The notes below the pieces were generated by a model, which was not told the DNA's origin, searched no databases, and saw only the letters and a program-made list of their open reading frames with translations. 64,000 bases of DNA, taken from Gracilariopsis chorda (Eukaryota > Rhodophyta > Florideophyceae > Gracilariales > Gracilariaceae). A program made the translations under genes and the position numbers. The stretch is taken from assembly GCA_003194525.1 (NCBI GenBank), contig NBIV01000008.1, forward strand, positions 546,152 to 610,151, given 5' to 3'. This document shows, piece by piece, positions 1 to 64,000 of the stretch (its first letter is position 1; each line of letters starts with the position of its first letter).

Positions 1-506
1 TCCATCTTGTCTCACCAACCCCCACTCTTAATGATTTGTTGATGTATGAGAAGGTGTTGTTGAATGATCGGAGCCGTTGCTCCAAAGCACCCCTTCACAC
101 GCCCCCTTCAGTGAATGAAATTTACATTTTCGTGCAACGCCTCAACCGTAATTAAAGAATTCAGCAGCAGCAGCAAAGCTCAAAGCTAATTGGGTACCGC
201 TGCTGCTCAGTGGCTGATACTACACCACTGCTACCCATTGTACTGCACAGTGGCTGGCACTGCAGTCATTTTGGCAGTGCCAGGCAGGTACAAACCACTG
301 TGCAGTCCATCTACAATTGCAGTGCTAGCCAATCACCAATGCACGGGTGCTCAATTGCAACTCTGTTCCATATTCACTCTCGGCGCCAGTGCCATCATTG
401 GTTTTCCGGAGATTTGCGAGCAATAGCAAGCAGAAATGGCCTGCAAATATCCCGAATTCACCTCTATTCAGCAACGCGCAGCGCCGCCAGTGGCTGAAGG
501 CCACTT
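1..506. other. No recognisable gene; short CAG-rich tract
   Basis: I see no protein or RNA gene. There is a short run of CAG/CAR triplets at about 163-176, and an AGTGGCTG-like word recurs three times between 200 and 500. The copia pseudogene to the right appears to end near 507, so this stretch may be sequence that replaced the rest of its reverse transcriptase. Confidence 0.4.
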
Positions 507-2935
507 TTAACTGTTTAAGGCTCCTTTGTTTCTAAAGTGTTGTGCTACAAATCTGGATTTCTTGATTATTTTGTGAGTCTCCGTTTTCAAAACATCAAAC
601 CATTTGGATCCATATATTCGTGTGTCTTTAGGTACGCTACACTTGTTGACTACCTTGAAGGTTTTCCTTCTCTTCAAGCCAGTCAATTTTGTCTTCCATA
701 AATGATTGAATTGATTCCTAAAATCTGGTTTTCCTCTAGCTTCAATAGTGGTGGCGTCTCCAAATATTGCTCTGCCCGTCAGATATGGCTCTTTCATGCC
801 TAGATCTGTTGTGGTAAAATCGTTGGCTGTTAATTTTGCGTTTTGGTGTTCAGTTACAGGAAATTGAGACTTCGCTACTGGTCTGATAACATGAGATCAG
901 CATATCCTTCTCCCATGTGGTAGTTAAATCACAACAACTTCTCCCTCAATTGGAATACAATGGTGATGTCCCTCCCATTTCTTACTAATTTCTCTTTAGA
1001 CATATACTGGAGACCCAGCTGGTAGTTTGGTCAATTCCGCACTGACTTCTCTTTTTTTCGGTCCATTAGTGTGCTTAACTTCAAATGCTACTCTTCGTTT
1101 TGCTTGTTCTCGTTGCCTAAGCTCATGCCATTTGCCTCTCAGCTGGAGTTTTTCTAGCAGTTCTTGGTGGTGTTTCGAATAGTAGTCGTGTTGGGGACAA
1201 CCTTTTAGGACCTACGGTGTCGTTGACGCATGTTACTGCCATTTGTAAACGGTCTGCATCACTTTCGGACCGAGATAATGATCTTCAGATCTTCTCGTAC
1301 GCTATTCGAAGAAGATCATGATTTCGTTCTACGTGGAAAGTCGTAGATGGAGATTCATAGGTGCTTGTGGAATGATTATATCTTCATTTTCTGCATTATC
1401 CAAAAATTCTTTGGATACGAAGTTGTTCCTTTGCCCCGCCTGTGAAACGTCTGTAGGTCCAGAATACAATCGATTCCAACATCTTAGGAATGACTACATA
1501 CTTCGGATGATTTCAATTGCTTCAAAAACAATGCCGCATTTTTGTGAGTTGATTCGTCTACTGCATGAAATACTGACTGCCCAGATATGTACATAATGTC
1601 TGCTGCCACGATGTGATTGAACTTTACCTCGTCCGCTCCAATAGTGTTCTTGAATCTTCTAGGTCTTTAAGCGTTGACAGACCACGTTACACAGGCCTTA
1701 GTTAGCTCTTCAATGTTCCTCCTCATATCAGCGTTCATTTCTGTTGGCCTTGCACGACGGAGTACGTTTCTAAACGCACTGACACTGGGGCGCCCGAGTA
1801 CTTTATGGAGTTTTTTTCTGTTCTGATGCTGTGTACGGGGATTGAAAGAGATCCCCACGAACCCACTTCTGGATGAGAAACTAGTTCTGGATTGTGAATG
1901 GCTGCCACTTCTGTTTCTAGATAACCTCTTTGTTCTGGATGCTAATCTCCAATATATTTTCGATCATGCTTTTCATGATCAGCAATGATGGCATTCTGTC
2001 CCTAACGATTTGGAACGTCACATTGATGACCAGACCTAGATCTTTCAATGCTACGGGTATTTTTGAAGTACCAAATGGTTGACTGCTTCCTCCCATACTC
2101 TTCAAAGCACCTAAATTTTCAAGTACAATATTGCAAGGGACTTCAAACGTCTCACAATAAGCTTTGTACTCTGTGTACGACATTACTGAGAGCGGTTGGC
2201 GCATGTGTCTATATAGAAGTCCTTGAACGTTGTCTCTTGAGACAACTCTGAACGCATGGTTGCCATTGCATTATTCAAGTCCTTATGATATGATGTTCCA
2301 TGCACAGAACCTGCATTTGCAACGTAAACCTGATGTTGTCCGTGAATACATAGTTCGTGCTGGATGATATACCACGCCTTATCTTCAACCTCACTATTAT
2401 GGCTTTCAATAGATTAGTTACAGTTGTCTTCACTATCGTTCTCTTCAGAAACAGTATCTGTCATGTCATTAACAAAATTTGCAATGTCTTCTACGGTGAT
2501 GTATGCTGATGGTCTTTCCCTTTCTATAATTTGAATTGCTGCTTTGATCTGACCTGGGGTATGTCTCATGCAAGCCAAATGGTTTTCACCACACAAATAA
2601 CAGCTTTTCTGTGCAGTTAGCCAATCTGAGTTCAAGCGTTCCTGGTATTTGTTCTCAGAACAGCACACAAAATGCATATCCACAGGAGCGATTCATCGCG
2701 TACACTGACCGGTACGAAAGGCCATTGGTTGATGAAGCCAGCGATTCTTTCACGAAGCGGGAGGGGCCTTCTTGCTTTGGCGTGGAAATTTGGGCATGCC
2801 GTCACATTGGCGGACGCCAGAGTAGCGATTGACAATAGAATAAATGTACTCCTCTACAGACCATGGGCCAATTACTTCCCAATTGCCACGCGGCCACTCA
2901 GAGTTATGGTCGAAACGCGAGCCATGAGTCCATGA
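507..2935 (-). pseudogene. Ty1/copia gag-pol remnant
   Basis: Pieces of a copia polyprotein lie in the expected order on the minus strand, interrupted by stops and frameshifts. A gag segment near 2935-2630 leads into a zinc-knuckle-like motif, CYLCGENHLACMRH, in the piece at 2683-2414. A protease-like piece at 2204-1917 has the sequence ENLGALKSMGG where an active enzyme would have DTGA, so the catalytic Asp is lost. A GAG-pre-integrase piece follows at 1858-1667 (HKVLGRPSVSAFRNVLRRA). Integrase C-terminal-like sequence lies near 1200-950. The start of the copia-type reverse transcriptase is at 797-507 (YGSKWFDVLKTE, then SRFVAQ). The rest of RT and RNase H are missing, and I found no LTRs. 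Family assignment rests on motif order and is fairly secure; exact limits are not. Confidence 0.75.
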
Positions 2936-5023
2936 AGAACCTTGAACTAGCCCGCTGGGTGACCGTAAACGGTAAACCTAGCAGAGGGATGTAAGATACT
3001 TTGACGGTCAGATAAATGCCAATCTGATAGTGACACCGCTCTTTATACTGGAATGAGTAGACGAGTCACGATCGATGAACAACGAGGTGACGTGCGCAGA
3101 GAAATGGTGACCAATATACTTGAGCACTCGGAGACAGACCTCAACGGCAGTGCATAGCGTGCGTCTGGTCATTTACATCACTTAACCCCCCAACTAATTG
3201 GTAGCTATATGGAAATCATCACGTGAGCGGGTGGCGGCACCCCCACACAGACATCTTCGATCGCTAAAGTCGAATGTAACTGCCTCCAGAGATCCCACCA
3301 TGGACATTTCCGAGGTATAATAACCACTCAGGCACTCTTTAGTTACCATCAGACACACAGTGATGTCGGCAAGGCAAACGTTTGTTCAGAGAACGAGGCA
3401 GGGTAGATTTTAACCAGCGTAACAGGCTGAAAAGATGGAACTCGTGAACGTGCGCGAATGGAAACCACAGAAGCGTGGCTACGGATCATACAACCCATTC
3501 AAGAACACGTAAGTTGACCCAGGCGGCCAAGTTCAAGGAGCGTGCAGTGTGAGAGAGTGACCCTGACACTTGTCTATCGGACCGCTGACCTCATATGAGG
3601 TCAAAACAATCAACTTTACGTTTAATTTTAGTTATTTTGATCGGATTTGTTTGCCTTTTGTAGTCTGTATAAGTTATGCAACATGTTTTTGTATAGCAAA
3701 ATTTCTAAGCTTTTGTTGTTTATACTAGGTGAAAAGCAGAAACATAAGACAACCAGATGGTTTGATAGAGATGATCTTGTAAAATATGACTAATTTAGTA
3801 CAGAGCTTCAGAAAACCGGCTTTTTTGATATCAAAAACGTACGTTTGATTGAAAAACACCATTCCTGACGTGTGTATGAAAGGTTCAAAACCTTCAAAGA
3901 ATAATCATCTGGCAACATTACATCCGAGCGGATAGACACTAGGGACTACGTCGTTCATAGAGCTGCATGGAAGCACTACACGTGCAGGCTCTGGCATATA
4001 AATGGATCTAACTATATTACTAATTATTTCCGTATATACTCAGAAATAGATATTGGTCCTGTAGATTAGGGCATATTCCCGTGTCACATGTTAGAAGCGC
4101 CACAGTTCGATAGCTATGCACCTCGAGGTACGTCTTCCTTGGTCATTAAACTTAGACACAATCGTCAGTTCTGAGTACCCCCGTACTTGGCACTCGCACG
4201 TTGCACTGGCCTTTGACGTATCGCTACTGGTGCTCCAACCTTTGCAATTGCGTAGTTAGCGCCAATCTATTGCACCAACATTAGCAGAGGTTTCACCGCT
4301 GCTGTGTTGAGATTTGGACCTCTCACCTCTGCCAAGCTATCATGGGACCTGTAGGAGTTTGCCCGGTTGGCTCACGATCCTACAACGATCTTCTGCATAT
4401 CGTTGTAGACCGAATTTTAGAGATGGGCCATACTAGCTCCGTAACATTCGACACCACTACATATACAAGCGTTCTATCCGGAAGTACTTGAGACTACAAG
4501 CCACAAGTTTCTCCGCCGTTGTCGCCAACATACTCACAAAGGGGTTGGCATCAATAAAGGTGCTCGTTGGAGATCATGAAACTGACTTGAGACGTATTTT
4601 TAACCTGGATTAAGCAGTTTTTACCCCGCCCGAAGTCATTTGTTTTGGTTTCTCTTGGCGATTTCTCTCCCTGAGCGGTAAATGGGATAAAAGCAGACTG
4701 GTATACAATAATAGTAATCAAATTAAGCGCATGGCTACAATAAGTCCTGTTGGAGATACGGGTCTTTCACTGTTTTTGTACAAGAGTGCAAAAATTTTCA
4801 AAGGGACCAGAAGTCGTAATAGTCCTATTTTTCCGGATACTGCTGTTTCAAATATACGCGGAGGAGCAACGATTGCAACTAAATCTGCAAAGGTTGATTC
4901 TACTTTATCTAAGGTACATTTGTTCTACTTCGAGCATATCCAACATATAACAGATTTTTATTTCCAAGTGCCACTAGAGAAAAACATTCTTCCGAAATGA
5001 TTCCCATGCCGAGTATTGCTGGC
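2936..5023. other. No recognisable gene
   Basis: Short open frames only, none with a recognisable motif. The sequence becomes AT-rich after about 3600. A perfect 16-bp palindrome, GACCTCATATGAGGTC, lies at 3587-3602, close to that change in composition. Part of 2936-3560 could be the leader or LTR of the copia remnant to the left, but no second copy is present in the window to test this. Confidence 0.35.
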
Positions 5024-5684
5024 TTTTAGGAACAGAATTACAATGGATGAGAATGGTTGGAAGTTGATGGTGATGATCCACGTTGAATTTCCGGCCATCC
5101 ATAAAGGGTCTAGCGTAGTACTATCAGTGCCACTAGTCAATGAGAAATCGTGTCGGTTTACCGGCATTATACTTGGTCTTCTCGTTGGCCTCCATCCGTT
5201 GGTGGTTTACCAGGTTCAATGCCAGATCTATTGTTTGATGACTTGGCGAGTTCCGCAGCTGATGACTTGTTCTATGACTTGGCAAGGATCAGCAACAGAA
5301 AAGGTATTGATGATCTGGCATAATCCATCTCAACGTGCTCATGATGACTTCGCACGGATCTGCCGGGAATCTTCCATGACTGTTTGATCATTGCTGTACC
5401 ATATCAGGTGTTTGTCAACGCTGCAACTAGTAGGCAACGTGTGTTTCGGAGCCAAGTCTACCCACGCGGTCTGTCGGGGCTTTTCTGAGATAAGCATGTT
5501 GTCGTGTCATATTGACAGTATGTCACAAAAGATGTGATCTCGGGCTTTGAAAACAGGTAGATATGTCAAATAGGTAACCAACGTCTTCAGGAGATTCAGT
5601 AGAACAAAAAAATTTAAACACGTTAGAACTGATGAAAGAGCCAACTATACTAAAAAACAAGTAAACTATTAACTAAATATAACC
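5024..5684 (-). repeat. Lone LTR (or LTR fragment) of chromovirus C
   Basis: This segment aligns along its length with the two LTRs of chromovirus C at 22063-22727 and 55854-56233. Shared landmarks are the start TTAGGAACAGA, the block AATGGTTGGAAGTTGATGG, the block GCTCATGATGACTT near 5340, the phrase ATAAGCATGTTGTCG near 5491 and the end block AACTAAAT. It has the same orientation as those copies. No gag-pol sequence is attached, so it is probably a solo LTR left by recombination. Weak similarity to sequence beyond the LTR end of the 22-kb copy suggests a little internal sequence could remain. The TG start is lost (TTTTAGG here against TGTTAGG), and no target duplication is visible. Confidence 0.8.
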
Positions 5685-6482
5685 CTGGCTAGAGAACTCG
5701 TAACTAGTTTCTTAGCCCGAGAGCTCGTTGTGTACTGCAATTATTCTTGGCAAGACACCAAGAACTAGAGGAGGTGAAAGTAGCCTTTGCTGGTCTATTG
5801 TGACCTTCAAATCAAATTCATGAGTTCTTATAAATTTGACGATTGCATGAAGAGCACTCTCTTCATCCTGAATATTAATATGATTATTCCTTTTTGGATG
5901 AGCTCAGATGGAGAATGTGCATGTTGTTCTCTAGCTGAAGTTGATATCACGCATTCTACTTTGGAGAGATTGAAATATACGCAGTGAGAATTGTAACACA
6001 CGATCCAGATATAATAAGGATATATTTCCAGCAAAATAGGCACGGTTAATCTAGTTTAAAAACATTTTTGTATTGCAACGCCTTCCAGAGGCGTTTTATG
6101 AACTTTCTATCTTCTTGGATATGAACTCCATTGTATGGCATTTGAGTTGTGCCACTGCTGGCGATACATTGCACCTCAATGGTATTCGATCCATGTCATG
6201 CTCACACGTGATCCACGGTAACCGAGAGTGGCCCTACAAGTGTATTGGTACACGTATGTCGCGGTCCAGCAAGGGTTAGGGCCATCTATAATGCAGTATC
6301 CAGATAGTTATTTAGATATTAGTGACTTTACGCAGTCGTTTTTCACAGAGATTTCACGAAGATATCTCCTGTACTCCTTACATTACTGGTACACGTTTTG
6401 AAAAGCGCTGTATGGAAATGGCAAACGGCCGTCACATGTGACCATTTTGTAAAGCGATTTCACAAAGATTTCGCGTTGAAAA
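5685..6482. other. No recognisable gene; 12-bp palindrome
   Basis: Two short overlapping open frames at about 5787-6043, on opposite strands, have no recognisable motif. A perfect 12-bp palindrome, GTCACATGTGAC, is at 6431-6442. A short degenerate direct repeat (TTTCACAGAGATTTCACGAAG near 6341 and GATTTCACAAAGATTTCGCG near 6458) lies just upstream of the Myb-like gene and could belong to its promoter or to a transposon end. Confidence 0.3.
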
Positions 6483-6488
6483 GTGGCC

Positions 6489-7448
6489 ATGAAATCCACA
6501 AAAATGGCCGGAAGTGCACTACAAACTGCTAGCATAGCATCTTCTTATACCAAGCGGCTGGGAACATATCGGACTTTCCTTCTCCTCCCATCGATATGGC
6601 TACCGTTTTACCGTGCACTCCACCGCCGCCCTCTCCCTCCACTATGGTTCCCAACAAACACCCCTCTACATCTTGTCCTCCACCAGCCTCGCGACCTTTT
6701 AACACTCCTAAAGCGTAGTCGCAACCGCTTCTTTGCCACTGAACACCTCATCATCGTGCGCGAAGTAGCAGCGGCGAACGTGCACATCACTCCTTACGGC
6801 AAGATCGCGGCAGCGTTTGCAGTGGCGTCTCAAAAAGCGAACGAGAATGAGGCGCGAACCGTCAAAACAAGCAGTAAGAGCATAAAAGATGGTTACAAGA
6901 AGCTACAAGACATCTTCGACAAGCAAGATGCACGAGAGCGCGTGATGTCGGGGGTTGGTGGTGAGGTTACCGAAATGGATGAGTTGCTTGGTGCGATGGC
7001 GGAAGCAAGGGAAGGTATTCAACGTGACAAGAGCGCAGAGAAGGACGAGAAGTGTCGCAGGAAGGCTGAGATGGAGAAGATGCGGAAGGAGATGGTTGCG
7101 CGGTCGTTGGTTAGGAAAAGCAAAAATAGCCCGGATGTTGAGGGCGATGTCGATACTCAAGGTGAAGAAGAAGGGTCGTTGTCGAATAGGAGGCGGCCTA
7201 ATGGCAGACTGAGAGGTGGGATGGCAGGGGAGCTCTCCTCGTTCGGACAAGCTCTACAGGAGACGGACATGCTGTGGGTCCAACTAGAACAAGAACGCCT
7301 CATTCTAGAGCGCAAGCGGCTGAAGGTAGAGCAAGAGGAGCGCGAAAAAGAGAGAGAACTCCGTCGCGAGGAGCGCGGAGCGTGCGAGAAGCTGGAGATG
7401 GACAAGTTTAAGCGAATGATAGAAATGTTTGCAAGTAAACTTGAGTAG
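6489..7448 (+). CDS. Myb/SANT-like DNA-binding protein, probable Harbinger partner
   Basis: This is the longest uninterrupted plausible gene in the window, about 319 residues from the ATG at 6489; an in-frame GTG lies two codons upstream. The first roughly 70 residues are low-complexity and may not be translated. From about residue 75 the sequence (RFFATEHLIIVREVAAANVH, then IKDGYKKLQDIFDKQD) looks like a Myb/SANT or trihelix DNA-binding fold, followed by VMSGVGGEVTEMDELL, a motif I associate with transposon-linked Myb-like proteins of microbial eukaryotes. The C-terminal half is strongly charged and coiled-coil-like, rich in E/K/R, suited to oligomerisation. PIF/Harbinger transposons typically encode such a Myb-like protein alongside the DDE transposase, and a broken Harbinger transposase lies just downstream on the other strand. 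I infer that it belonged to that element and bound its ends or aided nuclear import. A free-standing host gene is the alternative. Confidence 0.65.
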   Translation: MKSTKMAGSALQTASIASSYTKRLGTYRTFLLLPSIWLPFYRALHRRPLPPLWFPTNTPLHLVLHQPRDLLTLLKRSRNRFFATEHLIIVREVAAANVHITPYGKIAAAFAVASQKANENEARTVKTSSKSIKDGYKKLQDIFDKQDARERVMSGVGGEVTEMDELLGAMAEAREGIQRDKSAEKDEKCRRKAEMEKMRKEMVARSLVRKSKNSPDVEGDVDTQGEEEGSLSNRRRPNGRLRGGMAGELSSFGQALQETDMLWVQLEQERLILERKRLKVEQEEREKERELRREERGACEKLEMDKFKRMIEMFASKLE

Positions 7449-7639
7449 GTATTATGCTGCTCATTGACGTAAAGGAATCCACTTTGCCGATTTGGAGGAG
7501 CCACGACAGCAGAGAACGGCCTGCGGGATCTCAAATTTTCCCCGCTCTCGCGGAAGCCCGATCAACGAGGACAAATGCTTTACGTTCAACTATTTTTGTG
7601 TGCGATGTGTGCCTCCAGCGTCTGAGAGTCGCACTTGAA

Positions 7640-8960
7640 GTACTGCATTATAGTGTTCCGGTACACGCAGGCTCGCAGGTTCGTTAGCAGTAACGCAGCT
7701 AGTTACAAAGCTCCTACTCGCGATTTCGACAGGCAAAGTTTCCTCTTCAAGTCCACAGTTGTCCAGTACAACTTTCCCTCCTTGAAGAGCCACTCTACCG
7801 TCACTCTTGGCGCTGGAATGGCTTGGTTGAAGGCCCTTTGCGCTGCAGAACTGTAATGCAATACCCCAAGATGGGAGCAGACACACAAGGGTGGTCGACG
7901 TCCTTCTCTGTGAGGGTAGCGCAGCGGCAAAACCACCTGTGGTGAGCACACAAAGCCCGGTGTAAGACCGGGACTCACTGTCACGACTAGCGTACAGGTG
8001 TAGAAACCAAGACAGACCACGAAGTGGGAAAGCGGAAAATGCATCAAGACACGAGTGGTGGGCGACGCACAAGAGCGGTGCGGTGTCCACACGAGTGGGG
8101 CGGTGGTAGCGGAGCAATGGTAATCACCGGTAGTCGCAGAAACAACAACACCTGTATACGGGACAAAAGAACAATAACCGCTGTAAAAGCGTGCACAGAA
8201 ACAAACACAGTAGTGGTAAGAATGTGCTGAAGCTCCACGAGGTGGGTAACTAGACCTTAACAGGATGGCGTCTCTCCAGATGGAGGTGGACACTCACCAG
8301 GGAACCTGAGTAAGAGCCAGAGACTCGCTTGTTGCGTTTAATTTGACCCGGGCAGGCGAAGCTCACACACATAAGTAGTGGTGGCCTGCGCCCTGACAGT
8401 ACAGTAGTAATTAACTAATAATATCCCTATGGGAGTGCGAAACTGTACACACGTGTGCCACAAGCCAGCAATGCGGTGCACTACACTTGACAACCAAATT
8501 GGGGCCCTTTAAACGAAAACAACATACCGATGTAGCACTCCATGGTAGAGAGGTTAGCATCGCCAAAGCGGAATACGACTGAACCACGTGCTGATACCGC
8601 TATTAGCGTTGCACTTCAAGATAGATTCGACCTTTGAAACGAAATTTCCATGAAAGAACTGACGTTGTATCCCGAGTCACCATAGATGACATACTGCTCT
8701 TCAACTATGAACAGAAGCTCTGATAGTTGCTCTTCCAGTCCGCTACGAACATAAAACGTCCAGTCGTGCCGACGTCCTTCAATTGGACCAGCAGCATGCA
8801 CGATGAGGCCGTCTGGAGTAGTGACAACTTGGTACTTCAGTGCATGTTTCCGCTTATTTCCACTTTACATCACAAGTTGTTCCGCGCTGTCTCTTGGACG
8901 CGAGATCCCAAGAACCGAATCTGGCTTACAGATATCGTCATATATGGTGTTGAATTTCTC
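7640..8960 (-). pseudogene. PIF/Harbinger DDE transposase, split by an insertion
   Basis: The N-proximal part at about 8960-8614 reads GNKRKHALKYQVVTTPDGLI, then GPIEGRRHDWTFYVRSGL and YVIYGDSGYN. These are hallmarks of the Harbinger nuclease domain: the GRRHD block and the YGDSGY block with the second catalytic Asp. The C-proximal part at about 7845-7640 reads RVTVEWLFKEGKLYWTTVD, which contains the third acidic residue (EW.FK block). In intact relatives the two blocks are separated by only a short stretch. Here 758 bp lie between them and the frame can be followed from one flank to the other. A stop interrupts the block just before GNKRKHALKYQ, and the N-terminus beyond about 8960 is not recognisable. 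A dead copy; it pairs with the Myb-like gene at 6489. Confidence 0.8.
7848..8605. mobile_element. 758-bp insertion inside the Harbinger transposase
   Basis: The Harbinger reading frame is interrupted here and resumes on the other side. The flanks carry GCGCTGCA (7840-7847) and GCGTTGCA (8606-8613), a likely 8-bp target duplication with one mismatch. Removing the segment and one flank copy restores a continuous transposase frame. The insert has no gene I recognise and no clear terminal inverted repeat. An 8-bp duplication fits a non-autonomous hAT- or Mutator-type element; an LTR-type solo insertion is less likely because the ends do not form a TG...CA pair with matching 5-bp flanks. Open frames of up to 196 residues cross it on the minus strand but look like chance. 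Confidence 0.6.
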
Positions 8961-9576
8961 ACTGCGTAAAGCCTAAATTCTACTTGGGGCAACCCATTGT
9001 CAAATCTGCGTCCTCTGCAATACTCCTTATATTCAGCTCAGCTTTGTTATTAATCCTCTTTAGTCAAAATGGATTTCCTGTTTTTATGTGCTTTGCATTT
9101 GCGAATTTTGCACTGCCTTCGGAGTGATTCTACGTTTCTGCGTACACTTATCCGCCATTGCGTCATCCAGGGCACGGTGTTACAGGTTTATTCTTGTTTT
9201 TAGAAGCGATTGTCGTGTACCTACCCCAGTTTTGCGTCTAGATGCTGCACAGCTCCATGTTCTTCACTTTTCTCTATCGCTGCATTTAGTGGCCCAGGGT
9301 GCCGACACCCGTTGACCCGTCGTCATTTGGCACTCTCCCGGACTTCCCACTGCAACTTTAGACAGTGCTCAAAGCCTCATTGTGACTTTCTACACTCTAC
9401 GTAACCATCTGAAAAAACCTTCCCGACCTTACACCTTTCTAGCCCTTACGTTACCGGAGTGTCTCTGTTTTCTGTGCTACGCTGAAAAAAGGGCGATCCG
9501 GAGCATCTTCGTGGCTGTTTTGTCCTTTTTCTCCACCTGGCCTGGTGCAGTACACATTTGGCAGGATGTCATCTTG
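8961..9576. other. No recognisable gene
   Basis: The position suggests the N-terminal part of the Harbinger transposase should lie here on the minus strand, but I cannot see its motifs. Short plus-strand open frames at 9088-9636 have no recognisable features. Confidence 0.3.
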
Positions 9577-9581
9577 CTGGG

Positions 9582-9838
9582 TGTGCGCTTCACGGTAGAG
9601 GGGCGTGGGGTTGTGGCAAAGCTCAAGACTTCTTAGCCTGATGCCTATTTTCTTTACTTAATGGGCTTATGCTTCTATCTTAAGTCCGAGTGGAGTGTTT
9701 CTCTACAGGGAAACAGTATCTACGTGGGTGCCCTCGTTAGCTTGCATGGCCACTGATGGGTGGTAGGATGATTTCACAATTTATCAGACTGCCCACGCTG
9801 CGTAGCTGCTTTCATTGCGTTCCTTGCCACCCACTACA
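9582..9838 (-). repeat. 3' LTR of gypsy element D
   Basis: 257 bp, TG...CA ends, matching 12106-12362. Shared blocks include TGTGCGCTTCACGGTAGAG, GAAACAGTATCTACGTGGGT and ACGCTGCGTAGCT. It is the 3' LTR because the pol genes run on the minus strand. A purine-rich minus-strand stretch (about 9839-9852) adjoins it and may be the polypurine tract. Confidence 0.85.
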
Positions 9839-9849
9839 CTTTCATTCTT

Positions 9850-12100
9850 CAAAGAGAATTTGTTTGAGCCTTTTCTGCAATGATAGGGGGAGTAGCTTTG
9901 CAACGAAGCAGCCGTAGCAATATTTTTGGAACGTCAGAGTAGATTTGTTTGGAAGGTTCCAGTGAGTTTTTACTTATTTTCAAACATTTTCAGCGTACTT
10001 AAAGAAAAATACCTTCCTCATTCTCAACGAATTTGAGAAGGCGCGATACTGGCACCCCGGTCTCTGAACGTATGACGTGATACATGATCGCTTTTTGATC
10101 AAGCGACGGATCGTGGTAGAATTTCAATTGGCCGCCGTGCGTGTCCTCTAGTGTTCGACTGCGAAGGTCTTCAACCTAAAACACATAATCTGAAAGTTCT
10201 TTGATAACTCTGTACGGCCCTCGTCAACGAAAAGCGAGCTTTTCGCCAGAGTGACAATCTTCGCGTGCGACTAGAACGAGGTCTCCTCGAGAGAATCTAG
10301 AGATTTTTCCCTTTAAAGCGCGGGTACGAGACAGAGAGCGATTGTTCTTAAAGGCAATGTGTACTAAATTATATAGTTCAGCAATCTTTCTTTTCAATGC
10401 TTTGACATTGATTGAGGGCTCCCCTGTGCATGGTTGATTGTCACTGATGAAAAAGTTGCGGTCCGCAAGAATGTCGCAATCGCTGCAGAATGTTCCATGC
10501 CTCTGAAAGCAGTGACCGGGGCAATATTGCGACGGGTTGGGGTTTCCGAGTTGTTCAAGATGCTTTGAATGATTGGTGAAAGATCCGGCCCTTCCTTGAA
10601 TTGCATTTGAACCTCGGACACAAGCGCTCGGAATGTGCGAACCACTTCTTTCCCAAGCCTCTCCATGCCACCGTTACTCCATGGAGTGTAAAGCAACTTG
10701 AAATGATGAAGTATGCGGAGACCTTTGCATACTAAGCGAAGAGTATCGTTCTCGAGATGAGTTGACCTTCTTTCATGAGGCCTTAAAGTACTCCAAAAGT
10801 GGCACAATAGTCAATAATTGCGATTGCTGCTTTGCCTCCAGTTGTTCTTGCCGTTGCGAAAACCATTTATAGTCAGAATGGTCTTTGTGCAGCATCAAGA
10901 TGTACTTCCCACCCGTGGTGCTCCTTCGGACGTCAATTTAGTCAAATTGAAGGAGATCAATCGGTTTCGTTCCATTGAGAGCGGGTCCAAGTGGCCGTGG
11001 CACCTTCTCAATCCCAAATTTGGAGATGCAGTGTATGCAGGATATCACAAATTATTGTACGTCATCTGAAAGCGTATTCCCGTAATTGTGCGTATTCAGA
11101 GTTCCTTCTGTCCTCTTCTTTCTTCGGTGTCCTGACAGTTTTGTTTGAGCGATGATAGGTAATCGCAATTGAAATTTTTCAGCTGCTTCTGCTACCCATA
11201 TGGCTCCGGCAGGTGTTTCCCAGAGCTCGTCTGGGTGAACTGTTCGCGTCATTCGGGTGGCGATGTCTGCATTCTGTATTTCGACTAATTATGTGGGGGA
11301 TGGCCAATGGAAGGTCTCATTGTTAGTCCTAAGAAGCGCGAGAATCTTGATTAGCCGTGGAACTATCGCTGGTGCAGACCAGCACATCAACAGATAGGCC
11401 CAGACATTCTCGGTTCCATTGATGTGAAAGCATGTGTAGAAATAAGCGCTTAAACGAACGGCCCAAGGCAAGAATTGGCGCGTAGACGACTGGCTGAGAT
11501 CAGGAACAAGCGACAGTGGGTCAAAAATAAATATAAGGTTGTTATGGTCAGTTTGGACGTCGGATCAGATTCCATTGCTGCAAGCCAAGGCATACGTTGT
11601 ACTGTGGCCCTGATGGCATAACGTTCTTTTTCCGAAGTTGACAAACCCAACTGGGTGGGGTTGAAACGCCCTGAGCAGAATGCAAGGGGTTTATGGCGTT
11701 GTTCCTCGTGCAGCAACGACAGATCTTCGAGAGGGACCTGAGCTGCAATGCCTGACAAACAAATGTCTGAGGGGTCGGTGCAGATTCAAAGAAGTTAAAG
11801 TTCGTCACGATGTTCCAACGTTAATCTTAGCCATAGCGTTTTCGCAACGCTTGAACGCCTCAAAGTCACTTTGTTCCCAGACGAGCGATTGGAGTGATAT
11901 GGAACTCAATGTGCTTTCTGGTTCACTTACGAGATGTTCCGTAGACCTTTTCATGCATTCGTGCAGAGAGGACTTTATGTGAGCATTGTTAGGGATCCCT
12001 GTCCTTACCCATTGCATGGTACAGAGACATTGTTGGAGATGGAGTCCAGTGCTATGCGATTCCATCGAAACTAATCTCTCGAGTTGCTTTATCGGCAGTG
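9850..12100 (-). pseudogene. Gypsy D pol remnant: RNase H and integrase
   Basis: Reading leftwards, the minus strand gives an RNase H-like region (about 12060-11290, with DHNNLIFIFDP and FHINGTENVWAYLL, typical of the end of a gypsy RNase H) and then a linker with TVHPDELWETP. A zinc-binding-like CIHC and PRPLGPALNGTKPIDLLQFD near 11060-10950 mark the entry to the integrase core. The integrase piece at 10807-10394 contains YTPWSNGGMERLGKEVVRTF, the segment around the third catalytic Glu. Several stops and frameshifts are present. The PWSNG.ME.. variant of the usual HPQ.NG..E block is one I associate with gypsy elements of oomycetes and other microbial eukaryotes. RT is missing. Confidence 0.75.
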
Positions 12101-12105
12101 ATCAC

Positions 12106-12362
12106 TGTGCGCTTCACGGTAGAGAACAGCGGGGTTGTGGGAATGCTCGAGCCTTCTTAGTCTGATGCCTCGTTTCTTCACTTAATTGGCTTGTGCTTCT
12201 ATGTTAAGTACGAGTGGAATGATTCTCTATTCGGAAACAGTATCTACGTGGGTGCCTTCGTTGGTTTGCGTGACCAACGATGGGTGGTATGATGAACTCA
12301 AAATTCATCAGAATACCTACGCTGCGTAGCTTCTTATTGTGGGTTGCTTGCTACGAACTACA
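12106..12362 (-). repeat. 5' LTR of gypsy element D
   Basis: 257 bp, aligned to 9582-9838. I see no convincing tRNA primer-binding site next to it: the adjacent minus-strand sequence starts GTGATCACTGCC and lacks TGG. This fits loss of the normal leader together with gag in the internal deletion. Confidence 0.85.
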
Positions 12363-12672
12363 CTGGGATAACTGCGCAAATATCTAGCACAAACGGTGTA
12401 TCGGTTTGCTACAGCCTCATCATATTTGCCAAACCCTGGTTAAATACTTAATCCCATCATGCTGGTCGGCTGTAACATTTCCATGTCGAAATGTTACAAA
12501 ACGCTTTTACTCTTTCTAGTACAAATGTATTCATGGAACCACCACACAGTTTCTAGTAAGTTCGGAGTCCTCTGATATTGCATAATTAGGAATTATTGCA
12601 AACAGAAATGGTAAGTAGATTTGTCATTATTTGTTAAGATATTAGAGCACACCTGCAAGAAAAGATTGAACT

Positions 12673-13389
12673 ATGTCAATAGAAGGCATGCTAAAGGTCT
12701 TTGAGAGCTTCAAGAGATGGAAGGGTGCCAAAATTATAGGGTTTGCTCTAAATCTAGTCGCGTTGGTCAATTGGAATAGGAACTCAGGTGGGTTACGATA
12801 CGCTATATCTTCCCCAAGCGATATTAGTTGGGAAACCATGAACCTGCATTACGCGTATGCTTCTCTCCAGCAGCCCAAGCCATCCCTTGAGGAAGAGCTG
12901 CAAGGTATAATTGGGCGCTTGTTTCGTGAGTATGGGAACTGTGTTCACATCACCTAGTGTCCTCTGTTCAATGACATATTATCAGACATACCATACAACC
13001 AAAGACCTATAGATATTCCATCAGCAAAGCTCAAAGTGAATAACTCTACGGTACGAAGCAGAGCTATAACCAAGGCATGGATGCTATTAATTCTATTTAT
13101 TCACCCATTTACAGATAGTGGTGACGGTCTTGCTTCACATAGAATTGAATCTATGGTGGTGCACAAATCATTTGCGTTCATAACTAAAATTCCAATTCTG
13201 CAAAATATGTCGTCTCCTTGGAAAGTGTTCTTGCCTTCTGGATATTCGGAAGGTTTCGAAGCCAGAGGCATGGCGACAGGTGCTTCGGAGAGTTGGATGG
13301 CTCCTCGTTTGGTTCACAACCGTGCAAGCAAAGATTATTACGAAAGTCATCCGAGTCCTTTCCGCTGTACAGGGTACACTCGTCGATAG
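12673..13389 (+). pseudogene. Unidentified reading frame with one stop
   Basis: One frame stays open for 239 codons apart from a single TAG at about 12955. The first part starts MSIEGMLKVFESFKRWKGAK and the second contains STVRSRAITKAWMLLILFIH. Composition is protein-like, but I recognise no domain. The sequence around it is unrelated to the neighbouring elements. It could be a decayed host gene, part of a transposon, or chance. Confidence 0.25.
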
Positions 13390-14559
13390 AGGGCTCTGAT
13401 GCGATCGAAAATCACGGGGCGTAACTCATGGCGATTGCATCTCAACTTTTCATTAGAGCGGGAAGGCAATAGACGTTACCCGTGTTCACGAACGGTAGGG
13501 TACGAAAGGGAAAGAAATGGGTGCTACAGGCCGTACAAATACGACACCTACTCTAACGTAAATCGGAAAACGAGCGACGAAAGCAAGCCGAGTCTTCGGC
13601 ACTGAGAGGTTGAAAACATGTAAAACGAGGCAGCAAAGAAACTGTACAACAGACAACAAAAATATAGAAACGGTAAATAGCACCGCTAGTGCGAACTCAC
13701 TCTCTCAAGAGTTGGGAAGGATACTGAAGCCAGGGGCAACACAGATGTTCACATAACTTGGGTCACAGTTGCGTGTTGGCAACTTGAGTAAAGCCGAAAC
13801 TGCTTTCCTTTACTTCTCAATGACCGCCGTGAGGCCTTAATTTCAGTCAGTTCAATTCTGGGCACTAGTCTAGGAAACTGATTAAAAATTATACAAATAT
13901 TTCGGTGTTGAGCACTATACTCAGGCGGAAGATTCTGTCAAGGTGTTTGGGCCTTGCTCTTTACCGAGGTAGGCACAGCGCCAGGGCACCCCGTACCACT
14001 CAGTGTACAGGTGAAAAATTGAGGTGGGTGTCCAGCTATACCGATGGAGGTATTACAGAAAACGGGTTAACCCGCTCGGTGCAGAAATTCTACAAAGATT
14101 TTGCCCACCTAAGCTCTTGCGATAAGGTGCAAAACAAGCAGATTTTATTCGTTGTATTTTTATTCCACCCCCGGTCATTGGGCATGTATGTTTGTTCTTC
14201 AAACAACAAACTGACCCCTGTTTCCTTCCAAAGCTCAACTGCCTTGCGACAAACCCAGAAGCGCGTCGGTAGCAACTGCCACCGACTCGTTTTCCTTCTC
14301 TTTACCCTCTGACAGCACCCTGTCTAATTAACATACAGCCATTATCCGCAAACTATCCTCTGTATCTAACGCCTCCTCCAAAGCCATACAATTACATTTC
14401 TATCCGGCAGGTCCAACATTCGACCCAGTCTTACTACCATTGTGCTTGAGCTTGTTCCCTAAAGTCTTTCGATTTTGCACATTTTTTAGTGAAGCATGAT
14501 TCCTCAACACTGCCACCAGAGCTTCGCCGGCATTGGCAGTTGAGTTTTTCACCCAACGC
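13390..14559. other. No recognisable gene
   Basis: The longest frame is 135 codons on the plus strand (13905-14312), with no recognisable motif. I find no repeat shared with the rest of the window here. Confidence 0.3.
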
Positions 14560-14567
14560 ACAGGCTC

Positions 14568-16081
14568 TTAAGGTGGCGCCACTTCCCAAAGAATGTGATG
14601 AGATGATCGATTTTCCTGCAGCGTTTGCTCTATTTCGCAAACACCCTGCGTTTGGGATTCTTCCCGCTGGACAATACCCTTAATTCTTGAGTACAAGAGG
14701 CAGTCACTTGTCCGAGCTGTCATTCTTAAGATCTTCTCATGGATCTCTGAATTATCACCCGAAACTCTTTGTTTCGTACCAAATCTCCGGCACAAATTAT
14801 TGAAGAACTGGAACTCCATAGGCCACATGACGGTATTAATGAAGCTCTGTCTGGCCACCTAGCTATTCAGATACCAATATCCCGCGACTCCAGACTTGAT
14901 TTTTAAAGCACTTTTAGCATTTCAATATAGCTCTGTTCACAAAAGACTCTCTTTAACCTCTCTGGTTATCTCCTTTAATCTCTTATTAATTGTATAATCA
15001 CAGGGTGTAAGGCAATGAGAGGTGTTCGCGGGAAGCTGCAAAACAATAATGTTGACTTCTTTGCAATACGTGATCCATTCATCTTCTTTGCGTGAACTGT
15101 GACCGTAAACAAGCAGCAAGATTACCTTTTCGAGTGGAACGGTTCTTCGGGCAAACTCGTTGGAATGTTGAACAAGGTTTAGCATCAGGTGTACGGTCAT
15201 GGATCCCTTCTTGGAGATGAAAATTTTCGTTTCAGTCTTAATCTAGTCTTCGTCTTTCATCCATTGAAGTGACAAAGGAAGTTTGCGTACATGTGAAGGA
15301 TCGAGTGGCTTCGTTCAGGTCAGCATAACCCTTTTATCTGCTGCTACAAAAAAGGGTGGCGCTATCATACCAGATGCAGATCTAGCTATTACCGCCGTAG
15401 CATGAGTGCCGTTGTCTTTGATGGTATGATGCCTTCCTCCCATTTTCTTATTTGCGCTTGTGAATACCTTAACGCGTTTTCTGTATGTCAGATTTATCGC
15501 AGTTTCATCTACATTCCAATTCGGTTGGGGTCTTTGAACAAGTCTGGATGTTATATTTTCAAGTCCTTCGGGTGATTAACTAACGTCTCGAAGTGATTGA
15601 TATATTCCCCGAGTAAATACTTATGGTTGTGGTTTTCAGATTTCCGTAAAGTTATTTTACGATTGTTAGCTCGGAAAGAGCAACCTTTATCGTCACATGG
15701 AAGGTTTATCTTGTAATTTGTGCGTCCATCGATGGCTATCTCGCCCATGTAATGCTTTATGTGATTACTATCTAACGCAAATTTTCGTTCTGCAGCATAT
15801 TAGACCCGTTTCATCAACAGTTTCTGTTCTTCTGTGTTCAAAACAGAATGCCAGACGGCATGATGTGAAACAGAGTTCAGAAGCTTTTCAAGCCAAGCGC
15901 TGTTGTGGGTTTCCTAAGCCTTGCGAGCATGGTAAACAATTGCAGCCGATACGCGACATGTGGTAACCACATGAGCAACGTTGTTCTTTTGCTTCAAACG
16001 TTCCAAGGCGTGTTGGCGAGCGGTCTGTTATTCCTCTGTTTTGGCCCTACGTCTTTTATGTTGTGCTGCTTGTTGCCGCAT
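14568..16081 (-). pseudogene. Pogo/Tigger-like transposase, copy 1
   Basis: A likely start at 16081 gives MRQQAAQHKRRRAKTEE, similar to the start of the copy at 58835 (MSQQTAKEKARHNKRK). Downstream on the minus strand come NTEEQKLLMKRV (end of the helix-turn-helix region), then NWNVDETAI near 15520, which contains the first catalytic Asp of DDE_1 transposases. Next is a stretch with HATAVIARSASG and PFFVAADKR. The block LLLVYGHSSRKEDEW with LQLPANTSHCLTPCDY follows at 15200-14937; it corresponds to the second catalytic block (DGHSSH in relatives), here with Tyr in place of the Asp. The third acidic position appears retained as PCD. Several stops and frameshifts make this a dead copy. Jerky/Tigger family membership is clear from the motif order. 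Confidence 0.8.
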
Positions 16082-17921
16082 AGACTTGGGAGTGGTGTAG
16101 AAGGCTCAAGTTATACATGGAGTTGTTACGAGGATTGCTGGGACTGGTGAAGCAGCATCAACATCTTCTTTACTATAACTATAAAAGGGAATGAGAACTT
16201 GAGAACGTGTGGCTCCAGAGTTTTGTATAATTACCCCATTTGTAGACTTACCCCGTCGAGAGGGCTACCAGCAGGTTAACGTAGTGCACAGTTCAGTGTA
16301 AGCGGTGTTTCAGTGCACCGAAAATCCAAAAGGAGAAAAGGAAGAAGAGGGAATGAACCAAGAGAAAATGTACAACCCGGTGGGTCGTGCTGAAAGCCGA
16401 AATAGACTCTGCGGTGTGGGTGTTGCTTACTGATCCAGCACGGCATCACTCAATACCGATTGGAACAAGTAACTTTTCCCACAATTAAAAGTAACCAATA
16501 ACGTAAAAACAGTGAATAATGGGCGACTCCACTGGTTAAGACAAATCAGCGGTTATATTTGATACTGTGTGGGTGAGTATAAGCAGAGGGAACGAGGTGA
16601 AACACAAAGAGGCAGATGGGCACTTCAAGCAAGTGATAATCTCAGAGCCAACTCACAGGCTAACTTTGTTTCAGGATAAAAGAGCAGGCGCGTCCTCCCT
16701 TAAGTACTATGGGATCATAATAAAACTGAGAATACCACTACAGTATTGTGCGATACGTTTAGTCCACATGTTTGTGTCACTAAGTGGCATGGCCAACCAC
16801 GGCGCGACACGACAAGTGTGAATCATGCCTGCTATGAATAAAACCCGTACGCTTATCATGCTTCTATCTATTCCAGATATCATATAAGTTACGCACGAAG
16901 GTCCGAAAAACACCAAATAAAATTCATTTCCATTTCCAACCAAAATTCCCAAGCGTCCACTCATATCTCAGTTGAAACGATGCAACGTCGGTAATCCATC
17001 ATTTATGATACACCTCCACTTATAGTTTTGTGCATACGGACTGCCCTACCATCCAGCACACACGCTTGGCCAAGCCCTACACGGGTGTGTGAATTTCCGG
17101 TTCAGGGGATCATACGCTTAAGCGGTCGTTCAGCTTATATATATTCCACTACTTCTACACTCTCAACAAGGCCAACGATCATGCATCCGTGATTTCCCAT
17201 TCAGGTAACAACCTGTATCTGGACTATCTCTTACGTCGCATCAAGAGCCTCTAACTCATGCATCTGAGACACATCCTCTCCTTCAGTACCACCTCTCTAC
17301 GAGTCATGTCCTTCCGTCACGCGTGAGGGTCCCTTGGGCATGACTTATTGTTTCCATGAAGCAATCAAAGGAGCATAAGCATCCACAAAGTCTTGCCCGA
17401 TATCCTATATTGAACGCTTTGAATTCCATCAGCTAACATCCGTCACAAATACAATTCTTGCAAAACGAGTTTGTATGAACCAATGACGAACCAACAATTC
17501 TACTCGTCAAGGGAACATTTGCATTCAGAGCAAAAACCAAACTCTCGCTGGAGTACAAGAGACAGCTGAGCATTTCTGTCTCCGCGTTGTATTTGTGTAA
17601 CTATGTGAGAAAGCAGAGGGGGTTTATAGACAGTAGTTACATAGACGCAAATTTACAGCTACACCCGAAAAGCGACCAAGATGTGGCTATCAAGAAGTAT
17701 AACACTTTTACTAAAGAACCTACTGGAAATCCACAATATGGTACTGATATACAAATGATATATCATGAGAACCTATGTATGGGAAAAGTAATATAGAGAT
17801 AGGATATGGTAACGATATTGTATTAGGTAACTTTGTTTATTATTGGACAAGTACTAGATCTGTATAAGTAATATAGTTGGTAATGGATCCAGATGATTGC
17901 ACAATCTTTTCATAGACATCC

Positions 17922-18118
17922 CACATATTTTGAAACTTCCGGTACAGCCACTGTTGCAACTTACCTCACAAATATATCAAATACATATCCTCATCTTATG
18001 TGATAGTAACAGAAGTATAGTGCCTGATTCAGCAATATACCGAACGAAATTCAAATGTGCATCTAAAATTTATTAGTTGTGCGTTAGACGTATCTGATTC
18101 ATATCAAATTTAGGGCCG
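17922..18118 (+). repeat. Degenerate dispersed repeat, copy 1
   Basis: It aligns with 21161-21370 in the same orientation. Shared order of landmarks: a TTTTGAAACTTCC-like word, an ACTGTTG word, TATCAAATACATATC, TATAGTG, then TTGTGCGTTAGACGTATC opposite CTGCGTTAAAAGTATC. Identity is low, perhaps 65-70 percent by eye. There is no coding potential. Confidence 0.5.
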
Positions 18119-21100
18119 TTCTATGACTTTATTTACGCGGAAACAGTGACTGCGAAGTCTGAAAACGTCCAATAAAACGACAGCCCGTTGCAAAACATGC
18201 TTGCCAAATTTTGCTTCCGTCTGCAGCCAACAAGTTTCTGCAGTCATGTGAACAACAACTTAACTCATCTGCATACCCTTGCTTGTTTAGTGACCTCCTT
18301 CCAATCAAATTTTACAAGAAGATGGACACAAGAGCAGTTTACTCGCCGTCGGCTCGAATACGTCACAAAAACACGAGCAGCATAACTCTTCTTCCAACTT
18401 GGAGAGATTATCGACTAGCCAACATGATGCAACCCAATCAGGGACAATTCAAGCGCCCAAAAAAGACAAGAGAGCTAAATGTTTCATCAAAGCCGCTTCA
18501 TTCCATAATCAGACATGCATCAAGAAATAACTCAGGTGCAACATGCATACTCTCTTACGTTTGCGTTACAGGTTTGAACAGGTGCAAAAAACCACATGGC
18601 AGTCACAGACACTAGAATAAGCTTGTTGTAGGATCAGGAAGCTCCAAAATCGCACTGCAGATGTGTCTAACCACCCCGTTATTCTCAGAGTCACGCTGTA
18701 GTCTCTATAGGAACTAGACCAAAGGTATCGGAGAAATGAAATCTCCCAGAAGACTTGTGCCATACTGTTCGTAAAGACACTATCTAGTGATTTTGCAACT
18801 CGTCACGGACGTAAAAGTGATTTCGGAGTTCCAAGCTTCAGTTATGGGCCACGTGAAAGGAATTAGTTCAAACATTACAATTATGCCATCAAAACGTTTG
18901 AAAAGTACAGATAATCATCTCTGGCTCAAAGTTGTATTCAACTAGGCAAAGGAATTAATATCAGGGGCATCATGTGGCACTGTCGAGCTAAAGACCTTGC
19001 AGTATCTCTCGGAGTGGAAGTTTAAATTTATTTGGAAGTTTCCATGAAAGACCTGCTTACCATATCGGTTGGAACAGAACGTTTGCAACTTAGATGAAGG
19101 GAGAATAACTCATACATTAAACCTAAACTAGTAAACCAAATCGTTCATATCATTTTCAAAGAGAGTAGAACAGATTGCTCCTCTCCAGTTGACCAATTAC
19201 GCAGAAACAGGACCTTTTTTAAGCAAAACTGTAGAAAAATGGCCAAATACATGAACCTTTTTGCTGGTTTATGTTTCTTATACTTAAATCTCACAAATAG
19301 CGAGTACAACTCGGTAAAGTTAAAAAAACTTGCGATTGAGTTCATTTGGAACGCAAAGCGTACGTGCAAAACATTCAACAATATCATGGGCAATCTATAA
19401 TGTACATGAAAAACAAAAATTATAAAATTTAAAATGATTCAGATACAATTCAACCGAGCATAGACAGCTTTTAATATGATTGAGGGTATAGCCAGAGAGA
19501 AAACGAAAGGAGATGATCGAAACCAAGCTTTGTATTGCGCCGAAACGTTGGAAGCTACTTTTGAGAAGGTCAAGGTAGAACAGAATGACGGCAACACACC
19601 ACCTTGGATAAGACGGAAGACGTTATGACAGTAATGAGTGAAGCAGATCTATAGAAAATGACTTCGTGCATCATTTGACAGTTATATTGGCATTCGATAT
19701 TATTTCACAGAAAAACTGTAGACACGAAAGACATCACTCCTCCGCATGTGAAAAGGATGGTTGTACACCCAAGAAGGCGTCCCACAACAAACAGAAAAGA
19801 AAGATTGCCACTGACGCTCTCGAACAAAAACTAACTGATGAATCGACATCAAAGCACGGCAGAAAGATGTTCTATGAGAAGGTGCAAACATTACCCGCGA
19901 AGGAATAACTTTGTTAATGGAATATAAATCGTGCACACAATCCCCAAAATCCGTATTACACGAAGGAAATCCGATTTCATCTGAAAGCATTATCTCTTCG
20001 ATCAGGTTATATAAGCCTGTAAACATCTAAATTGAACTCTACAAGCCAAGGAGGGTATACAAAAGAAGATAGGGAACCAAAGTTGTCCACGCAGACAACT
20101 GATATGCTCCTGGATGCACGCAACGCAAGATATTACGAATCAGCTGACAGAACGACTAGAAATCCAAGATATCGTTTTGATATAGACCAGATGTCATGGG
20201 AAGACATAGGTATGATGCATGACTGATACATAAGGGACCCTTGATTTACGTGTAAATGGTATTGCTGATGAAATGTTTGATACACTCAAGATATCACCGT
20301 AGTATAATTGTGATACGCAATGGTATAGTTTTCATGAGAGTTTGATATACGCCCAATATACTTGAAAATTTCCTATATCTGAAAATTGTTCAAACCATAT
20401 CAAAAACATAGAAAATATATATCGGGTTGTTGCGCTAAACTCGCGCATATATGCTGACTGAATGAACAATACATCAATATTTTCTCTGAGTTGGATGGTA
20501 AATATATCCATTCTGCTACATTTCTATCTATATCAGTACCAAGTTGTATTGCGCATTTTCACTCGGACTCTTAACCCTGGATTTAATGAATTACGACCCA
20601 TCACGCGCTATAGTGCTGGAAATCAAAAATAGCAGTGTCATGAACTACCAAAATCACGCAGCTACTCTCAGAATCAGAACACCCATAAATACGGGATAAA
20701 GAAAATTCGAGACATATCGCACTGGAGAAACAAAGACGAACTGGAGGTCAAGACTGGCTCTTCTACACTTCGTGAGCGTCCTCATGAACACATTCTCCAC
20801 GACAAAACGCCCAGTACGCTACTTTGTTGACTTCACCTACTAAAACATGCCCCACCAGACAAGATCGTCGATTTATGTCAGAGAGGCGCAAGAACCTCAA
20901 AAGAACTAACCGATTAAATCTTAAGCATATCAGCAAAGAGCATCGTTTGGACACACCCATTGGAAGTTCTGGATACTAAAGTGATATAGAAATGATGTCT
21001 TCTGAGGACGTATGTATGCTAAAGGGAGTATACAGGTTTGACATCCCAAGAATATGGTCAAGGGAAAGTCTGGAAATTATCGGATATGCATTAGATGTGT

Positions 21101-21160
21101 GTATGGTATATCAGGGATAGTTGATTAAGAGGATGACGCAAGCTTTTGATACAATTTGGG

Positions 21161-21370
21161 TATATTATGAAATTTCCACTATCAGAAACTGTTGAAACCT
21201 ACTTCAGAAGTTTATCAGATACATATCTACATCTTGCGTGAGAATCGTAGAGATATAGTGTCCGACTCAAAAATATGCCAAAAATATATCTGGTGTACCC
21301 CTAAAGCTTATCTGTTCTGCGTTAAAAGTATCAGGTTCATATCTAATTCATATATCAGATATGTACTGGG
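21161..21370 (+). repeat. Degenerate dispersed repeat, copy 2
   Basis: It matches 17922-18118 in direct orientation. Its left part (TATCAGAAACTGTTG, then TATCAGATACATATC) matches 21605-21700 in inverted orientation. The inverted pair, about 340 bp apart, could be the ends of a small non-autonomous DNA element or two independent insertions. Confidence 0.5.
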
Positions 21371-21604
21371 AGAATGGCATTCAGGAGAATACTTATTTTC
21401 AAACCATTCGATGGAAATGAAAATCAACCAAGCCACATCTATACTCGTTGAGAGTTCAACGAATTTCAAGGCCAGGGTGTGACTCCATACTGTTAAGGTT
21501 CGGACACACCACCTAACCAGTGGCAATTTGACGTATACGTTTGTATGAACCTATAAATTGTAGATGTGCATGATATATCTTTTCGGTATACTCCTAAATC
21601 ATAC

Positions 21605-21700
21605 ATGACATTTTGCGACTCTTACCAAAGATCTGAATACATATTTGATATCTTTGTAAAGTAAGTGGAACAGTTTCTGATATCGAATATTTCATAACGT
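21605..21700 (-). repeat. Inverted partner of the degenerate repeat
   Basis: Read on the minus strand, this gives TTATGAAATATTCGATATCAG, then AACTGTT and further similarity to the left part of 21161-21370. The core word ATCAGAAACTGTT is exact in both arms. No flanking duplication could be identified. Confidence 0.45.
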
Positions 21701-22062
21701 ATCGAAACTACATCAGAAGCTTCTTTTACTACCTTGATTCGTCACGAATTATATACCGTGTACATATCTTGTAGGTGTCTGATAATACCTAAAATTTTGC
21801 TCAAACCATATCTTTACCGTACCAAATCTCTATACACCATCTAGCATAATTATGTACTCATGGGATGTAATTTCTATATCACTACCATAACCTGGATTTT
21901 CACTGGGCTAACAAAATCCGCCTTGGCGCTTTCAGTCCCTTCTGTAGACTATCATTAGCTCGTCTTAGACCAGTCCTGGTCAAGACATGGTCACTTCACC
22001 CAGTTTTACGCTATGTTCTATCCATTTCTTTTCAGATATGTTTGGAGTTTTATCTCTCTGCA

Positions 22063-22727
22063 TGTTAGGAACAGAAATGCAATGGTTGAGAATGGTTGGA
22101 AGTTGATGGTGATGATCCACGTTGAAGTTCGGGCCATCCATAAGGATTCTAGCCAAGTTCTATCATTGCCACTAGTCAATGAGAAATCATACGGGTTTAA
22201 TGACATTATGCTTGGTCTTGTCCTTGGCCTCCATACGTGGGTAGTTTACCGGTTTAAATGCCAGATGTAGCCATTTGATGACTTGGCAAATTCTCCAGCT
22301 CATGAATTGTTCTACTACTCGGCATGGATCAGCAACAGGCAAGGTCTGATGATCTGGCCTAACCTCAACGTGCTCATGATGACTTGGCACGGATCTCCGG
22401 GGGTCCTTCTATGACTTTCTGATCATCGCTGTACCATGAGAAGATGTTTTCCAACGCTCTAAGTAGTAGGCAACGTGTGCTGTTTAGAAGTCAATTTTGT
22501 CCATGAGGTCGGTTGGGGCTTTTCTCACATAAGCATGTTGTCGTGTCATATTGAAAGTATGTCACAAAAGATGTCAACATTGCTTTGAGGCCAGGTAGAC
22601 ATATCAAATAGGTAACCTATCTCTTGTGGAGGTCGAGTAGAATAAAAATAGGAACAATAGACACGTTAGAACTGATGCTGGAGCGAACTTTACTCAAACA
22701 AAGATAAAGTAGTAACTAAATCTAGCA
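22063..22727 (-). repeat. 3' LTR of chromovirus C
   Basis: 665 bp, starting TGTTAGGAACAGA and ending TCTAGCA on the plus strand, so TG...CA. It matches 55854-56233 and 5024-5684. It is the 3' LTR because pol lies to its right on the minus strand. Confidence 0.85.
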
Positions 22728-22740
22728 TCACCCTCCCCGA
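22728..22740 (-). other. Polypurine tract of chromovirus C
   Basis: On the minus strand the sequence next to the 3' LTR is TCGGGGAGGGTGA, the purine-rich primer for plus-strand DNA synthesis expected at this position. It supports the LTR boundary at 22727. Confidence 0.7.
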
Positions 22741-23294
22741 ACAGTACAACCCACGCTCCTCGTAAGTAGTCATAATAAAGATATTCTTGGAGTAGCACAA
22801 ACCCAGATCTCGAAGGAACTGGGAACAGGTCTCTTTGAGAGTTAGGTTCTGGGGTGAGTGGGACTTGACTTTCATCCTCCGAGTGGTTTAAGATTTCACC
22901 AATGTCCTCCGTAAAGTTTCGTTCACCAGTCAGGTGTCCGTAACGTGCGACCATGTAATGGAGAAGATTTATTTCAAATGTATCGTCAAAAATCGTCAGA
23001 ATTCCGCCATCGTAGTTGAAGGAAAGTCGGTGCTGGAGTATGTTGTTTTCGTCGGTTTAGAAAGGTCCAGGATGCTGGGCGAATGAACAGGATGTATGAA
23101 AGGCTGCCAGCAAGGGCGAAGTCTAAATGCTTCGATGCTACTTATCTCACCCATCCAGTTATATTGCGACCATCCAATGAGGTTGATATTGTTGTAGAAT
23201 TCCCTTGTGCCTTGAAAATCAGAGTTCTGATTAATACTGGTTGGTTAATACTAAATGCTTAATTTCTTCTCGGTAGGGTTCCGTTCCTCTTCTT
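22741..23294 (-). other. Chromovirus C 3' region, no conserved domain seen
   Basis: A minus-strand frame of 86 codons at 22954-22694 (with FTEDIGEILNHSEDESQVPL) overlaps the polypurine tract and the LTR edge. It may be the C-terminal tail of pol or a small extra product. The rest has no recognisable feature. Confidence 0.3.
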
Positions 23295-25196
23295 TTACTG
23301 CTGGAGAAGTGCTTTGAAATCCTTGAGGTCTTTCTCTTTCATAGAAGTGCTCTCATGACCTGGATATCCAAGCCATTTGACAAGATATTCAAATCGTCTG
23401 GCTCTCTTTCTGTGGTTGGCAATACATTCTACTTCATACTCTTCTGTTTCATCCCCCAATTTTACTGGGGTTGGTTGAGCTATCTTTGGGAGAATTGACT
23501 TGTATTCTCGTTTCGGTTTGAGAACAATCACGTGGAACACAACATGAATCTTTGACTTCAGTGTGTGGCTTAAGTCTGCACGAAATGCTATTGGGCCAAG
23601 TTTTTCTGTGATCCGTAATGGCCTACAGTGTCGGATTCGTAGCTTGGCCTTCTTCCAAATGTGGCCTGTATTGGGGTCTTTTGTGGACAACATGACGTTT
23701 TGCCCAACTTTCAATGTGCAAAGGGATCGATTCTTGTCGGTGTATGACTTGGAGTAACGATTATGTCTTTCAATCTGTGTTCTTCCTTTTCTTAATGCTG
23801 GCATCATGGTTTCTACGAATTTGATAGTTGCATCATTCTCTGAGATGAGAGTACTGAGCGGTAGTACTTTTGGGTGGTAACGATACGTTAGAAAGAATGG
23901 TGTAAACGTCCTAGTTCAGTTCTCTGACGAATAGTATGCGACTTCGAACTCGATGAGATGCTCATCCCAATTGGATTGCTTGAAATTGACGTATACTCTA
24001 ATTTTTTATTCGATTTTCCTGTTCATTACTTTGGTTTGACCATCTGTTTGTGGATGATATGCTGTTGACGTCCTTATGTTAATGCTAATGAGACAGAATA
24101 GTTCTTTCCAGAAGTTGCTAATAAAAATCTTGTCCCTGTCAGAGATAATAACTTCGGAAAGTCCATGATGTCTGTATATGTGTTTAAATTATAGTTGTGC
24201 AGTCTGAATGGCTGTAACTTCCGATGTAGTTGGAATGATTCTGATGTACAATGCACTGCTCCTCATTTTCGTTTCAGGAAGCGGTGTGATAAAGTCCATT
24301 GTATTTTGTGCCCACTCTCTTTTTGTCGGACGTAATGGTTGTAGCTGATCCAGTGGTTTTGTGGTTCGTGTTTTTCTCTTGACATTTCAGACATGAGTCG
24401 GCGTATCCGTTATTCGTTTGGCATAACGACGTTTACTGGTATAGCCTCCGAATCTTTTCGTATGCCTTCTTGAATGCTAAGTGTCTTGAAGAAGTTTGAA
24501 CGAGGTGGTCTTGTAGTATCTTCAGTTGTACTTGGCTTTTCGGCATGCAGAGTTGTCTTTCTTTATACAATAATCCGTTTTATTTGTGAAATGGGCCTTG
24601 TGGATATTTGTATAAGTTTTTGAACTATTTGTCATTTAGATATTCGTTTGTGAATGAGCGCGTATCTTTCTTGGATAGCTGACCGAGCTGAGATACCCCA
24701 CTGATTTTGGAGGTTGTGAAAACAGCTTCCTGGAGTAATGACCGGTTCATCAATTCTGGACTTTCAGCATGTTTTGGGTATCTTGAAGGCGCATCTGCGA
24801 CAACGTTGGATTTCACTTTGATCGGCTGGAAGAAAATTTCAAATTCCACGATGTTTTCTAGCCAGCTTACCTGCCTTTGAAATAGGTTCGGTTGACATTT
24901 AAGATAATTTAAAGGGTAGTGGTCTATACCTACTGTGAACTTTTGGCCATGAACGTACACACTCCAGGCTCTTAGATTATATATGAATCGCAAGAGTTCT
25001 CTCTCTTGCACGGCTGAACGTTGTTCTGCTGCGTTCAATCTTCTTGACAAAAGTGCTACAGTTCCCTTAACAGTATTTTCAACCTGTTCCATGACAGCTC
25101 CAATAGCGTATTGAGAAGCGTCAGTAGTAACGAGAATGGGTAGTTTTGGCTCAGAGTGTCTACATTCGGTGTTTTCGGGATGCTCGTTTGGCATTC
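23295..25196 (-). pseudogene. Chromovirus C pol, 3' half: RNase H, integrase, chromodomain
   Basis: RNase H comes first (25194-24625): ILVTTDASQYAIGAVMEQ holds the first catalytic Asp, and AVQERELLRFIYNLRAWSVY holds the Glu block. A zinc-binding H2C2 region follows near 24510-24370. The integrase core has HGLSEVIISDRDKIFIS near 24170 (second catalytic Asp) and TSTAYHPQTDGQTKVMNR near 24070; the third catalytic Glu expected after QT is replaced by Lys-Val. The piece at 23807-23295 is the integrase C-terminal domain ending in a chromodomain (EVECIANHRKRARRFEYLVK, then WLGYPGHESTSMKE). Chromodomains in this position guide integration to marked chromatin in known chromoviruses. Several stops lie between 24600 and 23810. 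The frame is open at 25194 because it continues from RT at 52164. Confidence 0.88.
25191..25196. repeat. Target site duplication, left copy (GCATTC)
   Basis: GCATTC here and at 52164-52169 flanks the 27-kb insertion in chromovirus C. Adding two bases to the left gives TGGCATTC against TAGCATTC at the right end, an 8-bp match with one difference, so a 6-bp or an 8-bp duplication is possible. Confidence 0.75.
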
Positions 25197-25658
25197 AAAA
25201 GCCAAAGAACTAAAATGAACGAATGACGACTCTTCAAACCCAATTTTGAATGAATCAAATTTCTCAAAATAATTTCATACATAGCACAGAGCTAGTTTAC
25301 TTGGAACAAAAGACTAGGAGTATACTAGAACTTTCCAAGTTTCTTTGGAGGTAATCATAGGGCCAGACATCAAGAATACCTACCCTCTCTCAGGTGCACC
25401 TGGAATCCAACTATCACCAGTCCAGAGCGATTGCCCCTTCGAATAACAAAATAAAATACATAGAATAGATACATAGCGTTTACCTAACCAATAGCTTTGG
25501 CTTTCCGTCACCTGTTGCCCGGCCTGCTTCCTGCATCGCATGCTCTACTCCACGTGGTACGAAAAGACGATTTACATCACGTGCAACACCTCATCTCCGT
25601 GCACCATAATATTACTCTTCCCTATATCCCACTCCCCCAGAACCCTCCCTACCCCGCC

Positions 25659-28600
25659 ATGATACCCTGTTGCCATCTCCGTTGCACCTTCTATGGTCGC
25701 ACTGCGTTCTCTCTCCAGATTCACCAGCGCAGGTACCCTCATCGACTCACCCCTGACAAACGTCCTGCCTCCTCCACCAACGCCCCAGTCCAATTCCCTC
25801 CAAGGACCACGCGACGAAAATCCGTTCCAAACCTCTCCACTTTCCCTCCTCCCACTCCCTCAAACTGCCCCTCCGACAACATCCCCCTGGCCGGAAATGA
25901 ACCTTATCACATCCAACAGGCCACCTCTCCCTTCAAACACAAGAGGCACACCACATGGCAAGTCATGCCCTCTGTTTAGTCTCCTCCTCAAACCCGCCTC
26001 CCCCTACCTCCTCCCGTTCCCCCTCCCCTCTCCTCAAGAACTCCCATCTCGAGCGACTCGTCCTCTACATCTCCTCCATCGCTTCTTCCTGCAGCACATG
26101 CAAAGCCAACGAACTCGTCTCCCTTCTCGACCACCCAGACTTCTCCAAGTCATCCTTCCAAAAATCCATCTCCTCTGCAAAGCAGTGCATTGCACTCCAA
26201 AACCACCTCATCAGGGAACATATCAACTCCACTGGTTTCCTCCATCTCACAATCTCCGTCGATCACAACTCCTTCTCCGCAAATCTCTTCCAAAAACGCG
26301 CCATAGAAGTCCTGAAGCAACAAAACGCTCTCGCACACTTCAAAAACACCTTCTTCCAACCCGTGTCATAATCTTCACTTTCCTCTTCTTCCACCTCCGC
26401 CTTCGCCCATCTTCTGGCCACAGCCTTCAGAAACAAAGTTGTTCCTGCCTTTAAACAGGCCATCATGCAGTGCCACATCACTGACATCATCTGGTACACC
26501 CCCGAAACAACTGATACGGAATCATTCGTTAGTCCCGTACAGTTGTACTCCGATAAGTCCACAGCCGCACTAAAAAGCTCCTCCATCACCTCCCCTTCCC
26601 TTCAAATCACCCTTATCAACTTCTCCAAAGCATTCCGCGGAAAGTGTATCTCCAAAAACCTCACCCTACTCGGATACCTCCCAACCTCGTGCTCCCCCTA
26701 TTCCTCTCCCTGCGACGGAGACTTCATCCCACATTCGTCCTCCAACATCCCACGCAAAACAAGAATGGACCTCACTGAGCGCGCCATCTCCGCAATCCTC
26801 AATCCACTCCTCTCTTCCGCCCTTCTAGGTTTCTCCTTCTGTGACGTGCACTGGGTACTCCGACACTGCCACCCCATCCTCTCCAGCTACTGCGCAGACA
26901 TCCCAGAGGCAAAGGAAATCCTCGCCATTTCACAAGGAACACGACCACAGCACCCCTGCACAAGATGTACCGTCCCCTGCGAACAACTCTCTCTCAATAC
27001 AAACCCTATCCACTTCCTCACACAATCCCACACTCGAAAAAATCGCAGAGAACAAAACGCTCTCCTTCACGAGTCTGGCAAAGCCCAGCTCGTCCGCAGG
27101 CCCAAGTCACTCGCACCAAAAAGGTACAGGCAACCGGAGCGGTCCCTCTCCCTGGCAAAGAATGCCTCTCTCTTCGAATCTTACGCCATTTTCAACATCA
27201 CTCCACTTCTTTCCTCTTACAACATCTTTGCCTTCGAACCTCTTCACAACTTCCACCTTGGCGTCTTGTAGCTCATCAAAGGCACCGCCATCGAATGACT
27301 CCGCTCCGAATCCCTCTTCACCACAGTCGGCCCCAACAACACCAAACGCTAGTCCCATTCCATCCACACCTCCATCCTCAAACATTCCAACTCCATCCTC
27401 GCCACCATCTAAAATGACTGCCCCGCACCCGGCCTCCACATCGACTTCTCCACCCATAACAACTCCCAAGCCCCCAACGATTTCTTCACCACAGAAGGCT
27501 TACGATGAATGCTGGAAGCGAAGTATTACCGCACTCTAGACATGGTTTTCCCCTTCATCGGCGCCTTCTTCGACAGATGCTGCAAAGAAACCGACTGCTC
27601 CCCCACCACTTCCGTCTTCACCAAGTACACACACCTCGTTCTGTGCGCTATACGATACAGTTTCTCCTCCTAATGGACCGACACATCCCTTCAATCTCTC
27701 CAAAAACAGATCAGATCCTTCAAAGTCACGGACCCTATCACGCCTCCCACCTCGGCACCCTCAAGTTTCATATCCTCGATCACATCGTTGAAGACATACG
27801 CAGATACGGTGGTCTCAACTTCAACGACGCAGGGATCTTCGAGCAAGCTCACGTCCTCTTCAAATCCCAATACTCTAAAACGTCCAAGCGAAAAGCCACC
27901 GCCCATACAGAAACCATCCGTGCTATAGACCTCTTTAGTCTCTTCGAAGACTGGAGTCCACTCTCCGCAGACCCCTCCCTATCCTTCCATGCTTGATCTC
28001 AAACTCAACCGCAACCCCGCAAACCCTTTCTCGTACGTGATGGAAAACATCTTTCGTTCTACGACATCTTCACAGCCGCCAAATACCTTGCATCAACCCC
28101 CGACGCAAGTCCAAAGTTTCTTCAAGAACTGTTCTTTTCAAAGACGCTCTCCATCATCTCAAAACTAGGTGACACCACTCTTCATTCCTTCGTCTCCCTT
28201 TCCATCGAATATCTCAAGCTAAATCCCTCACCGAACTACGTCCGTTGAGCTCGCCTCACCCTCATCAACTCTGCATACGTCGTCGGCAGGTATATCCCAA
28301 CACAAGACAATTAAAACCAAGAACAAAACGAACTCGTCTTGCTAGAACCCTTCGTCCCTCTTCTCCAGCGCATCTTCGCCGTTCCATCTTTCGGAACTTC
28401 CAGATCACCAAAGCTCTCCCATATCCGTTTTGCCGGAAAAAACTTCTCCTCTCCATCCACAACCATTTTATGGGTCTCCAAGCTCATTGCGTTAGGTCGC
28501 TGCAAGCTACCTTCCCCTCTTCAAACTCTTCCACCCCCACTACACAAGAGTTCAATTTCGTACAATTCCTTGAACTCGTGCCACCTCGTGACAATGTCAA

Positions 28601-28890
28601 TATCACCCTCAACTGCGTATTCCTTCAATGGTCAACTGATGACTAGCATAACCACACCACCGATCCAGTTCCCATCTCCAAACCTTCCACCGACGACAAC
28701 GTATCTCCTTTGTTTGGCCTCATTCCTTCCACCTCCATTCTTGGTGCAGTCCATGTCATTCGAGTAAACTACCCCGCCCCCCCCCTTCACTCCTCGTCTT
28801 CACTGGCGCTTTCATCGTTTTTACATCAACCGCTTCTATCGTGAAACTACTTCAAAGCCCTACGCACCAAAATCTACAACAGATCAGTAA
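25659..28890 (+). pseudogene. CACTA/Plavaka-like DDE transposase
   Basis: I chose the ATG at 25659 because it opens on a C2H2-like finger (CCHLRCTFYGRTAFSLQIHQ, then RRYPH), common at the start of this family. The second frame (25955-27271, one stop near 26370) has PVQLYSDKSTAALK, LINFSKAFRGKCISKNLTLL followed by GYLP, HPILSSYCADIPEAKE, the cysteine cluster HPCTRCTVPCEQL and FEPLHNFHLGVL. These blocks appear in this order in EnSpm/CACTA and Plavaka transposases, where the last carries a catalytic Asp (here Glu). A third frame (about 27690-28550) gives LGTLKFHILDHIVEDIRRYG and FEQAHVLFKSQYSKTSKR, matching the family's KfH..dH and E..H..fK..y..tS blocks. The C-terminus ends FYINRFYRETTSKPY before TAA at 28890. 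There are at least three frameshifts and several stops. The plus strand is strikingly pyrimidine-rich. CACTA versus Plavaka/KDZ placement is uncertain. Confidence 0.75.
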
Positions 28891-28912
28891 ACCATCCGTT
28901 CCACCAAAAACA

Positions 28913-29919
28913 CTATTCTTCTTCACATTCCTCTTCATACCCTTCCCGACCTTCCTCCCACTGCGCCTTTACATGATACGTTGCCTCACCTCTGCCAACA
29001 TCTCGACTCTCTTTCACCAACCTTTTCATCCACACATCTTCCGGCCGATACCCAGCAACATAACAGTGCAGCACCCCTACCAGTTTCGTCATATGATCCC
29101 AAAAAGTATTCATCCTTCACGGCCAAGTATATCTACCGCTTAGAGGGTATACACAGCGCAACTTTCCCTTCTCTACTCCCATTGCTAGCTATGCAACGTT
29201 ACCGTCATCGCAACGTTCATTCTCCAATTCTTCATGATGCAGCGCTCTCACCCTCTCCCACGCGACCCCAAGTATACTCTCCACCGCGAGCGGAAGATAC
29301 TCTCCGTACAACGTAGAAAATAACAACTGCGGTCTTCCTCAACGCCCCACATCTTTGTCCACTACCGTCAAAACACATCCAATCCACGTGTCCAAGCGAG
29401 CCAAATGCCTCACTGTCCCATCAACGTACTCCATTTTTCCCTCTCTTTCTGTCCCCACCTCATATCCCATGAATTCTTCCAACAATTCCACCACAGCCCC
29501 GTTCTTGAAGTACATATACTCTTCACTAAACTCCCTCAGCCGACCAGCAACCTGAAATCTTGAATACGTAAGATCCTCGATTGTTCTCATCCTCCAAAAA
29601 CATAACCTACCGCTCTTCGCCTCCCCATTCCCCCTGACCCTCGTCTTTCTTCCTCTAACTGCTCCTTCAACTCAATTTCTAGCTCCGTCCCCTTTCGAGA
29701 TCTCACACGTCTGGCTATCAAGTCATATCCAAGCAATGAAAACATTTTGTGCCGTGCCGCACGCTTCCGAACCCCAATCACATCATTCAGCTTCTGCTTC
29801 ATACGTTGCCTCAAACATCTGTCTGCAACAATCTCTTGCACGCATTGATCCGTCCTACTCGCTTCACTAATCGACTCCCATCTCTCTACCTCATTCTGAA
29901 TGCTAACCAAGTATTTCAA
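28913..29919 (-). pseudogene. Unidentified minus-strand gene of the cargo element
   Basis: Frame one (29919-29587) is charged and helical (KMFSLLGYDLIARRVRSRKG, ELEIELKEQLEEERRG). It ends at a TGA overlapping the ATG of a second frame (29590), which reads on with four stops to 28913 and includes RTIEDLTYSRFQVAGRLREF, VRHLARLDTWIGCVLTVVD and VGVLHCYVAGYRPEDVWMK. These hydrophobic/charged alternations look like protein, but I recognise no domain. The minus strand here is purine-rich, which by itself yields E/K/R-rich chance frames, so confidence is limited. It is convergent with the transposase. Confidence 0.35.
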
Positions 29920-30384
29920 TAGTTCATTGCTTTCTTATCGCCACGAAGGCATGGACGATCTTATCTCAGACGCAATTTCAAGCGGACATCAAGGTACAAT
30001 CACCTTTCCTCTGACCACAAACACACTCCTCTCTCTTCCCTTACCCAATACTTCTCATGGACTCGTCCAGTTTCTTTCCACACCCTCCAAAGTAATACAA
30101 AGCTCCGACACCTCCACCTTCGCATAATACAAGAACCTATCATATACTGCCGTGGAACACCCATAAAGAATCTCTTGCACATGAAATACATATTTCCTAT
30201 GCCCTGTGAATTCATTTTCACCTTCATAACCCTTTCTCTCCCCTCTTCTCTCCTTCATCCCTACCTGTAAGTAACCTATCAGCATCTTGTTCTCGCTCAT
30301 CTCTTCTTTCATCCTACTCAGTTTCCCTTGCGTCAGCGTCAGTGACATCTTTACGCTGCAGTGGTCCCCTTTGATCTGCCCGAG
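29920..30384 (-). other. Purine-rich spacer with a possible coding remnant
   Basis: A minus-strand frame (30348-30055) continues in phase after the SET-domain frame and contains HRKYVFHVQEILYGCSTAVY and KVEVSELCITLEG. It may be the C-terminal tail of the SET protein or of another gene. Nothing firmer is visible. Confidence 0.25.
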
Positions 30385-31326
30385 TTATGCCTCCAATATG
30401 AAGAGTTCCTCTCCTTGCTCCATGTCGACTGTCGCCTCCATCCTAATAAGTTTGTAGTCCATTATTACCCCTGCTATTCGTCCCACGCCCGGTATCAGTT
30501 TCATTCGCAGATTAGCCTCCCTTCTCTTCACGAGGCCATCCAACATGGAATTTAACCCCTTATCCCCTTCCACGCACTTTGGATCGTTTATATACCCTGC
30601 AATATAAGAACAGGCAGGAAGCACCCATAAAACTGGGTTCGCTTGCTTTCCATGCCAATTCGGTAGCTGTTTTCGATGCGGAAGTGAATAAAACTATTGA
30701 CCGTACACATCTATCTCCACCACATACGTCCGGACGCGGTCCTTCGTCACACCCATTAATCCCTCCCCGTAGGTCTTGTGCACTTCTTTACGATTTGAAA
30801 AGTCATGATAAACCAACGTCCCGTAGAAATAGCACTCAACCTCCCCTGCAGCAATTTGAAGAGTTGCAAACACTCTAACACCAGCCTTTTCATGAAGAGT
30901 AGTAGACTTGCCGGCTCGCAACCCATATTGTACCGCCTCCATTGCCAATAGAGATTTCAGATTCTCCAGATTCATTATTTTTTGCAGCTCCCTCGGCCAT
31001 CCATCCAGAGCTTTCTTCCTTCTCAACTTCGCTAGAATTTCAATTTGCCATAAGGTGGAGAGAAAGTCAACAAGGTGTAGGGGAGGAATTTGGTACTGTG
31101 GAAATCCGTCGACAGCCCTCCATAACACGGTGTGCCTGCTTCTTCCCATTGAGAAGGCAGAGGAAACACAATTGGCAATCTTTCTAAGCTCCTGGCTCTT
31201 CTCAATATCCGTTTTCCCTTCCCGTATTATGCAAGCGAAGCGAACAATAGTGGCATGCCTGGCGTGTTCAAAGCAAGCTTTAACCAGTTCACACCTCACA
31301 AACCTCCGATGCTTGGTCAGTCGCAT
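30385..31326 (-). pseudogene. SET-domain (lysine methyltransferase-like) protein
   Basis: One minus-strand frame, open from 31326 to 30385 except for a TAG near 30694. The N-terminal half is unassigned and helical. From about 30,950 come GVRVFATLQIAAGEVECYFY and GTLVYHDFS, which match the start of SET domains (G.GVFA..I..GE....Y.G). After the stop follow CSYIAGYINDPKCVEGDKGL, RREANLRMKLIPGVGRIAGV and YKLIRMEATVDMEQGEELF. These correspond to the IND and N..N segments and the closing a...I..GEEL strand. SET domains transfer methyl groups from S-adenosylmethionine to lysines, usually of histones. The usual NH.C motif is not clearly kept. It is convergent with the transposase and shares the purine-rich minus strand. 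Cargo status within the large element is inferred. Confidence 0.65.
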
Positions 31327-31595
31327 TCACGCCATCGCTGTCAATAATTTCCTGGTAAACATGTCGACCAGAAGGTCTCCGGGCTGACTGAACTGGCAAA
31401 TCTGCTCTTTCAACAGTGCACTACACTTTTCTCCGGTCGGACTCTCTTCCTCGTATACGTCCCGTAGGGGTTTTTAACAGACCACATGAGCATCTTACTA
31501 TTTGACATTGGCGGCACCTGATCCATGATTGCATGATACGCTTGGTATCGCAAAGCAACATAATTGAAGTTCTCATAGTTGAGTATTCGGTGATG

Positions 31596-33566
31596 TTATG
31601 TATAGGGTGATTCAGAACAAAGAGCATGTGCAGCGTATTCAGTAGTATGGTGCAAACGGTAACTTCTTCTTCCAACTTTACCCGTAGTATTACTTAAAGA
31701 TCGTACGAAATGGAGAGGTTGTTCGTCGACCACAATGGAGTAGCGCTTCGTATCAGAGACATTCATGTAGGTAACTTTCCGTAGCACATCCTGCCACAAC
31801 GGTACCTGATCCCACGAGCAGAACCGTATAATATGTCCACAGAAATGTAGAAGCTTTGAAGACCTCCTTGCTGACCTGCTCATGCCCTTCTCGGTCAGAA
31901 CATCGTGCTTGCTGTTATCCAAACAACGCTCAGAACGAGTCCAATATGGTGCTTCGGACAGCAGGAACTGTACCCTTCTTTCAATAGATACCTCGGGTTC
32001 GCCAGACTTGTTGCCGTCAACTTAGATGAGACGCTCCAACTTGCAGTTCTGAAGACGAAAGTTGCAGGACATCTCCTTCTCACAATACTTGTAAGGTATC
32101 ACATCATCCGAAGTCGTATGGTACGGTGGTGCATGAATCCCTGTGCCGTCGAAATCATACGATAAGTTCTGCGACAAAGCAGTTGTCTGCAGTCCTTCAG
32201 TTGCCTTAGGTACCACGTTTCGCAGTACCACGTTCCACGGTAGCACCTTCCGCATCCTTTACGACCTTTTGCTCTTCCACTTCTTCCATCTCACTTTGAT
32301 CGCCACCTTCCACACCTTCCACACCCTCAGCACATTCGTTCCCACCATCAGCTGTACCAGTCTCTACCGGCTCCATAATGATTTCAACGTCTTCTGCAGG
32401 CTTTGGCTTCACATTTTGCTGTAGTTTGACATTGCTCCTATGCAATTCAATGAGCATCAGAGGCTTTATGGCCTCCTCAACCGTAGTGGCAAGAGATTCA
32501 CTAAAGTTCTCAAACTGCAGAGGGAAAAGTCTTGTTTTCGTGATGATGAACCATTCGAGGGCATCCCATTTGCTGGGATCAAAGATGTCGAACAGTTTCT
32601 CTTGTACCACAACATTAGAAAGCTCACCAAAAGAGGAAGCGCTGTATCTACTGGGTCCGGTAGATTGTATCTCCATTTGGTAGCGTTTTGTTCCAAGGTG
32701 GTGACGTTCTTCTCCTCCAGAAACTGTTTGGTACAATCTTTGTGTTGGAAGCCCAAGGAACGTTATGCGATATCGGTGAACACTACATTGATATATTAGA
32801 GTCAAATTTATGGCAAGATCATAACCTCAACGTTGGGAAACCCAAGGAATTGGGCGAAACAATTCCAAGCCCTGGTCACCAGCTGCACACCATAACTGAC
32901 TCTCTGACTCTGGTTTTTGTCCGAAGAACTCAATTTCGAGAACGTCTTAGCTGCCGTGCCCCTTTTTTTCCTCTTCCTACCACTTGCTTTCTTATCCACA
33001 GCAATCTGTTACACCATGGATAACCCAATGACCGGGTCAAAGTCAGTGTAAGGATTTGTGTTAAAAGCAGAAGATTTTTTCGTGGAACCTAGAACACGGG
33101 ACTCGCTAAACACAGATAGCAACACGTTACGGGGGATTCCTTTAAGCCCTTCCGTTTTACAATAAACCTTCCAGGAATCCATTACACGCCTGTCTTTTTC
33201 AAGGTCCTTCACGTCCATCACTCCTGCCATAAGATAGAGTTGACGTAGAGGTCCTCTGAGAGCCATGTTACGGAGCTTGTAGTCCAAATACGAGATGTAA
33301 TCTGGTTCGATGATAGTGGTAAACATTTTCTTGGAAGGGCCATGAGCGCTGCGACTTTGTACCGTGAACTCGACAAAGTTGGTGTGCATCAAACTTCTCA
33401 GCTCATCCACATTATGCCTCGTCACTTCGTAGTCTTTTCAAACTGCAAGATAAGCATCAATGAGCTCTTCAACGCTTCCGTGCATCTTGAATGAACCCGT
33501 TTCCTTCGTGGTTACGGTGGACGCTGCGCCAGAAACCATGATAAATTCTTCTAAGTAAGATCTCAT
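31596..33566 (-). pseudogene. Unidentified gene (about 650 residues) of the cargo element
   Basis: An ATG at 33566 opens a frame beginning MRSYLEEFIMVSGAASTVTT that can be followed to about 32470. It includes ELRSLMHTNFVEFTVQSRSA, YISYLDYKLRNMALRGPLRQ and a basic patch KKASGRKRKKRG that could be a nuclear localisation signal. After a frameshift it continues with WDALEWFIITKTRLFPLQFE, EEAIKPLMLIELHRS and a Glu/Gly-rich acidic tract. After another shift come YEGTG-free but protein-like stretches, including LLHFCGHIIRFCSWDQVPLW and YSIVVDEQPLHFVRSL, ending near 31596. Several stops are present. I recognise no domain. Nuclear location fits the basic and acidic segments. It is the next minus-strand gene upstream of the SET gene. 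Confidence 0.45.
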
Positions 33567-33857
33567 TAAGTTGCCGTCTTGTCAGCGGACGTCGCAGCAG
33601 TCATGGGAGATTCCAAGCGCTGAGAAAAGGCGGATGAAAAGAAGGGAGCGGTTGTGGTAGCTTTGAATGAAAGTGGTAACACTGTTGCAGACGACCACTC
33701 TAGTGCTTTGTTCACCAAGAAAAAGTTGTTCTTTGGGTTCGTTAGACGTTTGCAATCGCCCAAAACGACGCGCCGAAAGCGGTTGTGAAGAATGCCCAAA
33801 GCCCTCTTGACTTGGCTTCCACGGATTGTGTTTCTCTTCAAGGTTGGGGTTGCAACC

Positions 33858-34123
33858 CATGGTCCGGGGTGTGGTGGTGCTCCGTTGCGATAAAGATGGA
33901 GCGCCAGGACCCCGAAATTTTAATTAAGAATCAAGTCGTGGCGCTTCAAGTTCAAGTGTTTCTTCAAGTTTTGGTTCGAGGTCCGTGGTCCGTGGTCCAG
34001 GGTGTCGTGGTCGTCCATGGCGATCAAGATGTAGTGCTAGGACCCCGAAATTCTAATTAAAAATCAAGTCGTAGTGATCCATCGCGATCGCCATGGAGCA
34101 TCACGACATCCCGGACCACGGAC
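33858..34123. repeat. Compound direct and inverted repeat cluster
   Basis: A unit containing GACCCCGAAATT, AATTAA and ATCAAGTCGT occurs at about 33889-33942 and again at 34020-34073. A word beginning GTCCGTGGTCCAGGGTGTCG (33987-34024) is inverted almost exactly at 34086-34123, and a third, diverged copy in the first orientation starts near 33858. The inverted arms are 38 bp with a spacer of about 60 bp and could form a cruciform or hairpin. It lies between the divergent minus- and plus-strand cargo genes, so it could be a bidirectional promoter, a recombination site or the end of a smaller element. Confidence 0.65.
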
Positions 34124-34756
34124 ATCGACAAAAAAATTATGGAATTCTTTTTTCAATGCAGTTAGTTGGGAGGGGAATTGCAGGTGTGCTTTTTTGACGA
34201 CAATGGATGTCATGAAACGTCCTAAATACGTTCTAAAGTGCTTATGCCCATCTCTTTGGAAACGAGCAGGCGTGGTGACGAGAGCATTTGACGTCAACGG
34301 GTGCTACAGAACATTAAAGTACTCAGCCATGGTTTCGATTGGGAATAAGAGGAACTCGCGATCACGGAAACGGACTCCAAGAAAAGCTGTTTCACCGAAG
34401 AGCCGTTTTCCAAATATGCCGACAATGCGAGGCAAAGTGAAGAGCTGGGGTGCCTCCCGAGCTAGCAACCACCCTGAGCCGTAAATTGGGGGCAATACGG
34501 GTAAGGTGCTTAATGACGATGCGGAGGTCAATCTGTTCGTACGACTTGGGAGTAGTGATGGGAAGGTGAAAGTAAAAGAGGCTAAATTGCGCGGTGTGGG
34601 TGTTGCTGGGGCACTAGGGACGGGACTCTGTCGCTCACTACACGACCATCACCTTTCCTCTAAGCAGAGACCGGGAGAAGACTTGTTCGTTATCTTTAAG
34701 ACGAATATTTCGTCAAACCAAGATGAAATTAACCGTATGTCTTCGGTGGTCCCGAG
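34124..34756 (+). other. Plus-strand open frames upstream of the gypsy A insertion
   Basis: Two overlapping plus-strand frames (34074-34484 and 34506-34756) have protein-like but unassigned sequence, e.g. NKRNSRSRKRTPRKAVSPKS. The second runs directly into the gypsy A insertion site. They may be the N-terminal part or leader of the ParB/dioxygenase gene that resumes at 45402, but frame continuity across the site is not demonstrated. Confidence 0.3.
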
Positions 34757-34761
34757 GAACC
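34757..34761. repeat. Target site duplication of gypsy A (GAACC), left
   Basis: GAACC here is repeated at 45397-45401, directly outside the TG...CA ends of the two LTRs. It is a perfect 5-bp duplication. Confidence 0.85.
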
Positions 34762-35291
34762 TGCAGTAGAATACTACTCCAGAGGCCAAATGGGGAATTA
34801 GTACCTAATAGGGGTAGTGGCGGCAGAGTACCAGCCACTCGGGGGACTGTTCACTAGGGTCTAGTTGTGTCGTGAGCACTTTCTGAGTTGCAGGCGCAAT
34901 GGGTGGGCGTTATCTAAGGTCCATACAGGTCGGGCGCACTCACAAGGATGGCTTGGAAGCCTGTGTCCTCTAGAAACTTCGGGGCGACTAGAGCACGGAG
35001 ATGGTGCTTGCCGTTACTCCTCAGTGGCAGGCTGCACTCGAGCCAAATAATATAGTTGGCAAAGCGCTCTACACCACCGGTAACTACTACTAAATAATTA
35101 AATAGAATAGTACACTATTCTATCGTGCACTATGTCGCAGTGCCAGGTCCACCGGAGGTCACACATCAGATCACAGTTATCTCCGACTCACGTGGCTAAT
35201 ATTGAAACGGGCCGGTGGTACTCTGGTTGTTCTTCCACCGTTTGGGCACTACATCTTGCCTGCAGTCTGAACTTGGGGGTATTGTACTACA
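34762..35291 (-). repeat. 3' LTR of gypsy A
   Basis: 530 bp, starting TGCAGTAGAATACTA and ending GTATTGTACTACA on the plus strand. It aligns throughout with 44876-45396 at about 80 percent identity by eye. Shared blocks include GGGTCTAGTTGTGTCGTG, GGATGGCTTGGAAGCCTGTG (one change) and CACTATTCTATCGTGCA. The minus strand has an AT-rich stretch (ATTCTATTTAATTATTT) that could include a TATA-type promoter. Confidence 0.9.
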
Positions 35292-35304
35292 TGCTCCCTC
35301 CCCT
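35292..35304 (-). other. Polypurine tract of gypsy A
   Basis: The minus strand reads AGGGGAGGGAGCA immediately before the 3' LTR, the expected plus-strand primer. It independently supports the LTR edge and the minus-strand orientation. Confidence 0.75.
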
Positions 35305-35526
35305 AGTTTCTGCGGCTTTGGCGAAAGAAACCGTCGGCCAACTTCTCCCTGACGCCCATTTACGTGTACTCCTGTTTTGAGAGTGATAGAGATAGCTGAA
35401 ATAGCGCTGGCCACGATCCCAATGGTCGATTGACTCGTTTAGCACCCCCCCTACTAGGCCTTAGTAAGGGCTGGGAAGGGACATGGCTCGCCCATTGGTC
35501 ATGCCCGCGTTCCTGTTCCGTGTCAA

Positions 35527-37645
35527 ATGCCAGTGGCTACGGGGATGGGTGCATCACTTGCGGATTCATTGGGAACCCACGTCTACAGCCTGGGTGTAGC
35601 TACTGTGCGCTCGCAACCACTTCGTTCGCTCCGTTTCTATCGGGTCGTCCCTTCTACCACCACGGGGATTGTCGCGGAGTCCGTTGGTCCCCACGTTATA
35701 GTGCAACGGGAGTCCTCCCATTACGACCCTTGGCCCTTCTGCTTGGTGATTAATCCGATCGGCATGTCCTTTGGAACAGATTCGTACGAAACCCCTTGGG
35801 GCCCTCGCCCGCTGTGCAACGACAGTGAACGCTTCCCGCGGTCGGCCGTCACTGTGAAATCCTCTCCAACGGCTCTAGTCCCCGCCAGCAGCGTGTACGC
35901 CCATCCTGGGGAGAGGTATGACCACACGCTGGGGTGCAATCCGATGTCCATAAGGAGTACTCATTTGCCCAGTTCGGTCGAGGAATTCATGGAATACCAG
36001 GACCAAAATTTGGACGCCCGTAGATTCGCGGCAATTCCGAATTATTTCCGTGAGAAGAAGAACACGGGAGGGAGCTCTTGGTACAACCGTTAGCTACATC
36101 TCCCCGCGGATGTCCGAGCGGTGGTGTATTGCCGTGCCTTGGTCTGACCGAACATGCTGTACGTCCGATGTGCCGATGGACAAGATTACCAATGGAGGGT
36201 GAACCGGCTACTCTTGGAACTATCTCTCTTACATGGTGACCCTCGGTCTTTATTCCCACCTGGCAACATTACCTCTTGGGGCTGATGTGCTACAAATCGC
36301 ATTAAGATCGTCTGTACTGGATTGCCAACAGGTCCTTTTGGAATGACATGATCGAACCCGACGGCCGTATGCAGACGAATGTGACGTACTTCTTCTGCTG
36401 GCATCAGGTAGAATTCCATGACATGCCACCGTCCCGTAAGGCCGACGTCTATCTTCCCATGGCCCTGGTCGGTGCGAGCCGTTAGGCGTTCATTGGAAAT
36501 GTGTCTAATCTCCTCATGGTCCCTACTCCATCCATTGTGGCTTACCATACTACCCAACTCCAGGGCGATTTCCGTCGGTGACTCCCTTGGCTTACCTGCC
36601 AGGTCTTTTTTGTGAACTGGGCGGTATTCTGCCTCATGGGCTTTTTCAATACTGCCAGCACCGGCGTGCATGCGAATGTCTGTGATACCAACCATCGTAT
36701 TTGGAATGAGGAAATCATTCCGAGTACTGAGGGCCAATTGGTGCCCCTGCCACCCCACCTCATCTCGTTTATTGGCGAGCTAAGGCTGCAGAACATATTA
36801 CGCTGGACCGTGTATAGCACAGAGCACACGGAGTAGCTTTTAGATTATGTCCTGCAGGTTGATTAGGCAAAGACCCATGGTTACTTGTGGTACGACTACG
36901 ATGCAGACGAGTTCTGGCCGATTCCAAATCATCCTTTGCATCCCGAAGATGGCAAGGCCTACGAGGCGAAGCCCTTATTGGATACCCCAGTCGATATACC
37001 GCGTCGGAACATCCCGGAATATTATCTGCAGGACATCGGGTTTGATGCTACTTGTCTGCGACCTCCTTCCGACGGTCCGCCAGCCGTGTCTGTCCCTCTT
37101 TCCTCTCGGGCGCTACCTTCAAAACACCCCCTGGTCGAGCTTCCTGAGTCTTCCATTGGTCCAATGGCCAAAATTACTAGTCCACCCCGTTCTTTGGCTG
37201 TACCTCTGCCAGCGCCGCCTCCACCCCCTGCGATACCTATGGCCGTAACTCGAGCCTACGAGGAGCTCTTCGGGGTTTGCCGAGCGGCAGGCGTAACCGT
37301 GCCTATTGGGGTCATCATGGGGATGCCTGTGGTGTATCCATAGGTCCGTAGGGCGTCATGGTACGAGTGCCTGGTGGAGAGGGACCAAGAGATCGAGTAG
37401 GCATTGGCGACCCTTCTGGAGGAGAATGCTAAAGTTCTTTCACCTTCCGTTGTGGCCAACTTGGAGAGCCGATTTGGTCTGAACCTGACGGACACCGAAA
37501 AGTCTCCGGCTCACTCGTCCGTGTCGGCCCATAGCCCAGCTCGCAGGCGTGTGCGCGTAGTTTCTTTCGCTGCTCCTTTGGCCCAACTGGTCGCTGGCCT
37601 ACTAAGTAAAGCCTTGAGTCTTGCATACTGTCCACATGGGTCCTA
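35527..37645 (+). pseudogene. Antisense gene between integrase and 3' LTR of gypsy A
   Basis: Read opposite to gag-pol. The frame opens at ATG 35527 and is open to 36093, with protein-like sequence such as SPTALVPASSVYAHPGERYD and VEEFMEYQDQNLDARRFAAI. It can be followed past a few stops to about 36345 (MLYVRCADGQDYQWRVNRLL), shifts frame, then continues (VEFHDMPPSRKADVYLPMAL, VHANVCDTNHRIWNEEIIPS, LVPLPPHLISFIGELRLQNI). A proline-rich hinge follows near 37,210 (LPAPPPPPAIP). The last part is SPSVVANLESRFGLNLTDTE, ending at TAG 37645. In total it is about 700 residues. The breaks in the second half are single TAG codons, so one ancestral gene is likely. I recognise no domain. Position and orientation resemble the antisense ORF known from some plant Tat/Ogre-type gypsy elements, but homology to those is not implied. 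Confidence 0.6.
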
Positions 37646-38382
37646 GTTCGCGCTGATATTCGTGCTTGAGGCACTGAGGCTTTACTCGAGTCCCATGGTC
37701 TGTGTTTGCTGAGTTCAAACCTTACACCTTTGGGCATCATCCACGACTTTTAGACCCATTGGGACCCTTTTTTGAACTTCAACTACGGGGGTCTGAAGTC
37801 GCTGCGATTCCGTTCGGCAATTGTTCGGCCTGAGAAAGAGGATGAAGGGGGTACCCTCGGCGGCGGTTCAGGGGCGCACCGTGGCACGCGCGCAGTCCTA
37901 TTGGTTGGAGGCGGTTTGTGGCGAGTGGCGAAAATATTCTCTATGTCCATAATCCCCCCCCCCTCCTCCCTAAGTGCACGCTCCGTGTGGCACATGGTGG
38001 GGTAAGGCCGCGATATGCTTAGCAAGGACGTCCGCAGGGCTGCCCTGCCAAACAGCTTGTTTCCCATGATTGGCTTTTAGTAGAGAGACGCTTTTGGTGT
38101 CAAAGTGCGATTTGCATTTCGCAGACTGTTTGGGTACGGTTTGTTAAGGCCAGTTCTGTGGGTCCGAAGTTGGCGTTGTCACTGGTCTCTATGCGGGCGT
38201 GTGCAGGAAGAAAGAGCGAGCGGCGTGGCCAGGAGGCGGATTGCTCATGCCCCGTGGCACGTGCCTACTGGCAAGTGTCCTTTCGGGGCGCCTTGGCAGT
38301 GAACCTGTTGTCAGGGATACGCTCTTTTCACAGATCACGCTCCTTGTAGTCCATTTTGTTCCATTAGCGATTATTAAAATCG
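37646..38382. other. Spacer between antisense gene and integrase of gypsy A
   Basis: No recognisable coding sequence on either strand; the two gene ends converge here. An eight-C run near 37955 and generally GC-rich sequence are the only features. A transcription end for both genes would be expected here, but I see no clear signal. Confidence 0.3.
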
Positions 38383-41300
38383 TCAGGATGTTTTCAGGCG
38401 GTACCCGCTGGTCATCGTCTTCCCATAGCCATCCCAGTGGACTTTGTAGACCACCTCAACTTTTCCGTGAAGGGCAGCGGAGACGATGCGGTCTACAAAG
38501 TATTCGCAGCAATCTTCCTCTCGCAAATACATGTCCTCGAAGGAATCATAGCCGTCGTCTGACGAGACGGTTTTGCGGCCGCTAAGTTCGTCGGTAACCG
38601 CACCTTGTGGACCCGCTTTATTGACCTGAGGACCAAGAGAGTTGGCAGTAATGGCACGTATTCCTGGCGGTGGTGGCGGCGTAAGAGCCCGTGGGGATGT
38701 GTGCTCAACGGCCTGCAGTACACTGGAACTTGCAGTCGGGTGTTGCATTGGTCTAACCAACGGCCAGAGCGCCATGGACACGCGCTCCGTCGACACAAAA
38801 TTCTGAAGGCCGTCTCGGTCTACTGTAACCGTATGGCAAGTGGACTTGATTACCCTATATGATCTGGTGGAACGAGGTAACAGCTTGGACGCAGTGTCGT
38901 CGGCGTCATGTGTTTCCTTGGGTGGCCGGTACAAATGGACATAGTCCCCTGGAGAAAATTGTGGCACAAACCAGATGGCCTTATCAAAGTTTGCTTTGTA
39001 ACGCTTCTGTGCCCTGTCCAAATAGATCTGGGTGGCCTTCAGGATAGAAGCGATGCGCTTACCCGAATAACCTTTGGCCTGAGCTGGCGTCATTTCGCCA
39101 GTAACGTCCTGGGGGATGGCTGTATCCGGTAGGTCGGCCATCTAGGGTGCGGGAGCGTGAAACAGGGTAAGGTTAAAGGGTGTCGCACCCATGGAATGAT
39201 GGACGTGATTTTTGTAGGCATAGACCAAAGGTTGGACGTAATCGTCCCATTCCAATTGGTGCTCAGCAACATAGTGGCTCAACCTAGAGGCCAGTGTCCT
39301 ATTAAAACGATCAGATTTTCCATTGGTCTGACGGTGGTAGGCGGTGGTCAGGAGGTCTGTTAGACCTAAGGCCGAACACACATCTTCAAAGAACTTGGAG
39401 ACAAATTGTGCGTCATTATCGGTCAACAGATATAAACGCAGACCACAGGGGTGTATCCAATAGACCAGGAACGCCATAGCAACATCAGTAGCCGTGGTGG
39501 ACCATAGGGGAGTAACATGTGTCATCTTGGAAAACCTGTCGATTATAACCAAGATGAAAGAGTGCCTACGGGTCGATTTAGGAAAAGGCCTTGGGATGTC
39601 CATAGTGGCGAATTTCAAAGGTCCTGCGCAGGGAATAACTTAAGTTTATCCTGGTGAAGCGCTCGTGTCCCTCGAATTTTAGCGCATGCTGCGCATCCCC
39701 TTGCGGTCTCCATTATATCATTGGCCGTTAGTGGCCAATAGAAGAATCTTTTCAAGGTCTGATACATCCTCGTTCCGCCTGGGTGGTCAGAAAACCGAGG
39801 GTAATGAGCTAGATATAGCAGTCTTGCCTGAAGGGCCTTTAAGACAACGCACTTTATTGCCCCATCAAGTGAAGAGCAGAGGCACAATATTCCGTGGCGG
39901 TCATAATCAAACAGGGACCTAGGCATCCCGACTGCACTAGCCCACTGGACACAATGTTCATCACCCTTCTGGACCGCGAGGTATTCCTCGAGGGATATGG
40001 GGGTGAGGTCTCCTATTTCCATTTCGGCCACGTGGACTTCCAAGGATGGGTCCTCCCAGTCAATAGTGCATAACATGACCTTAGGATTTTCTCCATTCCC
40101 TTGCCTAGTGGTAACTTCTCCTACCAGGTCACCCATTTTCGGATCATCTTTTGCATCCTATGCACCTTTGCATATGAGTGGAATCTGATCATGCAATGGG
40201 GTTTAATCCGTGCCATTGGTCAGGATACGAGAAACCACATCAGCGGCTTGTTGCTTTAAACCAGGCCTTTAGGTAACCTCGTACTCAAATTTGGCCAACC
40301 GGAGTCTCCAGCGGGCCAAACGGGATGACGCATCGGTCATATTCAGAAGCGATCGGAGGGCATTGTGTTCTGTACTAATGGTAAACCGAGTACCCTCCAT
40401 GTAAGGCTGCAGGTGTAAAACTGACCAGGAAATGGCCGAGCATTCCGGTCCACACGTGCTTTAGTCCCTCTTGGCCTTCGGTAACGCATGGATTCAGTAT
40501 CCAATCGGCGGATAGTCCTTTGGAGAATTCTGCTCTTGGAGCAGTGCGCATCCAACCTGGGTTGCCGAGGTATCCTTATCGACGATGAACGGTGTGTTTG
40601 CTCTGGGCAAGGCCAAGATTATGGGGTTTACCAGATGGTCCTTGAGGCTCTGGTAGGCTTCAAACTGCTCGTCCGTTAGGTCTTCAAATTCCGAAGAGGT
40701 CCCTTTCTTGAGCATCTCTTTCAGCGGAGACGCAATCTTCGCAAACCCAGGGACAAACTTTCGATACACATTGCATACACCTAAAAAGGATCGCAGTTAC
40801 TTGTGGGTCCTTGGGGGTTTGGCATCCCTGATGGCATTCGTCGGAGTTGTTGCCACCTGGAGCTCACGATGTAAGACCACATGGCCAAGATAGTTCACAG
40901 AGGGCTGGAAGAAAAAACTTTCCTCAGCTTTAGAGTGACACCGGCCTGCTGAAGTAACCTTAAGACAGCCTTCATATGAGTGAAGTGTTCATCAAAAGAC
41001 CTCCAAAAGATGATTACGTCATCCAAGTAGACCAGGGCAAACTTCCATTTAAACCTGGATAGTATGATATCCATTGCCCACTGGAAGGTCGCCGGTGCGT
41101 TCATCAGTCCGAAAGGCATCCGTGTGAATCCGAACAGTCCTTCGTGGGTCGTAAAGGTAGTCAAGGCCTTAGTCCTGTGGTCCATTGGTGCTTGTCAGTA
41201 GCCGCAATATGCGTACAACGTGGTAAACACTTGCGCCTCCCCCAGGGAATCAAGACATGTACCAATCCTCGGTATAGGATAGGTTTGACATTCGTTCACT

Positions 41301-42043
41301 GCACTGAGCTTATGATAATCAATGCAAAACCGTACGGTCACATTTTTCTTGGCCACAAGGACAAAAGAGCTTGTTGATTTGGCCTCATTGGGTGGGGCAC
41401 GTTAACTTACTCCGGCGGTCCGCATCTTCTCCATCTCTTTCACCACTATTTCTCTTCCTTTCAGGCCTGTCCTACTCGGGCGCTGGAACTGCGGCGCGGC
41501 TCCATCCTTGAGGGGGATGTGGTGTTTCGTCGCATCTATCTGTCCCATTTCGCCACTGTACATTCCGGCAAAGTCCTCCAAGACGTCAATGGCCTGTTTC
41601 CAAGACGGCTTGAAATCCTCACCGAGGTTAACCTCTTTCTCCCAATTGGCTACTGATTATATAATCGACGGCAGGTTCCCGAGCTGCACCTTCATGAGGG
41701 CCATTGGGGCACGTAGGGCAATGCCAACTACCGTAACGTTCAGATGCCTGGTGGCTTTATCGCTAAAATTGCTCATCATAACTGCGAATGGCCTACTATG
41801 TACAACATTCATCACTCCATTGGCCATCAATGATAAATGCTTCGTGACCAACTTGGGGTGATTCTGAAAAGACACAATATTTGAGGAATTTGAGGATTCG
41901 CACACTGCAGTGGCCGCTACTTGGGTCATCGGCGGTATTACTATCGCCTTGGCCAAGGGTACCTTATTGGACACCGTCGGCTTGGGGAACTTTGGTCTCG
42001 AGGGGGTGGCTTCGGGTGCCGGGCGTGCTCCAAGAATTGCCAA
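38383..42043 (-). pseudogene. Gypsy A pol: protease, RT, RNase H, integrase, chromodomain
   Basis: Protease region at 42043-41657. RT at about 41640-40780: VRFCIDYHKLSAVNECQTYP, then FTRMPFGLMNAPATFQWAMD and LVYLDDVIIF, so the YLDD catalytic pair is intact. RNase H starts within 40769-40494 (PFIVDKDTSATQVGCALLQE). The zinc-binding domain is in 40136-39615 (HPGGTRMYQTLKRFFYW, GCAACAK). The integrase core at 39618-39142 has LYLLTDNDAQFVSKFFEDVC for the second Asp and TAYHRQTNGKSDRFNRTLAS, where the usual catalytic Glu is replaced by Asp. The C-terminal piece at 39141-38383 ends in a chromodomain-like YFVDRIVSAALHGKVEVVYK followed by VHWDGYG. In-frame stops occur, e.g. after NLPSII near 41657, in the block before RAPPNEAKS and in the YAYCGY block of RT, so the copy is inactive. 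Confidence 0.9.
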
Positions 42044-42592
42044 TGGAGGTCGTCAATGAAATGCAATTCATCTTTGGCCAGGATAGATAGGTTTTACATA
42101 TCTATCAATAAAACTCGCCCCTAGGATACCTTCTGCCCCGCGGTCCTGACATACAAGAAACCGAGTCCTGATCTTCAGGTGACCCATTTGGTTGTAAAGT
42201 GGGATGAACCCACGGATACCCATTGGTCGGTGCGACGCGTCCGTCACCCTTTACAACTTCCTTTCTTGCAGCATTCTCTCCCAGCCCAACGGAAAGTCTT
42301 AAGGATGTAACAGGTTTGGGCCTGCACCCATATCCAACACCGCAGTGAAAGTCTGCGTGGTGTTCATCTGCAGTCCAAGGGTTCCGTGTACTTTATAATT
42401 CTCTTCCATACGACACATATTTTGTCCTCAAGGTCTTCCCACTGGTGTACGGCGTATGCCTGACTGGAGTACCGATAATTCCTGTCCTTCATTCCAACTT
42501 CTTCTTTTCCTCTCGGGTCTTCCGGTCCGTTGTAATGAGGCAGTTGCTGTGAGAAGAACTGCACGCGTCTATGCGTCCCTCCAGTCGTTTTC

Positions 42593-44749
42593 CTATGGCT
42601 CCAGTGCCACAGGATGGTTCTGATGGTCATGGGGCTGGCCCACATCGACAGGTTCGTCCAGCGTATTGACCTGAGGTTGGTTCACGGGGGGGGTCGTAGG
42701 GAGTGTTACGTACTTTGAACACCACTGGGTCCCTGTGGTCTTCTGGCTAACTGGCCTTCGGTAATATACTTCCACGCGGGGCACTCGATAGTTCTCCTCT
42801 CTACGGGCCATGACGGCCTTACGGATGTCCTCAGGCATATGTGTTACGCAGTCACATGGGCGGGCCAAGGACAGGCAAATGAAATACGGTTGACTAGACT
42901 TCGTAAAGATATTCTTTCGCGGGGCCACTGGAGACAGTTTGGGAGTAGCCACAGCGGATGGTGTGGTCGTCCCTGAGGTTAGAACAGATGGTGCACCAGA
43001 TGGGGCCGAAGAGAAGCTCACCGCGAGTGCGTTCGCAGTTTCAGATTGTCCATATGCTGAGTCCGTATCAGTCTGCAACTCGACCAGATGGGCACTTCCT
43101 CCCTTCGCCAGGGGTCTGGCGCGTCCCCTGGTATCCACATCACCCGCACGGAGCGAGGTCCTATAGGTCTTCCCGTATCTTTTGACGAACGTCACCAGCT
43201 GGCGTACCGAAAGGTCTGGATGGGCTGTGTAGTGGTTACGAACGTTAGTCCGTATGGGTGGTAACAGACCTGCGATAAAGTATCGCTTAAACCGAACTTC
43301 GGAAAAAACGTTTCCGCAGCGGCAGGCACTTGCCCAAAGTTGGTAAGCGAGGTCCGTTTCGGTGACATTGGAACCTTGATGGTATCCAATGACGTTCTCA
43401 TAGACATCCATTATGTGGTCATCGGAGGTATAGGATTCCAGTAAATAATGAACAACCTCAGGATAGTTTCTCAAGAGCTCCCTGTCACGGGCATCTACAG
43501 GATTGGCCAAGCCAGATATCTGGGCAACCACATGGTCTTCTGCCTGGCCACTGAGAAAGAACTCAAATAAATACATTGCAGCTCCTTCATGGATACGGTT
43601 CTGGTCACAGGCGACTTGGAACGAACTCAAGAACCTGAGTACTGTGATGGGATCGTTCCCAGAAAACTTGTCTTGGATGGTCACTTGCATCCTCTCAGCC
43701 CACCAATATTCTTACCGACAGATAAGGTGTACCCCTTGGACCGATCCAACAGGTGGTACGTGTCCACGTCCAAGACCTTCTAGAAAAGCTCATTAGTCGT
43801 GGTTATCGGTCTGAGGCGCCGAACGTCTGCCTCATTAGCATCGGTATCAAAGGTGCTGGAGTAGTCCGAATGGTCGTCATCACTGGAGTTCGAGGGGTCT
43901 CTCTTCCGGCGGCTTGACCTCTTTGACCTTCGGTTTATCTTCTTTTTCCTCTGGTCTTCGGCACTTCGATAGTTCCTCGGGACAGGTCTTCACTGCCCCG
44001 ATGGTATTCCGTGGCATGCCGAATGCCGTATTGACCAATGGGTTGATCTCCTTCGCGGCCTCTCTGCCTCTGATGTCTCTCTACCCCAGGCGTTCGATGG
44101 TCCAATGGACGTGCCTGATGGTTTCTCAGGCGAGGGGCTAATTCCGTAGCTGCTCCCTGGGGTCCGGTTTGGTCTGGCCGGTGGAAAACTGACGCTATAA
44201 TTTGAGAAACAGCTCGAATGCTGTAGAATTGGCCTAACTGGCGTGTGATTACCCACTGGATGGTCGTGGCGATTGACTCCACTAGGAAATCCGAATAAAC
44301 GACCTGAAGAATTAGTCGGTCAGCCAACACGAAGAGGTGGTTGCGAAGTGCCCTATCTAACTGGTGCCTTAAGAATTGCTCCACTTCGTCTTCACAAAAA
44401 GAAATGAGTTGCGGCGATAGGAGAGCGGCAACGCCGTCCACCATTTGGGCATTGGGGGCGAGTGCGGCTGAGTCCTGACGCTGCAGTGCAATATTCTTTT
44501 GGTCGACTGGCTGGTTCACTGCTCGACCCTCTCACAAAGGCCAGTGACCAATTGCAACTCCCGTATGAGTCGTTCGAGTTTGTCCACTGGGTCAGTCGTA
44601 CGTCCACTGGAACGGCTGCGCGTGCTCTTGTGGTCACTTGCACTGTCCCCTCGGGTAGGTACCGGTGCAGGAGTGTCCGAAGCGGCCACGGCGGCTGCTA
44701 CGGCTCCTTGTTGGGCGTCTGTTGTGGGATTAGGGTGTTGGTTATCCAT
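42593..44749 (-). pseudogene. Gypsy A gag
   Basis: The likely start is ATG 44749, 127 bp inside the 5' LTR: MDNQHPNPTTDAQQG, an Ala/Ser/Thr-rich tail. Two frameshifts lead through 44519-43935 (LISFCEDEVEQFLRHQLDRA) to the main open frame 43690-42593. That frame carries the capsid-like Retrotrans_gag region: KFSGNDPITVLRFLSSFQVA, YLLESYTSDDHIMDVYENVI and FKRYFIAGLLPPIRTNVRNH. Total length would be about 700 residues. The capsid-like segment matches the gag of element B (NHYFTGEDPIMVLDFLSRFA), placing A and B in the same clade. A zinc knuckle was not obvious. Confidence 0.85.
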
Positions 44750-44857
44750 GAGGTCAGGGTTGCTTTCAAGTCAGAAACAACGACAAGTAGTCCAATGGTA
44801 AAAGTCCTATTCGATTCTCCTCGGTCTTAAGTTCCAAACGTCTGTCCTTGTAGGCGT

Positions 44858-44873
44858 GTAGGTCGGGAGACCA
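44858..44873 (-). other. Primer-binding site of gypsy A
   Basis: On the minus strand, two bases after the 5' LTR, the sequence is TGGTCTCCCGACCTAC. It starts with the TGG that pairs with tRNA CCA. Element B has TGGCCTCCTGACTTAG in the same position, differing only by C/T exchanges over most of its length. The primer tRNA is not identified. Confidence 0.6.
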
Positions 44874-44875
44874 TA

Positions 44876-45396
44876 TGTAGTAGAATACTAGTCCAAATGC
44901 CAAGTGGGGAAATAGTACCTACTAGGGGTAGGCACGGCAGAGTATCATCCACTAGAGTGACAGTCCACTGGGGTCTAGTTGTGTCGTGGGAACTTTCTGA
45001 CGTGCAGATGCAATGGGCGGGCGTTATCTGAGGTCCCTGCAGGTCGGGCGCACTCGTAACGATGGCTTGGAAGCCTGTGTCTGCTGGAACCTTGGGGGCG
45101 ACTAGAGGACGGAGGTCACGCTCGCCTCTACTCTTCAGTTGCTGGCTGCACTCAAGCCAACTAATATAGTCGGCGAGGCGCTGTAGACCACCGGTAGCTA
45201 CTCCAAAAAAAATTAAAAAACATTCTACACTATTCTATCGTGCAGTGCCAGGTCTACTGGAGGTTACACTTCATATCACAGTTATCTCCGACCCATGTTG
45301 CTAATATTAACACGGGCCAGTGTTGCTGTGGTCCTTCTTCCACATCTTCGGCACTCCATCTTGCCAGCCGTCTGGCCTTGGGGCTATTGTACTACA
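44876..45396 (-). repeat. 5' LTR of gypsy A
   Basis: 521 bp, TGTAGTAGAATACTA ... CTATTGTACTACA. Partner of 34762-35291. It is followed by the GAACC duplication at 45397-45401. Confidence 0.9.
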
Positions 45397-45401
45397 GAAC
45401 C

Positions 45402-48400
45402 GCCCGCAACTTTGAAAGAGATGGTTTCAGTGGGTTTGTATGCCTGGGACACTGCGATGATGAGCGTCAAGAATGAAGGCGGGGAGGGGAATGAATCAGT
45501 CCCACTGCAGTCAGGAGCAAGTGTGAAGACTGTTCACAAAATAAAAGCTTCCGGGACAACTGCAAGACAAGTCAAGCACCTTCCCGCGGTTGCTGGTACA
45601 CCGTGGAGCATTTTGGTGGGCAAGGCGCCGGTGTAGAGCCTTGAGAGCAGTGGAGAGGCTCCCGTGAAATCCCTTCAGGGCGGTGGAGGAACATCAAGAT
45701 CTCTCGGGGACGGCTCTGGAAAACGAGAAGGCCCTGAAGGAGGAGCAAGCTCCAATGATGACGTCATAGGTGTGCCTCTACTCTCCAGGAACGATCTCGA
45801 TCCGGAGGAGAGGATTTTATATGATGACGGTGATGATGTTCCCTCGGAAGAGGTGGATAACAGTTTGGGGGTCCTAGAAATCAATCGAGATGATTATAAT
45901 CAGCACAATTGCGTAATAGATATCCACAATATTCGATTTCCGAAGAAGATGGTTCGTTCGAAGAATGACAACATCTTCGAGATACTTCGAACAAAATGAG
46001 GAAATTCGGATGGCTCCCTTCTCTTGGGTTGAACGCAGAGGCCCTGTTGGAGAATGTGCCAGTGCGTGACGCTATTGATGCGAGTAGGGGTTTCATCCTT
46101 CCTGTAGTTTTGGTGGACGGCTTCCATCGACTGAGTGTTCTACTGGACCTGGAGTAGGGAGGTGCATAATGGCCACGAATTACTGCTCGTTTGAACTTCA
46201 TGCTTTGAGATCGGAAAGACGGGCGGAGAATGACCTTGAATGAGGTATTGTGGCTGTGGAACACGTTGAATGATATGAGCTCCAATGTTCTGGTGATGTC
46301 CTTCTCAGATAAAATTCATATTTCCGTTTCGTTTATTCCTAATGGCGTAGAACAGGACAGGTTTGATCTTTCAAAGCTTAAAACAAGCTAAATCACGGGG
46401 TGGTTATGGAACAGTGAGACAAAGGGGAAAGAATGGATCATACGTCATTTCAATCGTTATTCTGCTCTTGCTCTGAAGTTTGCGTGGAATCCCGGTCTGT
46501 TAGAGTTCTTCGATGGGGTGTGGGAGGAGACGCCTCAAATTGGGATCAATCATGTGTCTAGTGATATTCTGCTCGGATTTTCAGGGGATAAGTTTCCTTC
46601 TACTATCCAATGTCTACAGGCGCTTGTTTGAGTGAACTCAGCGGCCATTGTGAAGATAGGACCATTTGAGGGTTTCCGAAAGTACTTCTCCGACTGTGCT
46701 TCTAGATCCTATGACTTTGTAGTGAGCAGGAAAGTTCTATGAAGGAGAAAAAGAATGTGTAGGAAGTGATGAATACTAAGGCTACGATCGAAGATTCTAA
46801 GCAGGCTGTGTTAAATTATATCCTATCTCGTCTGGGAAAGTGATACACGAAAGGAAAACGCAGTTCACTGGAGTACAGAGTGAGTGATAAGGTGAAAGAG
46901 GTTCGTAGGACATTTTACAGCGCTCTCCCCGGAATGCAGGGACAAGATAATACTGCTGCTTCTCACTCTGCGGCCGATTTGGAGGTGATGGAGTTGCTTG
47001 GAATGAATGAAGAAGCTGCCCAGGAGCCTCAGAACGCTGACCAGGAACGTCGAAGAAGTAAGCGAATCTCTAAAAAACGTAGAGTGGTGCTTCTGGATGA
47101 AGATGAAGATGAAGATTGAGTTGATTATGAGCCATCGGTTAAGAGGCAGAAAGGATTGAATCGTAAGAGGACTGAACCTGGTTTGAAGCGACCTGGCTTT
47201 GGTATCTCTCAGGAGGTGGTGGAAGTGCTGCGTACTATGGAAAAGAGAGATTTGAAGAGGTGGTCGACAGCACAGGATATCATTGTCCTCGAGTCAAGCG
47301 AGGATGAATCCCAGGAGGACTTTGTGGATGATGGTGAAGACGAGGCAGAGGAGCAGCAAACTGCAGGAAGCTTAGAGGATAAAAATCGTGAAAGGCTTCC
47401 AGCTGTCAAGTCCGCCAGGAAACCTGGCTATGGAAGCGGATAGGTCTTTGTTGGACCTGGTATACTAGTTGCCGAGTGGGTGGTCTGGAAGCGGAGATGC
47501 AGTGAAGCATCCCCATCCATGGATGCAGAGGATAAATCTGAGGAAGGACCATCGAGCGGAGTGCGTACCTCCTGATGACTTGTGAATGTTTCATCATGCT
47601 GTGTACTGGCGGGCGTCACGTAACATGCAAAAAGAGATGGTTACTATGAAACATGCGGTGCTGGGGGTGAAGATGCCGTCATTAGGAACTGCATCGAATG
47701 AAGCGGAAACATTGTGGATGGCCGCTTTTGAAAGAGAGGACTTGGCTCGTGTTTACTTTTCAAAAAGGAGAGTGGAGCTGTCGGAGAGAGGGTTTTGTGT
47801 GTTGAATAATTTGGGACAGATGAAGGCATGGCGAGTGAAGCTTCGAAAATGGGTCTGAAAATAGACGAAGATGTAATAGGAGAACTAATGGACTTCTTCG
47901 AACGCGACTTTGTTTCGCAACCGGATCTCACAAACGAAGCGAATCGTGTTTCCTGGAATATGATCATCAATGCAGGAGCTTTAGAGGATTTTAAGAAAGG
48001 TATCAAGGCAGTGGGCCGTTTCATCGCAGCCAAACAAGGGATTGCGGATAGAATTGAGGAGCTGGAAAACGGTGAGTTTCTTGCTCGGAAGAGAGCCATG
48101 TTAGATGCAAGACTTGGTCAGATTGCAGCGGCTCTGGGATTGCCTGAAGATGGAGCATTGTATGCTCCTCACAAGGCTGCCCGTATCCTTTGTACTGGAG
48201 AGGATTGTCCGAGGCAGGTGCTCCACACGGATTTCAGGGGTTTGACTGAGAATGACTGGTTGAGGAATGTGAACCCGGTGTACTTTGGAATGTCATCGGG
48301 ACCGGATGCGTTCATGATTTGGGGTTTTGAACGTTTTCATACTCTGACAACGACACAGGACAACTTGAAATAGCTTTCCGCGTCTATTATGATGCGGAAG

Positions 48401-48837
48401 TTCATGGTTCCACCGTTTTCTGTGTTTATTTGAGGAGGGGATGTATTTCATGCTGAGGTTGGGTATAATGATCCAATAGCGAAAGGCTATTGCATGCGAT
48501 GCCATATGTACTTTTACCCGAGGGATACAATCTCCGAGATGCAGGGCATAAGGAGAGCGGTTTCTGCTCTCCCTTTTTTTATCATTAACAGGACCGGGGC
48601 GATATATCTGAGGCACGAGAATGGGTAGAGGAGCGGGGAAATGAAGCTGCAAATACAGATGTAGTTATGCAAGAAGCCGAAAGGGAGAATTCGTCGGATG
48701 GGGAGTACGATGAGTATATACTGAAACGAGTGGAAATGAACACTGATGGAGATTATAAGCAGGAAGATGGCGATGAGATTGAACTGGTTCCTAAAGGAGG
48801 AGAGGGTCTGATAGGTGGGGACGATGAAATTGATTGA
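45402..48837 (+). pseudogene. ParB-like domain plus 2-oxoglutarate/Fe(II) dioxygenase protein
   Basis: The frame emerges from the gypsy A insertion point. It is Gly/Ser-rich, then acidic (45664-45999), and shifts frame in an A-run at 45995. The region CVIDIHNIRFPKKMVRS, GWLPSLGLNAEALLENVPVR and VVLVDGFHRLSVLLDLE resembles the ParB/sulfiredoxin fold (ID..I......G...P..v.DG.HRl). MTLNEVLWLWNTLNDMSSNV and more follow to about 46740, through several stops. A linker (46739-47579) carries a basic nuclear-signal-like RRRSKRISKKRRV and acidic runs. The C-terminal domain (47828-48559) has LHTDF (His 48224, Asp 48230), MVPPFSVFI...GDVFHAEVGY (His 48449) and MRCHMYFYP (Arg 48497), the metal- and 2OG-binding set of a dioxygenase. 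An acidic tail runs from 48592 to TGA 48837. In total it is about 1,100 residues, dead by stops. Substrate unknown; oxidation of DNA bases or histone residues is plausible given the ParB-like domain. Confidence 0.65.
48560..48591 (+). other. Possible 32-bp intron
   Basis: Between the dioxygenase core and the acidic tail, the sequence starts GTTTCTGC, runs through CCCTTTTTTT and ends ATTAACAG. Removing exactly these 32 bases joins the upstream frame to the downstream frame in phase zero. A GT start, a pyrimidine tract and an AG end look like an intron, though it is very short. An ordinary frameshift is the alternative in an already broken gene. Confidence 0.35.
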
Positions 48838-49829
48838 TAATGATAAGTTAACTAGTGATATACGTTGGTTAAATACGGTCATTGCTTTTGGATCTCTATA
48901 GTGAGTCTTTATAGTGAATGGGAGAGGTTTACTTCGATGGGGACTACTTTTTGTGCAGCTTCGTTCGAATAATGCGTAATAGTGAAGAAATGATGTCTAC
49001 AAAGCTTTAGCTCTGTTATATTCCATAAAAAGAGGTCGAAAAGTATGAGAATAAAACTGGTGGATGGGTATTTTGGAGGGGAAAATGAAGAACGTTACAG
49101 TGGGCAACTCATATGAAAGACGAATGGATGTAAAATAGAATATGAGATTATGATTGAAGGTGCTTGTACGGTTCTGAAGGATCTTGTTGTTATAGCCAGC
49201 TACCCCGATCGACCACTCTGTTGATATCGAAAGTACTGGTTCTTTTCATACATTACTTTAGTGTGACGTGCATGATGTATGAAGAAGAGTGAAGACGGTG
49301 AATGCATTATCGTGTAGAGGTTCAAAGTATTGTTTTTTGTGTTTGGAAGGGGAAGGGTTGAGCAAATGAGAAGATGATATGTTGGGCATTTAAGCGATGA
49401 GAAAGTTGGTTCAAGTGAGGAGGTGGCACATTCATTAACGACTCTTGAACATTCATTCGCGACTCTTGAAGATTCATGTCATTTCAGAACACCCACACGC
49501 AGCATGACTACTATTTGCAGTTTTCGGTCAATGACTGCAAGACCCGTATACATGTGGACATCTTTCCACATGAGAGGGTGATGAGGTTTGATAAAGTACT
49601 TGAAATTCGGTATAACAAGGATACAGGGAAGGTTGTTGTGCGAAGGGCGTAAAGGTTGCTGACTGCAGGCGTTTTGGAGGATGTGACGAAGATATAGGAC
49701 GTTCTTGACGCTATACCATCGTATAATCATACCTTAACGAATGCAAACTTTTTGCACGTGCTGCACGGCAGTACACATTTAAAAGAGTATCTGGAGAGTG
49801 CTTCAAACCTTTCTAAAGCCCTGGACATA
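48838..49829. other. No gene assigned
   Basis: Intergenic, or the decayed start of the membrane-protein gene. Short plus-strand frames near 49,480-49,650 (FRTPTRSMTTICSF, YMWTSFHMRG) look weakly protein-like. A short repeat, CGACTCTTGAA..ATTC, occurs twice at 49439-49475. Confidence 0.3.
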
Positions 49830-50668
49830 CGTTAAGCTTTAATGCGTGGTACACATATGCGTTTATGTTTTCATCAGCCATTGGGGTTCTTTTTGGGGGT
49901 TTGAAACCAGTTTTGATGCCTTATGTGGTGGATGATGCTCGGATGTCTCCGAAGATGTTATTTGTGGTGATATTGGAGACGGGTTTTGCCTTTGCTTCTC
50001 TTCGATATTGTTTTCTCCCTGCATAGGAGGTATTTTGGTTCATTGCCCTTTGTGAATATGAGGGGAAGGGAAGGGATAGGAGGGTTTTCTGTGATTCGAA
50101 ACCGACTACTTGGATTCACAGTGGGAGGTCTGGTGCCGTTGAATGCTGGAATTTTTGCTACCTATCTTTTCTTGGGAACACCCATGTCGCTTAGAACGGA
50201 GATCAAGACTCTGTTGCATTTTTCAGTGGTGAGTTCATTTCTGGGGCTCTTTCATATGTTGCGGAGCGTCTGACGATGTTCTTAGTGAGTAAGGACAGCA
50301 TTAAAAATGAGATAGAGCTTCCATATTTGCAGAGAAGTATTGGTGAGCTGATTATGGGTGTGTGCGGGACTATATCCGGGGGTTTGAAGAAGGTGGTGGG
50401 GATAAAAGATGGTGCGGCTGCTATTAGGCTCTTTATTGGAAGTGTGTTCCCTGTGGTATTTACGTATTTGATATCTACATTTCTGAGGGAGACTTCGTTG
50501 CAAAATGCAAGGAAACTGGGGCCTGTAATAGAGAATATTACCTATTTTGTGTTGTTGCTTTTAGGTGTTGCTGTGAATATGTACTCAGAGTATAATTTTG
50601 AGAGGTATGTTGCGAGTCTAGGAGAGCAACCGAGGCCTTTTGGGTCTTGTTCTCGACCATCTCTTTAG
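49830..50668 (+). pseudogene. Polytopic membrane protein, unidentified
   Basis: The first frame (from about 49830, no ATG at the edge) gives hydrophobic segments YAFMFSSAIGVLFGGLKPVL and MLFVVILETGFAFASLRYCF, then a stop. The next frame to 50273 gives LLGFTVGGLVPLNAGIFATY and further hydrophobic residues. A third frame (50276-50668) gives ELIMGVCGTISGGLKKVVGI, LFIGSVFPVVFTYLIST and ENITYFVLLLLGVAVNMYSE, and closes at TAG. The three join into about 280 residues with some six membrane spans. I recognise no family. It lies downstream of the dioxygenase gene on the same strand within the cargo element. Confidence 0.45.
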
Positions 50669-50871
50669 ATAGCATTGTAGATCTATCTCTACATACTTAG
50701 GGCGACAGAGATGTAAAATGTCATTATAGATAGGAAGTTTCTGATTTTTGGTGAGACACGTGGTATGGCGGTGGGAAATGGCGCGAAGACGGTGGATTAA
50801 AAAAATGGGGATGGATAAGTAGTTGGAGTGTGCTCGCTTGGCGTTAGAGGGTTGGAAACGGGTGCACCATT

Positions 50872-51677
50872 GTGGTGGGGAGTGTGGTAGCCATTTGGAG
50901 CGAGTCCGTTAATGATGAGGAGCTCCTGGCGTTGTTGGATGAAGCGGAGAAGAAAGACGTCCCCGAGACGCCTCTGCAGGAGAAGAGGGATGAGAAAGGG
51001 CACGATGATGGTGAAAAGGGCGAGGGAAAGGCAGTTGTTGGGCTTGGGGAGCTTAGAGTTGGAAAGATGACGGGGGGAGATGGTGGGGAGGGAGGTGTGG
51101 GCAAGAGTGGTCGAGGAGGAGGGGTACGAAGAGGTGGAGGGAGATGAATGGATCAGTTTTACCGCAATGTGAAAGAACTGTTGAGGAGCGTGGGGGAGGG
51201 CTAAAAGAGCGTTTGGATGAGTGTATTTAGGAGGTTGTCGTGGAGATGTGAGGGATGGTTTTGAGTGCGTTGGAGGAAGGAGTGCCGATAGGTGCTGTGG
51301 CTGAGTTGCGTAGGAGGGCGAGGGAGGCTGGGGTGTGGGCAGAGCAGCACGTCGATGTGGTTGTGCCGTGTGTAAGAGAGAAACTGGGGAGGCTGTGGAA
51401 GGAGATTGAGGAGTTGCGAGGATGAGTTCTGGTGTTGGAGAAGTGGATTTTACTGGTGGATAGGGATGTGCATCTAGTCGAGGATATGCAGAAGAAGATG
51501 TATGCAGGTGGAGGAGAAGGTGGGATAGGAGGTGCTGTCGGGAGAGGATCTCCGGTTACTCCTGAAGGTCAAGGTGTTGTGAGAAGGAGGTTGCAGGAGA
51601 AGGGCGAAGGAGGGTTGGAGGGTAAGAGTCGGTTGAAGAGGATGCATGGAATGATGGGAGGGGGAGAGGAAGAATAG
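50872..51677 (+). pseudogene. Acidic/coiled-coil protein remnant
   Basis: The first frame (50872-51147) contains NDEELLALLDEAEKKDVPET followed by a Gly/Lys/Glu-rich tail. After a shift, a second frame (about 51230-51677) has LSALEEGVPIGAVAELRRRA, REKLGRLWKEIEELRG and VDRDVHLVEDMQKKMYAGGG, heptad-like and probably coiled-coil. It ends in Gly-rich sequence and stops at TAG. The plus strand is very purine-rich here, which favours such composition by chance, so I am cautious. It is the last plausible gene before the right end of the insertion. Confidence 0.35.
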
Positions 51678-51905
51678 TGATGTTTAGGAGTATGGTTGAG
51701 GCTGTTAGGACTACGGAGAAAATTTTGGAAGGGGAGAAGGATACGTGAATGGGTGGTATTGGAATCTGGTGCGTGGTACGTCAGGTGTATGAGAACGGAG
51801 ACAGCTGCCAGGTGAGATCCTCAGGATGAATTGGAGGTCAAACTAGGGCATTAGAAAGTTTGAAATTCAAAAGATGGAAATAAATATGTTAGTTTGGGTT
51901 GCGTG
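51678..51905. other. Short tail region before the hairpin
   Basis: No gene visible. Composition changes here from purine-rich to mixed. Confidence 0.3.
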
Positions 51906-51948
51906 CTCGAAATGGCGCTGGCCGTGGAGCGGCCAGCGCGATTTTGAG
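51906..51948. repeat. Strong hairpin near the right end of the large insertion
   Basis: Two 19-bp arms, beginning CTCGAAATGG and ending CAGCGCGATTTTGAG, are inverted around the 5-base loop TGGAG. The inner ten base pairs, GCGCTGGCCG against CGGCCAGCGC, are perfect and GC-rich; the outer nine have two mismatches. It stands about 215 bp from the right target duplication, in the otherwise non-coding end of the element. It could be a subterminal hairpin recognised by a transposase, or a transcription-end or recombination signal. Confidence 0.7.
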
Positions 51949-52163
51949 ATCTGTATCCAGCTTTTAGTGGAGAATGAACCTACTCCAAACCTGAAACTAG
52001 CGATGTGCAGCGCAGGTGACGGAAGGCTCGCAAAGATATGGAAGCGTGAATTCCAAAAAATGTTTTTTTAACTTGGCAAGCGCCGTAAACTAGCAGAATC
52101 TATTATTTTTGTAATATTTATGAGCTTTTCCCTAACAAACTTGCGATTTAGCAGCTCTATCTA

Positions 52164-52169
52164 GCATTC
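52164..52169. repeat. Target site duplication, right copy (GCATTC)
   Basis: Partner of 25191-25196. Immediately to its right the pol gene of chromovirus C resumes, read on the minus strand. Confidence 0.75.
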
Positions 52170-53469
52170 CGAGAACACTGACGAAGTACTGGGTTCTTGT
52201 TATAGCTTTCTTCAAAGACTCAAAACTCTCATTTCTGTTGTTGATTCCATTCGAACTCGGATTTTCCGCATAGATTGGTCAAAGGTTTTGATATTGGGGA
52301 ACAGTCCTTAGTAAATCTTAGGTAATATTTCACTAATCCGAGAAATGCCTGGTCGTTGGTTTTGGTTTTCGATGTCCTCCAATTCAAGATTGCATCAACT
52401 TTCTGAGCCTCAATGGATATTCCTTCTTCACTGACAATGTGTCCTAGGTACTCAATGTTTTTTCATGAACTCACGTTTTGTAAGCTTCCCGTAAAGTTTG
52501 TGCTTCTGCAGTGTGTGTAGTACACATCTGAGATGCTTCAGGTATGTCTCTTCGTTTATACTATAAATAAGACTTTCATCTAGATATACTGGGAAGAACG
52601 TATCTATCTACTATTTTAATACGCTATTCATCAGGCTCATGAAAGAAGCTGGTGCATTGGTAAGATCGTAGGGAACTACAAAGATTTCAAAGTGACCATA
52701 TCTTGTATGAAAGGCTGTTCTAAGAACTAACTAATCGGAATGCCTTCTTTGATGATAACCTAAACGAAGATCTACCTTCGAGAATATCATAGCTTTACTT
52801 AGCTGATTGAATATGGCATCAATCCTGAGTATAAAATAGCTGTCTTACACCGTTAGTTTGTTCAAGCCTCGTTAGTCTATGCATTGCCTTATTGAGCCAT
52901 CGTTTTCGACACGAGCAGTACGGGTACACCCCAAGGACTTGAGCTCCGTTGCGTCAAACTCTGTCGAAGTAGATTATCGAGTTGCTTACGCAGTTCTGTG
53001 AACTCTTTCTCCGACATTCGATATACCACTTTCTTTAGTAGTGCATATTCGGTAGTACTTCGATGTTAAAGTTTTTTTCTCGTTGTGGGGGTCGTCTTTT
53101 TGGGCTTTTAACCAAGAACAGATCTTTGTAATCACCTAAAAATGAATTTAGGTTTGGTTCTTCTACTTTGGTTTCTTCTGCTTTATTTTGTGGTCGTACA
53201 AGAACTTCAAATATGACGTTAGGGTTGTACTAATGGAGCCAGTTCTTTCCAATTATTTCGTCATATCCATACAGTGAGCAGATCGCGAACCGTCTTTTCT
53301 CTTTGATTTGTCCCATTTCTAATGTGACCCCTTCTTCTTCAGTCCCTTCTAGGACAGTAGGTGATCCGTTTCCGATTTCTGCTTGGTATTTCGTCTTGAC
53401 TGTTGGAATTAACACGAGCTTAACGAAAGATTTAGAAAGGTAGCTGATTTTGGATCCGTTATCAAGCAA
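52164..53469 (-). pseudogene. Chromovirus C pol, 5' half: protease and reverse transcriptase
   Basis: The protease piece at 53469-53230 starts LDNGSKISYLSKSFVKLVLI, where an active enzyme would have LDTGS/DSGA, so Asp-Asn replaces the usual Asp-Thr/Ser. RT follows: MSEKEFTELRKQLDNLLRQ near 53000, NDGSIRQCIDYRGLNKLTV (shift nearby), KVDLRLGYHQ and [20 protein letters not shown]. The catalytic box reads VYLDESLIYS, so the second Asp of YxDD is Glu. The thumb/connection part ends near 52170 with SKPLTNLCGKSEFEWNQ and a FESLKKAI-type stretch, at the insertion boundary. Stops and frameshifts are common. RNase H follows only at 25194. Confidence 0.85.
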
Positions 53470-53473
53470 CGCT

Positions 53474-55712
53474 TTACATCTTTTTCAGTTTACCCGTACT
53501 TGCGCAAGTACCAGTCCTGGCTGGGGCTGGTGCTTCAATGTTTGACGTGAGATTTGAAATTGAAAGTCTGTATTTCTTGTGATCTAATTTGGTACTCGCA
53601 TTTGGGTGCTCCGTGCGTTTTTCGACCTTAATATTAGTCGTGGAGATCTTGGTTGTCCCTATGGGTGCAATGGTTTTCATTGGAATTGAAGACATGTCGG
53701 TCAGTTTTTCGGGGAGTTTTTGGGCAACGGGGATCGGTTTCCCTATGCCCTGGTCCTCTGCAATGGAAACAAAGTCCGTGTTTGCGGTAGTGTTCGCCGG
53801 GTTCCTGGAGAAGCTTCTCTAACTTCAAGTTTTCAATCTTAATCTGTACAAGTCCGTCATTCTGCTGGTCGGCGCCTGCAGATCTGCCGAACCTACTGGA
53901 GCCCTCTTTTCTATACGCTGATTAAACTCTTTCTGCATCCTTCATGGCGTCTGTAACAGACTTCTATTCTTTGGTACAAAGTGCTTTCCAAATGAAGTTC
54001 TTCAGACCTCTTGTGTATCGATCCACTTGTCCTTCCATACCGATATTAGTAATATCGAGTATGATCTTCAAGAAGTCTTCATTCTACTGCTGGGCGTCTT
54101 TCATTGGTTTCTATTTGATCAGCATATCGCAAGCAAGTTTTTCTTTGTTCAAAAATCCGAAGCGAGTCTCCATACCATCAAGTGGCTCTTCGAGTGTGGT
54201 AAATTCTGTTCAATTCTTCGCTTGGGCGAGGTACCACTCGTGAGAAGCTCCATCAATATAGCTGAGTGCTACCGGAAGCACCTTCTCGTTTGACGTTACT
54301 TCAAGATAGTTTCTGACGTGACTGATACAGCTGTCAATATTCTGCTTCCCAGTAGACAAATGAGGCCTACTGATCTTTTGAGCAGATGAAAATTTTCGCT
54401 TCTAGAGCTAAGAAGAAGGGTAAGAGCAGACTCGAGCAATGTGATCTCCTGTTCGGCTTCTCTTTCGAGTCTTTCCATTCCCCCACTTGTATCTTCCAGC
54501 GCACGTCCAAGATTTTGGATGATATCATTTACGAAGGACTGTGGAGAGGGTGTGTTGTTGATTGAAGTGCTCGAAATTGCTTGGAATCAAGTGAAACAGG
54601 AAAAACTTGTCAAATGGGTCGAATTATTGCGCCAAAATTTTGGATCATGGCAATTATAATGAAGATGTTCTCAAAACCCTGCCAGAGTAAAAACGTACTA
54701 TGTTATCAAGTGGGTTTATGCCGCTCATCGAAGTTTCGAGGTCTTGCGTTTGAATCCCTTCGCTGTAAGACCGGGGAAGCCTATTGGAGTGGCTAAAGTA
54801 GAGTTTCTCGACTCTAGGGTACCAGGAGTTAAGAGATTGAGAAGATAGTAAGACCTGTACGGCTACTTCTCCCTTGACAAAGCTTGGTAGTCCAGGTGCA
54901 GCGGGAGCTGAAACACAGGCACAAAGGGTAGCCTAAAGGGTAGAAAGACCAATTTTTATTCTTCCACAAGAATGTGTTTACCCCCTCAAAATGGCCGTTC
55001 ACGTATCTCTGTTGACGTCTTTCTTCTTTTTCCTTGGCCAATCGATGCTTGTTACCCTTGTAGTCGTCTTTCTAATGCTTTTAATTGTTCAACGACGGTA
55101 TACGGCAAATATAACAACCTGGCTATGACGTTTTCGACACCACTTTGTTCTTGTGTTCGGCACCATGGAGGTGTTCTTCGAGTTTTGTGCGGCTGTTGAA
55201 GCGTAAATTGCAGTCGTCACACCTAGGTGTATGGAGGATATATCGAAGTGTACGCTTCCTCTGGCGCCAGATGCGATCTTTCGCCGCACGGCAAAGGTAG
55301 ATGTTTCCCACGTCACTGATCGGTAAGACACTTCAGTGGTTCTGATTGGCTGAGTCCTACGCTTGACTAATACGTTCGCCAACCGTGTGGACTCTTGCAA
55401 GATCGTCCACAACGGAGTCCTATTGAAGTTCTTGTGGGGCTTCTAGAATTTTGTCAACTGGCTCTGGAGATGGTGGTTGACTCCGAGGTATCTGGGGTCC
55501 AAACCAAAGGAGGTTATCGAATGGTTCTGGTGACGGCATCTGGGGCTCGAAGGAAGGTTGCGGTCAGCTACGGGGGTTCCAGGGTCTGCGAAGTCCTCGG
55601 GTGGTGGCGGCGGTAGTGTTGACGGTGGCTCGGAGGATACGTCGGTGTTGGTGTACACTGACAGCGAAAGTTGCGGTGACCTGGGTCGGAGTATTGAGCT
55701 CACTGGAAACAA
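53474..55712 (-). pseudogene. Chromovirus C gag with C2H2-like finger and zinc knuckle
   Basis: The probable start is at 55712, with a proline-rich N-terminus (SSEPPSTLPPPPPEDFADPG). A C2H2-like finger follows at about 55240-55170: CDDCNLRFNSRTKLEEHLHG followed by AEH. A coiled stretch is at 54478-54296. The capsid-like body runs between 54290 and 53890 (LPVALSYIDGASHEWYLAQA, DGMETRFGFLNKEKLACDML, DITNIGMEGQVDRYTRGLKN), matching the Retrotrans_gag domain. A zinc knuckle, CFHCRGPGHRETDPRC, is in 53828-53634, with six rather than four residues before the last Cys. Several frameshifts and stops. A C2H2 finger at the front of gag is unusual. Confidence 0.8.
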
Positions 55713-55837
55713 AAATTTGGCCAGAAATCAACAGTCAGTATGATCTGGATCTCTTTGGCTCATCCAAACTTGGGGGTTTTTGTGTAGCAATCCACCAAGG
55801 CTGGATGGTCACCAGTTTCAGGTAAGTGCAATACTTA

Positions 55838-55852
55838 CTTGCGAAGCCACCA
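55838..55852 (-). other. Primer-binding site of chromovirus C
   Basis: The minus strand reads TGGTGGCTTCGCAAG one base after the 5' LTR. It begins with TGG, as a tRNA-primed site should, and differs from the sites of elements A and B. The primer tRNA is not identified. Confidence 0.5.
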
Positions 55853-55853
55853 A

Positions 55854-56233
55854 TGTTAGGAACAGAGGTGCAATGGCTGGGAATGGTTGGACGTCGATGG
55901 TGATGATCTGAGTTGAAGTTCGGAACATCCATCTGGGCTTATATAGAGGGTCTAGCGTAGTTCTATCAGTGCCACTAGTGAATGAGAAATCTTCCGGATT
56001 TATCTGCTTTATGTTGGCTCTGGTTGTTAGCCTCCATACGCGGGTACTTTAACAGGTTCAATGCCAGATGTATCCATTTGATGACTCGGCAAATTCCACA
56101 GCTGATGACTTTTTCTACGACTTGGTATGGATCAGCAAGAGACAGAGTCTTGATGATTTGTCATAACCTCAACGTGCTCATGATGACTTGGCACGGATCT
56201 GCCGGGAACCTTCTATGAATGTTTGATCATTGA
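55854..56233 (-). repeat. 5' LTR of chromovirus C, truncated
   Basis: It starts TGTTAGGAACAGA and matches the first 380 bp of the 22063-22727 LTR. The match stops near 56233, where the neighbouring sequence becomes unrelated. It contains CTTATATAGAGGG, absent from the other copies, which is a small insertion here or loss there. Confidence 0.8.
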
Positions 56234-57157
56234 GATATTCCAGTAGCCCGAATAATTAAAACGTTTGATTTTGGTGAACAAGACGAAAGCCTGCCTCAAG
56301 AATTTGGTTTGCTTTGTGGTCTCGTTTCTGTCATCTGCGTTCCAAAGTGGTTTTATTGTGCATCGAAGAAGCCATAGAATGGGGACAAAGGATCGGTAAT
56401 TAAGCGATAGACGACGGATCAAGGAGCGTTTGTAGTGCTGTGCCTCAAGATCTAATGGCTGTACTGACGTCCGGGTCTTGCATACATGTTTTGGCGCATA
56501 AAATGTGAAGAGACATGACATAAGCCCAAGCTTCTTTGGCCGTTATAGGTGGCTGTCGAGTATTCACAATTGAAAGGAAAGAGAATATTAAGTGTCTTTG
56601 TTCTACAAAGAGTGTGTTATGGTTTGAAAAGTGCTCTTGTGAAATAACATGGTTTCCAGAACTGTAGTGCTGATTATAGGCATATATATCGCCCAAGAAG
56701 CTCCAACGATAGGAACTGAACTATGTGAGACATTTTAAAGCACGATGACCCAGTGTCAAGCCCTGAAGATCAGCATGATCCGCGGTGGGCTTCGTTAACT
56801 TTTGACCATTCAGAATCCCAGAGCGTGTGAAACTCCCAAACACCGCCAAGGTAAAGGTAACCATCACAAGGGTTTAATTTGGCAAACATTCATGGACCTC
56901 AGAAACTGCCTAAAACAGAAGCTTGAGGGGTGATATCGCATCATATTTTTACTGCGCAAAAGCCGGAATCGTCACCAGCGGCTCAATTTGACAGCCGAAC
57001 CACGCCTTTAACTCCGACCTCTCAACGGTGGTGGTGCAACGACGTGAAATCCGTAGCAGCTTGATGCCCCACAAACGTCCCAGAGCGATCATCACAAGCC
57101 TTCGTTTTTAACGTATACTAAAATGAGAGAGGTATTTCGTCAGGATCGTTTGCTTCC
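56234..57157. other. No recognisable gene
   Basis: Two minus-strand frames of 83 and 102 codons (56696-56445, 56521-56213) have no recognisable motif. The boundary of the truncated LTR at the left suggests a deletion or insertion joint here. Confidence 0.3.
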
Positions 57158-58835
57158 CTAACAGCAGGAGCATTCATCTCGCCCATCTGACAGTCGTTCT
57201 CCTTCCCTTGTGCTCAGATTATGACAAGCCTGCAGTTTGCTGTGCGCAGTATGAGCGATTATTCCTTCTGTCCACCAATGCGCAGGAGTCCCACCGACGT
57301 TTGTCTTAGGCTTCGCTTTTGTCGTAGTAGTAATTGGCTCGGGGTGCCAGACTACGCAATGTGCTAACTGGTTCTGCAGCAAAACATTCTCTATTTGATG
57401 TAAGCAGTCATTGGGGCACATCAACGCATTCGCAATTCTACGACCTCCGGCTGCGATCAAATCATCAGCAAGTTGGAAACGTCCTTCCACTGGAAGGATA
57501 ACGTGGATGCCAGGCTCTGGGTCAGGCTGATGTGGCATCGCAAATCTCATGATTTTAGCTCGGTCAAGGTAATACAGGCCGCAATTGAGAAAACATTTGA
57601 CACAAAGGTTTGCATTCAAAGACCTGATTGCCACTGCCCAGAGTTTCATTTTCACAGAAATATTGGCGCTGAGCGAAGCACCTCTCTATAGGAACACATC
57701 CAAAGCCGTTGTGGCATTCTCTTTGAATATGTTGTGTATGCGATTGTCGCAAGGCTGCAGAGAGTCAGAAGTGTTCGCTGGAAGATGAACTACGTCAATG
57801 TTTTTGACCACTGCCATTTCAATCCAATCTGTCCCTTTTCTGGAGCTAATGCCATCGATATAGAGGAGAATATTCTCCTCCTGTTGAACAAAATTGGGCG
57901 CGAAGATGTGGAAATGTCCTATCACTTTGGTCAGGAGTTTTTTCAGTACTGAACCTTTTGAGCTGCGTACGGCATCGGTACCAATTGGAAGCCACTCATC
58001 CTCTCCAAGTCATTTTTATTCGGGAGGATGTTCTGCAGTGATTTGTGGGGGAGTGTGATTCTTCCTATTTCTAACAGGACTATTTTCATGCGCTATGACG
58101 AACATTGCAGAAATATGACCAGCAACAGACCTCATGATGACAGACGTAAGATGCTTTCCGCTGTCTTTCATTCTCATTCTGAGGCCTCCATTTATATATT
58201 TTGCGGCGTTGAATTCTCGTTAGCGAGGACCATATGACGCAGAAATTGCCGTCTCATCCAGATGCCATACCTTTCAAGGGTGCGTGAATTCTTCTGAAAT
58301 AGTAATAATACTTGATGTTCTCTATAATAGCTACTAAGGTTTTCACGTGCTCAGGGCTTGGTGCACTGATTCGTTTGAGCACAATGATCTCTGTATGGGG
58401 CATAGCGCGAGGGAGATTGCGGGAGCAAAATGAACTCAAAGCATAAACGGAAGGCAAGCCTTTTTTGAACGATGGGTGGCCATCGTTAGCAACCTGGCCC
58501 ATCAATGAACGCATAACATACTCTTCTACGGTTAAAGAGCGTTCTTAAGCGAATATAGCGTGGTATACAAGCATTTGCTCTTCTGCAGACGTAAAAACCG
58601 GCTTGCAACCTGAATAATGCTCAGTTGATGTAAGAAGGCGACTCAACTTCTGCAATTGGTGGCTTCGCATGTCCTGGTTGATGCGATAAAGTCTCCATTG
58701 AAGTATAATTGTTGCAGCGGTAATATCCGTAATAATGTGATGGTCTCGTATAAGCACAGCGGTTTGTTGGCCGCGAAGCTGTAAATCCTTCCTTTTATTG
58801 TGTCTGGCCTTTTCTTTGGCCGTCTGCTGTGACAT
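57158..58835 (-). pseudogene. Pogo/Tigger-like transposase, copy 2
   Basis: Start at 58835 (MSQQTAKEKARHNKRK), followed by a helix-turn-helix region ending FTSAEEQMLVYHAIFA. The next piece at 58514-58254 contains YVMRSLMGQVANDGHP-type and LARAMPHTE-like sequence. A WDETAISA box near 58250 holds the first catalytic Asp. Sequence with many stops follows. The second box, ILLYIDGISSRKGTDWIEMA with VVHLPANTSDSLQPCDN, is at 57925-57686; the Asp of IDG and the final PCD are kept. The C-terminal piece is at 57655-57158. Total length of about 560 codons is normal. It is related to copy 1 (same start, same PANTS block). Confidence 0.8.
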
Positions 58836-59886
58836 TAAATGGCGTATAGTGCTGTTTGTAGACTTGAAACTGTGAGTAAGATTGAAGGATGTAGACCCAA
58901 AGTAGGTCCAGAGGGGAGGTCTGGGATCTCACTACTAACAGCAATTTGTTTGCTGCTCACTAATCTTTCGGAAAAATGGCTCTATAAAATTAAGCCCTTT
59001 CTCATGTTGAGCCATTGTGAGGGTTAGGAGTCAGAAGAGCCTTATTTGAGACACACACTGTGCATCAGAAAAAGATACTTATGGAGCTGCTTTGGCACAA
59101 AATGTCCCGTTAAATGCAGCCAAAATGCGGTGTAATAAGGGCAAAGGCTTTACTTGAAACGACGCTGCGGCCATCCTCAGCGCTTCTATATGTATTGAGG
59201 CATGCGGGATCTGTACGTGCATTTTGACACTTGCAGCCCTTCCCTTAGCCCACAGCGTAAGTTTCCCCGTCTTTGTTCGGCTTGTTGACCTCTTACTAAC
59301 ACTGGAGTTCCACCCTCACTGGCAACGTTTCTACGGACCACACGACATAGAGCACACAAGGGCGCTGCCTCACATATCACTCGATTTGTTGAACTGTTAT
59401 TCTAGAGGATATTCTCTAGTTCTGTGACGGTAGTTGTTGGATCCGCGTGACTACATAATGCCGTCCGGATCTTTTGGCAAATACTTTTGTCTTTGGTTTG
59501 GACTTGATTACAAGATCTGAAGTCTACTATATGTAGTACTATCACCCATTTCACCTGTCCTACGCTTCAAATTAAATCTCATTTCCAATTTTTGACGGAG
59601 TCTGTCCACAAGAATGTTATCCATTGGTCAAAAAAGCTGTTCTTCCAAACTACCTTCGTAGTTGTTCAATAGATAAAATAACCAGTTTCATTTTGAAGCA
59701 CATATTGGCATGGGAATACTCTCCGCTTCGGAAGAGAACATCACGAACTGACCTCGTTTCTTTTATGAAATGTTTATTAATATAGGAATCACAGGGCTGA
59801 AGGAAATGGGAGGTATTGGCGGCAGGTTGAATGAAATTATGTTAAATTACTTGCATCGTGCCAATCAATCTGTAACTTTCCGAGAG
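58836..59886. other. No recognisable gene
   Basis: It lies between two pogo copies. Short frames only, without motifs. Part of it may be the non-coding ends of those elements, but I could not identify inverted repeats. Confidence 0.3.
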
Positions 59887-60566
59887 CTATACCCATACAA
59901 TAAAAGCAAAAGTGGCTTTGAAGGCGCCAAGACCTAACGCGCGAACTCTGCGAAATGCTTCAAAACATGTATCAAAATGCACGACCCACACTTCTCTTTG
60001 GTAAAAATTGGACGATTCTACGGGTTGAAATCCGGGTATGGTAGCCAGGCTACTTTCAATTTGGAGGCAAGAGACTAATTGTATCTTGTGCGACTTCGTC
60101 CACCCACTTGGGCCTACACTTTCGTCCTTCTGCGATAAAAAAAGTTGATACAAGTTTCCCAGACCTTGAAACAATCACAAAGGCAGTGAGATGCTTTCCA
60201 TTTTCTTTAAGGTCGTGAAGTTTACTGGTAAGATGAATACTGCACGCAGGATGTACTCTAACTTCCCGGCCATGCAAATTATTCAAAGCAATGACATCTA
60301 GATTCCAGATACGATCTGGATGTTGGAAAAGTAAAGGATATTTTTGGTGCTGTGACAGAAGTGTACTATGGGTCTCCACAATGTCCATACTCACATCGGC
60401 TGAAGTGCAATGCCCTCAGAGAGGCATTCTTGGTACTTGGTTGATTTCCCGAATGTTTCGGCAATGTAGTCATCGCATGAACTACGACCACTAATAGTGG
60501 ATTTGACACGTGGGAAACGGAAGAGTCAATTGGCCGTTGGCCACAGTAGTTGGCATAAACCACCAA
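59887..60566 (-). pseudogene. Pogo/Tigger-like transposase, copy 3 (fragment)
   Basis: The minus-strand frame at 60394-60056 contains HPDRIWNLDVIALNNLHG, matching the RIWNLDE.g box with Val in place of Glu. KHLTAFVIVSRSGKLVSTFF and KPKWVDE-like sequence follow, as expected between the first and second catalytic blocks. The second and third blocks are absent. The part upstream to 60566 is in another frame. It is a fragment distinct from copies 1 and 2. Confidence 0.65.
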
Positions 60567-60589
60567 ATTGGAGTAGCTTAGATAATTTT

Positions 60590-61196
60590 ATTTATTATTT
60601 TTACACCCATATCTGGGATGGTTAGTACTAAGTGCGCCAGCGGGTTGCCGTCGCACCAGTAAACCTTCCCCAAGAAAGGACCCCAACCTGGGGAATTGGC
60701 TCTAGACCTGACTGCCTTCGCGTGTTCTCTACTCCTCTTTGGAGGGAAGCACCGTCGCATAAGGGAAGTATAAACCCCTTGCCTATCTAAACGACCCGAG
60801 TATTCGGATTGTTATTCCAGCGGTCTTGGTGTTTGCCTTTTATAAGGTTTATTTACCGGCACTGCCGTTAGTCTTCGTCACGACACTCGTGCCTCAGCTC
60901 CCCGTTATTTTTCCCTTTACAGGGTGGCTTTTCCGCTACCCACGGCTCGTTTTCGCGCTTGCCACTAAAATAGAAACCTCACCTCTCTAGAGGACGACCA
61001 CCCTCATACATCGCTCCAGCGGATACCCGATTCTTGCCTCAACCTCCCTGCGCAAGTTGCCACGGGTGGCCTCGGCCTTACAACCCGACATATTCGTGCC
61101 ACTCCTCGGAGGGCTCTACCCAACCGGGCTCACTGATAACGAGGAAAGATCCGGAACGTCTTTCGGTGCACTCCCGCTTCCGGGCATCGCACTACA
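60590..61196 (+). repeat. Probable 5' LTR of gypsy element B (start not resolved)
   Basis: The end is placed at CGCACTACA (61188-61196) because the CTACA end matches the LTR ends of element A and because a primer-binding site follows three bases later. The beginning is a guess: no second LTR of B is in the window. It contains a TATA-like box and no open frames of note. Confidence 0.5.
60836..60847 (+). promoter_or_regulatory. TATA-like box in the LTR of gypsy B
   Basis: CCTTTTATAAGG lies about 360 bp before the end of the LTR, a plausible place for the element's promoter. Evidence is sequence resemblance only. Confidence 0.35.
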
Positions 61197-61199
61197 AAG

Positions 61200-61217
61200 T
61201 GGCCTCCTGACTTAGAA
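61200..61217 (+). other. Primer-binding site of gypsy B
   Basis: TGGCCTCCTGACTTAGAA, starting with TGG three bases after the LTR end. It resembles the site of element A (TGGTCTCCCGACCTAC) with C/T differences. Confidence 0.55.
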
Positions 61218-61312
61218 TCGGTTTTCGTGTTTGGTTCCCTCTTTCAAGGTTTTGTTTCTTTCGTTTGTTTTCCGGAAGTTCCTTTGTTTTCCCGTCGTAA
61301 CAGTTGGCCTTC

Positions 61313-63462
61313 ATGCAGAGGAAGCCCTCCTTTACGGATCCTGCGACTACGCGCACTCGCTCCCACAATGGTGGGGATAACTCCGAAGTTCAGTTCGTTT
61401 CCCAGATCCCAACTAGGGCTAAATCCAGCCATGCTGGGGGTGCCTCGTCTAGGACTCCAAACCCACCCCGGGAACCCCGGAACTCTACGTGGACCCTGTT
61501 ATCGAATGCCATGGATGGTGCTCATCCGGCTCCGGCCGTGGCCACCGCCGTACCTGAACCCCGTCTGGCGGGCGATAACACCCCCAAGGGAAATTCCCTG
61601 GAATCTCAGGATCACGCTTTGTGGACTGCCCACGACACCCTTGTCGGGGAGTTACAAACCCTCCATGAGGTGGTTCTGGACCACCCTACAAAGGTGGTCG
61701 CAGAGGATCTCCGTATCTTACGGACCGATGTCAACTCTATGTTAGACAGTCTGGGGCAACCCGCCACCTTCATAGAAGGAGTTGACTCTCGATTTGATCG
61801 AGTTTGTGCCCGTCTGGAGACGTTAGAGCAGTTTATTCTCATGGATAAACCGTCCCCGGATGATCTGGCACCAGTTGCGTCACACCACGACCAGCATGCT
61901 GGAAGAAAAAGAAGCCGCTATAAGCGGAAACACAAACGAGATCACTCGGATTCTGATTCTACGACATCATCGGATTCATCCCGAAACGGGTCAGAACGTC
62001 CTAGGTCCTCGGAATCCGATTCGGAGGACGACAAGCGAGGCCGTCCTTCCCACTCTAAGCTGTCATCTGCCACTAAAGGTGGGATTCGGACCCACATCAA
62101 GGGGAGAAGACACCCTGGCCTCAGGGAATTAAAACCGACGAACCCGTTGTATCGGAAACTATTGTCCTACCGTTACTACCGGCTCAAAGATTCCTCTTTA
62201 GGACGTACACCCCGTGGCACGGGGAAGGTGAAACAGTGCATAAAACGTATGCAACTGTCACTGCGTAACCATTATTTTACTGGAGAAGACCCAATTATGG
62301 TGTTGGACTTTCTTTCCCGCTTCGCAGCGGAAGCCGATATCCTCGGAATGAATGAGGGACAAGCATATTGGCATTACCGTATTCTTACGGGGAGTGGCAG
62401 AGGACCAGTACACCTCTGTCAGAGGATCATCTCGTGCCGCAGAGGGAGGAGTAACCTGCTGGCCGGAGGCGGTGCAATATTTATTGCGCTTCTATGCCAC
62501 CAATACCGCCATTCAGGGGGCAATCCTCGCTTTGCGAGATACTCATCAGCGCTCAGGCGAGATTGAAACCTATTAATCTCTGCGCCTTAACAAGTTCTTC
62601 CACCGTTGTGGGAATCTATACCCCGCAGGGGAACTTTGTATCATGTTCATCGATGGCTTTGACCAAGCAATCCGGAGTCTTGTCACTCGTTACCGCGAGG
62701 ACAAGCGAAGGGTCACCTATCTCGAGCTTGTTCAACACGCTCGAGTGGAAGGGGAAGCACTTCGTGCAAGAACTTTGAATCCTCGGTCTAGGCCCGCCAA
62801 GGCGTTGGTGCTGGAAAGTGACTCCTCATCACCCTCGCTTTTCGCAGATATAACCCCCAAAAGGGATATGACACCGTGCATTTTGCACAGGGAGATGGTG
62901 TGTCTATACCAACCACCGACATACCGTCAACGACGGAGGGCACGTTCGAAACGGCGCAACACAACCCCGTATTGTACGAGGAGAACAATCGCGTTCAGCC
63001 GCCACAAGTCCAGTTTATAAACGGCCAATCCCGTTATCAACTGCCTGGATGGAATGACATCCGTCCGGCGGTACGTTTCTCCGATACTCGGGATATTAAC
63101 CGGCGCGTCACCGTGTTGGCTCTAATTTGCCACCTTTGCTACACTCATGGCCATACATCCCTCAATGTCTTTGCTCACTGAAGGATATGGCCAAGGTGCT
63201 AGCAGATTATGAGGCCCTCACTCCAGACGAGAAACGTTCCGTCCCAGCGGCTTCCTACCTCCGTGCTAAAACGGACTTCTTGCATGCCTTGCCACATATA
63301 CCGCGTGTGTGGCTAGCTTCCATTAACCAGAATCGGGAAGTCGTGCAAACGTCCGACGCAACCACCGCTTATGCGGATAAAAACCCCGGCCCCCGGAACG
63401 AAGCTCTCGTTGTCGCGGATCCTGGACTACCGCCTACGGCGGGAACCTCCCAGGAAACCTAA
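61313..63462 (+). pseudogene. Gypsy B gag
   Basis: I chose ATG 61313, 117 bp after the LTR. The first frame runs to about 62370: a flexible Ser/Pro-rich N-terminus, a coiled section (ELQTLHEVVLDHPTKVVAED), a basic/acidic Ser-rich stretch (HAGRKRSRYKRKHKRDHS) and the start of the capsid-like domain (NHYFTGEDPIMVLDFLSRFA). It shifts to a second frame (ITVFLRGVAEDQYTSV, YLLRFYATNTAIQGAILALR, IMFIDGFDQAIRSLVTRYRE). A third frame (62876-63175) holds CHLCYTHGHTSLN, a zinc knuckle whose last Cys lies in the fourth frame (63127-63462, KDMAKVLADYEALTPDEKRS). Three frameshifts suggest a dead copy, though frames are long and stops few, so B looks younger than A. It shares the capsid segment with element A. 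Confidence 0.85.
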
Positions 63463-63655
63463 CTGAGGGAGTCTCCCCTTTGGGAGAGGCGTCCTCAGAG
63501 ATGAGGCTGTTGACGCCCGAGGCGTCGCCGCCTCGCTCCCCGTTGAAAATCCTCTCAAGGAAGGACACCGCAGACGCGGACTCTGCACACCTTTCTGTGC
63601 TGCTTCGCCCGTGGATACGAAGTAAAACCCCCGGATCCCGGATAGAGTCTTGGTT

Positions 63656-64000
63656 ATGGCCAACCGCGACTACAAGGTTTACGCCTACCTTGGTCTTGAC
63701 ACCCATTGTATGGTCAGATTTCTAACAGTCCTGGACACAGGTGCAGGCTCCATCTTCATCGTGGAATCATTGCTACCCCCGCAGGTGCGGTCTCGTATCC
63801 ATTCCAAAACGGTTCCTGACGTCGCAGATGCGAACAACAATCCGTTAAACACGGTGGGTACCGTCGACATAGTCGTGCGGGTGGGCACCTCCGTGGTGAA
63901 GCTCGAAATTATTGTTTGTCGGTCATTGGCCGCTCCAGTCATACTGAGATGTGATTACTGCGACAGATTTGTCGACGCAATCAGGCCCCGCCTTAGGCGT
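63656..64000 (+). CDS. Gypsy B aspartic protease, start of pol (cut by window end)
   Basis: ATG 63656 opens a frame that stays open to the last base of the window (115 codons). FLTVLDTGAGSIFIVE contains the catalytic DTGA triad of retroviral-type aspartic proteases. PLNTVGTVDIVVRVGTSVVK and APVILRCDYCDRFV match the flap and the ILG.D-like segment near the end of the fold. The protease frees the gag-pol proteins inside the particle. A stop separates gag (63462) from this frame by about 190 bp, so pol may be made by frameshifting, or the present start may be secondary. RT and integrase should follow beyond the window. Confidence 0.85.
   Translation, partial: MANRDYKVYAYLGLDTHCMVRFLTVLDTGAGSIFIVESLLPPQVRSRIHSKTVPDVADANNNPLNTVGTVDIVVRVGTSVVKLEIIVCRSLAAPVILRCDYCDRFVDAIRPRLRR

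Follow-up and report, generated by a model that had tools for sequence, protein, structure and literature searches.

Single epigenetic enzymes carried by transposons are already known. DIRS-type retrotransposons, which are retroelements with a tyrosine recombinase, encode Dam-like adenine methylases. In the parts of the report covered here, a fungal transposon-borne TET has been proposed to counter silencing (PMC12730594). The TET-positive PlavakaB elements of Agaricales described there (Kojima 2025) have a Plavaka transposase, a 2-3 bp target duplication and an epigenetic enzyme aboard a DNA transposon, all of which are shared by the element that we describe here from the red alga Gracilariopsis chorda. 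With bdelloid N4CMT, as presented in the covered parts of PMC8885841, our element shares a captured bacterial-type PF01555 amino-methyltransferase combined with a chromatin domain in a eukaryote. Judged from its sequence, this transposon may carry its own predicted tools for marking DNA and chromatin.

Extent, ends and copies of the element

At 25163-52183, the window (the whole 64,000-nucleotide stretch of contig NBIV01000008.1 that was analysed) holds a single decayed copy of a large DNA transposon of the Plavaka type (CACTA/EnSpm-related, cut-and-paste type), which is present many times in this genome, with the following features:

25161..25162, unstranded: left copy of the 2-bp target duplication, TA (right flank at 52184, AA)
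25163..25185, + strand: left terminal inverted repeat (TIR), degenerate; family form CGTCGGTGTTCTCG..ATGCTAG
25659..28887, + strand: Plavaka transposase gene (PF18759), decayed; mapped from copy C31
28979..30398, - strand: coiled-coil-like gene; 821-aa frame in C31
30399..33566, - strand: N6_N4_Mtase-SET fusion gene, decayed here; PF01555 found in copy C336, SET in outside protein P0003
30388..31326, - strand: SET portion of the methyltransferase-SET gene, in frames 30388-30693 and 30697-31326; aligned with P0001-P0004
33988..34123, unstranded: degenerate inverted repeat in the intergenic region that separates the divergent methyltransferase-SET and ParB-like genes
34330..34761, + strand: ParB-like/candidate-dioxygenase gene, 5' portion preceding gypsy A
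34762..45396, unstranded: gypsy A, a nested LTR retrotransposon sitting in the ParB-like gene; LTRs 81% identical
45402..48834, + strand: rest of the ParB-like/candidate-dioxygenase gene
45892..46404, + strand: ParB/Srx-like motif region (VDGYHR in C31); motif only, profiles negative
48179..48556, + strand: candidate 2OG-Fe(II) dioxygenase motif region (HTD ... GDVFHAG ... R in C31); motif only, profiles negative
49394..50668, + strand: predicted membrane protein gene, optional; hydrophobic sequence
52162..52183, - strand: right TIR; window form TAGCATTCCGAGAACACTGACG, with GCATTC inside

The first-pass annotation of this DNA had recognised a CACTA/Plavaka-like transposase, and the PF18759 profile bore this out, matching at 55.8 bits in the window (E 5.8e-15; cut-off 26.3) and at 76.6 bits in C31 (E 2.7e-21; same cut-off), where the transposase is a 1160-aa stop-to-stop frame. 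Its dN/dS was 0.28. Plavaka was the sole transposase family matched by the element genes scanned, and no KDZ-type transposase was found among them.

Without gypsy A the element measures 16,381 bp, in agreement with the ~16.3 kb estimated earlier. Its ends were placed at 25163 and 52183. The family has termini CGTCGG..CCGACG and a TIR of ~21 bp (CGTCGGTGTT...). Copies of GCATTC had previously been taken for the ends or the duplication; this hexamer is found at 19 places on the window's + strand, its right-end occurrence is part of the TIR, and it was ruled out as a target duplication. Duplications of 6-8 bp had also been anticipated, but the target duplication is 2 bp, with identical flanks in six of the eight other copies that were paired (binomial 1.5e-6). 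The window copy is flanked by TA and AA, so the right copy of its duplication has decayed. When its flanks are joined at TA, a joint that was our choice, the rebuilt empty site gives a single gypsy RT-RNase H frame spanning the junction (...SYNKNPV on one side, LRHSEPKLPILVTTDAS on the other).

Copies were sought by DNA searches of the same genome with each half of the element as query. The query end was reached by 32 of the 33 scored right-half loci (of 145 candidates), by C1 within 5 bases, and the 33rd, C184, stops early. The left half gave 307 candidate places, of which 28 were scored: 19 begin no more than 2 bases from the left end of the query, and the remaining nine, which include the continuation of C50, correspond to the right part of the query. 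Co-linear copies that share their ends and have TIRs and target duplications of 2 bp were found scattered across the genome. Aligning copies of the same gene order, as the annotation had suggested, recovered both such copies and the TIRs, and its proposal that the transposase, SET, "ParB-dioxygenase" and membrane genes belong to one mobile element held. It had reasoned that copies consistently lacking the cargo, or separate duplications around subsegments, would contradict this. Such consistent absence was not seen, though many copies are internal deletion derivatives, and only gypsy A was found with its own duplication, the 5-bp GAACC/GAACC at 34757-34761 and 45397-45401. Gypsy A is missing from the element copies compared. 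Several nested or adjoining LTR elements are present in the window.

A young subfamily includes copies 99-100% identical to each other in stretches of as much as 9.3 kb and 8.25 kb. C53 was rejected as a full young copy: 3.9 kb at its expected right end have no C31 match and carry a Ulp1-like gene. None of the copies examined was found intact in every gene, and the window copy is thoroughly decayed. One common deletion removes most of the membrane gene in 12 of the 33 right-half loci, and this gene is lost in others too. Eight of the 33 share a deletion that also removes the 3' third of the ParB-like gene, including the candidate dioxygenase region; since one common deletion accounts for all eight, these copies spread after that loss.

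The membrane gene looks real (dN/dS 0.30; no Pfam family above cut-off), but it is optional, being absent from many copies. Three further genes had been left without identification, and two of them are covered here. The coiled-coil-like gene proved real (dN/dS 0.16; Pfam search without a match), and the window copy lacks ~1.28 kb, at 30399/30400, that are present in C50; 50800-51555 was ruled out as a gene (dN/dS 0.95, no selection).

The methyltransferase-SET gene beside the transposase

What had been called a SET-domain gene does have a SET part, but its methyltransferase part had been missed: the gene is a bacterial-type N6/N4 DNA methyltransferase (PF01555) joined to a histone-methyltransferase-like SET domain, as assigned by profile and sequence comparison. 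The PF01555 profile found no match in the window copy itself; in C336 it scored 57.1 bits (E 3.1e-15; cut-off 26.7), in an 808-aa open frame where PF01555 positions 1-216 are followed by the start of the SET. Four copies (C745, C53, C332 and C241) have 1065-aa frames without stops at the methyltransferase. Four outside proteins, P0001-P0004 (958-1082 aa; 25-71% identity), keep both parts. All four have DPPY, and three have the SAM-binding motif FAGTFS or FAGSFS, with CAGTYS in P0003. The SET profile (PF00856) exceeds its cut-off of 22.4 in P0003 (32.3, E 1.4e-7) and falls under it in P0001 (20.5), P0002 (17.8), P0004 (18.7) and the copies of the genome itself (17.3 at best), with 104-105 of its 105 positions covered in P0001-P0004.

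The usual motif I of amino-methyltransferases is FxGxG. Here it is FAGTFS, and in C12, from another Plavaka family of the same genome, DAPY is accompanied by a SET domain cut short; some family members may thus be inactive. Among 90 pattern matches in viral contigs, five encode relatives of the methyltransferase part. A viral origin of the fusion was rejected on the strength of three of these five: L067-L069 are short frames of 226-319 aa ending soon past the methyltransferase motifs, one of them cut by the contig end, with no space for a SET.

Across the genome, 150 PF01555 places and 114 Plavaka places were compared: 73 of the PF01555 places have a Plavaka place no more than 12 kb away (~3% expected), and 77 have no Plavaka match. 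The methyltransferase is on the opposite strand and downstream in 71 of these 73 pairs, at 2.1-6.4 kb in 70 of them, and it lies divergently upstream at 34 of 43 ParB-like loci. No PF01555 match was found within 12 kb of 41 Plavaka places; the window copy is among them, probably because its methyltransferase is too decayed for a profile match. The dN/dS values, from one pair each, were 0.21 and 0.15 for two pieces of the methyltransferase-SET gene, and together with the coiled-coil-like and ParB-like genes (range 0.14-0.21) it looks to be under purifying selection. Independent nested elements and host genes could have come to share an interval by chance, a possibility to which the LTR elements in the window lend some support. 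Yet co-linear copies sharing their TIR ends occur at many unrelated sites, and these, together with the stereotyped geometry of 71 of 73 pairs and the low dN/dS of the cargo, make it highly improbable overall; it is refuted for the main genes and possible for the membrane gene and 50800-51555.

The same linkage bears on a second alternative, that the methyltransferase-SET protein regulates transposition itself (its timing and copy control, both through TIR and promoter methylation) rather than opposing silencing. Dam methylation controls transposition of bacterial IS10/Tn5, and the domain here is of bacterial type, its matches among PDB sequences being DpnA, CcrM, MboIIA and RsrI. The methyltransferase is kept in the 71 stereotyped pairs, and a PF01555 match is found at the expected place in five of the eight loci without the ParB-like 3' third (C134, C286, C212, C56 and C273). 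We consider this reading unlikely: it leaves unexplained why the enzyme is fused to a SET domain, a pointer to chromatin.

The ParB-like gene

The ParB-like gene has an open frame of 1062 aa in C1, frames of 1417 aa without stops in C550 and C204, and a dN/dS of 0.14. Its earlier naming as a ParB-like/dioxygenase gene was supported by no profile or sequence search and rests on motifs. No credible match was found in Pfam (with single copies and with an 11-member alignment of copies and fragments), PHROGs, NCBIfam or PDB sequences, nor among 7998 and 8000 scored candidates from a set of 5.8 billion proteins; one Pfam search returned four unrelated families, each in a single member, at E 0.04-0.22. 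The ParB N-terminal profile (PF02195) did not match the gene even at E 10, nor the genome, where controls were matched in 11 of 14. For TET/JBP (PF12851) there was no Pfam match in the gene; the genome search found none either, but the controls likewise went without a match. According to the covered parts of PMC12730594, PE-type TET is itself very far removed from the known TET/JBP, so a remote TET/JBP relation of this gene may be possible.

These searches agree with the gene product being neither ParB nor dioxygenase but belonging to a new family with a structural, DNA-binding or other role, as does the loose 2OG motif pattern, which 9.6% of shuffles of this protein also contain. Pulling the other way, the VDGYHR-type ParB motif appears in 0.12% of shuffles, and blocks near both motifs are up to 88% identical between subfamilies (40-60% in the worst linkers), yet the 40-residue blocks with VDGYHR and HTD themselves reach 68-70%. 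We regard a new family as a serious possibility, if somewhat short of even odds.

Of 16 other old copies, 15 have an inverted repeat within the 1.5 kb upstream; the control gave one 12-nt repeat in 16 coding stretches. A kit that writes, spreads and erases can be imagined: the methyltransferase-SET protein would write linked DNA and histone marks, and the ParB-like protein would nucleate at the conserved divergent-promoter palindrome (parS-like) and spread over the element, its C-terminal dioxygenase-like domain erasing host marks, so that the transposon maintains its own chromatin domain. We hold this version to be decidedly unlikely.

Predicted function and comparison with known systems

The reading that we favour, with a probability of roughly 0.7, is that of a decayed Plavaka transposon copy whose predicted methyltransferase-SET and ParB-like cargo would mark the element as self or counter host silencing; a predicted anti-silencing or self-marking kit is the likeliest function of the cargo. 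The transposase would move the element. The methyltransferase-SET protein would mark element DNA, most likely at adenine N6 given its DPPY motif, and nearby histones, and this marking would let the element stay open to transcription, or be recognised as self, in the face of host silencing. The product of the divergent ParB-like gene would serve that pathway too, acting on DNA or chromatin and possibly erasing marks, with the membrane gene as an optional passenger. In the covered parts of the literature, 6mA made by MT-A70 enzymes, a family distinct from PF01555, marks permissive chromatin in many eukaryotes and the AMT1-6mA pathway is reported lost in Dikarya (PMC12695648), where the 6mA situation is called unresolved (PMC13297926); in a host of that group, the fusion protein would be a candidate for writing 6mA or 4mC. 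The earlier suggestion that such an element could write its own chromatin state stays an inference, one that the fusion makes more plausible.

The cargo could instead silence, the methyltransferase-SET protein marking the element, its copies included, for repression as a self-restraint that limits host damage, which we judge unlikely. In 17 right-half copies, C-to-T changes in old copies were raised about twofold at CpG (4.3%, against 1.6-2.5% before A, C or T) and lowest at CpA, which ruled out RIP as the cause of decay and suggests that the copies were probably cytosine-methylated. This would suit silencing, but the CpG signal points to 5mC, and to our knowledge PF01555 enzymes do not make 5mC. 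The high amplification of the young subfamily also argues against it. Bdelloid N4CMT, a PF01555 enzyme with a chromodomain, deposits 4mC at transposons and offers a parallel in tying DNA amino-methylation to silent chromatin, but its catalytic motif is SPPY and that found here is DPPY (PMC8885841, parts covered).

The fusion, apparently under selection in a recently amplified family, would directly tie DNA to histone marking and open self-marking by a transposon to testing; if the protein is inactive, its low dN/dS would still call for an explanation. DIRS-type elements likewise are mobile elements with an adenine-methyltransferase-like domain, and we know of no SET fusion among them. No transposon-borne DNA methyltransferase-SET fusion was found in the parts of the open literature searched. 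The covered parts of PMC12730594 contain no occurrence of ParB and no methyltransferase-SET cargo. They give PlavakaA termini as TGT..ACA, not those found here, and PlavakaB termini as CATCA..TGATG, of the same pattern as CGTCGG..CCGACG with purine changes, not identical. In contrast to TET-positive PlavakaB, the cargo here is a DNA amino-methyltransferase-SET fusion and a ParB-like gene without a TET/JBP Pfam match. HarbingerS and MuDR of Phytophthora (cited in PMC12730594) likewise carry SET on a DNA transposon, with different transposase classes; for these and for SETMAR, the literature covered makes no mention of a SET joined to a DNA methyltransferase. The N4CMT gene belongs to the host, and its product has a chromodomain and SPPY (PMC8885841, parts covered), whereas here the partner is SET, the motif DPPY and the carrier a transposon. 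In primate Hsmar1-SETMAR, as covered, the SET is joined to the transposase itself; here one protein joins a DNA methyltransferase and a histone-methyltransferase-like domain.

Extent and insertion site of the element

The first-pass annotation had proposed a single large transposon interrupted by gypsy A, a nested LTR retrotransposon at window positions 34762-45396, and co-linear copies in the same genome (91.3 Mb, 1081 contigs) bear this out. The window corresponds to C8:546152-610151 of that genome, whose Plavaka content suggests a fungus, probably an Agaricomycete. With window 45397-52163 as query we scored 33 loci of 145 candidates, 32 of which extend to the right end of the query; with window 25197-34761 we scored 28 places of 307 candidates, 19 beginning at the left end and the other nine aligning to the right portion of that query. 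The copy on contig C50 is co-linear across the entire window element, lacks gypsy A and carries about 1.28 kb extra at window 30399/30400. Given co-linear copies for both halves and the C50 copy, the interval is a single element. A separate GAACC duplication belongs to gypsy A, which interrupts the ParB-like gene; without gypsy A, the element has a net length of 16,381 bp.

The borders had been placed at a pair of GCATTC copies, but copies stay similar past them, for 20 bases at the right end and 34 at the left. The sequence beyond is an inverted repeat, CGTCGGTGTTCTCG..ATGCTA, to which GCATTC itself belongs; each of the 30 right-half loci that we extracted shows the right end. Terminal inverted repeats (TIRs) had been suggested as a feature to look for, together with duplications of 6-8 bp; the aligned copies do have TIRs, while the duplication is of 2 bp. 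The 2-bp flanks outside the TIR are identical in six of eight paired copies (C46, C63, C1, C7, C114 and C230; differing in C6 and C50), with a chance probability of about 1.5e-6 assuming equal base frequencies. The window copy, flanked by TA and AA, was left out of this count.

The insertion site of the window transposon lies in a minus-strand gypsy element, within its RT-RNase H region. Joined at TA, the flanks give a single frame running from ...SYNKNPV into LRHSEPKLPILVTTDAS of RNase H. Since this frame has two stops, 13-16 residues upstream, the host gypsy is itself decayed. The joined frame supports the element ends, without being independent proof of the duplication because the joint was chosen by us. 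Several LTR elements flank or break up the transposon, and a further LTR pair lies at window 5026-22724 (80% identical, ~17 kb apart), with a similar LTR at 55853-56232.

Gene content, subfamilies and deleted forms

The element is a Plavaka transposon, with the following gene order.

Genes in window orientation, with dN/dS between C31 (young subfamily) and one old copy for each gene
Transposase, + strand: 0.28
Coiled-coil-like gene, - strand: 0.16
MTase-SET, a DNA methyltransferase-SET fusion, - strand: 0.21 and 0.15 (two pieces)
Palindromic intergenic region
ParB-like gene, + strand: 0.14
Membrane gene, + strand, optional: 0.30
Frame 50800-51555: 0.95

Each of these values comes from one pairwise NG86 comparison, with dS of 0.5 to 1.3 and an old copy that includes some post-insertion decay. 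All of them except that of frame 50800-51555 are low and suggest that the cargo has been maintained.

Two subfamilies were distinguished, an old one that includes the window copy and a young one that we read in one copy, C31 (stretches L063 and L064), whose contig stops short of the right TIR. Over the right half, 15 of 17 old copies diverge from the column majority by 0.6-4.2%, C50 by 8.1% and the window copy by 11.5%. Identity between the young subfamily and the window copy is 73% across 15.4 aligned kb. On the left, where 22 of 287 candidates were scored, young copies match C31 at 99-100% identity over as much as 9.3 kb; on the right, with 30 of 184 scored, such matches extend to 8.25 kb. 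Open frames are spread over different copies, no single copy being seen intact in all genes: the transposase is open in C31 (1160 aa), MTase-SET in C745, C53, C332 and C241 (1065 aa) and the ParB-like gene in C550 and C204 (1417 aa), while in C31 MTase-SET is frameshifted and the ParB-like gene is interrupted by a stop. At the position where the young copy in C53 should have ended on the right, we observed an Ulp1/SUMO-protease-like gene (PF02902, E 1.6e-4; L065 2-1963), which may reflect an exchanged right half or a different element.

Among the 33 right-half loci, six are continuous, 12 share a 1.5-kb deletion removing most of the membrane gene, eight have in common a deletion that begins in the last third of the ParB-like gene and stops close to the element end, and seven have other or partial structures. 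Breakpoints common to several loci indicate that the deleted forms spread after deletion, which argues against a strict cis requirement for the membrane gene or the ParB-like C-terminal third. A PF01555 match is retained at the expected place in 5/8 loci lacking that third. Young copies likewise include several internally deleted classes with common breakpoints (e.g., C64, C37, C232 and C284), suggesting amplified non-autonomous derivatives.

The methyltransferase-SET fusion and its neighbours

In C336, an 808-aa open frame covers 216 of the 221 positions of PF01555 (E 3.1e-15) and gives a weak match to SET; among PDB sequences it matches adenine methyltransferases of bacteria, DpnA and CcrM among them. 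In a large protein set we found four relatives (P0001-P0004) among 7999 scored candidates, 958-1082 aa long and 71 to 25% identical. PF01555 is above cut-off in all four; SET is above it in P0003 (E 1.4e-7) and under it in the other three, yet there covers all 105 profile positions. DPPY and the SET motif EIF/ELF..Y are conserved in all four. P0001 is 88 and 95% identical to the two C31 frames, the lower value including a frame-shifted tail.

Within its own genome, PF01555 occurs at 150 places (150 scored of 175 candidates), a very large number for an apparently fungal genome, and the Plavaka transposase at 114 (123 scored of 133). Seventy-three PF01555 places have a Plavaka place no more than 12 kb away, where ~3% would be expected at random, and in 71 of these pairs the methyltransferase is downstream of the transposase on the opposite strand, with a spacing of 2.1-6.4 kb in 70 and 12 kb in one. 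The 77 PF01555 places with no Plavaka match within 12 kb and the 41 Plavaka places with no methyltransferase match are not clean absences, because contigs end and copies have decayed; MTase-free Plavaka families and methyltransferases in other settings may exist, and the 77 may belong to other elements. A second Plavaka family (C12, L072; C228, L073) likewise bears a methyltransferase, 40% identical to P0001 in C12, where DAPY replaces DPPY and the SET domain is truncated; in C228 the frame ends ahead of SET.

A divergent methyltransferase lies 2.0-4.3 kb upstream in 34 of 43 ParB-like loci (50 matches minus seven second pieces of the same loci). Between the two genes, C31 has a 47+47-nt palindrome, 94% complementary (L064 799-892), with more inverted repeat arms beside it (L064 891-926 / 994-1029). 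Of 16 old copies, 15 have an inverted repeat with arms of 14-50 nt in the 1.5 kb upstream; 16 coding stretches taken as controls held just one, of 12 nt. Arm starts look alike by eye in both subfamilies, and the number of units varies among copies. The palindrome could act in regulation or as a binding site, or could be a small element that inserted there.

The identity of the ParB-like gene is the weak point of this account. It had been labelled a ParB-like/dioxygenase gene, and neither label is backed by a ParB or dioxygenase match in profile searches of the gene and its own genome or in protein databases. VDGYHR is typical of ParB and HxD..GDxFH..R of 2OG dioxygenases; in shuffles of the protein they arise in 0.12% and 9.6% of cases, respectively, the latter by itself not significant. 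Between subfamilies, identity of 40-residue blocks is as low as 40% in linkers and as high as 88% close to both motif regions, with 68-70% in the blocks containing VDGYHR and HTD and 88% in the GDVFHAG block.

Possible function and known relatives

The data show the anatomy of the transposon, its family of copies, the low dN/dS values and the fusion. In the proposed mechanism, the transposase would mobilise the element through a cut-and-paste reaction. The methyltransferase domain would methylate an exocyclic amino group, more likely of adenine judging from DPPY, while the target of SET would be a histone lysine; the two activities may act jointly on the element's own chromatin. The likeliest purpose is anti-silencing, because passages of PMC12695648 associate 6mA with permissive chromatin in eukaryotes, where it is made by an enzyme family other than PF01555, and passages of PMC12730594 present fungal transposon-borne TET enzymes as thought to be anti-silencing. 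Control of transposition and self-silencing are rival purposes that we consider less likely than anti-silencing. In searches of the open-access literature we found no Plavaka-borne DNA methyltransferase-SET fusion adjoining a conserved unassigned gene; the kind of element is already known, since transposons that carry a TET or a SET gene have been published.
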